From the NCBI RefSeq assembly GCF_949628265.1, contig NC_088790.1, positions 25,548,545 to 25,612,544 of the forward strand: a DNA stretch of 64,000 nt, written 5' to 3'. Every line of letters starts with the position of its first letter. Within the stretch, counting starts at the first letter, position 1. The translations under genes were made by a program, and so were the position numbers. Positions 1 to 64,000 of the stretch are shown here, piece after piece. The notes under the pieces were generated by a model. The model worked only from the letters and a program-made list of their open reading frames with translations. It searched no databases and was not told the DNA's origin. Origin of the DNA: Cloeon dipterum (Eukaryota > Arthropoda > Insecta > Ephemeroptera > Baetidae).

Positions 1-683
1 TAGCTCCTCCGAAGTATCAGGATTTCATAGTTGTGGAAACACTAATTATTAGAAGATATCGCTTACTATTAATTCTAACTATGGAAGCAGTTAACGTTTA
101 TTTTAATACATACCTTATTGTTCATAATCTTTTCTTTGATTTTCCTGAATAAGATTTCAGTAATCCTAGCAAATCCAGCGAGCATGGTGTTTGTTTGCAT
201 GAGTGTAATGCTTGTGTAGTATACTAAACTCATTCGCAAGGCGATTTTCCAATTGTCTACGAAGAAGGTGAAATCAATGAAAGCCGCAACAGTCGTAACC
301 AAAACATGCAAGGTGCAGATCAGCACATCTTCTTTCGCAATATTCCGGATCTCCATTTTTCCGATTTCAAGACGCACGAGAAGGCTGTCTAGGTCTCTAG
401 AAATTTGTTTGAATGCTGAGCTTCCCTTTGAAATATATAGAGCATATCCAAGAAATCTAGCGATCGACAGTCCGTCATAAATACACTGGAGAAACTCAAG
501 AACGCCACTATACTGCTTTACATTGGTAGAATACAATATTTCACACATTTGCCAAATACTGGCAACTACAACCAAACCATGAATCAATACTCTCGAAATT
601 TTGTAAAATCTTGACCCAATTGGATGTAGAAAAACCAGTTTCAACAGTAAAAATTCGGCTTGCAGCGCATCGTTCAGAGCCAT
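1..683 (-). CDS. Gustatory receptor Gr1 (5' part; runs off the left edge)
   Basis: Seven-transmembrane insect chemoreceptor of the gustatory receptor family, expected in the plasma membrane of sensory neurons. Exon 1 is 683-114 (190 codons) and starts at the methionine of MALNDALQAE, the start that aligns with Gr2. It holds four hydrophobic segments. The donor is a good AAG|GTATGT. Exon 2 probably begins at position 41 (phase 0) and leaves the window after about 13 residues that match the start of Gr2 exon 2. Gr2 is the closest relative by eye. The C-terminal half with the TYxxxxxQF motif is outside the window, so completeness cannot be judged. Upstream of the start there is AT-rich sequence without a clear promoter. 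Confidence 0.8.
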
Positions 684-1035
684 TGTCACAAAATGGATAT
701 TAATATTGTTGTATCTATTATTCAGGGTGCTTAATACAAATTTTAATATGCAATGCTGCTTCCCCTTGATATCTCTAATCAATTATTGTCGAAGAAAACA
801 TACTTGTAACTTGTAGTGCTACTTGCGTTTCCAAGGTGCTGTATCATCGACATTCCTTAAAGAATTTCATCATATTTCAATGCCTTTTTTATTTTGAGAG
901 AAATTTCTGATAGCCTATTATTACAATTCAGATATGCTATATTAAATTTCTTTATCAGTTTTAAAACAAACATCAGCTTGAATTTACAATTGGCAGCACG
1001 CAAAAGTTTCAGGTTATTTTTTGCTACGTGTCAAA
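684..1035. other. Spacer between Gr1 and Gr2
   Basis: About 350 bases, AT-rich, between the Gr1 start and the Gr2 stop. No coding segment or recognisable element seen. Confidence 0.5.
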
Positions 1036-2360
1036 TTACGTTCCTGCTGCGTTTTGAATGGTTGACATCTGGAACTGGATTAGCGTTGCTAGGTACGTTA
1101 GTATTGGCCCAAACACCTAAAAAGACAAGTTAATAAATTAATATAAGTAAAAGAACCAAATTGTCGATATATATCGACCAGCATCAGAAGGCTTTTGTCT
1201 ATCAAAAACACGCCAACAATGTTGAAACTGGTTTTCTGGTAGTGCAAAGTCTCGTGAAAAAAGGATGATAACTAAAAAAAGGACATAAGTTTCTTGTGCA
1301 TTGTATAAAGTTTTCATACTTCATTTTTATACTTTTCTTCTGCCATCATTTCTGCCTGGTAAAGTAAATTTCGAGTTTTCAACAGCTGAAATGAAAGTCA
1401 ATAATATTTTCCAAAGTCAGTAATCAAAATTTTACCTCTGATCGCACTCCTTGGCACCTGGATGATAGTAAAATTAGGTTGAAGGTTAGCAATAGAAACC
1501 ACATGCCGCATGATACGTATATTGTGATTTCATTTGCTTTGCTTTGCGTATAAAGTCGTTCCAGTCTAAGATAGGCGACCATACTGTGGTCCAGGTTGAT
1601 GAGGATGATTAAAAATGTTGCTGGCACGCAGAGATAAGTGAGCGGAAAGAATTCCTGGCTAACCAGCTCAATGCAAACGCACACTTGGGAAAAACTGTCT
1701 CGAAGTAATTGAACTTCTTGTCGACCCTGGAAACTCTGGTTTGAAATTTTTTAAGTTTTCATAGCATTGAGGTCGAAAAAAGGTTAATAATACCTGGCTC
1801 TTTATTGATTGGTTGATTTTCCTGAAAATCAATTCAGTAATTTTTGCAAATCCGGCGATCATAGTGTTTATTTGCATTAGTGTAAAGCTTGAGTAGTAAA
1901 CTAAACTCATTCTCCAAGCGATGGCCCAATTGCGTACGAACACTGTGTATTCAATTATAGCGGCGCCAGTCACGACCAAAACGTGTAAGGCGCAGATCAG
2001 CGCTTCCCCTTTGGCAACATCCCGAAGCTCAATCTCTTCTATTTCAAGACAAATAAGAAGGCTGTTTAGTATTTTAAAAATATGTTCAAGTGCTGGTCCT
2101 TTCTTTGAAATGAAGTAGAGGTATCCAATATATCTTGCTATCAACAACAAATCATTTAGACTTCGGAGAACGTCAATAGCACCGCCATAAAACGCCTCAT
2201 GGCCAGGATACAATATGCTTGACAAGTGCCAAATACTGGCCAATCCGACTAATGCTTTGTTTGTGACACTTAAAAGTCTGTAAATTGTTGACCCGGTTGG
2301 ATTCAAAAAGAGCATTTTGAGGAGGAAAAGATCTGCTCGCAGTGCAGTGCTCAAAGCCAT
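1036..2360 (-). CDS. Gustatory receptor Gr2 (complete, 5 exons, 365 aa)
   Basis: Complete insect gustatory receptor. Exons on the minus strand: 2360-1794, 1726-1436, 1385-1320, 1271-1179, 1116-1036. All introns are phase 0 with GT-AG ends and the lengths sum to 365 codons plus stop. Exon 1 (189 residues) carries four hydrophobic segments, exon 2 carries two (around FFPLTYLCVPATFLIILINL and the stretch ending LILLSSRCQ), exons 3-4 give a loop ending in SFNIVGVFLIDKSLLML, and exon 5 opens with VFGPILTYLATLIQF, the TYxxxxxQF signature of TM7 in gustatory receptors. Phase-0 introns near the C-terminus are the known ancestral arrangement for this superfamily. Ligand unknown. It is the clearest template for reading its neighbours. 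Confidence 0.9.
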
Positions 2361-2889
2361 TTTTGCAATGAATACTTTTTAATGCATTGCAATTATTATG
2401 GATTTTTATTGGGTGAAATATTTAATGGAATTTCAATTGTATATAGCAGCTGCTTTTTATTATAACCACTCTCAATATTAATTGTCATGATTATACAATT
2501 CTCACGACTTGACGCGTTTGCGTTTCTGACTTTTATTGATTTATTAATGCTTTAGGCATCGACTCTCCATAACGATAATTGAAATTTATCGCAATCAAGA
2601 CTCTACATTGTATTTGGAGTGCTCCTAGATATGTATAATTGGTGGGCAAAATAACTAAAAAATTGATTTCATCCAAATTTCGAAAAGCTAAAATTATGTA
2701 TTGTTGAAACAGACTCGTGTAAACGTAAAAGCTACACACGTTACTGTTTATTCTTAGAGTTGAAGTGTCTTGAAGAAAAAAATGCATCTGTATATGCGTC
2801 GAAAGCCCGATCATGCTGCTATTGCAACTGGAAATGAAAATATTTAAATTAATTTAAAGCTTTATTGTTAAATATTTTACCTCTTTTCA
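2361..2889. other. Spacer upstream of Gr2
   Basis: AT-rich. A 93-codon minus-strand reading frame here has no recognisable family features. Nothing supported. Confidence 0.4.
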
Positions 2890-4070
2890 GGTGGATCGTT
2901 ATGTCAGAACTATCCACATAGTGCATACGTGAGAATTTTATTGCTTCAATTTTAATTAATCAGTGAATTTAAAATTCTGTAATAATTAATTTAAAATAAA
3001 ATTTAATACGTAGTAGATCAATAACAGCATCAGGAGGCTTATGTCTATTAAGAACACATCAACGATGTTCGCACTCGTTTTTTGGTGGCGCAATGTCTCG
3101 CGGAAAAGAGATAACATCTAAAATTAAGTACATGTTTTGCTTAAAATGTAAAAACTGCTCTGATTGATACTTTTCTTCTGCCATCATTTCAGACTGGTGA
3201 AGCAAGTTTCGAGGAATGAAGTTTTTAATGGCATTCGCAATGATTGATTTTAATTGCATTATACCTCTGATCGCATTCCTTGCCATCTGGATGACAGTAA
3301 AATGAAATTGGAGGTTAGCAATATAGTCTTCTTTATGCTTTGTGAATAATTTAAATCGTTTCAGACCAAGATGTAGGCATAGGCAACCATGCTGGGGTCC
3401 AAGTTAATAATAAGGAGGATTAAAAATGTTGCAGGTACGCGGAGAAAGGTGAGTGGAAATAAATCCTGACTAACCAGCTCAATGCAATAACACGCTTGGG
3501 AGAAATTGTCCCGCGAAGTAACTGTATTTCATTTTGACGCTGCTGTAAACACTGAGTGGGAAAATTTTATTAGTATGAAGCGGTAAGAAGTGTAATATTT
3601 TGTTATGTTCATTCGACTGGCTCTTTATCCCATCGTTGATTTTCATAAATTGGATTTCCAGCGTTCAGAGTGTTTGTGGGCATAAAAACTTGTGTAATAT
3701 AATAAAGTCATATCATCCGAGCGATGGTCCCATTATAAAAAAATGTGTATTCAATTATATAGACACAGACACGATATAAATTTGCGAGTGTACTTTCCTG
3801 TCGGCAATAATTTTCTGATTTCTAGACGAACATTAAGGAGGCTGTGAGAGTTTCTTAGAATACTGATTGTTTCAGTGCGATAAAGTTGACGTATCCAACA
3901 TATCTGACGATCAACAACCCATCGTAAATACACCGCAGAATCTCAATCACGTCACTAAAAACCATTTCGTTGATATGTTAAAAAATGTTAAAAACTAAGA
4001 GCACACTAAAGGTATAATAAATTGTTGAACCAAAATCGGCTGCAAAAAGAGCACGTTAAGAAGGAAAAAA
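2890..4070 (-). pseudogene. Gustatory receptor pseudogene Gr3
   Basis: A decayed relative of Gr2. Recognisable pieces on the minus strand: the exon 2 region (about 3530-3265), the exon 3 peptide NLLHQSEMMAEEKYQSE (about 3230-3160; Gr2 has NLLYQAEMMAEEKYKNE), the exon 4 region FRETLRHQKTSANIVDVFLI (about 3110-3010), and a worn last exon (about 2935-2900). Exon 2 has a one-base frameshift near its start and an in-frame stop after YAYILV. The exon 3 donor lacks GT and the exon 4 donor position reads TT. The exon 1 region (about 4060-3640) keeps only scattered similarity. Several independent lesions make this a clear pseudogene. Confidence 0.8.
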
Positions 4071-4251
4071 TCTGCTCATTTATGGAACTAATAAATATAT
4101 CAATTAAAATCATTTCTGATTATTTTATTTCCTCTATGATAATAACAAAATCAGTATTGATCCGTTCCATCTCGTCATTGTCAATAATAACACTAAATTT
4201 GTGGCTTTTGTATTGCGCTTGCGTTTCCGACTTCTATATATTGATTGAATT

Positions 4252-5587
4252 CTATATTGACCTTTCCATAGAAGATAATTGAAACTGTAAAAGTGTCGCA
4301 AAATACGTGATTGACGGCCCAAATAACTGAAAAGAGTTTCCTTTCAAATTGAGAAAATTCGAATAAATCAATAACGCGGTACCAGTGCTAACAGGCTCAT
4401 ATCCAACGCGTAAACGCCGGCCACATTAATGCCAACTGCCTTAGAGTGAAGTGTTTCCTCGTAAAAATCCACTATCTGTTATTATTATTATTCTGAAAAT
4501 AGTCTACAAAATATTAAAAATTAATTAAAATTATACCTTTGGTTTTAAACGAACGTCAGCTCCGATTTCCCACTGGTAAAGTAAGTTTCTCGTTTTCTGC
4601 AACTATGGACATAGAAATTTATTAATAACTATTTCTTTTATTACATGTTATTTCTACCTCTTCTCGCAACCTTTGGCATCTGGTCGAGAGCAGAACCAGG
4701 GTACTTATCAACACCAGCATCCACATTGTGCACGCGGAAACTGTTTCAATTTTATCTACTGGGTTTTCCAAGTCGAATAAACTAAAACTGCTGAACATCA
4801 TGTTCATCACGAAAATAATAAACACTAGCGGAATTGAAAAGATCGTTAGTGGCAAGTAAATTAGATTAATCAAATCGATGCAATAAACCAAATCTGAGAA
4901 ACCAGTACGCAGCAGTGGAAGTTGGGTTTCGGCAACTTTTATTTTTTGAGCAATCTACAAAATATGATTCGTTTTAATGAAAAGTCACTAGTATATATAT
5001 AAAGCTCTTGCCTGCTGTTTTCGTACATTCGCGTTGATATTTTCAGCCATTACTTCCATGAGACGAGCAAATCCAGAAATCACGTTGTTAGTCTGAGTAA
5101 TGCTCATGGTCATGAAATAGCCAAACAGCAAGTTCCACGTCGTGATCCACTCTTTATCTCGCACCAGAAGTTTATACTCTATAGCCATGCTGCAGAGCAT
5201 AGTGAAGACAGTCAACGCGTTGATCAGAAGATCAAATTGACCTAGTTTCCTCTTTTGAATTTGACTAATGTCAAGTCGAGTAAGCAAAATGTTAAGAAAA
5301 GTGTTCAATCTTGCAGCATCTTTGCCCTTGAACAAGACAAAATACATGTTGCCCAAGATCATGAGCAGCACCATAACAATAAAAATGCAATAGATAAACC
5401 GCGTAACACCTCCTGCTGACGGTTCATCTTCCCATAGATATTGTGTTGATAAGCTATACATGCAACAATATGAGTTGGTCAGGTGAAAAAGAGTACAAAG
5501 AAATTTATAAGGCTTTGAGCCGTTTGGGTATCGAAAACATAGTTTGCTTAGGAAAATGTCAGTTCGCAGAATGTCCTGCAACGACAT
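4252..5587 (-). CDS. Gustatory receptor Gr4 (complete, 5 exons, about 368 aa)
   Basis: Complete gustatory receptor. Exons on the minus strand: 5587-5012, 4954-4658, 4602-4537, 4475-4383, 4326-4252, all phase 0. Start MSLQDILRTD matches the Gr1/Gr2 starts. The last exon reads LFGPSITYFATLLQF, giving the TM7 signature. The exon 1 donor is odd: the position that best aligns with Gr1 and Gr2 is CAG|GCAAGA, a GC-type donor with an otherwise good consensus. A GT donor 15 bases earlier (AAT|GTACGA, also phase 0) is the alternative and would shorten the protein by five residues. It is more diverged from Gr1/Gr2 than they are from each other. Confidence 0.85.
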
Positions 5588-6099
5588 GGTGTAAGAACAC
5601 GTTGTTTGATCGATTCAAATTTCAAACGGTAGATTGCTATTATTTATTATCGACTTTATTGATTATAATTTCAATATCATTAGATGATTTAATTCTACAA
5701 AAACCATCTCATCTACAAATTATTTATTGATTGAAAAAGCAAATATTTCAGCATCAAAGGATATGCGAGTGTCATTTTTATTGAATAAATATAATTTTAT
5801 GATTTAATTTGCAACAGTATTTTATTTATTATAGGTTCAATTGGAAAATCCAAACAATTGTGGAATTTTTTCTAATTAGAATCCATATTTTGGAATTTTG
5901 TTTATGGATTACTCACTTTTAATAGAGATAATAAATTATTCCCTTTATTCTAACATCATTAGGCAGCCAAAAAAATAATAAGAACAACAATAAAACGATC
6001 CTGGAAATAATTCATGTGGATTGATACAAGGCAACAATTAAAAATTATTTAAATTATCGATTAACAATTGGTTATACAATTTGCAACAGTAAAAAATGG
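5588..6099. other. AT-rich spacer between Gr4 and the Gr5 3' end
   Basis: Very AT-rich, no coding segment seen. Confidence 0.4.
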
Positions 6100-6352
6100 A
6101 CCTTGCTACAGTAAAATTACAAATTTGTCAACAGCATATGTAACCTTTTAGGAAACTCTTTGTTGTGAAATAAAACCAGATTTCAAATAAGGAGACTATA
6201 GTCCTCACCATTTGAAAAGCATGCTAAATTTGCAGTCACTTTTCTCCAAAATTTACGCTGCTACTGTATACTTAGGTGAATTTCGGCTTCAAATGAATCC
6301 TAAGGGATGAGCCCATCCATTGGCAACAAGCATTTTCCAGGGTGTCGCAGTA
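6100..6352 (+). repeat. Dispersed repeat R1, copy 1
   Basis: Similar to segments at 8010-8300 (inverted) and 54110-54410. Shared blocks include AAGGAGAC...AGTCCTCACC, then TTTTGGCTTCAA and TTTTCCAGG. No open reading frame and no clear terminal repeat. It abuts the Gr5 stop codon. Confidence 0.6.
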
Positions 6353-7775
6353 TCAGTCCTCTGCTTTAATTATGTGAAATTGCAGTATTGTTGCTAGATA
6401 TCCCAACAAAGGAGCAAAAACCTAATATAAAATGAAAATTATCCATATGAGAAAATTTCACTTCGTCAATAATCTATTCACGTACAAAAAACAAAGATTT
6501 GTCGATATGGAACACGCCCAAAATATTAAAACTCGTATCTTGATAATGCAAAACCTCAAAATAAAATTCCTTGAACTGTAACAAAAATTTAATTTAGTAG
6601 AGCAAGGACATCAAAATAATTTACCTAATTTATTACTTGTTCTTGAAAATCTGATGATTCAGTCTCCATTTCCAGTCGATAAAGTAATCGCCTCAAATTG
6701 ACAATCTAAAAAATGTTTTGCTATAATTTTTATATTACAATTTTTCATTATGAATCAACCTCATTTTTAAAACTTTGGCACCGGCAGCAGAGGTAGCCAA
6801 TGTTGATCCCCATCGTGAGGATCCAGCAACCACTGGATAAGGTGACTCGCAGTTCCTTGAACATCGGATCCAGATCTAAAAGTGCCACTACGAAGCAGTA
6901 AAGGTTGTTTAAGAACATGAAAAACGTTGACGGCACGAAAAAGACGGTCAAAGGGCTGAAAAGCTCGCTGATGTTCTCCACGCAATCGCAGAGAAGGGCA
7001 AAATGTTGCCGTAGCTCGTCAATGTCATTCTTGAAATTATGTCTTTTATTACCAGCAGAAGCTGCAATCTGAAAAATGTATGCAAAGTATAAACAATTAT
7101 AATTTTTGTATTATCTTATAAATGAACTGTAAAAAGTTCGTAAAATTAATTCAAGATAATATTTAATTTGCGTTCTTGTACCTCTTTTATAGACCTGCTG
7201 ATGCAGGATAATATGCTGGATGATATTTCTGCAATTGCACTGATTAGCATATTCGTTTGGAGCAGAGCCAGGGTTGTAAAGACCCAAACAAGAACATCAA
7301 AAGTGAACGTCCGTAAATCGCTGTAGAGTGCAATCGTTCCGTCGCTCAGAATGCTAACGATAATCACGAAAATGTTGAGAAATGCCACTACTGCGTGGGA
7401 AGTATTGATAAATTTTAACCGTCTTTTACTGGTTTTCAAACTCGCCATGATCTCATCAAAGTTTGATACGATGATTTTAAGCTTTCCCGCCCTAGTGGAG
7501 AGATTGCTGAAGCACAAATATGCAAAACACCTGGATATTGCCAAAAAGTTGAAAATAAAATCAATCACAATCATGACGCCAACAGTGTATTCTTTTGTTT
7601 TCTCTTCATTCATTATCGAATGCAACATTCGGATGCAGCAAAAGCATAGAAATATTTGCAGAGCCACACTGTATAATCTGTAATATTTTGATCCCACTGG
7701 GCTGATACCGAGGATTTTGCAAACCAGAAGGTCACTAGACAGAGCCAAATTTGTTGCGGACATGCTGCCTGTCAT
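6353..7775 (-). CDS. Gustatory receptor Gr5 (complete, 5 exons, 376 aa)
   Basis: Complete gustatory receptor, the most diverged of the cluster. Exons on the minus strand: 7775-7182, 7068-6760, 6705-6637, 6575-6486, 6421-6353, all phase 0 with GT-AG ends. Exon 1 carries four hydrophobic segments, exon 2 two, and exon 4 ends SFNILGVFHIDKSLFF. The small last exon reads VFAPLLGYLATILQF, so the first residue of the TYxxxxxQF motif is Gly instead of Thr. Without that exon the gene would look truncated at an in-frame stop just past the exon 4 donor GTACGT. The start is taken at MTGSMSATNLAL; the second Met, four residues in, is an equal alternative. Confidence 0.85.
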
Positions 7776-8009
7776 GCGTGTCCCTTTCTATTTGATCGAA
7801 CGGAGAGGACAAGCGTAAATTTATTCATGAAATAACTCCAAAATATTGCTCTTTCAATGGAATCAATTTTAATTTTTGATAGTGTTGATATGCATATTTT
7901 AAAAGACTAGATTATTACTATGATTAATTCAAATTTAAATTTCCTTGAAAACCTTATGCAGACACTCATTGTTGGTTTAATTGGCAACATATACTTTGAA
8001 TGAATATTA
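7776..8009. other. Upstream region of Gr5
   Basis: AT-rich, no element recognised. Confidence 0.4.
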
Positions 8010-8300
8010 AATAGGATTGATGAAACTGCAAAATCCTGGAAAATGCTTGTTGCCAGTGCATAAATTGATCCCTTTTATGATTCAGTTGAAGCCAAAATTA
8101 ACTGTAAACAACAGTTTTGAGAAAAGTGGCTTCACGCTTGCTTTTCGAAAGGTGAGGACTGTCTCCTTATTTGGAATCCTAATTTATTTCCCAACAAATA
8201 GTTTCCCCAAAAGGTTTAATACGTTCTTGTTTAAATTTACTCAAGCGCTGGAAAATTTAAAAGAAAAAATGAATTTTTACGGTGGCAAGTTCCTTTTTTA
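8010..8300 (-). repeat. Dispersed repeat R1, copy 2 (inverted)
   Basis: Reverse complement resembles 6100-6350 and 54110-54410. The 99-codon plus-strand reading frame across it does not match anything recognised and is absent from the other copies. Confidence 0.6.
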
Positions 8301-9369
8301 CTGTTGGAAATTGTAGAAAAAATTGTTTATCGATCAACTGCTTATTGGATCCAACCACTCAAATAATTTTTAATTGTTGTCCTGTATCATTATTATTAGT
8401 TTTCCTTTCCCATTTTCATTAAATCCAGGGGTGTCAGAAAAATAGGTTTTTAAAATGAGTTCATTAATTTTTTCTGCTGAAGCCTACAAAATGTAAATTA
8501 AATTAATTACTAACCCACTCTTAAAAGTATATGAATTTGACCCAGACGAGTTCATCGACATCCCTGCCTACAGTCTACCGAGACTGGGATTTTTTTCCAA
8601 CAGACATGTTCAAGAGACACGCCTAACACGATTTTCGTAATTACGTAATGGAAAAAAAATTAAAATCCAATGCGAGTACAGATTATGGGATCACCTAAAC
8701 ATCTCTTAAAAAGTAATAAACGCTTAACATGAAGACTACATATAAAATGAATTTTATTTTACTTCGTATATATCTGTTGAATAAATTTGTAACAGTTCCA
8801 ATTGTTTTATTTCTATGTATTCCTTTGTGGCAAACTGAATTGACGAGAATACTCCTCTATAGCTAACAGAAAAAGCCTAGTCATTTTGTTATTAAAATTG
8901 CTCTCGCAGAGCTCGTGTCTAGCCTTGAAGGACCGGTGAGAGACAATAAATCAGCATCAGCGGAATGGGGGCACCGAAAATGACACAACACCTACTCTGC
9001 CGCGCGTATGTATATAATAATCCACCGCTAGCCCATTAGCTTTGCGCTTGAGCCTCAACCGGAGGCAAATTAATACACACTGAAATGAAAAAATAAAAAA
9101 TTAAAAACAGCTATACGTGCAACACAGTCGGCGCGGCCGGCGGGAACCCTGAGGCGTACCTGAGAGAGAAAGTCTGCATGCGCCGTCCGTATATGCGGCC
9201 GCCCCACTTAAATCACAATTAAATTATTTATTCAAGTTGCGAGCGCGAGAGCGATTGTCTGTATCAATCAGGCAAAGTGCTCTGGCTCATTCATCGGGAC
9301 AGGTATATACAAAATAAAAATAATAAAATCGCGTCCCCAAAGACCGAGCGGCGATTGCCTTGGCTCGGT
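8301..9369. other. Spacer between the Gr cluster and ALAS
   Basis: AT-rich to about 8870, then richer in GC and CpG (8880-9260) as it nears the ALAS first exon. It may hold ALAS upstream regulatory sequence, but no specific site can be named. Confidence 0.4.
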
Positions 9370-9614
9370 CGCAATCGTCGGCGGCCCCGAGAGCCGCGCT
9401 CTGGAGTCGCGCGCGCGGTTCCTTCTCTTTTCTCGCGTGGCTTGCGAACGGCCGGCCCTTCCCCGCGACAACTTATTCAGTGAGTGTTCGCCTCTCAAGG
9501 GAGCAGCATCCACTAGCCGTGTCGCGCGCACCTTGGCTTTCGGCTTTCATGCCCATTCCCCTCGCCCGGCCGTGATTTCCCAGGATCATGTGGTCTCTTA
9601 CGGACGCATCTCAG
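9370..9614 (+). promoter_or_regulatory. Probable ALAS promoter and first non-coding exon
   Basis: A sharp GC- and CpG-rich island in AT-rich surroundings, ending in a strong splice donor CTCAG|GTGAGC at 9614. A TTCAGTGA match to the arthropod initiator lies near 9478. Overlapping open frames on both strands come from base composition and do not look like protein. The link to ALAS, about 3.2 kb downstream, is inferred from order and strand. Confidence 0.45.
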
Positions 9615-11739
9615 GTGAGCAACCTGTCTGCTGCATTCACTCTCCGCCTGCATGCTTTTCACGAGCAAAATGCGCTTTTCGATTTGACTTTCTCTTTAGT
9701 AATTGACGACGAGAACACACAAACCACAGGTTTTAATGTCAGTAGGTTGGCAGTGTATGTGTAGGTGCGGATTTTTTCGCAAACAGAGACGAGCTGATTA
9801 ATATGTTTGCAATTTTTCTAATATGTAATCCATTGAGGTAGCGGAAAAAAATTGTTGAATTGAAACAAGAAGGAAATTCACGTTTGGTTGTAGAGTTACG
9901 CGCAATTTTTTCCACTTCCATGATGTACAAGTGTAAAATATGTTGTTGATTGGAAAAAATACATTTAATTAATTTTAACTCTCATCTTCTCTGCAATTCC
10001 TTTTATCTCTCTTGCATCATGAAATCATCGAATTAAGCTAGTGTTAGATTAGATTAGGATATTTAAAAGATCCAGCTGTTTAATAAATATTCTAATATCG
10101 TTAAACAAAACTGAATAAATAATTCCATCAAAATTATTTTGTTCATATTTAAATAAAAATCAATTCTCTCCTCCATATGGATTTTTATTCTTTTTTATTT
10201 CAAAGAAAAATTGTACATTTGAAATGGACAAGGTTAATGTGGTAAAATGTGTCTGAGAAAGATTTTTTGTATCACTTTTAGTGCATTTACCACCTTATCG
10301 AAGGTTAAATATCGAACAGAAATCCGTCTCAGCAACTGCATTAAATGTATTGGTTTGCATTTTAGCAGAAAAATAATTATCTCACTAAAAGTTCATGAAC
10401 ACCAAGTGCTGAACTTTTATCTCAGCATTTTTTTTTGTATTTGACAAGTTTGTAGTTTAAAAATAAATCCAATTGAATGAGAATGACCCGAGACCCTGGC
10501 TAATTTAAGATCTTTTTCCTTGACCCTGTGTCGAGCTTTTTTATTCTTTGGTTTAATTTTAGATCTCACACGCGGCTATCACATATTATCGCATGTATCA
10601 TGTTTCACATTAATTTTGCAGCCTTGAAATATTTGTTAGCCACAAAAAGAGAAGATGTTTTATGTGTCTCCTGAATCGGTAATTTTAGAAGACGCACAGC
10701 TCGAATGACGATATAAAATTTGATAATAATAATTTTTTTAAAAGATTTATGTTTCATCTTCACCACTGTGTCTCACGCAACAGCGGCGAGTTTTGTCGTG
10801 ACGACCAAATTAAAAGGCACGACATAAAATATACGTGACGCCAGGCATGTTTTGCAAAAGAGGGAAATGAGGAAAGTATAAGCCATAAAATACTCCCCCG
10901 CATTTTAAGCAGGTCTTCATTTCTCAGAAGTAAAATGACGTGCCAACTTTTCCTCCCCTCTGAAAAAAATAATGGAATTCGAGATGTTGGGTTATTAACG
11001 TTATTAGAAATTATTTTTTTTATAATATAATGAAAGGCATAATTATTGTTCCACCGAGCACAAATTTCATCAGACGCGGTGTGCCTCTCATCGTCCTTAA
11101 TCTGAACTCAAAACTGTCACACATTGGAAATTCTGATTTGATTTGAAATTTAAATCTGGTTGCTTAAACTTGTTGACGCGAGCAAAATTGACTTGCATAT
11201 TATGTGCGAGATTGGTGATCTGACGAGCAAGCGCGCCGGTGCAAAGGACAAAAGAACGAAAAGAGCAACTGATTTGCACATTTAAGGCTGTGTTTTTTAA
11301 GAGTCGTTGAGATAGGATATCTCGAAAATTCTACATAATACACGTCTGGAATGTTTCATCATTTTCAGTGGTGTCTGTAACCTGATATGGAAAGTAAAAA
11401 TGTCACAACAAGCCAAAAATCTAAATAATTAATTTTAAAATGTTCTGTTACTAAAATACAATGTTTTTGTTCCAATATTTAACTTGCACAAAATGTATTT
11501 CTAATTAAAAAAATTCACTTTCTGAAAAAAATCGAAATTTTTGCCGCACTTTATATTTATTGGGTTAATTAAACTCATTAATTTTGAATAAATTAATATT
11601 TCTCCTTTCACTTTCTTCATTTCTGCTTTTTTCTAATTTCTACAAGTTTGAAAAGTATTTTAGGCGTCCAATTTCCATCACTCACGCATAATAACCCTTT
11701 TATCATCGCTCATCTCGCAATAATGAGAGCACTCGGTCA

Positions 11740-11973
11740 CGTATGCAACCGGCGAGACAAAAATTACGATTGCATAAGCTGAAGGGGTCTCCTCCGAATC
11801 ATTACGTTAGCAATGACGTCACGCCCCCTTTTCACCAGCGGCACGCCCCCCTTCTCTTCACTCGCTCGGCCTTTGCTTGCGCTCGCTCTCTCACGTCTGC
11901 TTCATCTTCCCTTTTTCCTTCGTGGTTCACGCACCTTCAGGGGTCTTGAGCCGAAGGTCCCCCGAGTCCCAAG
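11740..11973 (+). promoter_or_regulatory. Possible alternative first exon of ALAS
   Basis: A second GC-rich, pyrimidine-rich island ending in a good donor, CCCAAG|GTATGT, at 11973. It has no credible coding frame. Two islands each ending in a strong donor upstream of one coding start suggest alternative promoters. Inference only. Confidence 0.35.
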
Positions 11974-12675
11974 GTATGTAACATCCGTCTGCCTAAGAAT
12001 CAGAAATCCCAGAAAATCGCGGGCAGTTTTTTTCTCACTCCCTGGCCTCCGAGCGATGACCTTTTCCACCTTGGGAGCGGTTCTCTCTCAGCCGAATGCT
12101 CGTTTTTCGGGTCTAGGTCGCCGTCCTAGTGAGACACCTGAGTGACCTGGGTTACCTGGGCTCAGGGTCGGCACGTGTGTTCCATCTGGAAGGGGTGAAT
12201 TGGGTTTTTTCAGTGGTGTTGAGCTAAATATAATTTTTCAGAGGTGAATGAATGGGATCGATGACTTGGACGTTAGCCATATGGGACGGTTGCAATGCAA
12301 CTCGTTGTTTAAATTAGATCGTACATAAACGTAATACTTTATATCAGGTACAGGAATACAATGCGTTATATAATAAATTTTATCATTGAAAAACAGTTCC
12401 CATGTCCTGTAATGATTAATTTTAATTATTTTTTTTATAAAAAATAAAGAAATTTAGTCGAAAACATGCTTGTGTTTATATTCCTTTATTTTGGGTCTTC
12501 TTTAGACAGGTAAAATAAACTGAAATGCGGAGAAATACGTTGAATGAAGCTTTTTATCTCGAACAGACGAACACTGTTGCTAAATTTCAAGGAAAACTGA
12601 CCTAAACAGTTAGGAAAACCTCAAACCAGTCCTAAACCCCAGCGATAAAAATTGTTTATCTCTCTCTGATTCCAG

Positions 12676-12750
12676 ATTGCCCGCCACGGAAAGGTTCTTA
12701 TCAGCCTGTTCAACTCGAGCAAAGTCTCTTTGTCCGCACAGCAAGCAGGT
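12676..12750 (+). other. Probable 5' UTR exon of ALAS
   Basis: Bounded by an acceptor (TTCCAG) and a very strong donor (CAG|GTACGT). It has no ATG in a frame that would join the next exon, whose acceptor TTTCAG is at 12828 just ahead of the coding start, so it is best read as untranslated. Confidence 0.45.
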
Positions 12751-12851
12751 ACGTACTCATTTTTCTCCAGTCACGCAGCACTACTTGCGCGTTGGGACCC
12801 GTTGTGAGCGTTGTTTTGGGAATTTCAGCCAATTTTGGATCAATCAAGAAA

Positions 12852-15800
12852 ATGAGTTGCCCCTTTCTGACCCGCTTTCCGGCCAACTACGTCCGCAACT
12901 ATGCGCCGCAACTGCTCAAGAACTTCGGCAGCCAGTGTCCGGTCGTGTCGAGGCTCACCAGCAACATGGCCAGTGCCGAATCTACCACCGAAGGTCTCAA
13001 TGTCCCTCCTCGCCTTTCTATTTTTAACTACATCACTTTCTCTCATTGTTTTCCTCTTCCTGTGGCTAAAAATGTTGTGGTTTCTGGTGAATTGAGCTTG
13101 TTTTCGCACTAACATGATTGTAATTTTTCAATATTTCTAATATTTAAGGTGTTGTTTTGTTGACTTAATTGATTTAGTTGAGCCAATTTGTTTAAAATGT
13201 GTATAAAAAAATACTGTTGCGACATTAAGAAAATAAGTTTAAAATATTTTAAAAGCAGAATATTTTTTCTGTTGCTCTTTTGTCTGGCTTGTCTTTCTAT
13301 TGAAATCTTCTCTATTCCTTAATTGGTGATTGATTTTTTGTCTTAAAAAAAAATTAACTGTTAGGGTTTTTTAACTAAATATGGTCCGTAATTTCAGCTG
13401 GAGATGCACTCAAGAAGTGTCCCTTCATGACTGATCGCTCCCTTGTGAAGGAGGCAAGCAAGGAAATGCAGGAGGACATCATCGAACATTCCAAATCCAC
13501 CAAGGGTAGGCATTTCTTTGAAATAAAATCAGTGAAAATTCAAATTCATAGCCGAAATTTTTTTTAATTATTTTTCATTTCCAAATAACCAGTAGAGTTA
13601 CTTGTTTCCATAAATTATTTACATCATTTATATTTTTTCCTTCTGTTTGGGCGCTTTAAGTAACTCTGCGTCGAGGTTGGGAAATTGACCTGAGGAAGGT
13701 CTGTGACAGGCAAGGGCGAAAAATCGTCGCCAAATCTCTGAAAAAATCATTGAAAAACGGCATGTAAGAGAATCTCAGGTGTAGGTACCCTGAAAAAGGT
13801 CGTTAAGGTATTCCACGTAAAAGCCCAATTAAAGACCTGTCTGATGAGGGGTTTTTGTTGAAGATCTGACGAATGGCTGAATTTAAATAGAAAGAAAACC
13901 ATTTTAGTACGAATACGTTGCAAGCTGCACAAAGTGAAAAAACGGGAAAAATTAATTTAAATTTTGCTATGGGCGCGAAAAATCTGAAAATATTTTTCCA
14001 GACCGGCAAAGGTCTTTTGCGTGTGATGGAGTCGGTAAAATTATTAAAATATTCTCCGTTTGGAAATAATCGCGAATTTTGGAATATCCTTATGGAGGAT
14101 GTTCAAAAATCACGTTTTTCAAACTTTAAAATCTATCTAGTCCTAGGCTTTTGATCGGATCGACTTGTATTTAATCTCAAAATGTTTCCAGATACATTTC
14201 GCGTCATTTAAACGTGGGGTGTGTCGGTTTTTCCCCCAATCGCAAGATATGGCGACCAGAAGCCAGATAGTCGTAAAAACAGAAAATTGTGACTATAAAG
14301 TAAACTGATTTAATAATTTTGATAATACTTTAACACAACTTGCTCCATCTAATGCCTAGCTCAGATGTTTTGGCGACATATCCGGGAAAATCCGTTAAAC
14401 GCTGATTTATTTTAAATTGTGACTTTTCAAAAAATTTGGCAGATAACAATTTTTAAAAATTCAAAGAATGGTCATATTTTGGAAAACCGAACAAGGGCGG
14501 ATGCGCCCTATTGAGGGGCATCGATTGGTACCTGAATCGGCACCGTCGGGCCCATAGGGCCCCACCTGGGCCCCGAAAACAACAGTTAAAAAGTGTCACA
14601 AATCGCGTTTTTCGACTTAAAAAAATCCCAATTCGGCTCCTATTAGTCGTACTACAGAAAACCAAAGTTCATCAGACTCGCCTTCAAATTTTGCGTCTTT
14701 TAAGCCCGATTGCCGCCGCGCCCAAAATCTGCTCTAGTTTTAAGTGTTTGGTTTTATTTATTAAATTCGCCCAAGGGCCAGATTCGGTTACTGACTTACA
14801 GACACGCCTACCCGCGACACAACGAGTTGATTTTGCTCGGGTTTTGAGAATATATTCGAAAATTTGTTGATTTTTTTACATGGGAAGAAAGGGAACGGGT
14901 AAGGGCCGAATTTTTCTTTATTTATATTTTTCGGCTCACAATCAGAGAACAACTCGGCCGTTGCCTTACTGTATTGTATGTGTAAAATCAAATTATTTAA
15001 AAATCTAATTAAATTTAATTTATTTAGATGAGACCTTCAAGTACGCGGAATTCTTCCACGATCAGATCAAGCAAAAGAAGGAGGACCACTCGTACCGCGT
15101 GTTCAAGAAGGTGAACCGGCTGGCGAGTTCGTTCCCAGCGGCCAAGGAGTACACGTGGGGCGAGCAGGAGATCACCGTGTGGTGCTCCAACGACTACCTG
15201 GGCATGTCCCGCCACCCTGAGGTGGTGAAAGCGGTCGCAGAGGCGCTCACGAAGCACGGAGCCGGCGCCGGAGGCACCCGCAACATCTCGGGCAACTCGA
15301 TGTTCCACGAGAACATGGAGACGACGCTGGCGCAGCTGCACCAGAAGGAGGCGGCTCTTGTCTTCTCCTCGTGCTACGTCGCCAACGACTCGACCCTCTG
15401 CACGCTGGCGCAGTTGATACCTGGCTGTCAGGTCTTTTCTGATGCAGGTACAAAAATTATTGCAAGAGTCACACATTTTCTCGCCGAGATTCTATGATTT
15501 TTTTGGCTTATAAGGCAATAATATTTTTATTTAATGGATTGGAAAATTTTGTATGGTGAAAAATATTCCTGAAGCAAAAATGGAAATTTTCAAGAAATTT
15601 ATAGCAATTTTGATCAATTTTGAGAAATGCGCTATAAATAAACCAATGGTGTTTTGCTTGAAAAACCAGCCGGAAAGTCCCCACCAATTCCATTTTATCG
15701 CTTTTCCCAAATTTATCTTTTTATTTTGATCGCTTTACATCTTTCAAGATGAGCGACGCCCTGATTTGTGGAAACATTCGTTATAAAATTGGCGCATGAA

Positions 15801-18800
15801 CCTCATTGGACAGGGCCAAGTCCGGAAAGTTATGAAATTTGACTCTCTAAATGATCATCTTTTATGTTAAACAAGCCAGAGCGTATTTAAAATTGTATTA
15901 AATTTAAGAAAATCCATTTTATGATAATTCAGTGGCAATTATCTACTAAACAACATAATATACATGTTTTTTTGGTAAAAACTCTTTTGGGATTACCAAA
16001 AACTGTGGGAAGTGCAAACCCTCTGAAGCTCTACATTTTGCCAACCTGTTGCATATTTTGTCCACGATTTTGTACAACGGACCCTTATGCCTGACTACAA
16101 GCTAAAATTTTACTATTTTGTATGGTGAATGAAGTAACTCTCGTTCTGTCGAGTAAAAGTGTTTAAATTTCTAGTTTGATTGAATTCTAATCAATGCATA
16201 AATTGAAACGACAGCAGTTAAAATGTCCCAACAGGTAGACAGAGAAATATAGATAGGAAAAAAATGCCATTTGGATGAGAATGTCTCTTGAAATATTATA
16301 TCAGTCGGGAATATGTATGCTTTTCCCTCTGTGGCAATTCTTTTTTCTTTATTGTCTATTGCTCAGTTCCTGACGTCACACAAGGTGATCTCTGATAATA
16401 AAATCGTCTTTTTGGCCTCAAGCTCTCTTTAGCTATCTGAGGCTTTGGGGACGAAATACAACAGGTACAAGAGATTAAAATCTCGTCATAAATATAAATA
16501 ACGTACAATTTAAAAATTGTTTGCTTGTAAAGAATGATAAAAACCACACTTTGGTTTAAACATAGTAAACCATTTTTTAGAAAATTGCTTGAGCGCTTGG
16601 CGCCAGCTAATCCACGGCTAACCTCAAAAACTATAAACAAATATTTACACATAATTTATACCTCACATAAATAGCTTGATGACAAGCATTTAAAGAGAAA
16701 ATTTTAAGCGTTTTTTTTTCAATTTATACCAGTTTTTTGAAGGCCACTCCAACCGCAAATTTTAGATTTTGACTGGGGAAAAATGGAATATAATCATTTC
16801 TTGCGCAAGAAATTTGTAAAAATTGAGTGTAAAAACCTGGTGGTAAGCAAATTCAATCTTGAATTTTATAAATTAACTCTTTGAACATCTCGCATCTACT
16901 ATTTTTAAGTAACATTTTCTCCATTCCGAACAATAAGTCTTTAAATAAAAAAAATATAACGATTTTTTTCAGGCAATCACGCCTCGATGATCCAAGGGAT
17001 TCGACACAGCCGCGTGCCGAAGCACATTTTCCGTCACAACGACCCCGAGCATTTAGAGCAGCTGCTGCAGAAGGTGCCTAAGAGCGTGCCCAAGATCGTG
17101 GCCTTCGAGACGGTGCACTCGATGACCGGTGCCGTGTGTCCGTTGGAGGAGCTGTGCGAGGTCGCGCACCACTACGGCGCCCTCACCTTTGTCGACGAGG
17201 TGCACGCGGTCGGACTCTACGGCAAGCACGGCGCCGGCATTGGCGAGAGGGACGGCCAGATGCACAATATGGACATCATCTCGGGAACCTTGGGTGCGTA
17301 TTCTCTTAAGATTAATTTATTTAGAGTGAGCTAGCGCTAGCACCTGTTTTGCTGGTGAATTTCTGGTGAATTTCACCAGTTGTGTTGGAACCCACCTGTG
17401 GATTCTTTTGATTTTAATGAACTCAATCCTGCTGCTGTGCATTCCGCTTCTAGAATTATTTCTTTAGACTTGCTGAAAACTAAAATCAGTCCAGCTATTC
17501 ACCGTAGAAACGTCAGAAAAGATTCTTTATTTCAAAAATAGTTTATCACGATTCTATGGTGGTTAGGATATTTTTATCAAATAAATTCTGCGAAAATCAG
17601 CGGGGACCAGATTCGTGCGACGCGCAAATATGGCGTCCGATGGAGTATGGCGCGAAAAATCGGCCTCGTGAAATGCGCGAAAAGAAGTTTTCATCAATAT
17701 TTTGACATAATTTGCGTTACTTGTACTAATTGTGTCTTTCGGATCGTAAAAACAAACTCTTGACACTCGTACGGCAATCCAAAGAGAGATTTTTGTTTCC
17801 CACATTCACACGCCATCTTATATCAGCGCAGTGGGAACCAATTTTATCGCAAATCTGGCCCCCGCTGGTATAAATCTGGCTTCAAATCTGTTTAAATGGA
17901 GTCAAAGCCTAAATAGTTTGTCTTTCTAAAATAAAAAATTCAATGTCCTTAAATCTCCACCTTGCTCATTTTGGGTATTTTTACTCAATAAATAAGTTTT
18001 TTCCCTTCTCTAACTGTCATTGTAAAAATTATGCAAAAATTTGGTCCAATAATCAGGATTAACTGTGATGAAAATGCAAAAACAGGAACTATTTTAATTA
18101 ATTTTAAACATTTAGTGTCATTTATCACAAAAAATACCCTTTTATATGGTTTAGAAAAGCATTTTTCATTTTCAATTGAATTATTTTGCTTCAGGCAAAG
18201 CATTTGGAAACATGGGTGGCTACATCGCGAGCACGGCCAAGCTGGTGGACATGATCCGCAGCTATGCTCCCGGCTTCATCTTTACGACGTCGCTGCCGCC
18301 GACCGTTTTAGCTGGCGCCATGAAGGCCGTGCAGGTTCTAGCCTCGGAAGAGGGACAGCAGCTACGAGCCACTCACCAAGATAATGTTCGCTACCTACGA
18401 ACCAAATTGCTCTCCGAGAGACTCTCGGTCGAGCACACTCCGTCGCACATCATTCCAATCAAGGTAAGTTTTATTTTTAATTAAAAAAATTTAAATGGGA
18501 ATGATAGTGATTTCCAGTTGAAATTTTCAGACGAATTTTGTGCAAAAATAGTAAATTTGAGATAGATTTGCTCCATAGGAAAAAAACTGGAAATATAATC
18601 AGCTTTCTGAATAGAGGAATTTTAATCAGGCCAAACACACACCCCTTTCGAAAATCGGCCATTTTTTGAAAAAATATAAAATAACTTTTAAGACTCAAAA
18701 GTACTATTTGTGTATCTTCTCGCTATGAAATTTTAATAATTTTTCTCACTCTGGAAGCAATTAATTTCCTTTGCTCAAAAAAGAAGGCGTAACCGTGCTT

Positions 18801-19235
18801 ATTGGTCTTCAAATTTTGCAGATAGGAGACCCCATGAAGAACACGATGGTGTCCGACCTGCTGCTGCAGCAGTACGGACATTACGTGCAGGCCATCAACT
18901 ACCCAACGGTGCCCAAGGGAGAAGAGAAGCTGCGTCTGGCCCCCACGCCGCACCACACCAAGCCCATGATGGACCAATTGGTGGCAGACATGGTCAAAGT
19001 GTGGCACAAGGTCGGACTTCCGCTTACAGGACAAGTCTGTCCTCAGGTACGAAAAATATGATTTACTCCTCGTTTCTATTCCTTGTATTTTTCAAATTAA
19101 AAATATTAATTTTCGGTTTTAATATTTCAGGCGTGCGCGTTTTGCCAGAAGCCGCTGATGTTTGACCGCTGTGAGTCTCGCACTCAAAATAATTGCCAGG
19201 TGCCGAACTGCCCGCAACTTATGGCTGCCGCCTAG
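12852..19235 (+). CDS. Alas: 5-aminolevulinate synthase, mitochondrial (529 aa)
   Basis: PLP enzyme of the mitochondrial matrix that condenses glycine with succinyl-CoA, the first step of haem synthesis. Coding exons: 12852-12993, 13398-13505, 15028-15447, 16973-17293, 18195-18463, 18822-19046, 19131-19235; phases agree and total 529 codons plus stop. The start MSCPFLTRF fits the family's presequence. CP haem-regulatory motifs lie at residues 3-4, 29-30 and 55-56. The catalytic core shows [30 protein letters not shown], and the PLP lysine in [15 protein letters not shown] (Lys332). The C-terminus ends CPQLMAAA, as in insect ALAS. The three CP motifs suggest haem-controlled import. Introns hold several dispersed repeats. 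Confidence 0.97.
13640..14215. repeat. Dispersed repeat R2, copy 1 (ALAS intron)
   Basis: Resembles 62230-62755 in the same orientation. Shared blocks include AATCTCAGG...GGTA.CC.GGAAAAGGTCGT near 13790, CCAGACCGG near 14000, and ATCCTTATGGA followed by TTTTTCAAACTT and GTCCTAGG near 14085-14150. No credible long frame. Class unknown. Confidence 0.6.
14216..15000. other. Rest of the large ALAS intron 2
   Basis: AT-rich with a short GC-rich patch near 14500-14600. Two opposed frames of 119 and 70 codons there show no family features. Possibly a further part of repeat R2. Confidence 0.3.
16730..16850 (+). repeat. Fragment of hAT-like MITE (R3)
   Basis: About 110 bases match the inner part of the element at 60087-60430 (CCACTCC.ACCGCAAATTTTA, then AAAAATGGAATA, CATTTCTTGC and CGCAAGAAAT). 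The CAGGG terminus is not seen, so it is a fragment. Confidence 0.55.
17340..17560. repeat. Worn relative of the 50.5 kb MITE (R5)
   Basis: Contains CACCAGTTGT and a block AAATCAGTCCAGC...CGTAGAAACGT...ACGATTCTAT that matches the inside of the element at 50479-50886. Ends not clear. Confidence 0.4.
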
Positions 19236-19712
19236 TGTTCTACTCTACACGCATTTGGTGCTGGATCAATTTTAATTGATTAAATGAAGCAGAAAAAATT
19301 AATTGATTGTTTTGGTTACCGTCATTTTTAATTGGTTCGTTGATCAAAATTTTATTTTTTGCTCGTCCCTCGTCCCTGTCTTTTGGCGCAAACAGATGTG
19401 ATGCATTCAAAACAATATAGTCTAATGTAATCAGTCATAATTCCAGATGTGAGATATTGTGTAACATGTTCAGAAGAAAAACTTTATTTTCTGTTGACCA
19501 TTAAAAGCAAGCAATTAAAATTTGTGAGTTTGATTTCGTGCGTTTCGTGCTCCAATTTTTGCATCATTGCCACGGAAAGCGAATTCCGGCCATCATTTTT
19601 TAAAGGGAATCATCATTGACGTCAGCTTGTATGTTACAGAAAAACAAAAGAATTTTGTGGCGACCAACATGATAATCATTTCATGTGACAGCGGCAAAAA
19701 GCAACCACGAAA
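19236..19712 (+). other. ALAS 3' UTR and spacer to copy A
   Basis: Follows the ALAS stop. An ATTAAA near 19500 is a possible polyadenylation signal. The same sequence, diverged, recurs at about 27104-27480 ahead of copy B, so this spacer was part of the duplicated unit. Confidence 0.5.
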
Positions 19713-22700
19713 ATGAATTGTATTTCGATTTCATGGATTATCGGCCTGATTTTTGTTTTGGGAGTATATATTTTCTGAAAAATTTTAGTATGGCAGGCTG
19801 ATATAATTATTAGGTGTTTGAAAATCTTGCGAGGATTCCTGGAAAGTCAAAATATTCGAGAATCCGCAAAGGTAATTATTTCACTATTGGATAGAAATCG
19901 AAAATTTTGTAACTTAAGCAATTTTTAAATTTATAAAATCCAGTAGATTTTGGCTTTTTCCTATTGAAAAGGAAATATTAATTTCAGGAAGACGATTTTA
20001 TATAATTAAATGTTGTGGAATTGCGAGGTGCATCCCAAAGCTTAAAGAGAAAAATAGACGTTTGACGGCGGCGAACACTTCCAATAACGCGACCACTCAC
20101 AGCATAACTTCTTCAATAAAAGAGTAATATTACATCTACTGCATAAATTTATTATCTAAAAAGCTAAATATTTAAAAAATTAAATGTTTAATTTACGCTG
20201 AGAAGTGCCAAAAACACGATTTTTTGAACATATTTACTGATCATGATATTTTCAATGTATATTATCAAAAGGGTTGGGTTGGAAGACTTCAAAGAAATTA
20301 TTCATCAGATATCGAATGTGCTTAGCAAAAAAAGCGAAAAGTTGACTTTTTGACCGCAGAAAAATTTCATTCATATATGTTCTTAAAACGTAGTAAAAAA
20401 ACTTGTGAGATAAGAGGCGGCAATCCTGGGAAACAACTCGCTAAAACTTGAAGCAAATTAAATCTTTTTGTGTTATAGGTTATAGTTAATTTTAAATCCT
20501 AAAAGTCTTTATTCTGACGTAGGATATTTTGAACTCATAATTAATTTTTCACCGCTATTATGAGCCGCAATTTTTGTATTAGTAATAAATCGCACTCGTT
20601 TTTATGGTGATATTGATATAAAATATAAGCTAAAATCCTCTTACACAGAATAAATATGCTGACGACTGATCAGGAAACTGTCAATCTTGGCGAAATTGAT
20701 GATGCGCTGACTTCATCCACTTTTAGTAGTAAAAATTTCCTTTTTTCCTTTTTTACTAAAGTGATTTTCACAGAAATCCCTGAGTCCGATGTCGTCACAG
20801 GTTAACAACTGCCTTAATTGTTTTGGTATTTTTAAAATGTAATGTGGGTGTATTTCTTATTGTGCAGACAACAGCATCATATCTACCTCACTCTTTGGTC
20901 AGATTTTAATGTTAATTAGTTTCAACGGAATAAGATAAGAGTAATTTTGCAGATGATACTTTGACCCCGAGCAGCGCAGGTCAATTTGGTTAAATTTTAA
21001 TCATTCCATATCTTCTAACACATTTTTTTCAGAATCAAAAATTCCAGCTGATATATCAGGTCTATTTAGAAAAAATAACATTAAATTTATATATTTGCAT
21101 TGGTTTTTGTAGCAATATTTATTAAGACAAGAAATTAAAATAAACAAAACTCTTTTGAGATAATTTTATTGCACATTTTCTGTCTTAAAACATCTTTATG
21201 CATGCAAAAAATATATAAATTTCAAAAATTGCTATTTCATTGAAACAATTTTCTACAAGCACAAACACCCCTGTTGCGGACTTTTTTACAAGCTCATCAG
21301 GTATAATAAGTTAAATTCCATAACTTAAGCTTCTTCTGCAATCAATACCCCTGGCGGTTTTTCTTAGGTCCAAACGCATGCATTTTGTTTGCATGAATTG
21401 CTTTTTTTGCAGATTCAAGTAGTACCTCAAGCACCCTTAGTCCGGAATTTGACTCAGCTACGTCAGCGGATTCAAAAGCGACACTCACAACATTTGCTGC
21501 TGAAATAAGCATCACGACTCCAGCAACACAAAAACCGTCAACCTTGACATTTTCTAGTACTAGAGCAGAGTCGACGACTGGAGTAGTTGTTACATCAACC
21601 ACTACCATCAAAATAACAACCGTGGCAAATAATGACAAAGTATATATGAATTCAACTAATTAATATTAATTTGTTTGAGAGCTGCTAAAAAGTACCACGC
21701 ATTTATTTAGGGATCGGACCGTGCGTCGCGCACTTGCAATAATAATTTCTAATTAACCAAAATATATATTTCATTTACCTTCATCCAATATATATGTACT
21801 TTCAGCCCTGCAATTCTTCAAGATGTAGCAAACTCCAAGTTCCTCTGGTATAACATTTCAATCAATTTAAAGCTATTATATTTTTATTAAATTTCAAAGA
21901 CCGTGTCAAATACATCAGGAGGTTCACATTTTAACATTAATCTTTTTATACCAATAATTTGACGAGTTTCTGTCGCAGGAAAATTCGTGACGAAAGTTGA
22001 CACTTCATTTTTCCTGATGCCGATCGCCGCAACGCAGTTGCAGGCTGCAAAGAATTGTCTCTCGATGAGCATGACGCTCATTTCTATGATGGACATTACA
22101 AAGTTTGACTTTATTCATAGGCTTATTTCAGGTTTCCTCTATACCTCATTATATTTAAAATATGTAGATAAATTTAAATTGAATTAGATCTAAACATTTC
22201 GGCAATTTGGACCGCTGGTTCGAACGAAGGAAACGGCTCTTGCGACGCGGACGCTTTACTCTCATTTGCCTGGTGCAGGAAAAACGTCGAATTAGATGCA
22301 GCAATCCAGGCAAAAATCACCAAGCCGGTGTCTCTGGTTGAACTTGCTCAAAAGGCGTTGGCACTTTCTATTAAAAAGTCTCTGACTGCACTTCCATCCT
22401 CATCGAAACTTCCGTATTTGTGCGAAGTACGGATTTTTAATTTATAATTTTGATAAAAATCTCATTTTATGTTTCCTCCAGCCAAATGCAGATTTACGCA
22501 AAGACAGTTGTTCCACCTTGAAATGTGTGAAAGACGTAACAAATTGAATATAAGATTATTAAACTGTCGATAATAACAAAAATGAAACGCAGGCTTCGTT
22601 ACTGGATGCATCTGGGAATGTGAAAGGTGATATATATAAATGATTAAATGCTGGGACATGCTCTGTATTTTTCAAGATAATAAAGATGGCGAGAAGTACG

Positions 22701-25700
22701 GTAAATGGACGTCAGCTTGTGGCAAAAACTACTTGTTCACTAAGAAATTAGTAAGTTTAGAAAATAGACTCTGCTAATTTTCTTCAAGGATAATAATATT
22801 GTAGACTCGCACAAATTTACAGCAAGATCTAAAAATTCCATTAAGAATGAATTTTACTTTCCAAATTGATTATAATATTTAAAAATAATTTGTTGACTTT
22901 ACAAAATTAATAAAATTTGAAATGGCTCAAAATCGATCTTCAAAAGAGCAAAATAGACAATGAGTAGACTTTTATCTTAGATAAAAATATTTTTCCCTGC
23001 CAAGTCTTAAAGAGTTACAAAGTGTCCTAGATCCACAAATCTTTCTTTCTCGATTAATGCAGGAAAGCTAAATTTACTTATTGTCACAGGGAACCTGGCA
23101 GCAGAACATGAATTTTTGCTGCAGTTTAGGCCTCAAACCAATTTGGTTAAGGAATTCATCAGACATGCAATGCTTCTCCAATTTAACGAAATCAAACTGG
23201 GCGCTGAATTTGAACTACTGGACGGCGGGACGCGCGATGGGCGCCTGGGGCCGCTGGGCCTGGTGCTCCGGCTCGCAAGCCGTCCCTTTCACCGACGGAA
23301 TTAATTGGGCCAAGGGACAGCCGGATAATTCAAATCCAGAAGATCTTTGCGTCCACATGCAGGTTGATCGAAATGGCACTGGAGTTTTTTTATCGGACAG
23401 AAACTGCAGTCACAAATACGTGATCGCCTGCCAGGTAGTAAAGTCACTTTTATTTATAAAAAATGAAAGAAAAGTGAATCAAATAAAATCCTTAAACAGG
23501 GTGAAGTGCTACCAAAAAATAACAACAACTGCACTAAACCGAAATGTCCAACTGAGTGCAGAAGAAATGTAACATAAATTAATCATTTATAACCATTTAC
23601 TAAATTTTTTAATTGTTAGGAAAATTTTTTTACCAATGAGTCGAAGGTGAAAGGTAAAAACTCATTTAGATTTGACTCAGATGAGGAGGAAACTTAACAC
23701 TTTTCTTAGATTTATTCGCCCATGGTTCTTGGAACTCTATGTGTGGAAAAGAGTATTTATTCTCTACAAAATCTGTATTCATTTTGGCCAATTATTATTT
23801 AATACGGCACAAATTCAATCTGATTTTAAGACCAATTGGCTGGACGCTTGGAAATACTGCTGCTCTGTTGGAATGAAGTTGGCGGCAGTTCATGAATTCG
23901 ATGATTTGAAATGTCTTTCAAAAATGGTCAACAGATATCCTGAAGCATGTAGGCTTAAAAAACTTAAATTTTACCAACGGAGTGCACATATTTCTTTTTA
24001 TTAGTTTATCCCCTTCAAACAAGTCGAGATTTTTGGACTTCTGGAACGAACTCGGAGTGCGCCGGTCCTCATTACTGGTGTTCTGATGTTGAAAAGTTGA
24101 ATTTGGACCGCTTGCCTAACTGGAAAGGCGGCCGTTTGCCTTCCCAGGAGGCCGGAAACTGTATTTTCATCAATCTGTCCAACGTCACTGCGAATGCGTC
24201 AGTGCTGGGAGCTGACGCGTGTTCGGCGCAAAAACAATTCCTCTGCGAGGTTAGCACTTTACAGAAAACCGAACAATAAATTCTGACAGTAATCACAGGT
24301 GCTACAAACTGGAAATAAATCCGTACAAATCAAAAGGGGTTGTCAGGATGTGTGGGACGTTAGTGACCTAGAAATCGAAGAGTATATCATGAACATCTCT
24401 GCGTTGCAATCTCCAATCAAAAGAAATATAATGGTTGGGAAATGTTTAGTTGATATCATACAGAAAAATAAAGTGATTTATCTGATTTTTAATTTAAAAA
24501 ATATAAAAAATTACGCAGGATATTTCATGTTTTATAGTGCTACTTGAGATGCTGCGGAATTCGCGGAGAAGTGGTGAGTATATAAATTAATGATAGATAT
24601 TTATGGTACAAACTTATCATTTTTTTATGGTTATAAATTGTTCGAGGAGAATCAATGCCAATTTTGCTCTAGTGGACGACTAATGATTACACATTAAAGA
24701 CCTCTTTGACGACGTTTCTGAGCACACCAAACGATTCTTGAGGGTCGAATTAGGTGAGGTGGATATTTTTTCCAACCAAAAAGTGCAGCACGACGTGAGA
24801 GCCTAAACATTATGAATGCGAGACCTGCGCATGCGTGAGAGTTAATTTGAGCATTTGCAGAGAGACCGCCTGTACGAATGACTTCTTTGTCAGATCCAGC
24901 CAGGTCTCACGCATGCGCACCTCTCGCATTCATATTGTTTTGGCGGGAAAAAAAGTTCGCACGTCGCGTTTTGGCCGGAAAAATTACATTTTACCTAAAT
25001 CGACCCCCAAGAATCGATTGGTGTGCTCAGAAACTGCGTCAAAGACGAACTTTAATCGTGATTTTATTCTCAATTAATAAAAATCAAATACATACATAGA
25101 AAAAGTGTCAGTTTGGTGATTAAAAACAGGATTTTCTTTATTGCTCGTGGTGTGTTGCCTATAAATATTCATAAACATTTGTATACAGATAAAAAATGGC
25201 CAACTGTTGACTGAACACGTAATTCGAGACTTGGAAGAACTGACTTCTGATGATCCATCCCTGATGCAGTCATCATTTAACGGATACGAAAAATGCTCAT
25301 CAATTTGTACAGAGCAAAATATATGAGTTTTCACGAGTGAAATATTTTGATCTCTTAAAGATGACATCGATGAGTGCAGGATGTATTCAGAAATGTTTTA
25401 CTGCGGCAAGAAAACTGACCCAACCCTAACAATGGCATTGCTGGACTCCAACAAAGAAGGACCAAATGTATGTGAGATATTTTTAGCAAATCACAAAGTT
25501 TGATTCGACTTTGTTGAAAAAGGTCGTGACATCACCAACAGGAGCAATAAACACAAAATACCGAACTTGTTTAGATTTGGCTCCCTGTGTTACTAATGTA
25601 ATTTTAAAATATAATTTCAAGTATGTAGATTTAGTTATAAACACTAATTGACCAATTTTGAAAGGACACGGCTGTTAATGAGTTGCAATCGACTGGAAAA

Positions 25701-26336
25701 TGTATAGAGAAAATGATACAATTTAAAAAAAATGAAGCATTAAATTTTCCAGGGGCTGGAGGAGATTTGTTTCAAACATCAACCGGAAAAACATATTACT
25801 TTAGACGTTCTGTCAAAATGGTACGTTACACACGTGGAGAGTCATTTACATTACCCTCTGCGAGTGTTCAAATAAATGCAATCCAACTCCAATTCTGAGT
25901 ATAAAAATTTAATCTTTTATAGTCATATAGTTTGATGCAAGCTGAATGTTGTAAAATCGGATCGCATATGGCGATATTCACTACCCTTGCAGACTTTAAA
26001 GCGTGGATGGGAACCATGGTGCCGGGTGCGTATTGAAAAATTAGGAAAATTAGATTCTTGTTCAGCAAATTAATTACAAAATTTTCAGTGTTAGGGACAT
26101 CAACTGCTTGGATCGTCATCGGCGCCACGTTTGATAATGGGGACGGAACAGACAGCTGGTGTCTCAATTACGAAAGGCTCCCCTACGGAATATTAAAAGA
26201 CATCAACAGATTTTATCGTTCCCTGCTCAACACACCTAATAGAATCTACTTAAATAAAAATGGCGCAACAATAGCAGGAACTAATGTTACGTCCGTTGGG
26301 GCAGGCCACTTTGTATGTGGCCCTCTGACTTTCTGA
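19713..26336 (+). CDS. CTLD-OBP fusion protein, copy A (30 exons, 1039 aa)
   Basis: Intact by hand splicing; every phase agrees. Exons: 19713-19763, 19814-19871, 19988-20123, 20649-20800, 20868-20897, 20953-20979, 21033-21059, 21413-21639, 21806-21847, 21900-21921, 21979-22131, 22188-22426, 22482-22535, 22593-22626, 22686-22750, 23090-23434, 23500-23568, 23620-23653, 23710-23774, 23831-23948, 24005-24249, 24299-24433, 24538-24573, 25189-25306, 25361-25467, 25523-25597, 25665-25701, 25753-25820, 25923-26025, 26089-26336. Domains: hydrophobic leader 1-17; basic segment with IIKCCGIARCIPK; Thr/Ser-rich stalk 161-236; CTLD1 about 258-388 (ends PYLCE); CTLD2 about 418-554 with QPD at 516-518; CTLD3 about 589-731; OBP domain about 732-863; CTLD4 about 901-1039. 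Leader and stalk suggest secretion or surface display. Ligand unknown; sugar binding by CTLD2 is inferred from QPD. Confidence 0.85.
24694..25055. repeat. TTAA-flanked MITE (R4), copy 1
   Basis: About 354 bases between TTAA tetranucleotides, almost wholly an imperfect inverted repeat: left end AAAGACCTCTTTGACG, right end CGTCAAAGACGAACTTT. Sits in the copy A intron between two OBP exons. Related copies at 36120-36505, 42580-42964 and, more distant, 57047-57410. TTAA targets point to the piggyBac superfamily. Confidence 0.75.
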
Positions 26337-27045
26337 AGAAATGGAAAAAAGATAAATCAAATTCTTCACTCACTTAAATTTAATAACGTGTAATGCTAAT
26401 TGTGTAGATCCTCATTCAGTTTTTCCTAACTTTTTAATCTAACCAGTAGGAATGATCCCTTAAATCGATTTGTAATTAGCCTTTTAGTGTGGCACATGAC
26501 AAAGTGAGCTCAATATATTGTTTCAAACATTTTCTGCTTGTCATTTTTGCATTATTTGTTGGTGTGATTTAAATTAAAATAATATTTTATTGTTTTCCAC
26601 TGTAATGTTTTGAATCATGAGCAATAAACAACAATAATAACAGTCATACTTAATTCAATCTCTTTTATTTTAAGTTTAAAAAGTTGTCTAATGTGGGTAA
26701 TTAGGTTTTAAACAGTACAAACGTTCAATAAAATTCTCTTCAATTGTCTGCTGATATTATCACAATCCTATAATATACACTTTTATTAACTTTAAGTAAT
26801 TTATTCCCATCTGCGGCAATCTCTCATGTGAGCTAAATTGATCTCTGTATAGTTAATTATATTCTTTCAGTGCGCGCGGGTACAGAGGCAGTTTTGCGTG
26901 AATGCGTTGCAGTGCACGGCTCCGCGGCTGATCATGCCTCGCTCCCGTTTACGACACACATAGAATAAACTCAAACATAGTACAAATTTAATGCCATTTA
27001 TTCAGAAAAATAGTAGTTTTGTAATTTTTATACTCTATTTACATT
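26337..27045. other. Copy A 3' region
   Basis: 3' UTR and spacer; its first 350 bases resemble the region after copy B (33008-33330), including GTGTGGCACATG and CTTTTTAATCTAACC. A short GC-rich patch at 26870-26950 is not recognised. Confidence 0.45.
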
Positions 27046-27103
27046 CCTCCGAGTCGAGCAATCAGGCGTCAAACTACCCCCAACTTCTGGCTGCCGTCTT
27101 TAG
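27046..27103 (+). pseudogene. Relic of the ALAS terminal exon
   Basis: From about 27063 it reads QASNYPQLLAAVF where ALAS ends [12 protein letters not shown], and the following bases resemble the ALAS 3' UTR. No other ALAS exon is nearby. It marks the left edge of the segment duplicated from the ALAS-copy A junction to make copy B. Confidence 0.8.
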
Positions 27104-27480
27104 TTTTTTATACGTCACACATTTACACTGGACCAATTTATATATGATGAAATCGAGCAAAATAATATTAAACGCTCGCGGTCACCAGTATCACCACCCA
27201 TTTGGTGGAAACAAATGTATAGCTTCAGATGGGAGATCACGTGTATCTTATTCTGAATAAAAAACATTTTCAGTAGATCATTAAAATTTTCCATTGATTA
27301 CGTATAGTTTCCCTTCCATTGTCTCATCATCGCTATATGGAAGCTGAATTTCGGTCATCACTTTTTGAAAGGAATTGACGTCATTGTGCACGTTATCGGA
27401 AATACACAAAAAAAAGTTGTCACAGCAGTCAGTATGAAAAACGTTCCTGTGTAAGAGGGGCTTAATAGCAACCTATAAAA
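27104..27480 (+). other. Duplicated ALAS 3' UTR and upstream region of copy B
   Basis: Diverged copy of 19236-19712; shared TCATCA(C/T)TTTTT.AAAGG.AAT...TTGACGTCA shortly before the copy B start. Confidence 0.55.
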
Positions 27481-30400
27481 ATGAATTCATTTTCATGGGT
27501 TCTGGCACTGATTTTTCTTTCAGTAATTTATTTCTTTAACTTTAATTGGATTTGTTGACTTTTATAATTTATTCAAAGGTTTTTGAAAATCTCGCAAAAG
27601 TCCATAAGATATCGAAATTTGCTATAAGAAACAAAGGTAAGACTTTAAAATACGCTCGATTAAATTTAAAATAAAAGTTTAATATTTAATGTTTAATTTG
27701 TCAAAGTTGATTCTTCATTTTCAGGAAGGCGTATTCATATAATTAAATGTTGCGGAATCGCGAGGTGCATCCCTAAGTTCAAGAAAAGCAGACGTGTGAC
27801 GGCGGCAAACAATTCCTATAATTTGTCCATTGACAACAAATTATCTTCAACTCATGAGTATTCTATTTTTTAAATACATTTAAAGTCATATTGAATAGTT
27901 AAAAATATAAAAAGTCATTCATTTTTTTCGTTCCGTGCGCTGATGACAATCATGAACTTTTTAAATATTAAAATCTTTAAACATTTTATAAATTAATTGC
28001 AATTTATGGGATCAATTTTTAGTATGCTTCTAAGTGAAGTTTAATAACAAAACGTGTTTCGGAAAACAGGGAAAGTGTACTTTGGGGGTCAAAACAATTG
28101 GAAAACTGTTTGGAAAAACACGGAACTATATACATTTTGGATAATTTTCCAATATAGAATTTCTTGTCATTGATCGATGACTTATGGCTTTTATTTTTAC
28201 AGAATCTTGTTGCCGTCAAATCAGGAAAGCGATAATCTTGGCGAAGCCACTAATGATCTTGATGCTCTAACCTCGCCTGAATTAGACATGCCATCCATCC
28301 CAGGTAGACAAAAGTTTTGAGGCGGTGGGGCTTTTTTGAAGTGATTTAATCAGCTCAAGAGCAGATCCTGTTGCTAGCTTATAGGATTACCTTTAATTTT
28401 CTTCTTCAATTTGGGTCAAAACGCGTGCATTTTTTGTCAGCATGAAATTAGAGTATTAATGTTTTTGCAGATTCAAGCACCCTTAGAACGAATTTTGATT
28501 CAGCTACGTTTTTGAATTCAAAAACGACGCTCACAACATTGGCTGAGGAAAGCATCACGACTTCAACAACACAACAATATGCTTCTGAAGGTGCAAACTT
28601 TAATTTCCAAATTGGAGATGATAAAAAATTTCATTTAAAACATTAACACTCAAGCAACTAGCACATCTACCACATCAACCGAGACATTTTCTACTACCGG
28701 AGGGCCGATAACTGAAATAAATTCCACGACTAGAGCAGTTACATCAACAACGACCGTGGCAAATAATGAAAAGGTATGATAAAAAATTAATAAAGCTAAT
28801 TTAAGTGAGCATCGTGCATTCACAGATTGACAAAAATTTATTCACTTTCCCAAGTATTTCTCTTAATAAATTTAAATTCATCTAATTGCAGCCATGCAAT
28901 TCTTCAAGGTGCAGCAAACTCGATGTTCCATCGGTATATTATATTATTAAAAGTTATTTCAAGCTAATATTGTTCATTTAATTAAATTTCACAGAGCAAT
29001 TCTAATTTATCCGGAGGTTTACAATTAAATATAATTTTTTGCGAATATATTACGTAATTTTAAATTACCGCTGCAGGCAAATTCGTCACAAAAGTTGACA
29101 CGTCATTTTTCGTGATGCCGATCACCGCAACGCAGATGCAGGCAGCACAAAATTGCCTCTCTATGAAGATGTCTCTTATCTCGATGCTGGACATTTTGAA
29201 ACTCGATTTCTTGCATAGCCTTATTTCAGGTCTTCCTTTACCCCAATAAATATAAAATATTTAGACATATTTAAATTGAATTAGATCTAAATATTTCGGC
29301 AATTTGGACCGCTGGCTCAAACGAGGGGAACGGCTCTTGCGACGCGGACGCTTTGCTCTCATTTGCTTGGTGCGGGAAAAACGTCGAATTAGATGTGGCC
29401 ATCCAGAAAAAAATCACTACACCGATGTCCGTCGTCGAACTCGCTCAAAAAGCTTTGGCTCTAACAGCGAACAAGACACTAACGGCGCTTCCATCCATCT
29501 CCAAACTACCGTATTTATGCGAAGTTGGGTTTTTAAATAAAATTTTAGCAAAATTTTGAAATGACGTCTTCTCCAGCCTAACGCAGATTTATACAGAGAC
29601 AGTTGCTCCACCTTAAAATGTGTGAAAGACGTAACGAAATCAAAATTTTCAGGTTAATTCTTATTGTATGACATGAAAATGTGGCCCACAGGTCTCACTG
29701 GTGGATGCATCTGGGAACCTGAAAGGTATTATTGTACTGAAAAAATAAATGGAACATATTTTCATACTCAAAACACGAAACAGATAGCGAGAAGTTTGGT
29801 AAATGGACTTCAGATTGTGGCACACACTACTTGTTCTCCAAGAAATTGGTAAATGAAAATTTTTAATTTAAAAATTGCGCCAGTTTTTGCTTTAAAAGCT
29901 TCTGAAGTAAATCTCATAATATTTACCATTTATTTTGAATCAATTTACGTCGCAAAGCCAGTCCGTGCAATGTCTCAAAGTAGATTCCTCCAAATTGTTA
30001 AGAAATTTTTGGATTTTACCTAACAATTAATGTAATTAAAATTGAAATACGCAAGAAAGTCTGTTCGTATTACGTTCAGAAAATTAAAATTGCAATTGAA
30101 TTATGTTAAAACCAAGAAACTTCAGTTTTGTTTCATTTAAGAGGATTAAAATTATCTTAACCAATGCTAACCTAACAACATTTTGAATATTGGCAGTAGA
30201 GTGTGTGTAGCAAACTGTCTCAATGCGAGATTCTCTTCAGTTATTTATTGTTGTTGGTTTTCACAGGGAACGTGGCAGCAGAACATGAATTTTTGCTGCA
30301 GTTTAGGCCTCAAACCCATTTGGTTCAGGAATTCTTCACACATGCAATGCTTCTCTAAATTAACAAAAGCCAACTGGACGCTAAACTGGAACTTTTGGAC

Positions 30401-33007
30401 GGCGGGACGCGCGATGGGCGCCTGGGGCCGCTGGGCTTGGTGCTCCGGCTCGCAAGCCGTCCCTTTCCCCGACGGAATAAATTGGGCCGCGGGACAGCCG
30501 GATAATTCAAATCCAGAAGATCTTTGCGTCCACATGCAGGTTGATCGAAATGGCACTGGAGTCTTTTTAACGGACAGAAACTGCAGTCACAAATACCTGA
30601 TCGCCTGCCAGGTATTCGAGTCGCTTTTATTTAGAGAAAATGCAAGAAAAGAGTGAATCGAATAAAATCCTTTAACAGGGTGAAGTGCTGCCAAAAATTT
30701 CTAACTGCTCTTCACCGAAATGTCCAACTGAGTGCAGGAGAAATGTAAAATAAATTAATAATGTATAGCCATTTACTATTTTTTAATTGTTAATAGGAAA
30801 ACTATTTTACCACTGATTTGAAGCTGCGAGGTAAACGTTCATACATATTTCACTCAGTTGGAAAGTTACTCAAAACTTTTCTTAGATTTATTCACCCATG
30901 GTTCTTGGAACTCTGTGTGTGGAAAGGAGTATTTATTCTCTAAAATATCGGTATGCAATGTGGCAAATTATTATTTTAATACGGCACAAATTTAATCTGA
31001 TTTTAAGACCACTTGGCTTGACGCTTGGAAATACTGCTGCTCTGTTGGAATGAAGTTGGCGGCTGTTCATGAATTCGATGATTTGAAATGTCTTTCGAAA
31101 ATGATCAACAGATATCCAGAAGCATGTGTGCTTAAAAAACTTAAATATTACCCACAGAGTGCACATATTTCTTTTTATTAGTTTATCCCCATCAAACAAA
31201 TCGGGATTTTTGGACTTCTGGAACGAACTCGGACTGCGCCGGTCCTCATTACTGGTGTTCTGATGGTGAAAAATTGAATTTGAACCGCTTGCCCAACTGG
31301 AAAGGCGGCCGTTTGCCTTCCCAGGAGGCCGGAAACTGTATTTTCGTCAATCTGTCCAACGTCACTGTGAATGCGTCAGTGCTGGGAGCTGACGTGTGTT
31401 CGACGCAAAAACAATTCCTCTGCGAGGTTTGCACTTTACAGAAAACCGAACAATAAATTCTGACCGGATTCGCAGGTGCTACAAACAGGAAATAAATCCG
31501 TACAAATCAAAAGGAGTTGTCAGGAAATGTTGGACGTTAGTGACCTAGAAATCGAGGAACACATCATGAACATCTCTGCGCTGCAATCTCCAGTCAAAAG
31601 AAATTTGATGGTGTGATATGTTTTATTAATACATCATACATGAAAAACTATAAAGAAATTTTAAATTAACAAAATAAAAATGTACTATGTTCCAGTGCTA
31701 CATAAGATGCTGCGGGATTCGCGGAGAAGTGGTGAATTTATAGATTTTTAACAAAAAACTAACTAAAAATAAATAATGATTTTATTCCCATTAAATAATA
31801 CTATATTCATAGCACAAAAAGAAACCCAGATTTTTATTCTTGCTCGTGGAGGGTCCCGAATAAAAATTAATACAAGATTTGTATACAGATAAAATATGGC
31901 CAACTGTTGACCGGACACGTAATTCGAAACTTGGAAGAACTGACATTTGATGACCCACCCCTGATGCAATCATCATTTGACGGATACGAAAAATGCTCAT
32001 CAATTTGTATAGAGCAAAATATATAGTTTTCACGAGTGAAATATTTTTATCTTTTAAAGATGACACCGATGAGTGCAGGATGTATTCAGAAATGTTTTAC
32101 TGCGGCAAGAAAACTGATCCAACCCTAACAATGGCATTGCTGGACACCAACAAAGATGGACCAAATGTATGTATGAGATGTTTAGAGCAAATCATAAAAA
32201 GTTTGTTTCGAATTTGTTGAAATAGGTTGTGGCTTCACCAACAGGAGCAATAAACACAAAATACCGAACTTGTTTAGATTTTGGTCCATGCGTTACTGAT
32301 GTAATGTTACAATTTCAAATAGATCTAATGATAAACAATTGACGTTATGTATTTTGAAAGGCTGCGGCTGTAAATGAGTTGCGACTTACTGGAAGATGTA
32401 TAGAAAAATTGTGCAAACTTAAAATGTGGCGTATGTAACACGAATCATAAAAATTTCCAGGGAGTAGAGGAGCAATATATCAAACATCAACTGGAAAAAA
32501 ATATTACTTTAAATTTTCCGGCCCTATGGTACGTTACAAAAACTTAAAAGAGAAACATAAAGTCATACTCTGTGCAAGTGTTTTTTGTACCAAAACTTTT
32601 TCTTTATTAGTTACACAGTGCGATGCACCTTGAATGCTGTAAAATCGGATCGCATTTGGCAATTTTCTCTACCCTGGCGGACTATAGAGCGTGGATGGCA
32701 ACTATGGTGCCGTGTGCGTATTGAAAAATTAGGAAAATTGATTCTTCTTCATCAAAATACTTGAAAATTTTCAGTGTTGACGTCAAGTTCTTGGATCGGC
32801 TTCGGCCCCACGTTTGATAATGGGGACGGAACAGACAGCTGGTGTCTCAATTACGAAAGGCTCCCCAACGGAATATTAACAAACATTAACTCATTCTATC
32901 GCTCCATCAGCTCACCTAATGGAATCTCTTTAAATAAAGTAGGCCCAACAATAGCAGGTGCTAATGCTTTGTTGGGCCACTTTGTATGTGGCCCTCTGAC
33001 TTTCTGA
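27481..33007 (+). CDS. CTLD-OBP fusion protein, copy B (28 exons, 988 aa)
   Basis: Intact by hand splicing. Exons: 27481-27522, 27579-27636, 27725-27857, 28203-28303, 28471-28590, 28655-28773, 28892-28933, 28995-29016, 29077-29229, 29285-29523, 29577-29630, 29692-29725, 29784-29848, 30267-30611, 30679-30744, 30797-30830, 30886-30950, 31008-31125, 31182-31426, 31476-31610, 31696-31731, 31889-32006, 32060-32166, 32226-32300, 32361-32397, 32461-32528, 32611-32713, 32775-33007. Same order as copy A: leader, basic CCG segment, Thr/Ser stalk, CTLD1-3, OBP, CTLD4. It lacks the three 27-30 base exons that copy A has before the stalk, and its stalk is split by an extra intron. CTLD2 keeps QPD. It is the closest paralogue of copy A. 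Confidence 0.85.
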
Positions 33008-34011
33008 AGATATTAAAATTTCCATTCACTTTATTAACAGAAGGTTCCCGTGCATTCAGTTATTTCTAACTTTTTAATTTAACCATAGTAAAAATAATCC
33101 CTAAAGTCAGCTTGTAATTGACCTATAGGGTGTGGCACATGGGAGGGTTTTGCTCCGCACTTTTATGCAGTTTCTGTTTGTCATTTTTGCATTTTTTCAT
33201 GTATGTGTTTCAATGAAAATAAGGAAATAATAATATATATGTATTAATAATAACTCTCGACTATAATCATGTGCAATAAACAAAAATATTTTCCAAACAA
33301 AAAAATGTACAGTCGTATTTCATTTAATCTCAATTGCTATATAAATATTGCATCTGGATCTGGGTGTTAAATTAAAATACAATATTTTAGGAAAGTGTTT
33401 TTTTATTGAAGGTTCAAAACACAATAAAGTTATTACTGGGCAGTCGGATAGTCTAATCCCGCCTGCTGGTTGAAACAATTATTTCCTACACACTTGATGC
33501 ACGAAACTTTCTCAGACCGATTTGGAATCTAGAGTTGAAACCCTGAATGATCTCCCTCCTGTCAAATTAAAGAATAAATATTGTTAATAAATAATATTGT
33601 TGCAATAAAAAATGTATTTATTCATTTCTTTTATTACACAAATTTCAAATCTCCCAACTCAAAAGATTTCTAATTTTCAGAAGCTCCCTCATTTGGACAT
33701 GGGAAGTTCCGTGTAATCGTTTCAGTGCTGTTTGGAAGATAATTTCTCTTTATAGCTGGATTTCGAACTGTCAGAATTTTTATTTCAAATTTATACATTT
33801 TAAATTATTACAAATTCACGTCTCGCTGCCGCGTGCACAGGCATTCGATGATGATTCTGGAGATTATCATTTGCTTAGAGAAATAATAGTCCCACCGATC
33901 ATGCTGTCAAAGGGATAAGTGAGAATTAAATAGTACTATTATATTATATGAGAGACGGTTGATCGCGAGAGGCAGTCGCCGCGATGACGAGTTTGAGGGA
34001 CGGCTCGGTAC
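33008..34011. other. Copy B 3' region and spacer
   Basis: Up to about 33330 it resembles the copy A 3' region. From there to 34011 nothing is recognised. Confidence 0.4.
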
Positions 34012-34356
34012 CAGGGTTCGCAATAACCCGCATTTTCCCGTTATTATGCAATCTTATGAATTTTTTTCCGAAACACATGCATTTATATTGAAGATAAAAA
34101 AAATCTCATGATGGATGGTAAAAAATAAGGATTTTTACAAAATCAGTATAAAAGCCACTATGGTTTTACCAAAAGGCCAAATATTTTAAGTAGTTTGCCA
34201 AAATTTCTTACTTTTTTAAGCGCGAAATTGGATCTTTTCGGGGTTCAATTCAGAAAATGCGGAAAACCCCAAAACTGGTGGTTTTTTCCTGCTGTTTTTT
34301 TTTCGCTAAAAAACCAGTAATGCATTTTTGGCGCATTGCGAAATTGGCGAACCCTG
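34012..34356. repeat. hAT-like MITE (R3), complete copy 1
   Basis: 345 bases with ends CAGGGTTCGC and GCGAACCCTG. Flanked by imperfect 8-base repeats CTCGGTAC and CCCGGCAC (6 of 8 match), the length hAT elements leave. No coding frame. Same size and ends as the element at 60087-60430. Confidence 0.7.
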
Positions 34357-34572
34357 CCCGGCACGATCAAGAGAGCTGAAATTTAAGGGGTCAAAGGGCG
34401 TGCCATTAGTGCGCTAATCATATTATATATTTCAGTTTAGCTATGTATTGCAGAAATTCGCGACACGCTGTTAAAAAAATATATATGTACATCACCAACT
34501 AGGCCTCAAAGGCCGCTTGATAATAAAGCGATTGTCTCGTTCAAAGGGGACCTTGTGACAGTCAGCATCAGC

Positions 34573-37200
34573 ATGTTGAGGAAGAACACAGTCGTCGGGC
34601 TTGTCATTGGCTTCGCGCTGCTCTTTTTTGCCGCTCACGTGCTCGCTGAAGATGATGAGCCTCCAAGGGTCGTTCTTGACGATTTGGGCACTCTGATCGG
34701 GAAGGAGAGTCTCACGCGAAACAACAGGACGATCCACAGCTTCCAAGGCATACCTTTTGCTGAACCTCCGTCAGGGATCAACAGGTTTCAGGTATAAATA
34801 TTATCAAAAATTTGTAATTTATTTGAAATTTAATTAAATTTACATTTAATTAACAGCCTAATTTCATTTCTATCTCTTTATACTTTTGATAAAACATTTT
34901 ACAGCCTCCAATTCCAAAATCATGGAGTGGCGATCTGCTCGCAACAAGCCCCGGCATTCGCTGCATTCAACCAGAATATAAAGAGCTCATTCAAAGGGTT
35001 CGCAGGCACTTGGTGTGGGAGGATTTGGAACACAGAAATAATTTTTCTCGGCCCGATCCGGAAGACTGCCTCACTTTGAATGTCTACACGCCTGATGTAA
35101 CAAAACCTTGAGCGTTATTCATTCAATTAATTAAATTATCACACAGTTGACTCACAACGGATCTCTTCCGGTCGTGGTTTACTATCACGGAGGCTCGTTC
35201 ATGATTGGCTCAGAGATCAGCTTCAGGCCCGACTTTCTCCTAGACAGGGATGTCATCCTGGTCGTGCCACAATACAGACTTGGCCCATTCGGTAATTTAT
35301 AATCTTAATAACGCACTGACATTTTTTTAAAACTCTTAATAGGATTTCTTTCACTGCAAAATGAAATCATTCCTGGCAACGCCGGCCTTTTGGACGCTTT
35401 GGAGGCGTTAAAATGGGTAAACAAACACATAAGCAAGTTTGGCGGAAACAAAGGTCAAGTGACAGTATTCGGTCACAGCGCTGGCGCGTGTATTGCCAAC
35501 TACTTGATGCTCAGTCCGTTAACTGAAGGTATAAATTGTTCGTTAAAATTGAAATATTCGACTAAAAACACGCACTCATTTTAATATCAAGGCCTGTTGC
35601 ACGGTGTGATCATGAACAGCGGCTCCGCAATTCCGTCTTTTGCGCTGGACGATTCGCCCGTGAAAGAGGCCAGGACAGTTGCACTCAAGGCCGGCTGCCT
35701 TGGTGACGACCAGGAAGTGTCCTTGTGCATGCGGAATTTAACTGCCGAAAATCTGCTATCGGCGTTCGTCACGTACAGCAAATTGGGATCGTTTAAAGGA
35801 GGACTCCCAGTTGTGTCCAGACCGGACGAGCCGGCAGACACGAAATTCTTGCCGGATAATCCTGCCGACCTGGCCAAAAAAGGAGCGTTCCTCAACGTGC
35901 CAATCTTGGCTGGCGTCACCAGGCATGATTCCATGTGGATGGTCGATCGTGAGTGTCTGCTCCACTTCTGGGAAATTTTAACATTTTATTTTTTCAGTTT
36001 TCCACGGCGGCTTGAGTAGGTTAGGAGTGCAAGATAATGAAACCTACATCCGGGAAAACCTAATTGATCATCTAATAATGAAATTTTTTAGTAAGGATAT
36101 TATTATTTTATTATTACTATTAATTTTTTGACTGTATCTTTGACGAAGTTTCTGAGCACACCAATTGATTCTTGAGGGTTGAATTAGGTAAAGTGGATAG
36201 TTTTTCCGACCAAAAAGTCCAGCGCGACGTGTGAACTTTTTTCCCGCCAAAACAATATGAACGTTTATGCGAGAAGTGCGCATGCGTCAGAGCTGGTTTG
36301 AGCACTTGCAGAGAGACCGCCCTGTACGAATGACTTCTTTGCCAGTTCTCACGCATGCGCTGCTTTCGCATTCATATTGTTTTGGCGGGAAAAAAAGTTC
36401 GCACGTCGCGCTGGACGTTTTAGCCGGAAAAATATCCACTTCACCTAATTCGAGCCTCAAGAATCGATTTGTGTGCCCAGAAACTTCGTCAAAGACGGTC
36501 TTTAAGGTTTGTTTAAATGTAACGGTGTTATACTGCATTATTTTTTACAGGAACAAAAGATCCCGTTGGAGCTATAAATGATTTGGTTGAGCGCAGATAT
36601 TTCAGTTATGTGACCCCTGAAAAGAGGGGCAACTTCACAGAAATCCTTGCTGGAGTTTTGGACGTAATTTTGAGACTGATCACTAAATCACTATTTTTAT
36701 TATTATTATTCTGGTTTTAAGGTCATGTCCACACTCACAATGAAAGCCCCAGCGCTCCAAATGGCTAAACTGAATAGCAAAGCGGATAATTACCTCTACA
36801 CTTTCGATTACAAAGGTCGTCATCACCTTCCATTCAACGGTATTAACGATCCGAACGGCTTGTTTAAAGAAGGTGCCGACAGTTAATTAAGCAGTGATAA
36901 CAAATTTTGATTTATATAATAATTGCTCTAGGGGTTTGCCACAGCGACGACATGATCTACTTGACTCCGAAAATTGCCGATTCTTTTAACGAAGAGGAAA
37001 CCGCCATATCGAATTTAATGGTGGATCTGTGGGCGAATTTCATCATTTCCGGCAATCCCAATGAGCCGAAAACGTTATCGATGCCTTATTGGCCGAAGTA
37101 CAACTCGACGGAAAAGTTCTACTATGAAATCAACATCGTGGCAAAAGCTAAGAAAGATTTCACCAACGAATTCACTGCTGCCATCCAAGACGGCTTATAA
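34573..37200 (+). CDS. Secreted carboxylesterase (alpha/beta hydrolase, 9 exons, 574 aa)
   Basis: Type-B carboxylesterase. Exons: 34573-34791, 34905-35096, 35147-35291, 35343-35528, 35592-35948, 35998-36090, 36551-36663, 36722-36872, 36932-37200; phases agree. The start MLRKNTVVG opens a signal peptide ending near AHVLAE. Motifs: FQGIPFAEPP, EDCLTLNVYTP, YYHGGSF (oxyanion hole), NAGLLDALEALKWV, FGHSAGA (nucleophile Ser231; the usual residue before Ser is Glu or Gln), and GVCHSDD with catalytic His489. The acid position in GVTRHD is Asp360 where most members have Glu. All triad positions are filled by usable residues, so activity is likely. No C-terminal anchor. Substrate unknown. Its place inside the lectin array looks like an older bystander gene or later insertion. 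Confidence 0.92.
36120..36505. repeat. TTAA-flanked MITE (R4), copy 2
   Basis: Lies in the carboxylesterase intron 6 between TTAA at 36120-36123 and 36502-36505. Long imperfect inverted repeat; inner arms share GCATGCG and AGAGACCGCC with copies 1 and 3. Confidence 0.7.
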
Positions 37201-37419
37201 CAAAATCCTTGCCAACAGAAATTTGTTTGCTTTAACATTCTTCTTTATATAAATGCAATTTTCACAAAATTTATAACATTGTTTCCTAAACTAGCTATAT
37301 AGATCTTCTGCAAGATTGAATTAATTTTAAACAAACCACAGTGGAAATTTTTGTAAACTTTTCAACCCTTCAAACTTAGCCGAGCAATTAATTAGTAATT
37401 TAAATTAATATATGAATTT
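37201..37419. other. Carboxylesterase 3' region
   Basis: AT-rich, nothing recognised. Confidence 0.35.
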
Positions 37420-38560
37420 TTTCCATGAACCCTTGTAAAAGGTTACAATTCCGAAAAAATATGGAGTGGGTAAAAATTCATACATATTTCTTTCAGTGTG
37501 AATGGAAACATATATATAACATTTTTATTTTGATTTATACATTCATGATTCTCGGAATTCTGTTTGTGGATTCTCTAAAAAATCTGTATGCATTTTTCCA
37601 ATTATTATTTTAATACGCCACAAATTAAGTCTAATTTTTAGACCAATTGGAAATACTGCTGCTCGATCGGAATGAAGTTGGCGTCAGTAAACGATATCGA
37701 TGAAATTAAATGTTTAACTAGAATGGTGTCTAAATAGATTTTGTCTTCTTTAGTTAATATAGTTTTTATTAATAAGCAGCTTCTTGGATTTAAATTTTAT
37801 CCCTTTCAAAAAAATCGGGACTTTTGGACTTCAGGAATTAATTTGGGTTGCACGCAGGGCCACAATATTGGTGTTCTGAGGCGAAAAATTTAATTTGAAC
37901 AGCTTGCCCAACTGGATAGGCGACTGCATTATGGAAACTGTATTTCCATAAACCTCTCTAATATCACCGTGATATTGCTTCAATGATGGGAGCGGACACG
38001 TGCACGAAACAAAACAATTATTTCTCTGCGAGGTTTGGGCTTTCCCACAAACTGACCGCAAAATTTCATAACCAATACACAGGTTCTAGAAGCTGGAAAC
38101 AAATCGGTTGCAATTAAACGGAGTTGTTTGTGGACAGTAAATTGATTGAGCACCTCTGCTTTGCTCCTTCCGTTAAAGATATATAATATGGTATTTCTTT
38201 TATGTAAAGACAAACGTTTCCTTCTAGATGTTTCTGCCAATTGTGTATGCCAATTCTGCGATGAAGTCTGTAAAGACATGTATCATTTCCTCAATTGCAA
38301 AAATAATGCAACTACCTTATTTCAAGCTGCTATATAAATATAAGAAAGTGCTTCAAAATACTATCGTAATTATATAATGTTGCACACCGTTGGTGTCTAA
38401 TATAAATACAATAATAATAATAATATGGTATCGGCAAATTTAGTATTTATTTTCGGTATTAAACTTGCAATGTTTATTTCTTTATTTTCTAGTGTTACAT
38501 AATTTTCTGCGGGATTCACAGTGAAGTGTTAAAATCCATCTTAATTATTGCAATCTGATT
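37420..38560 (+). pseudogene. CTLD-OBP pseudogene psi-F (CTLD3 to OBP fragment)
   Basis: Pieces in family order: CTLD3 first part near 37642-37735 (NWKYCCSIGMKLASVNDIDE, then an in-frame stop), CTLD3 core near 37815-38035 with several indels, the first OBP exon near 38085-38145 (LEAGNKSVAIKRSC, then a stop), and the second OBP exon near 38493-38535 (CYIIFCGIHSEV). No leader, stalk, CTLD1, CTLD2 or CTLD4 is present, so it is truncated at both ends. A LINE fragment lies inside it. Confidence 0.8.
38195..38420 (+). mobile_element. 5'-truncated LINE fragment
   Basis: About 226 bases bounded by perfect 11-base direct repeats TAATATGGTAT (38184-38194 and 38421-38431). It encodes about 45 residues ending in a stop, with VCQFCDEVCKDMYHFLNC, which fits the C-x2-C...H-x4-C knuckle found after the reverse transcriptase of many insect LINEs, and ends in an AAT-repeat tail. 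The family cannot be named. Confidence 0.7.
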
Positions 38561-38860
38561 CTTTTCTTTGAAGACTCCCTAATTAAAAATCTTAGATGAT
38601 CTCGGGGGTAAAACAAAATACCTGCTGGAATTCAGACAGTTGTAAAAGAAACGTATAGAATGCGAGTCCAAATCAATAGATTTCATCACAGTCCACATTC
38701 CCCTTTGTTGCTGCAAAATGTAGGCAGGATGCCAAACCTAGTGCACAGTGATTTTTGCGTTGTACGTCAGTAAATTTTCATGGGACGCTTGAGAGAATGG
38801 TGATCGCCGGATGATGTGGCAGACAGTTGTTGATGGAAAAAGAAACCATTCGCACGTACC
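38561..38860 (+). promoter_or_regulatory. Upstream region of copy C, shared with copy D
   Basis: About 240 bases ahead of the start recur at 45490-45730 ahead of copy D (shared GACAGTTGTAAAAG, TGTAGGCAGGATG, GAGAATGGTGATCG, GATGTGGCA). Likely holds the promoter; no TATA box is clear. Confidence 0.4.
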
Positions 38861-41800
38861 ATGAAAATTTCTTCAATCATAATAATTTTGGGCTTAATTT
38901 TCATCTTTGGGGTAACTGTGTTATTAATATTACACATTATTTGAATTAATTTTTTAATTTAGATTAATAATAATTCCGCGATTGCGAAGATGAGAATCAA
39001 GATTATGAGACAAACTAAAAGTAAGTTCCTTAAGGAATAATTCAAAACATGGTAGTTTAAAATTAAAAAAAAAATGCAATGACGAAATTGACGAGTCCAG
39101 GTGCGAAAGCAGTGTCCTTTTTATTTTAAATTTTTTGCATGGAAGTAAATTGTAGAAATTCTTTGCGCCTTTCCGCTAGTGTTAATTATATTTTCACGTG
39201 ACAAACGACTAGTATTTAAATCAGGGCGACAAACTAATTTATCTCTATAATCGTTAATAAAAGTTTCATTATTCAGCGAGGCGTATCTACGTGATAAGGT
39301 GCTGTGGAATTTCACGGTGCATTCCAAAACGCAAAACTGGGGGGACCAAAAACTCGACCGCTTTTGTTAAAGGCACTGTTATTGAAATGTAAGTTAACAT
39401 ACATTTAAATGTGAGGAATCTTTTTAATTGTTGATTTACGTTCCTCAGCAGTGATGCACAATCTAAACTTGTGACTGTCAAGCCTGGAATTCTTGAACCA
39501 ACGCCGATTTTTATTGAATCAGAACTCACAACCACAGGCTAGCAAAATTGCAATTAGATTTTTGTGTTACTCAACTGCAAAATATATAGCAGCTCTTACC
39601 GAACCAGATGGACAACAACCAACAATTTTAGAGACATCAACCCCCAAAGAAACATCTTCCGCGACTTTCACTTCGCTGCTGACTGCACCTGAAATAAAAT
39701 CCGAAAAGCCAGCTGAGACGACATTTACTACTATTGCATCATTCACATCAGTTGAGACATCATCATCAACTCTCACGTCAACGGTCCTTACCCCAACAAC
39801 AACAACTATGGATTTCTTATATTCTCTCTCTCTCCTACTTTTACAGCCTTGTGCACATTCAAGATGTAGCAAACTTCAAATTTCACCAGTATGATATTTT
39901 CCGATATTTTCAAAATAAATGGAAATATTAATTTTATTTCCAGACTGCAGCAAATAAGTCAGAAGGTCAGAAATATTTAAAATTTGTAATTATTTAACTT
40001 CGAACTTGATTCCATAGGGAAAATTATAACAAAGGCAGACAGTTCATTTTTCTTCGTTCCAAATATTGCATCTCAAATGGAAGCCGCGAAAAACTGTCTC
40101 TCGTGGAAAATGACGCTCGTCGCTCTGCAGGACGTTTTGAAACTCAAATTGGTGCAGAACATCATTTCTGGTGTGTTTATTCAGACAAATATTTGTTTCG
40201 TTCTGACACTTCACGCTTAGATTTGGCAATACAAACAATTTGGACGATTGGTTCCAACGAGGGAAACGGCTCTTGCGCTGCAGACAGTTTACTTTCCTTT
40301 GCGTGGTGCGTGAAAAACGATGACATCGACTCACCCGTCCAAGAAAACATCGTCAAGCCAGTGGCTGTTTCTGAACTTGCGCAAAAATCATTGGCTTTCT
40401 CTGCCAACCTGTCACTAACGGCGATTGCGTCCGCGGCTAAATTGCCATATTTGTGCGAGGTGAGTTCGTATATTCTGTAGTTTTATAATTCGCTCAAAAC
40501 CTTCCTCGTCTCCTGAAGCCAAACGCTGACCTTTACAAAGACGTTTGCTCATCAATAAGTTGTGTGAAAGACGTAAAAAAGTGAAAGTTACAATATAGTG
40601 GTATGATTTAAATGTGATATTCTTATAGACATCATTAATAGATTCAAATGGGATTGTGAAAGGTATGGAATGGGTCTCTTGGTTGGATTTATCTCGTTTA
40701 AATAAGATTCACGTTTAAGAGAGCAAAAAATACGGAAAATGGACCGTGGCATGCAGCAAAAATTACCTTTTTTCAAACAGAGTTGTAAGTACTACTCTGA
40801 TGTATGAAATTAGTGCATCGAACCATGTCCCTGGCCTAGATAGCAGCTCTTTTCCCTCATTTTCCATAAATCTTGCAAACGCCTTAGACAGCAGAGAAAA
40901 CTGTGCCGCATTTCAGATTTACGCAGCGAGTGGCATAACTTCTCAGTCAGTGAAGTTGTGCAACCTAGTCTGTTTTCTACTGGAAATTTTCACAATTAAA
41001 TAAACCGCCAGCCGTTTGACTCGCATTGTCTAGGAGTTTCATAGGTCTAAGTTACTTCGCTGCCACTTGGGCCCCTTTTTATCCGCTCGGTGGCATTATT
41101 TGCCCCTAGGATGTGCTTGAGCGTTAGGATTAAAAAATAATTTTAATATAATTCGAATGATGGGCTTAGAGATTATATTGCAATAGTAGCTCTAAAACTA
41201 TATTTCAGTCAATTCCAGCATTTAATTATAATTACTTATTATATTTTTTAAGGGCACGTGGCAGCAGAGCTTGGACTTTTGCTGCAGTTTGGGTCTTCGT
41301 CCCATTTCTTTCAGCTCTGCCTCTGAATTCCAATGCTTTTCAAGTCTCACAAAAGACAACTGGGCGCTGAATTGGAACTACTGGACGGCGGGACGCGCGA
41401 TGGGCGCCTGGGGCCGCTGGGCTTGGTGCTCCGGCTCGCAAGCCGTCCCTTTCACCGACGGAATCAATTGGGCCAAGGGACAGCCAGACAACTCGAATCC
41501 AGAGGACACATGCAGGTCGATCGAAACGGGACCGGAGTCTTTTTAGCGGACAGAAACTGCAGTCACAAATACGTGATTGCGTGTCAGGTTATTTATTTGC
41601 ATTTCATAATCACAAATTTTGACTTTCCTTTCTAGAGCAATGTTGTGCAAAGCAATCCATCGTGCACTGAGCCGACATGCCCGACTAGCTGCCCAAAAAA
41701 TGTAAACTTTCAAATTAAAAAAACTTAATATAACTTAACATAATACGTATAGGACACTTTGTTTGTCAATTCGACGATAGAAGGTTTAAAATTTATTTCA

Positions 41801-44195
41801 TTTTCTCCGCAAGCGAGTACGAGTTTTTTCTTAGATTTGTACATCCATGGTTCTTGGAACTCTGCGTGTGGAAAAGAATATTTATTTTCATCCAAAACTG
41901 TGGGATTTTTTGGCAATGATTTTAGGAGAAGCACTTAAAATCATCATTAACCTTTTAGACAAACTGGCTGGATGCTTGGAACTATTGCTGCTCACTCGGG
42001 ATGAAGCTAGCGAAAATTTCTGATTTTGGGGAAATGAACTGTCTATCCAAGATGGTCAGCAAATATCCAGCAGCAGGTGCCCCTTTTAGAATTTGGCATA
42101 GTTCAGACAAAATAATTAATCCTCAACCGATTTTAGTTTACTCAAAGCAAATGGATCGGGAATTTTGGACTTCAGGGACCAATTTAGGCTGTGCTGGGCC
42201 CCATTATTGGTGTTCGGATGGGGAAAAATTGAATTTGGACGGCTTGCCACACTGGAAAGGCGGCCAATTACCAATGGAGGCGGCCGGAAACTGTATTTTC
42301 ATCTATCTGGCAAACGTCACTGCGAATGCGTCAGTGCTGGGAGCTGACGCATGCTCGGCGCAGAAACAGTTTCTCTGCGAGGTTGGGGCTTTCCAGAATG
42401 ATAAAAATTTACGCGCAGTAATTTTTAATTAGGTTCTTGAAAGTGGAAACAAGTCAGAGCAAATCAGAAAGGGTTGCCAGGAGACTTGGGGAGTTACTGA
42501 TCAAGAAGTAGACAAGCAGATTTTAAACTCCTCTGCCTTAATGGCACCGACTAAAATAAATTTGAAGGTGAATCGTCGTTTAAAGACCGTCTTCGACGAA
42601 ATTTCTGATTACACCAATCGATTCTTCAGGTTCGAATTAGGTCAGTTAGATGTTTTTTCCAACCAAAAAGTGCAGCGCGACGTGCGAACTTTTTTCCCGC
42701 CAAAACAATATCAACGTATACGCGAGAAGTGCGCATGCGTCGGAGTTATCTGGATCTGACAAAGAAGTCATTCATACAGGGCGGTCTCTCTGCAAGTGCT
42801 CAAACCAGCTCTGACGCATGCGCATAAACGTTCATATTGTTTTGGCGGGAAAAAGTTCGCACGTCGCGCTGCACTTTTTGGTTGGAAAAAACATCTAATT
42901 GACCTAATTCGACCCTCAAGAATCGACTGGTGTGCTCAGAAACTTTGTCAAAGATGGTCTTTAAAGAATCGAATAGAAATTAGAGAAATTTAATCCGCAT
43001 TTCAGTGCTACATCAAATGCTGCGGAAAGCGCGGCATAGCGGTAACGTTTTACTGTCGTGGTGAAGTCCATAATGATTAAATCACTCTGCGTAGATCAAA
43101 AGCGGTCAATTGGCCTCGGAGAAAATAATTCGCGATTTGGAAGACCAGACCTTTGATAATCTAAACTTGTTGCAATCTTCATTTGAAGGCTATGGCAAAT
43201 GCTCGGCCATTTGTAAAGAAATATTTTCAAATTTCAGACCTCAATAATTTCCAATTCTCTTTAAGATTATGCTGATGAGTGTCAACTGTATTCTGAGGCA
43301 TTTTTCTGCAGCAAGCAGGCTGATCCAACGTTAACTTTGTCAATTTACAACATGTACAAAAGAGGAGGGACAGTAAGTCTCCGTTTTATTGCAAAAATGA
43401 ACGGCTTCATCAATTAATGGGGTTTCAGGTCGCAGTGTCTCCAACTGGAGTAATCAAAACAAAATGCCGAACCTGTCCGTCATATGCTGCTTGCATTGCT
43501 GATGTAAAATGTTTAGGATTCGAAATAAATTTAAATTAAAAATTAACTTTTCAGCCTGCGGTTGTAAATGAGGTGAAAACCACAGAAAAATGTATCTAAA
43601 CCTTTTTTAATAATTTTAAATTTTGTGTATAAATAATGATTTAAATCAGGGTCCAATGGTTCCGTAATGCAAACGTCAACTGGCAAAAAATACTTCTGGG
43701 TATATGATAACAATGACATTGTATGTATCAAGAAAATATATTACTTCGAAAAAATACTATATTTTTATGTTTTAAATATTAGATAATAATTTAAGATTTA
43801 AAATAGGGAGTTGCTGCGATGCACAGCCAGTGCTGTAAGCTTGGCTCGCACCTGGCAATCTTCGAGACGCTAGCCGACTACCAAGCTTGGATACAAATCC
43901 AACCAGGTAGACTTTCAAAATCTTTCTCCAACAAATCTTAAAGCCAAGTTTCTTTAAAGTGGTACCAAGCTGGATTGCAATCGGACCAACCTTTGACAAC
44001 GGAGACGGCACCGACACTTGGTGTGTCAATTTCGAAAAGGTTCCGGCTGGGCTGCTCAATGACGTTAACAAATTCTATCGCACTTCAAAGACGCAAAATG
44101 CCCTGTACATTAATGTAGATAAAGGCTTAGTACTTGGCATGTCTCCTGATGGACACACCATTTCAAACTTTTTGTGTGGCCCATTACCCTACTGA
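38861..44195 (+). pseudogene. CTLD-OBP fusion gene, copy C (probably disrupted in CTLD2)
   Basis: Very close to copy D and complete in exon order from leader MKISSIIIILGLIFIFG (38861-38911) to CTLD4 (stop at 44195). The CTLD2 exon (from about 41255) has a 10-base deletion near 41510 compared with A, B and D; it removes the conserved LCVH stretch and shifts the frame to a stop near 41546. All later exons are open, including the OBP exons 42433-42567, 43006-43041, 43095-43212 and 43266-43372, so the break is recent. The intron before the stalk exon has a GC donor (ACAG|GCTAGC) where D has GT. An assembly error or a short secreted isoform (stalk plus CTLD1) are alternatives. Confidence 0.65.
42580..42964. 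repeat. TTAA-flanked MITE (R4), copy 3
   Basis: Lies in the copy C intron between the first two OBP exons, bounded by TTAA at 42580-42583 and 42961-42964. Ends AGACCGTCTTCGACG and TTTGTCAAAGATGGTCT. The matching copy D intron (49677-49724) lacks it, which gives an empty-site comparison. Confidence 0.8.
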
Positions 44196-45730
44196 GAGCT
44201 TTTGGAAATTTTGTTTGTGGTTTGAAATGGTTTCAAAGTTTTTTGGTCGAGGTGTTTAAATAAAACAAAAATGTTTGATATTAATGTAAAATAAATTAAA
44301 TGAACAGACCAATATAATGCAATATTATTTTGATTAAAGCCTGTGGGATTTCCTCTTTAGCAGCTAAAACGACAGACAAAGGAATTAATTCGTGCCAAAG
44401 AAATTCGTATCGAATTTGAGCCACGCAAATTCACTTATCAATTCCTCACAGGACTATAAATCATATGATACAAGAATACTTGGAGTAAAAACGCCTTGCA
44501 CTGCGGTAAAAACTGTGCCGCACAGCAGTTAAACAGAGCAGGTGGCATATCATTCCAGTCAGAATAGGAAAACCGCTTGTTTTTGTGAAAAACGTCAAGC
44601 ACCAAGGGCATTTTTCGCTTATATGAAGGGGACGGAATAATAGTTTCTCCTGAATATCGAGGACAAAAAAAAAATGATTGCGACACCTTGCCAAAAAAGT
44701 ATTCCACGGAACAGGTTCAAAATATTTTTTGAGTTGAGAATGTGACAGGGTGCCGATATTCCTGCAGTCAAAGTCTGTAGAACACTCCATGAAATTCTTG
44801 TGTTCAACAGAATAGCTCAATTTTATAAAGTATATTAATGTTAATTGACCTGCTGAGTGAACCACAAAAACTGGCTTTTATTTTTTAAAATTGAAAGCTA
44901 AAACTAAACTCGATTGTCTTTGTGTGTGTAAAAAATAGAGGTTCATCCCTTTTTTGTCGTGTTTTGTTTTTGTATTTTCTGAATTTATAAAAATGGCGGG
45001 AAATAATTTAAAATATGAAAATAGCATTGATGTGATTTTTTACCTTATTTGTTGCAAACACATTTAAAATCAAAAAAGCATGAGAGCATGTTTATTGAAA
45101 TCGAGGCTATATTGTGATCAGATCACTATTCTGTCAATCAATCAATCAAAAAGCAAGGGAAGGGACCTGACCACATACATTTTGTCCTTTTATCTGCTTC
45201 GAAAGTAGACGGATATTGTTGTTTTTGTTTGAAAATAGTCCTAACCACTAAAGGTTTGTAAGCTGTCAGCATTTCAATGTCCGGGATATTTCATGAATGT
45301 GTTTGACGTTATATTGTTAAATATTAACTCAATCCACGATATTTAGCACAATTTAGCTGAAATGAAATTTAATATTAATTGGAACGAACAATTAGCTGGG
45401 CTTTATATGAATTGTGAATATTCTTGAGACTTTCAAACCACTCGCGGAAATAGAAATAACTGCAAATTTCGTCATTCACTTGTGCAGGCTATGTGATTTG
45501 AATCCCGACAGTTGTAAAAGTAACGCATAGCACGTCCAAATATGTGGAATTCAGCACATTTCTATTTCCGCTTTGTTTGTACCTCAATATGTAGGCAGGA
45601 TGTCAAATGCCCAATGAATATTGTGGAGTGCGTCATTTAATTTCCGTGGGCTGCTTTGAGAGAATGGTGATCGGCGGCTGATGTGGCACACAGTTGCTGA
45701 TGGAAAAATAAACCAGATTGTTGCACCAGC
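44196..45730. other. Spacer between copies C and D
   Basis: 3' UTR and spacer. Parts recur after copy D (51375-51900) and at 54420-55610. Minus-strand frames at 44438-44865 overlap one another, are not kept in the other copies and look non-coding. The last 240 bases match the region upstream of copy C. Confidence 0.5.
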
Positions 45731-48700
45731 ATGAAAATTGCATCAATCATAAAACTTTTGGGCTTAATTTTCATCTGTGGGGTAACTGTGTTTTTTATTA
45801 TATACACTTCAGGTGATGCTATTTTTTTATTTGTAGATTAATGCTAACCTCGCAAATATGAAGATAAGATTCAAGATTGTGAGACAAACTAAAGGTAAGT
45901 TGCTCAAAAGTAATAATTCAAAACACATCAGTAGTAGATTTAATAAAAAATGCAATGACGAGATTGATTGTCTTTTATTTTACACTTTTAGCATGGAAGT
46001 AAATTGTAGAAATTCTTTGCGCCTAATTATTTTTACGTGACAAACTACTAGTACTAAAATCAGGGCGAACGAACTAGTTTTTTTCAGGACTGGGATAGCT
46101 ATATTATATATTAGCCTCAAAATTTTTGTCCTGTGGTATTTAATCTATTTACTGCTGTTATTTTCTAGTTGAATTCATAAAATACAAAATTAATTTTCCT
46201 CTACAATTGTTAATTTAAGTTTAATTATTCAGCGAGGCGTATCCACGTGATAAGGTGCTGTGGAATTTCCCGGTGCATTCCAAAATACAAATCGAGGGGG
46301 ACCACAAACTCGACTGTTCTCAATAAAAGCCCTGTTACCGAAAAGAAAGTTAAAATAACTAAAACGTGTGGAATCTCTTTATTTGAGCCACTTAATTGTT
46401 GATATACGTTCTTCAGCAGTGATGCACAATCTGAACTTGTGACTGACAATCCTGGAATTCTTGAAACAACGCAGGATTTTATTGAATCAGAACTCACAAC
46501 CACAGGTTAGCAAAATTGCAATTAGATTTTTGTGTTACTCAACTGCAAGACATATAGCAGCTTTTACCGAACCAGATGGACAACAACCAACAATTTTAGA
46601 GACATCATCCACCAAACAAACATCTTCCGCGACTTTCACTTCGCTGCTGACTGCACCTGAAATAAAATCCGAAAAGCCAGCTGAGGCGACATTATTTACT
46701 ACTACTGCATCAGTTGAGACACCTTCATCAACTCTCACGTCAACGGTCATTACCACAACAACAACTATTGATTTACAACTGAGGCTTTTACAGCCTTGTG
46801 CACATTCAAGATGTAGCAAACTGCAAATTTTACAGGTTGGAAATTTATTTATAAGACAAAATATTATGTCTGCACATAAAATTTATTTCCAGGCTGCAGC
46901 AAATAAGTCAGAAGGTGAGACAAATTTACAATTTGTAATATTTTAACTCCTAATTTGATTCCAAAGGGAAAATGATCACAAAAGCAGACAGCTCATTTTT
47001 GTTCGTGTCAAATATCGCATCTCAAATGGAAGCTGCGCAAAACTGCCTCTCGTGGAATATGACGCTCGTCGCTCTGCAGGACGTTTTGAAACTCCAATTG
47101 GTGCAGAACATCATTTCTGGTGTGTTTATCCATACAAATAATTACTTAATTGCATAAATTATGAGATTTACGTTTAGTTTTGGCAATACAAACAATTTGG
47201 ACGATTGGTTCCAACGAGGGAAACGGCTCTTGCGCTGCAGACACTTTACTTTCCTTTGCGTGGTGCGTGAAAAACGATGACATCGACTCACCCGTCCAAG
47301 AAAACATCGTCAAGCCAGTGGCTGTTTCTGAACTTGCGCAAAAATCGTTGGCTTTTTCTGCCAACCTGTCACTAACGGCGATTGAGTCCACGGCCAAATT
47401 GCCATATTTGTGCGAGGTGAGCTCGTTTTTCTATGATTATAAAATTCGTTCAAACCCTTCCCCGTCTCTTGAAGCCAAACCCTAACTCTTACAAAGACGT
47501 TAGCTCATCAATGAGCTGTGCGAAAGACGTAAAAAATTGAGTATTACAATAAAGTGGTATAATTAAAATGTGATTATTCTTATAGCCATCATTAATAGAT
47601 TCAAATGGGAATGTAAAAGGTATGGAATGGGTCCCTTGGTTGGATTTATCTCGTTTAAATAAGATTCACGTTTAAGAGAGCAAAAAATACGGAAAATGGA
47701 CCGTGGCGTGCAGCAAAAATTACCTTTTTTCAAATAGAGTTGTAAGTACTACTCTGTAGTGCAAAATTCATGCATGTCGTGTTAGGAATCAATTTTCAAA
47801 TCGCACTCGTCCTTCATTTTCACTAAAACTTGTAATCGCGTTAGACAGCAGGGAAAACTGTGCTGCATTCCAGATTTACGCAGCGGGTGTTATAAGGCCT
47901 CATTGTCAGTCAGTGAAGTTGTTCAACAACTTATTTTTTAAACTAAATAAACCGCCAGCCCCCTTTGGCTCTCAATGCAAAGGCATTTCTGGAAGATTCA
48001 AGGCTATATGGGAGGTGTTTGAGCATTTCGGGGTGCTATTTCTGGATCACCAATGCCAGAGGTGGCAAAAGTTTGATAAAATAAACAACTCAAAATGCTC
48101 AAACATCAAACACCTTTCCGGTGGCTTTAGAGACAAATATCCGGCGTTTTTATATAAAAAAAAACTCAGTGCAGGGAGGCAAAAAGATGCGGCCAAGCTC
48201 TTCCACCGGCCACTCAGACCCCATAGGATGTGCTATGATTAATTTAGCTTTATACAGTGAGCTTCTAAGCGATTATATTGCAATAGCAGCTCTAAAATTC
48301 TATTCAAAATAATTCCAGCTTTTAATTAATCACTCATATTAAGGGCACGTGGCAGCAGAGCTTGGACTTTTGCTGCAGTTTGGGTCTTCGTCCCATTTCT
48401 TTCAGCTCTGCCTCTGAATTCCAATGCTTTTCAACTCTCACAAAAGTCAACTGGGCGCTGAATTGGAACTACTGGACGGCGGGACGCGCGATGGGCGCCT
48501 GGGGCCGCTGGGCTTGGTGCTCCGACTCGAAAGCCGTCCCTTTCACCGACGGAATTAATTGGGCCAACGGACAGCCAGACAACTCGAATCCAGAAGAACT
48601 TTGCGTCCACATGCAGGTTGATCGAAATGGCACCGGAGTCTTTTTAACGGACAGAAACTGCAGTCACAAATACGTGATTGCGTGTCAGGTTATTTATTTG

Positions 48701-51374
48701 CATATTATTATCACAAATTTTGACTTTCCTTCCTAGAGCGATGTTGTGCAAAGCAATTCGTGCACGGAGCCGACATGCCCGACTCGCTGCCTAAAAAATG
48801 TAAACCTATGCATATTTAAATAAAAATAAACATGATTAACTTATTTTGTATATATAGGAAACTTTGTTTGTCAGCTCGACGATACAAGGTTTTAAGTTTA
48901 TTTTATTTTCCGCAAGAAAGTGAATGTCTTTTATTTCTTAGATTTATATATCCATGGTTCCTGGAACACTGCGTGTGGAAAAGAATATTTATTTTCAACA
49001 AAAATTGTGTGAAATTATTTTTAGAGACAATTAAAACTATCATCAACTTTATAGACAAACTGGCTGGATGCTTGGAATTATTGCTGCTCACTCGGGATGA
49101 AGCTTGCGACTATTTCTGATTTTGGGGAAATGAACTGCCTATCCAAAATGGTCAACAAATATCCAGCAGCTGGTTCTTTTTTAGAATTTGACATACTTCA
49201 GACCAAATAATCAATCCTCAACCGATTTTAGTTTATTCAAAGCAAATGGATCGGGAATTTTGGACTTCAGGGACCAATTTAGGCTGTGCTGGGCCCCATT
49301 ATTGGTGTTCGGATGGGGAAAAATTGAATTTGGACGGCTTGCCATATTGGAAAGGCGGCCAGTTGCCAGCGGAGGCGGCCGGAAACTGTATATTCATCTA
49401 TCCGGCAAACGTCACTGCGAATGCCACGGTGCTAGGAGCGGATGCTTGCACGGCGCAAAAACAATTTCTCTGCGAGGTTGCGGCTTTCCAAAAATTAAAA
49501 CTTTACTGGAAATAATTTTTAATGATGGCGGACACACATAGGTTCTTGAAACTGGAAACAAGTCAGAGCAAATCAGAAAGGGTTGCCAGGAGACTTGGGG
49601 AGTTACTGATCAAGAAGTGGACGAGCAGATCTTAAACTCCTCTGCCTTAATGGCACCGACTAAAATAAATTTGAAGGTGTGAATATACGCTGAAGGTATC
49701 GAATAGAAATTCAATCATTTTCAGTGCTACATCAAATGCTGCGGAAAGCGCGGCATAGCGGTAACGTTTTACTGTCGTGGTGAAGTCCATAATGATTAAA
49801 TATTTCTGCATAAGATCAAAAGCGGTCAATTGGCCTCGGAGAAAATAATTCGCGATTTGGAAGACCTTAACTTTGATAATCTAAACTTGTTGCAATCTTC
49901 ATTCGAAGGCTATGGCAAATGCTCGGCCATTTGTAAATAAACATTTTCAAATTTCAGACCTTAATAATTGCCTATATTCTCTTTAAGATTATGCTGATGA
50001 GTGTCAACTGTATGCCGAGGCATTTTTCTGCAGCAAGCAGGCTGATCCAATGTTAACTTTGTCAGTTTACAATATGTATAAAGGAGGAGGGGCAGTACGT
50101 CTCCGTTTAGTTACAAAATTGAACAGTTTTATCAATTAATGAGCATCAGGTCGCAGTGACTCCGACTCGAGAAATCAAAACAAAATACCGCACCTGTCCG
50201 TCATATGCTGCTTGCATTGCTGATGTGAAATGTTTACGATTTTCAAGGAAAATGAAATTAAAAACTGACTTTTTAGCCTTTGGTTGTAAATCAGGTGAAC
50301 ACGACAGGAAAATGTATCTAAAACTTTTAAAATGATTTAAAAATTTGTGTATATAAATAATGATTTAATGCAGGGAGCAATGGTAACGTAATGCAAACGT
50401 CAACTGGCAAAAAATACTACTTTAGACTGCTGGCAAAAAACGAAAACATTGTATGTATCAAGAAAATATTACTGAATGCACCAGTTGTATAAGCCCTTAG
50501 TGTTTGAAGCCGCCAAAAGATAGCGCCACCGTATACTTTCATAATAAATTTAATTTTAAGGCATTTCCGCTACGATTACAGAAAAAATTCTATACCAGCT
50601 TAATATATTTTCTTTTGACGGGCTGAAATCGAAAATCAGTTCAGCCAATCGCCGCAGAAACGTTGGAATAGTTTTTATATTTTAAAAAATAGTTTTTCAC
50701 GATTCTATTTGAACCGATTTTGGTTTTCAGCACGTCAAAAGAAAGCGCATATCATGTTAAGTATGCACAGTGGCTGGATTGAGTCTGAAATCGCAGCGGA
50801 AGTACTTTAAAATTTAATTTATTACAAAATATTCGAAGGCGTCATCTGTTGGTGGCCTAAAACACTAAGGTTTAATACAACTGGTGTATTTCTCAAGATC
50901 AGACAAACTTGAAACCTTTCCTGTTACTAAAAGCCACATTTTCATTATTTAAATTTTTATATTTTAAAATGAGATTTAAAAATAGGGAGTTGCTGCGATG
51001 CACAGCCAGTGCTGTAAGCTTGGCTCGCACCTGGCAATCTTCGAGACGCTAGCCGACTTCCAAGCTTGGATACAAATACAACCAGGTAGACTCTCAAAAT
51101 CTTTCTCCAGCAAATTTCACAGCCAAGTTTCTTCAAAGTGACAGGAAATTGGGCTGTCGTCGGACCAACCTTTGACAACGGAGACGGCACCGACACTTGG
51201 TGTGTCAATTTCGAAAAGGTTCCGGCTGGTCTGCTCAATGACGTTGACATATTCTATCGCAATAGAAAGTCGCAAAACGCCATCTACATTGGTTTAAATA
51301 AAGGCTTTGTACTTGGCAGCGCACCTAATGGTAGCGGCATTTTAACCTTTTTGTGTGGTCCATTGCCCTACTGA
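45731..51374 (+). CDS. CTLD-OBP fusion protein, copy D (26 exons, about 986 aa)
   Basis: Intact by hand splicing. Exons: 45731-45781, 45837-45894, 46233-46365, 46417-46505, 46561-46835, 46893-46914, 46967-47119, 47178-47416, 47475-47528, 47586-47619, 47677-47741, 48344-48688, 48737-48799, 48858-48888, 48942-49006, 49055-49172, 49232-49476, 49542-49676, 49725-49760, 49815-49932, 49988-50094, 50150-50224, 50277-50313, 50374-50450, 50986-51085, 51139-51374. Same domain order as copy A. The stalk and the first Cys linker lie on one exon here because the donor between them is gone. The exon 3 donor seen in copy C is lost; a GT downstream in the right phase is used in this model and is the least sure join. 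CTLD2 keeps QPD. Confidence 0.8.
48005..48125. repeat. Small inverted repeat in a copy D intron
   Basis: GGTGTTTGAGCATTT near 48013 pairs with AAATGCTCAAACATC...CACC near 48093, absent from the same intron of copy C. Perhaps a short MITE; boundaries unsure. Confidence 0.35.
50479..50886. repeat. MITE with about 100-base terminal inverted repeats (R5)
   Basis: 408 bases, ends CACCAGTTGTAT and ATACAACTGGTG, with inverted-repeat similarity over about 100 bases on each side. It sits in the copy D intron between the first two CTLD4 exons and is missing from the copy C intron. No coding frame; target duplication not clear. Confidence 0.75.
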
Positions 51375-52339
51375 GAGCGTTTGCAAATTTTGTTTGTGGT
51401 TTAAAATGGTTTCACAGTTTTTCGGTCGAGGTGTTTTAATAAAACAAAAATGTTTGATAGAAATGTAAAATAAATTAAATGAACAGACCAATATAATGCA
51501 ATATTATTTTAATTTACTGGCTCTGTTAGTGACCTGAGAGGCGCCATGACCAGGCGCCCATATCAAGAATCGTTTTGAGCCACGCAAATTCACTTATCAA
51601 TTCTTCACAGGACTATAAATCATGTGATACACGAATACTTGGAGTAAAAACGCCTTGCACTGCGGTAGAAACTGTGCCGCACAGCAGTTAAACAGAGCAG
51701 GTGGCATATCTTTCCAGTCAGAAGAGGAAACCGCTTGTTTTTTTGTGAAAAATGCCGTGCTCCTTGCTGGTTTGCACAATGGTCGTTCCCAGGGCTGGGA
51801 TCATACCTTTCGGCGTCTGCTGTCCACAGATGTATTATTCGTTCAAGATGATAATGATAATAATATGGCCGCGCACAAACAATTTGCCATTGAAACTGAC
51901 AGTAAAAAGGTTTAAGCATTAAAAAATCTGCAGCCCTGGAAATTCAAGTGATGATTATTAATTCAATATATTTCAGTTTAATGCGGTTTCATGTTTTTAT
52001 CTTTTTTGTACTGAGGCTAATGAATAATTCATTGAATAATGGTAAAAAAAACCAAATCCAAAATTTCAGAGTTGAAAAAATTACAAATTATATTTAGTAT
52101 TAATCTAATTCAGATGAGTGTCAAAATAAAATAATCAAATTTATAATATTTAAATTGTCAAACAGTAATTTTATTTTATTGTAATTTTTGTTAAAATACT
52201 CATTCTATAATATTATTTAAAATTTTCATTGAAAATTCTATAGAGACTCAAACATGCATTATTAGGTAAATCCATACATTCATTTTTAATCTATTTTAGG
52301 GCTAACAATTTGAAATATTTCTAAAATAAAATTCAAGAA
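51375..52339. other. Copy D 3' region and spacer
   Basis: To about 51750 it is nearly the same as the region after copy C (44196-44600). From 51900 to 52340 it is AT-rich with nothing recognised. Confidence 0.5.
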
Positions 52340-53290
52340 TGGACAAGTAGCGTTCGATTAGATAATCCGTGACCTAGAGGAACCAAAAAGACCCTTCCCT
52401 GATGCAGTCCTCTTTTGAAGGATACACGATAAATGCTCTTCACTTTGTGTGTAGTGGATTTTGAGAAAAAAATCATGATTAATATTTAATTCAGAGATTA
52501 CCCTGATGGGTACAAAAATGCACTCCGAAATAGTTTTATGAAAGCAAAATAACAATGGAATTGTTAGGGTTAGAGGAGGAGCAACAGTGCGGTTTGCTTC
52601 AAAGGCTAGTAGTGTTGCGCTCGTGCGCGGGTTCGAACCTCGCAGCACTGGGGAAAAACATATAGAGCAAGCTGTAACATCATGCTTAAAGGAGATAAAA
52701 TCACCAACTTGACGTATTTCAACAAAATTCCGAACCTGTCATTCAAGTGGAGCTTGCATTTCTGACGTATTTTAATTTTTAATGTAATAAGCTCTGATTT
52801 TTCATATTATATTTCAGGAAATTGTATCAAAACTGTCATTTTATAAAATTTTACAATGCATTAACTTACACTAAAAAAGATACAAATATTTTATGGGCGA
52901 TCAAAATTTACTAATCATTAAAAGTCGCAATGTGGTCTGGCGAAGACTCAATTCTGGTTTTTCATGTTTGGGCTGCTGAATGAAGTCTCTTGGCACGTAA
53001 AGGCATTTGGGAGAGACAAGTAATACAGCTGGATAAAAAATAACATTGGCTGTTTATTTTAAAACAATTTGAGTATCCTCATTCTGTGGACTATAAAATA
53101 TTTCAGACAGTGTCTGTGATCAATAAAGGTTTCTGCAAACTCGGCTTACACTTGGCAACCTTCAGCAATTTTTTGCAGATGATCAGGCCAGGGTGTCAAT
53201 TCTGCCAAAACGTTCGAGAATGAAAAATTCCAAAAAGGTCAGCTCAGTGAATGGATTAGCCTCCGGCACGGACAGATAATTTGTCTCCAA
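52340..53290 (+). pseudogene. CTLD-OBP pseudogene psi-E (OBP to CTLD4 fragment)
   Basis: Decayed pieces in family order: third OBP exon near 52358-52450 (RDLEE, DAVLF.GYT region), fourth OBP exon near 52495-52580 (YPDGYKNALRNSF region), the post-OBP Cys linker near 52690-52765 (FRTCHSSGACISD), and the CTLD4 start near 53125-53180 (FCKLGLHLATF). Several frameshifts and stops; upstream domains absent. Confidence 0.7.
52596..52655 (+). other. tRNA-like fragment with a Pol III B box
   Basis: Has GGTTCGAACCT (52630-52640) inside a 5-base T-stem (GCGGG/CTCGC with one wobble) followed by AGCACTG. No proper D arm or A box, so it is not a working tRNA. It falls inside psi-E at the end of an OBP exon. 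A SINE head or half-tRNA insertion is likely. Confidence 0.4.
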
Positions 53291-54109
53291 AGAAAGACTT
53301 CCCGCTGGCATGCCTACTAAATAACCAAATTGTATCGATCTTCACAAACAAACATTCAAAATGCAATCTATACTTGTCACGAAATGATGAAGTGGCGGAC
53401 GCTTTCCATGAATATTTTCTGTGGCTCTTTATCTTACTAACAATAAGTTATTGTAAGAAAATTAGTAAGCAAGTGCGAAGCCGAGATGCAAAATAATCTA
53501 CTCAGAATTCACAGATAAAAAATAAACTCACATAAAAGAGAGACTTTGTTCAAAATAGCACCAAGAACACCCCCATTTTTTGTGTTGATTTTCTTCTTTA
53601 ACCTTTATCTAACTTCGATACATGCGCACGTGTGTTTAGCTTGCTTTTGTCCCGCGGGAAGGTCGTTATCCTGTTTTTTTAATAGCTGGCGGAAGATCGT
53701 TGAATTGTGTGTGTATATAGCGTAGTAAATGCTATATGCATTGCACACAGCCTGGGAGACTCAACACGAAAATTGTAAACCTGCACCCGCAGCGCAACTG
53801 GGGTTTAAAAAAGAGATTTCCGAGATTTTATGATCATATATAGCTCCAGGGGGTCCGTTAAACTACTTTTGAAGAAAAGCATGCAAGATAAAATCCCAGG
53901 GAATCAGGGAAAGCTAAATAATTTTTTCCGACATCACAAAGAGCGATATAGGTTTTGTAAAATTGACACAGCAATAGCAAATTAATCATACAATATTTCA
54001 CTTCTCTCAAGGAGACAAACAATAAGATACAAAAAATATTTATTTGGATTGTTGGATGCAATAAACAATTTGACATATGTACAATTTTCAATGTAGTAAG
54101 AAAGTATCT
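53291..54109. other. Spacer after psi-E
   Basis: No gene recognised. A 137-codon minus-strand frame (53858-54271) runs into repeat R1 and has no family features. Confidence 0.35.
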
Positions 54110-54410
54110 TGCTTCAGTTAAATTTAAATTTTTTAAATTTTCTCTAAACTGTCCAGCATTTGAGCACACTTTCTTGGAAGATTTCGATTTCTCTCGTCGA
54201 GATCTGTGCAACAGCGCATGAAACATTTTAAGGAAATAAAATAGGATTTCAAGTAAGGAGACAGTCCTCACCAGTTGAAAGGCGTTCCAAACTTTACTTT
54301 ATAAAAAATGTACACTTCTACTTAGGTAAATTTTGGCTTCAACTCAATCCTAAGGAACGATCAAGCGTTTGCAACAAATATTTTCCAGGAATTTGCTGTA
54401 CGAATCCTGT
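54110..54410 (+). repeat. Dispersed repeat R1, copy 3
   Basis: Matches 6100-6350 and the reverse complement of 8010-8300: GGAGACAGTCCTCACC, TTTTGGCTTCAACT and TTTTCCAGGA are shared. Confidence 0.65.
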
Positions 54411-54419
54411 ATAATTTCC

Positions 54420-55610
54420 AAGTAAAATACGAAAACACCTTTTATTCGGTTGGTCTATCCTTGACAATTGAGATGTTTGCGTTGAGGGAAAGGAATATCA
54501 ATATTGTAAGAGGACAAAAACCCTTTTGAGGAAGGGATAAATATTTTTGGGGATATTCTTTAATCATTTTATAAAGGGCGCCAGCATTCCTGGGGTAAAT
54601 GTCATCTCAGAACACTCCATGAAATTCTGGCGTTCAAAATAATAGGTATTTTTTTACAAAAAATAATATTAATTGAACTTAGTGAACCTCAAACACTATA
54701 GCTTTATCTTTTTTTTATATTGAAAGCTGAAACTAAACTGGATGGTCACGTCGGGGTCACCAAATTTGGTCGCAAGGAAGAGTTGACCAAATAATAATTC
54801 TTCTTTTAAACACAGACTTGTTTAATCACCAACAGGACTGTAATACATTCAATCAATTACAATTACAATAATATTTTATCACTAATGGCACTTACCCCAA
54901 ATTCTTGGGTCCGCGAATTACTAAACGTCCGTTACAATGAACTGCCAAATGAAGAATGATACAATTTGAATATTCGCGTTAACAGTTAGAAAACAACAAT
55001 GACAATTTGAAATTCTTACACGGCAACAATGAAATAATACAGACCAAATACAACAATCAAATCAACAATACGCTATAGACTTATTAGCTTGATTGCATTT
55101 GTGTGTAAAAAATAGAAGTTCATCCATTCCATTTATTGTTGTAGGCGTTTTTCTATTTTCTGCATTTATAAAAATGACGTACAATAATTTAAATTGTGAA
55201 TATGTAAATGTTTCGTTCGTTATGATGTGGTTTATTTACCTTGTTTGTCGCAAGCACATTTGAAGATGAAAAACATGAGCGGGTCTATTGAAATCGAGGC
55301 TATTTTGGTCACCTTTCTGTCAATCAATCGAAAAGGAAGGGTATGCTGACCACACACACATTTCATCCTTTTACCTGCTACGAAAATAGACGCATATTGT
55401 TGTTTTTGTTTGAAAAGAGTCCTAAAACCCCTAAAGGCTTGATATAAGCTGTTAATAATTCAATATCCCGGGAATTTTTTTTTTGTTTGGTGTTGACAAA
55501 TATTTACTCAATCCGTGATATTTAGCAAAGTTTTACCTGATGCAATCTATTAATAATTGGAACGAATTGTTAGTTGGACTTTATGTGAATTGTGAATGTT
55601 CTTGAGTACG
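54420..55610 (+). repeat. Segmental duplicate of the copy C-D spacer
   Basis: Collinear with about 44600-45430: shared GAACACTCCATGAAATTCT, AAAGCT.AAACTAAACT, GTGTGTAAAAAATAGA, and AATTGTGAAT.TTCTTGAG. Shows that a whole further array unit once lay here; its gene part is psi-E. Confidence 0.7.
54746..55085. mobile_element. Insertion in the duplicated spacer, possibly a solo LTR-like fossil
   Basis: About 340 bases interrupt the collinear match to 44900-44930. One end carries GTCACGTCGGGGTCACCA, which resembles the edge of some insect LTR elements. No coding part. An old non-coding remnant; the family is unsure and a different insertion type is possible. Confidence 0.35.
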
Positions 55611-56038
55611 CACAACAGTGTATTATACTCAAAAACATGTTTTTTTGAGATATTTGTAAGAAAGGAAACAAATTCCAGGAATAGCAGATCACTATCGCAT
55701 GAGATTTTGCAACAACAATGAGCCGAAATCCTTCCATCTTACGAAAGAAGCGGCGTGCTTATTGAAAACATCCCAATTTCATTGTTCACCTTTACCTGCT
55801 TTAAAGGAGGGGCCATGCCAGTCCAGTAGGAACACGTATAGAAATTCACCCACCTGTTACAGCTACGGCCACTCGCTACATCTAACAAACACACAAAAAT
55901 AGTTCGTTATCTTTGCTCGGCGGGGATCTATGTGGACCTGGTGAGCTCAAACCCCATTGGAGGTTCTGACCACGGTTCCGCCATTGGAAAATTAAATTTT
56001 TATAAAATTGCCTGATTGTGTATTTCTTTCTATTTATA
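55611..56038. other. Spacer
   Basis: No gene recognised. A 67-codon plus-strand frame at 55699-55902 has no family features. Confidence 0.35.
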
Positions 56039-57015
56039 GGGCCGTGAATTTTAGGCGATTATTTTCGGGAAAACATTCGACAAAATTTAGATGAGGTTTA
56101 GAATAAATTTAGACAGTTTTTGTTGATTTTTTTCACAATTTTCTTTTGTCCCTTTTCCACACGCGTGCCGCCTATACCGTCACCGATGGAGGCTCTCAGC
56201 CAATGAGCCAAAGTTGTTCCTCGACCAAATGAAACAAACACTGTACGACATTCCGTTCTCGTTTGGTGCACAGAAAGCAAAACGACGTCTCTCACGCGCG
56301 CTTTTAATTTTTTTTGTGATTCACGGCGGAATTTGATCTGTAACCCCACATTTTATTTTCTTTCAACATAAACGAGCTTGCCAGTGGTGTTGAAAATTTT
56401 TTCAGACCTCATATTTTCTAAATAATAAAGAGAAATTATAATCAACAAGCAGAAAAAATTGGAATTTTTCAAATATACCGTTATTTTTACAACTTCTATC
56501 AGAATTGCAAAAACTTCATACCTTTCAACTCGTCTTAATCTTCCCTAGATAGCCAACATGCTTTAAGGGTTATCAACCCTCAAACCCCTTCCACCCCGTG
56601 TATTAAAGAAACGAGAAAAATCGCGTCGTTTTGCACTTTAAGCAAAATTATTCGCTATTCAAAACGCCCTTAAATTTAAAAAATCTACCCCAAATTCAAT
56701 TGAATATCTAGACAAGGTTAAGACAAGTCGAACGGTGTTCAGTTTTTGCAATTCTGACAATTGCAACCCGAGATTTAGCGAATGAAATGTTGGCAAAAAT
56801 TCAAATATTGCCATGACCAAATTTTTGGTTCTAACCATCAGAATTGCAAAAACTACCCACCGTGGTTTAAAGTATATCACTTTCAAGATTTTTAACTAAG
56901 AAATAGTCCGTTTTAGACGATTTCAAGCATGGTAAAGACAGCATAAAATTTCATAATTCGTGCTCATTTGATGGTCCCGCATAGAAAAACAGCAAACGTC
57001 TAAAATTCACAGCCC
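56039..57015. repeat. 977-base TIR element (non-autonomous DNA transposon)
   Basis: Ends GGGCCGTGAATTTTAGGCG and CGTCTAAAATTCACAGCCC are inverted repeats with TA on both sides. Inside, CAGAATTGCAAAAACT recurs near 56500 and 56840. No transposase frame. TA target fits Tc1/mariner-type or related elements. Confidence 0.65.
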
Positions 57016-57046
57016 TATCTATTTACTGTTTTACTAGATAATTTAT

Positions 57047-57410
57047 TTAAAAAAGCACTGAAACTATATTTCCGCATGATCCAATCGGTTTATAAGGGTT
57101 GAAACAGGTGAGGTAAATAATTTTACCTATCACAAAACTATTTTGTGACGTGGATCAAAAATTTTCCGCGCAGAGGCGCAAAGCAAACGCAACGTATGAA
57201 CCTTTTGGTCACTAATGCGCAAGCGCCACAGCTGTGACGTCAGAGGGATGACGCCTGCGCAGTAGCGACTAAAAGAGTCATGCGTTGCGCGCGCCAAAGC
57301 CACCGTGCTTTTTGATTTGCACCTCTGCTCGGAAAATTTTTTCTTCCACCTATTTTGATCCTCAGGAACAGATTTTAACGTACAAAAATGTGGTTTCAGT
57401 GGGTCTTTAA
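57047..57410. repeat. TTAA-flanked MITE, distant relative of R4
   Basis: Between TTAA at 57047-57050 and 57407-57410. Inverted ends AAAAGCACTGAAACTA and TGGTTTCAGTGGGTCT; the right end shares AGACC next to TTAA with the R4 copies. Inner arms are rich in GCGC palindromes. Confidence 0.6.
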
Positions 57411-58099
57411 CACCTTTCGAGTAATTAAAACTTTTTGAAGCACAAACACCTGAGAAAAGGACAAATTTTTATTTTTGCAGACGAAATTACAAATTAGCAG
57501 TTATGTAATTCGTTTATTAAACACCTATTTGTGTACAACAGATTCTATTACATAACAAAAAAAAATGTCAGGTCAGTCATTTGGCAGGTAATTTTGCTGC
57601 CTGGGTCAGGGTCAGACTCATCTGGTTTTTGCCACAGCTTAAAAAGTGATAGAAATCCATGCTCTTATCACAAAGTTTACAAACACAGCCTGGAAGAGCT
57701 TCACTATGAAATTCTTTAATTTTACACAGTAGATAGCAAATTAGCAGTTATTTTGTCACATTTAAATAAAAACTTTTCGCACCCATGGAAAGAATACCAT
57801 TTTTAATATAGCTCTATCTCTGCAATTATTATTATTAATAATATAAATAATTGAATTTTTAAAGTACGATTATTTGATCTCTTTTCTGGCAAAAACAACT
57901 AGAAAAGCGTTATAACGAGAGGCGGAGTCTAGCGCTGATTGGATCGAGCAGTAAGGACGCGGCACAAGGCTTGATGCTGCAGCACCCCCGCACGGATGGA
58001 GGGAGGACTGTTGCTCTAATTATTAAACTCAAAACGCACTCACAAGCCAAGCGCTGAAACAGCAGGAGGTGTCCGACTACCCTAACTAACTTGAGGATT
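57411..58099 (+). promoter_or_regulatory. Region upstream of twist
   Basis: AT-rich to 57900, then a GC-richer block with GATTGG near 57938 that could be part of the promoter or 5' UTR. No defined core element. Confidence 0.35.
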
Positions 58100-61000
58100 A
58101 TGTTTGTGAAAGTGGAAAACAACAGAAGTTTGGACGACGAAATGGACAGCAGCTGCAGCCCCGAAGAAGGGTTCCGGCTGCTGGAGCTGACCCCAAAGGG
58201 CCACCCGCAGTACAACTACCCTGAGCAGCAGTTCCAGTCCCAGGGCGACGAGTACCTGCATGAGGAAATACCCAACATGCACTTGGTTAGTGATTGTGTT
58301 TTGTGATTTCATGATTTTGCAAAATTGCAACCATTTAAATCTTTTTGGCTTCTGGTCATTATATTTTTAATGTTTTACTTTTAAAATTGAAGAAGGTTTG
58401 ATTGGGCAGATAGTTTGGTCTTCAGGGGAGATGGCGTGAGATTAATTTTATTGCAAGGAAAAAAGGGAAGTACATTTTTTCTAGAAAATTAATAATTGCG
58501 CGTCTATAGCCTCCCCATTTCTATTATGTGCATCGTTCTTCAAGGTGGGTGGTCCGTAATTCCTAGAATATTCTAGGAAATATTACAATGCTTGACTTGA
58601 CAACAAGAAACAAGTGGAATTGTATTTCTCTTTTCACACATTTTAAAACAAACTTTCTTATCAAAGGAGCAGATTGATTTTGAAATAGAAAAAGTAAATA
58701 AATGCACATACGCGCAGCAAATTCTATTCACATTGAGGAATTTTAAGGCGTGGAGTTGACTTAAAATATAGGATGGCCATGAGAGACATTTTTAAAAAGA
58801 TTTTAAATTAATGGGGTTTGTACTATGTGTGTAATTTAGATTCAAAATTTGTTTTTTTACGGATCAGCAGGGCAACTGTGCCCCATACATCCACATCCAG
58901 AACACAACAAAAATATAACAAAGCATTTTTTTGTATTTGATAACAGAGGGAATAGTAAAATCAGTCTATCATATCAGTATTTGGCAAGAAGAGTAATTTA
59001 CATTCAAAACAAATTGGCCCTTATGAAAATAATAAATTGAACGTAAATATCAGCAGTAACTTTAGTTCTTGGTGATTTTGATTTTAATAGTTTAAAAATG
59101 CTTCTTAACTCTTTTTTGGAAGAGGATATTTTTATTTAATATTTTTATGGGGTTGTAAACGAAATTGATATATAAATTCCTTAGCGGTACAGGCGTAAAT
59201 TTTTCAGGTAAAGTTCATAAGATTTGTTAGCAACATTCTTAAAATTTCCGTTATTTCTTATTTTACAAGCAAAAAGGTCTTACGCCTTCTGCAAAAGGAA
59301 TTTTTCCTTAAACAGATTCCTTAAATTTTTATTTATTTCTCGTTTTCTCCACATCTCTAAAAAAATATTCATCTCTGTGACACTTGAAATTTTAAAATAT
59401 CCATATGATATAAGGTCTGAAAAATAGCAGCCATTTTATTTGGCGCGCCTGCCTCTCTCATTAACTGCAACCTGCGCGTCTCAGGTAAATATCAGGTTGC
59501 ATAGTCAGGGTTTTTCATCGCGAACGAGCGCAACAGCTGTAATAGAACGAACAAGGTTAGGATAGATTTTAAATTTTTATATAAATATCTCTCTCTGAAC
59601 AATATGACTGTAATTTCGTGGTAGAAAAAAACTAATTTTAAAAATGAACAAATCCAAATTCTGCAAATACCCGCCTTTTACTTTAGCGCGTTTTCTCGAT
59701 TTTATGTTTCCACTTCACCTATTTATATGCTGCGAAATTATTCAATATATCCTTCCCCTTCAGTTGTGAGCAATACTTATTTAGAAGCGTTCGAAAAATG
59801 AAATCAACACGCATAGAGTATAATAATTAAAGCAATGTAGTTTTTATTCAGTTTGTTACCTCGCTTGCATTTCTACTCACAGCTTTCCTCTTCATCCTTT
59901 TAATGCAATTTTTTATTTTGATTTTTTTTCTGAGCAAATATTACGGTCCTTTAATTCATACTATGGAAAAAAGTAAGCAGATTTACACTAATATGTCCTT
60001 TTGTTTACAATTTCGGATTTGTATAGAAACACTAAAAATAAACTCTACCTATATATAGCAAAGATTTTATTCTGACCCAGTCATTCCAGGGTTGCAAAAA
60101 ACGGTATTTTTTAAATGCAGAGCAGTGGTAAAAAGCGTTTTTTATTTTTACCCGTCTCTTGCAGGCCATGTTTGCCCCTCAGTTTTCATTTTTTTTTTTA
60201 ATTTTTTGCTCTTGACCTCGATTTGAAAAATTGTCAGAGAGAAATTTTTGGAGAAATCGAGGCAGCATATGGCAAAAATCTGCACATTTGAGGAAATCTT
60301 GACCACTCCGACCGCAAATTTTAGATTTTCACAGTGGAAAAATGGAATACATTCATTTCTTGCATTTCTTTCGCAAGAAATTGGTAAAAACCAGCGGTGA
60401 AAAACCGGATGGTAAACAAATAAAACCCTGCTTCATTCCCTAGCTGTTTGGGACCTAGTTGAGCTCATAGCCCACGGGATGTGCTGAGCACTGGTTAAAA
60501 AAGGAATATTCAGCAGGTCAACAAAACCCAATTTTTTTTTATAAATTTTAATTCTTATAAAAAAAATTATTTTACCTCAATTTCACGGCTTTGTCCTCAT
60601 TAATTTTTTAGGCGTACGATTCGCACACGAGCCCCGAGCAGCTGAGCGCACCGCGTGCGACTCCCGGCCGGAAGCGGCGCCGCGGCGGCGACGAGTCGGC
60701 GGCGAAGCAGCGCCGCAAGACGCAGAGCTACGAGGACATGCAGTCGCAGCGCGTGATGGCCAACGTGCGCGAGAGACAACGCACCGAGAGCTTGAACCAA
60801 GCGTTCGCGTCGCTGCGGAGGATCATCCCGACCCTACCCTCGGACAAACTGTCCAAAATCCAAACGCTCAAACTCGCCTCCAGGTACATCGACTTCCTAT
60901 ACAAGGTAAGCCCCAGTTATCAAGTTCGGTTTGATTTTTTTTTCGTGGAATGAAGAAGAATTTAAAAGAGGAAAGAAAAATATTCTTTTTGAGTTATTTG

Positions 61001-61529
61001 AATATAACTCCAGATATTAATCTTTGACTTTTTAAACCTGGTATCAAGATGTTATTTTCAAAAAAAAATATTGGAATGAATGTACCTTTAAAAATGAGGT
61101 AGGGAATTTTCTTTAGCAAGAAAAATTATTCGTTTTTAAAATATCAAATATTCAAGAGGCTGAAAATTTCAAAATTTAAAAAAACCTGCTCTATTCCTCA
61201 TATTTCAAGGATTTATTTGGTATATATGTGATATGTAAATTACAGTTTTAGTGAATGGCCTATATAGAGTTTACTAGACCGGTTTTTATTTTAAGTAATT
61301 CAATCGGAAAATAAATTTAAAATAATTCCGTTTGGTGCCTGTTTTATACCCAATTAATTCGTGAATATTTGTGTTGAAGGTGTTACAGAACGGCCAGGAC
61401 GAATCAAAATTTGCCCCGTCGTGTTCCTACGTTGCACACGAAAAGTTGAGCTACGCGTTCAGCGTGTGGCGCATGGAGGGCGACTGGAACAGCGGTGGCT
61501 CCTGCAGCGGTCAAGATGATGACTACTGA
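58100..61529 (+). CDS. twi: Twist, bHLH transcription factor (3 exons, 209 aa)
   Basis: Mesoderm-specifying bHLH factor that binds E-boxes (CANNTG) as a dimer. Exons: 58100-58285, 60612-60905, 61380-61529, phase 0. The ATG of [10 protein letters not shown] is the first in frame. Exon 2 has a basic stretch ([15 protein letters not shown]) and the bHLH at about residues 109-160, with [17 protein letters not shown] and a helix 2 ending [10 protein letters not shown], which is the Twist-subfamily form. Exon 3 has the Twist box [14 protein letters not shown] (about 182-196), the diagnostic C-terminal motif. At 209 residues it is near vertebrate Twist length and much shorter than the fly protein. 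A hAT-like MITE lies in the long first intron. An additional upstream coding exon cannot be excluded. Confidence 0.97.
60087..60430. repeat. hAT-like MITE (R3), complete copy 2 (twist intron 1)
   Basis: 344 bases with ends CAGGGTTGC and AACCCTG, flanked by AGTCATTC and CTTCATTC (6 of 8 match). Inside it matches the fragment at 16730-16850. Same length as the copy at 34012-34356. Confidence 0.7.
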
Positions 61530-62229
61530 CTTTCCAGAGCAGGCAAGAAACTTATTAATCACTATTTTAATTCAAAGCTAATTTTAAGATGAATCTGCTT
61601 TTGTTTTATAGGGTAAATGCCCCAAGATTAGTTAGTTAGATCGGTTAGAAAAGGAACATAAAATATTATAATAATAATATTCGCCCGAAAACATGAGTTT
61701 GGATCTTTTTCATGCATTTAGAGCGAGGAATCCGGAAGTTTTTCTGACCCCGCAACCTCGTTCCAGTGCAAATATGAACTAATGGATTTACCGTACTTTC
61801 CCAATATATATTTACATTTTTTGCTAATAAATAAAAAAACATAGTAATTTCGCACACAATAAAGATCTTAATTAACTAATTTCAGTAAACTAAAGTCTGT
61901 TTTTTTCAAAAACATGAGTTAAAAAATTTTATGACAACCTCTCGAGCTTCTAAACTCACGGCTTTAAAGCTAATTTGTGGTTTTCGACATTTTTTGGTTG
62001 ATATTTTTACATAATAACTGTTAAAACTTGTCATTTTTTTTCTTGGACCATCAAGTAGTGTCAAATCGGGCTGGAGTATTTTTAAAGAAAATGTCTGACA
62101 GTGAGAATTTTTAATTTTAAAGGGAGTTATACATGCATTGACAATTTAAACCATTTTGATAAAAGTTTAGAACTATTCAAATGTGTTTTGGACGGATTTT
62201 TGCAGGTATTAAGGTCCAAAAACAAGCAC
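61530..62229. other. twist 3' region
   Basis: Probable 3' UTR, with AATAAA-type signals near 61810 and 61858, then AT-rich spacer. Confidence 0.4.
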
Positions 62230-62755
62230 TTTGCGCTTACGTCGGGGGCGGTGGGTAGTTTTTGACAAAAAAACATCCGGCGCGGCGTCGGAAAAATCGC
62301 GAGAAGTGTTCCTGGGACCGATCTCAGGGTGGGGTATCCTGGAAAAGGTCGTCAGGGTACGCCAGGAGTTGGGGCTCGGCGAGACCTTTCGTTTGAGACC
62401 TCTCGATTTGAAATCCTTCTACGCGTCGAATTCTATATAACATAAAAAACACTATTTCCACATTTAAGGCAAAAACCCGGAAAAAAATCAAAAATTATTA
62501 TTTTTACAGCCGCGAGAGGTCTCAAAATTTGTATCCAGACCGGAATTGGACTGAGAAATGCAATGGAACAGGTGGAAATTCATTTTGGGTGTCCATATTT
62601 AGAGAAAAAGCCAATTTTCTATTAAATTCCCGTGCTATCCTTATGGAGAAAGACCAAAAACCAAGTTTTTCAAACTTAAAATTGTATCTTGTCCTAGGAT
62701 TATGATCCGACTGGCTCGTAACTGGTCTCAAAATGCTCCCAGATAAATTTCAAAA
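62230..62755. repeat. Dispersed repeat R2, copy 2
   Basis: Matches 13640-14215: GATCTCAGGGTGGGGTATCC near 62320, GGAAAAGGTCGTCAGGGTA near 62340, CCAGACCGGAATT near 62535, then ATCCTTATGGA, TTTTTCAAACTT and GTCCTAGGAT near 62636-62700. GC-richer at its 5' end. Class unknown. Confidence 0.6.
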
Positions 62756-64000
62756 ATCCTAATTGATGAGTTATTCAAATTTTTGTAAGAGAAAGATTTT
62801 GGCAGTGAGAAAATTGAATTTTGAAAGGAGTTAATAATGATTTTTACGAATTTTTGCTCGTAATAAGGTCTAAAAATAGATTTTAGTGAGTTTAAGTTTG
62901 GTCCACAACTCATTCAATTTCGTTTTTATGCTGGTTTCGTGCCAAAAAGATGAAAAACATTCAGCAAACGTCTGAAATCTGGCCCCTTGAGTTGGGCATT
63001 TCAAATTCTTATCGGGCAGAAGTTTTGTCATCCAATTTGGTTTCTGGTCTACATCAAGTTGAGCACTTCTCGGGCTTTAAAACAAATCAAGTGCCACATA
63101 TACTACGGAGAGGCAGATGCGCACAAAAAGTGGCACATAAAATCCCTCCGAGACAGCTGCCTTTGCAGCCCGCGATGACAACATTTCGAGATGAATGTGT
63201 TCGCACTTGAAAAGCAGTTGTTGGCGTTTGCGTAGGTCATAATATTATTGTGAGTGGCAGCCAGCTGAGTGAGGAGCTCGGAAAATTCAGGCCTGGCGCA
63301 GAAACAATGTCGGAGGAAAATTTTTACGATTAAACCCCCGTTGAGCGGTGGAGGCCTCCGCGCGTTTATTTATTTCCTCGGGCCGCGCGTTTAGCTTTTG
63401 CTGAGGCTGCGAGCGCCATAAATCGCCGCCTAATGTTGGTCATTAGATGATTTTTGTGACAGAAATTAGTCGTGTAGACGCGACACAGAATATAAAGCAC
63501 CGCAGCGCTCAACCCGTTCGCGACTAAATCACACTGAAGCTGCGTGTGCTATAAATAAACCGATGTACATCAAACAAAAACGCAATCGCATTTATACGTG
63601 TAGCGACTGAAATGCTCCACATATATGCGCCTTTGGAATTTGAATCATTCTTCAGTTTGGAAAGAAATAAAAATTGATCAGATTAAATCAAATTAATTAA
63701 AATGACATCAGCCATTTTTAGAAAGTTGAATTTGATTCAACATGCGTGAAAGCCAAGTTTAATTTAAGAGCAGTGTAGTTTGATGAATTTTTTAAACCAC
63801 AATAGTTAAAAATAAATAATTATAGATAAAAAAGGGATGTGAAATAAAAAATGCGAATAGTGCTGTAAATTTTCGAGACAATCTGCCTCAAAGTTACATT
63901 GATTTAAATGGAGAATTCTCATATAGGGATTTTGCAATCGCGATTTTTACTGAATTTCCGCATTTGCCCAAAGAAAGACTCACACTGTCAGATAGATTTC
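62756..64000. other. Right-edge spacer
   Basis: No gene recognised. From about 63250 to 63560 the base composition rises in GC and includes GCCATAAATCGCCGCCTAAT near 63413, a homeodomain-like site mix that could be regulatory. The rest is AT-rich. Confidence 0.3.

Follow-up and report, generated by a model that had tools for sequence, protein, structure and literature searches.

Predicted mayfly proteins with an odorant-binding-protein domain set between C-type-lectin-like domains

Four tandem genes and their lectin-like domains

The window (i.e. the whole stretch of 64,000 nucleotides of Cloeon dipterum DNA that was analysed) carries four tandem genes on the forward strand (A-D, modelled with our own spliced aligner), which encode a T/S-rich stalk, three C-type-lectin-like domains (CTLDs), an odorant-binding-protein (OBP) domain and a degenerate fourth CTLD. 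The genes, together with the parts of copy A that lie outside its OBP domain, are as follows:

19713..26336, + strand: gene A, CTLD-OBP (stop 26334-26336; 29 modelled exons, 948 aa; spliced alignment to P0002)
27481..33007, + strand: gene B, CTLD-OBP (28 modelled exons, 988 aa; spliced alignment to P0001)
38861..44195, + strand: gene C, CTLD-OBP with a damaged CTLD2 exon (spliced alignment)
41253..41587, + strand: CTLD2 exon of C (10 bases fewer than in D)
45731..51374, + strand: gene D, CTLD-OBP (27 modelled exons, 917 aa; spliced alignment)
19713..21439, + strand: N-terminus of A, with a hydrophobic start (by eye), a basic RRFYIIKCCGIARC segment and T/S-rich stalk exons (spliced alignment)
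21979..22426, + strand: CTLD1 of A (2 exons; spliced alignment)
23090..23434, + strand: CTLD2 exon of A, with a QPD motif (spliced alignment, profile comparison)
23831..24249, + strand: CTLD3 of A (2 exons; PF00059 23.3 bits, cut-off 22.6)
25753..26333, + strand: degenerate CTLD4 of A (3 exons in one model; spliced alignment, profile comparison)

The translated models are close to predicted proteins (A to P0002, 82.3% identity; B to P0001, 87.7%; D to P0003, 86.5% over 800 columns), and two blocks of B, 137 and 21 residues long, are identical to parts of the RefSeq fragment P0018. Spliced-alignment scores for the CTLD-OBP part reached 3997, 3223, 2259 and 2311 (A to D), as against 130-209 in five control stretches, of which two lie on the + strand and three cover the - strand. 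The initial annotation had credited copy C with downstream exons only; these exons stand, but C is a whole gene whose CTLD2 exon is shortened (10 bases are missing relative to D, after ~41506), and it is probably either a pseudogene or the result of an assembly error. A basic ..IIKCCG...C segment like that of A was found in 28 of the 33 N-termini compared.

The lectin-like domains differ in how readily they are recognised. In copy A, PF00059 matched a single stretch (CTLD3) and left CTLD1, CTLD2 and CTLD4 without a match; the first 666 aa of D scored 21.7 bits (below 22.6), and 8 of 10 relatives scored at or above the cut-off. Profiles were compared as built from the distinct sequences among 17, 22, 32 and 26 extracted domains (CTLD1 to CTLD4, out of 33 proteins): CTLD1 of A was related to CTLD3 (93%), with no link between CTLD1 and CTLD2 (3%). 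CTLD2 of P0009 drew 34 PDB matches of C-type-lectin type (including E-selectin and langerin), and the motif W..GQPD...D[RK][NS]C, with its QPD and the aspartate that precedes the last cysteines, is present in 30 of 33 CTLD2 sequences; on visual inspection, CTLD2 lacks the N of the usual WND motif, and EPN/QPD is absent from CTLD1, CTLD3 and CTLD4. The domain downstream of the OBP, named CTLD4 in the initial annotation, keeps that name on profile comparison only (probability 78% with CTLD3, 64% with CTLD2 and 0.2% with CTLD1), as neither the Pfam search of A nor the PDB search with the fourth domain of P0009 returned a lectin match.

The OBP module and its family membership

Between CTLD3 and CTLD4 each copy has four OBP exons of common length (135/36/118/107 nt), bounded at both ends by phase-0 introns:

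24299..24433, + strand: A, OBP exon 1 (C1; spliced alignment, Pfam)
24538..24573, + strand: A, OBP exon 2 (C2-X3-C3; spliced alignment, Pfam)
25189..25306, + strand: A, OBP exon 3 (C4; spliced alignment, Pfam)
25361..25467, or to 25497 in a second model, + strand: A, OBP exon 4 (C5-X8-C6; spliced alignments)
31476..31610, + strand: B, OBP exon 1 (spliced alignment)
31696..31731, + strand: B, OBP exon 2 (spliced alignment)
31889..32006, + strand: B, OBP exon 3 (spliced alignment)
32060..32166, + strand: B, OBP exon 4 (spliced alignment)
42433..42567, + strand: C, OBP exon 1 (spliced alignment)
43006..43041, + strand: C, OBP exon 2 (spliced alignment)
43095..43212, + strand: C, OBP exon 3 (spliced alignment)
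43266..43372, + strand: C, OBP exon 4 (spliced alignment)
49542..49676, + strand: D, OBP exon 1 (spliced alignment)
49725..49760, + strand: D, OBP exon 2 (spliced alignment)
49815..49932, + strand: D, OBP exon 3 (spliced alignment)
49988..50094, + strand: D, OBP exon 4 (spliced alignment)

The linker 3' of OBP exon 4 in A differs between the two spliced-alignment models. All four copies have the spacing C1-X30-C2-X3-C3-X42-C4-X8-C5-X8-C6, so that the spacing first read from the sequence was right up to C4 and again from C5 to C6, while its C4-X9-C5 became X8 on recount. Stop codons were found in the OBP exons of none of the four copies, and dN/dS among them ranged from 0.14 to 0.37 (5 pairs computed); in a separate comparison the median was 0.28 for the OBP (136 pairs) and 0.15 for CTLD2 (120 pairs). 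The OBP module is under purifying selection. Furthermore, in a gap-free comparison of 31 sequences over 122 residues, the six cysteines are invariant and both C2-X3-C3 and C5-X8-C6 are exact (31/31); not included in this set are a paralogue whose OBP exon 4 is disrupted and P0001, P0004, P0009, P0011 and P0013-P0018 (broken models or same genome).

Pfam searches on the spliced sequences, which the initial annotation had suggested, recovered both families: PF01395 exceeded its cut-off (22) in each of the four OBP domains when searched on its own (24.0-26.5 bits), beside the PF00059 match in CTLD3 of A. Within longer proteins the scores were lower (whole A, 21.2 bits, below the cut-off; first 666 aa of D, 22.3; whole P0002 and P0003, 18.5 and 18.2, both below it), and whole P0001 gave no PF01395 match. 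The modest scores of the window copies (24.0-26.5 bits for the domains), with an OBP fold that is putative, would leave room for some other six-cysteine helical module that resembles an OBP. We consider this exceedingly improbable, since the PF01395 cut-off is exceeded in 7 of 10 relatives (maximum 39.0 bits), since the exact C2-X3-C3 and C5-X8-C6 spacings extend from the 31 sequences to a divergent member (locus L034: PF01395 38.7 bits, spacing X32-X3-X42-X8-X8), and since a PDB profile search with the OBP (E<=1) returned 25 sequences of which 22 are named odorant- or pheromone-binding, two carry Anopheles gene names only and one is unrelated (6 below 1e-3, best 1e-6). The two Anopheles-named entries are OBPs as well, which brings the total to 24 of 25. 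Membership in the OBP family thus applies to the domain: it sits in models of 917-988 aa (A, B and D), outside the size of a stand-alone classic OBP (~120-170 aa), and is accordingly called an OBP domain and not a classic OBP protein.

When the OBP domain served as query against the protein database, both runs (4 and 155 candidates) returned P0018 as the single match. PF01395 run against the raw genome (E<=10) gave four exon matches only, a scarcity that we attribute to the short exons; two of them (C4:31081078 and C4:31178535) have a CTLD3 match directly upstream, and the other two (C3:3625495 and C4:18353268) have no CTLD nearby among the matches listed.

The join between the two parts

The central claim of the initial annotation, an OBP-family domain in frame between CTLDs, was borne out in the four window copies, in 20 close paralogues, at ~96 further loci by exon position and in Neocloeon. 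All 20 paralogues examined have the OBP segment in the same place (19 of them intact), with exon lengths of exactly 135/36/118/107 in 17. Among the matches listed there are 105 further OBP-exon loci; at 96 of these an exon resembling CTLD2 or CTLD3 lies just upstream on the same strand, and at 58 both kinds do (medians 1178 and 369 bases). At none of the 105 was such an exon present downstream of the OBP exons, and at none on the opposite strand. The count leaves out the rows of the 24 modelled copies, 8 partial rows (CTLD3), 3 first-exon rows and 2 overlapping rows, and, as its OBP queries were taken from fused members, stand-alone OBPs are under-counted in it. Added to the 24 modelled copies, the 96 loci amount to ~120 in the genome (among listed matches); they rest on exon positions rather than gene models, and pseudogenes may be among them. 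A stand-alone OBP gene was sought at locus L001, without result.

That the OBP and CTLD exons belong to two adjacent genes, which the models join wrongly, is suggested by RefSeq, in which the OBP exons of copy B form a gene of their own (P0018, 165 aa). The initial annotation had held that such a separate gene would speak against the fusion, and on paper RefSeq provides it for copy B; but the P0018 model starts at an internal Met 3' of C1 and looks truncated, while P0001, the model closest to B in the other assembly, joins both parts (skipping the 36-nt OBP exon), as do P0002 and P0003. These three models are taken to come from the assembly of PMC7250882, where, according to the portions available, gene models were made using RNA-seq hints. 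Against separate genes there is, moreover, the divergent locus L034, where one uninterrupted reading frame in the genomic sequence (L034:1065-1361) crosses the join, running from the C-terminal half of CTLD3 through OBP C1 (PF00059 14.4 bits for this half alone, 36.1 for a larger piece). Furthermore, exon phases agree at the CTLD3-OBP join, no Met lies between the acceptor and C1 in any of the four window copies, a CTLD-like segment follows 3' of the OBP within the same exon chain (window models), and order and spacing are alike at the 24 modelled copies and at the 96 of 105 listed loci, the controls being empty. We therefore regard separate genes as very unlikely. A chance arrangement was set aside on the alignment scores relative to controls, the 20 of 20 paralogues, the listed loci and the L034 frame. 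Taken together, these observations make the existence of a CTLD-OBP family nearly certain, and a putative fused product in the cell highly probable.

The architecture extends to Neocloeon (4 proteins with CTLD and OBP); Cloeon and Neocloeon both belong to the Baetidae. That no described protein joins the two domains, as first supposed, agrees with our failure to find a describing paper in the open-licence PMC literature (supplements, preprints and most subscription papers lying outside it), nor does such a protein appear in the accessible portions of PMC7250882, PMC13205551, PMC6275457, PMC5381652 and PMC8418000. Yet the architecture is not unseen: in precomputed annotation, PF00059 and PF01395 occur together in 12 of 17 database relatives, so that NCBI already contains predicted proteins of this composition, without a name for the architecture.

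Putative role and comparison with known systems

As the best explanation, and one that we hold to be rather probable, we propose a large mayfly family (Cloeon, Neocloeon) of secreted multi-domain proteins that may act as anchored OBP carriers. The predicted order (hydrophobic leader, basic CCG...C segment, T/S-rich mucin-like stalk, CTLD1-CTLD2-CTLD3, OBP and degenerate CTLD4) suggests a protein that would be exported and glycosylated. CTLD2, with its QPD, may bind glycan and so hold the protein on mucus, cuticle or a cell surface, where the OBP pocket could bind a small hydrophobic ligand; a coupling of glycan recognition with the binding of a small ligand is plausible. As anchoring would keep the OBP from washing away in water, the protein might serve as a surface-anchored ligand catcher, e.g. 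on nymphal gills or head, and it is tentatively, at somewhat less than even odds, that we assign this anchored-carrier role.

A role in immunity or gut defence, in which several lectin domains would recognise microbial glycans and the OBP would bind a bacterial lipid or be a spacer, is also conceivable, if somewhat doubtful. The multi-CTLD architecture and the large arrays with many paralogues would fit a recognition repertoire, and 'defence response' is among the GO terms of nymphal clusters in the available part of PMC7250882; on the other hand, six cysteines invariant in 31 of 31 sequences and purifying selection are not needed by a mere spacer.

With respect to the anchored carrier, the C. 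dipterum OBP expansion of PMC7250882 (Almudi et al. 2020) shares the species name and a very large OBP number (191). As given in the accessible sections of that paper, 82 of 167 OBPs are expressed in gills, some of them in clusters of cells that carry a neural marker; the word 'lectin' is absent from its main text as available, and the genes are treated as OBPs. By contrast, the mayfly Parafronurus youi is reported to have only 10 OBPs (135-252 aa; PMC13205551, in part) and a damselfly 4 (PMC5381652, in part), a difference that may reflect the lectin-fused class, although methods differ between the studies. The 191 reported OBPs may largely be this class, and ~120 lectin-built loci would, if true, change the reading of the repertoire. 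That the record repertoire consists mainly of glycan-anchored lectin-fused OBPs, as a new class expanded in baetids and as an aquatic form of odorant binding on the gills and head of the nymph, is a possibility to which we give somewhat less than even weight.

Serial CTLDs are common to these proteins and to the mannose-receptor group, from which they differ by strongly diverged CTLD1 and CTLD4; the likeness to selectins lies in CTLD2 of P0009, through its E-selectin match. To our knowledge, neither the mannose-receptor group nor the selectins possess an OBP domain. An OBP fold within a larger protein is found in double-domain OBPs and mosquito D7 proteins, in which OBP-like domains are joined to each other, whereas the mayfly proteins combine one OBP with domains of lectin type. 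OBPs are generally portrayed as small, free carriers. With the classic ones (PBP/GOBP, PF01395, e.g. LUSH) the mayfly domain shares the six-cysteine pattern, the C2-X3-C3 and C5-X8-C6 spacings and the PF01395 and PDB matches; it differs by an extra cysteine 3' of C3 (in 31 sequences, though absent from the divergent L034 member) and by its setting, as one domain between CTLDs in a protein of ~920-990 aa instead of a stand-alone carrier of 120-170 aa. An OBP incorporated into a chain of lectin domains would constitute a new architecture, and would suggest, in testable form, how such a domain may work in open water.

Gene models and the OBP module

Gene models were obtained with a purpose-written protein-to-genome spliced aligner, by which the hand-read copy A was compared to the four copies and the closest database proteins were then compared to each copy. 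The CTLD-OBP (C-type-lectin-like domain/odorant-binding protein) part scored 3997 in A, 3223 in B, 2259 in C and 2311 in D, against 130-209 in five control stretches.

Genes in the window
12636-19061, + strand, 5-aminolevulinate synthase gene preceding copy A; the name rests on aminotransferase matches (15009-15494, 6e-15; 18765-19058, 20.7 bits, cut-off 19.7), with a presequence-like ORF (12636-13109) under its cut-off
19713-26333, + strand, gene A (spliced alignment)
27481-33004, + strand, gene B (spliced alignment)
34441-36016, + strand, carboxylesterase gene in the interval separating B from C (PF00135, maximum 61.8 bits)
38861-44192, + strand, gene C (spliced alignment)
45731-51371, + strand, gene D (spliced alignment)

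In all four copies the OBP module (132 residues; four exons of 135/36/118/107 nt in identical layout) lies between CTLD3 and the last domain, with a phase-0 intron on either side. In copy A, OBP exons 2 and 3 are separated by an intron of 615 bases (24574-25188); the corresponding introns of B, C and D measure 157, 53 and 54 bases. The CTLD2 exon of copy C (41253-41587) has 10 bases fewer than that of D, and this copy may be a pseudogene or reflect an assembly error. The cysteine spacing counted in the spliced copies (C1-X30-C2-X3-C3-X42-C4-X8-C5-X8-C6) agrees with the initial annotation except between C4 and C5, where X9 had been given.

The full insect OBP signature ascribed to this module was borne out by the PF01395 (PBP/GOBP family) scores of the four domains taken alone (A 25.4, B 24.0, C 26.5 and D 26.2 bits; cut-off 22), by the predominance of OBPs among PDB profile matches and by the six OBP cysteines, which were invariant in 31/31 sequences (122 residues, gap-free comparison). 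Within the whole protein A, PF01395 reached 21.2 bits; in a Pfam search of 10 relatives it exceeded the cut-off in 7 (maximum 39.0 bits), scored 18.5 and 18.2 bits in P0002 and P0003, and had no match in P0001, and a very divergent family member attained 38.7 bits. The profile of 15 family members matched 25 PDB sequences at E<=1 (6 below 1e-3, best 1e-6), of which 22 are named odorant- or pheromone-binding, one is unrelated and two bear Anopheles gene names that we take to denote OBPs.

Regarding the remainder of the protein, CTLD2 of the related protein P0009 had 34 PDB matches at E<=0.1 (E-selectin first, langerin and mincle included), and the CTLD2 motif W..GQPD...D[RK][NS]C is conserved in 30 of 33 proteins. 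Profile comparison linked CTLD3 to CTLD2 (98%), CTLD1 (93%) and the last domain (78%), and found no link between CTLD1 and CTLD2 (3%). The N-termini are hydrophobic (by eye) and are followed by a basic segment (..IIKCCG...C, conserved before the stalk in 28/33) and T/S-rich exons.

A single protein or separate genes

The strongest evidence for a single CTLD-OBP protein, independent of splicing, is an open frame in a divergent family member (locus L034, C1:40597001-40599600), where a stop-free stretch (1065-1361) leads from the C-terminal half of CTLD3 through ...KKKYLCE to the first OBP cysteine. This CTLD3 half matched PF00059 (C-type lectin family) weakly with the OBP exons joined on (14.4 bits), and at 36.1 bits with the remainder of the domain. 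The opposing reading, that the OBP exons of copy B form a gene separate from its CTLD part, is the one adopted by RefSeq, in which they constitute a 165-aa protein (P0018, window 31476-32300) that shares identical blocks of 137 and 21 residues with our B model, starts after C1 and ends early in the next domain. The initial annotation had regarded transcripts that treat the OBP exons as a separate gene as evidence against fusion; RefSeq supplies such a gene as a model for copy B, and the L034 frame, by joining CTLD3 to C1, speaks for the fused protein. The P0001 model in turn omits the OBP exon of 36 nt. Automatic gene prediction looks unreliable in this family. In another database model, P0004, a CTLD-OBP-like protein carries a BIR domain (PF00653), probably through the merging of two adjacent genes.

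A search for insect proteins carrying both domains, proposed in the initial annotation as a check, recovered some: after scoring the best 7999 candidates by shared words, 12 of 17 database relatives (the 17 being 13 from Cloeon dipterum and 4 from Neocloeon triangulifer) already bore precomputed annotations for both PF00059 and PF01395. The closest were P0002 to A (82.3% identity to the full model), P0001 to B (87.7%) and P0003 to C/D (82.5/86.5%), with 90-93% identity in the OBP domain where comparable. We take these three to be models of the assembly whose genes were built with RNA-seq hints (PMC7250882). Between the two C. dipterum assemblies, the proteins at the window locus (P0001-P0003 and the window copies) differ in ~12-18% of amino acids; provided that these are orthologous, such divergence is high within a species, and a cryptic species is possible.

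Genomic spread and constraint

CTLD2 matches of P0011 located 20 more paralogues (C3 at 1.43-1.48, 2.36-2.46 and 36.35-36.40 Mb; C5 at 30.15 Mb), all with an OBP segment at the same place (intact in 19) and 17 with exactly the window's OBP exon lengths. Two OBP queries (close and divergent) yielded at least 105 further OBP-exon loci among the matches listed, whose upstream flanks on the same strand were searched for CTLD2-like exons (up to 3.5 kb away) or CTLD3-like exons (up to 2 kb away). Such exons accompanied 25 of the 34 loci listed for the close query, 87 of the 88 for the divergent one and 96 of the 105 for both together (58 with both exon types; median distances 1178 bases for CTLD2-like and 369 for CTLD3-like), leaving 9 listed loci with no CTLD match; in the controls, 0/105 listed loci had a CTLD exon downstream or on the opposite strand. 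Counted by exon position, the genome would hold about 120 CTLD-OBP loci (24 modelled copies included), some perhaps pseudogenes. Stand-alone OBPs are under-sampled because both queries came from fused members. Four evenly spaced OBP-exon matches (G000:C4:29462682-29478370) had no upstream CTLD match among those listed, and are perhaps an array of stand-alone OBPs or a fused subfamily that has diverged further.

The OBP module is under constraint yet changes faster than CTLD2: its dN/dS was 0.14-0.37 among window copies (five pairs, no stops) and had a median of 0.28 across 17 paralogues (136 pairs, highest 0.73), as compared to 0.15 for CTLD2 in 16 of them (120 pairs).

Putative role and relation to known OBPs

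We infer that the parts make best sense if the protein is exported and CTLD2 binds glycan, whereby the OBP pocket would be held at a wet surface; the main rival is an immune role for the family. Almudi et al. reported 191 OBP genes in C. dipterum and gill expression for 82 of 167, including some in HRP-positive clusters (PMC7250882). It is tempting to equate this expansion with the CTLD-OBP class; the main text of that paper lacks the word 'lectin'. A heptageniid mayfly is reported to have 10 OBPs of 135-252 aa, in a main text likewise without 'lectin' (PMC13205551), and 4 OBPs are reported from a damselfly (PMC5381652). In searches of open-licence PMC papers we found no description of a protein joining the two domains, in line with the initial annotation; predicted CTLD-OBP proteins are already public, but without a name. 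Since the domain passes OBP tests at the sequence level and the predicted protein lacks the small stand-alone form of OBPs, we class the CTLD-OBP proteins as a variant of the OBP family.
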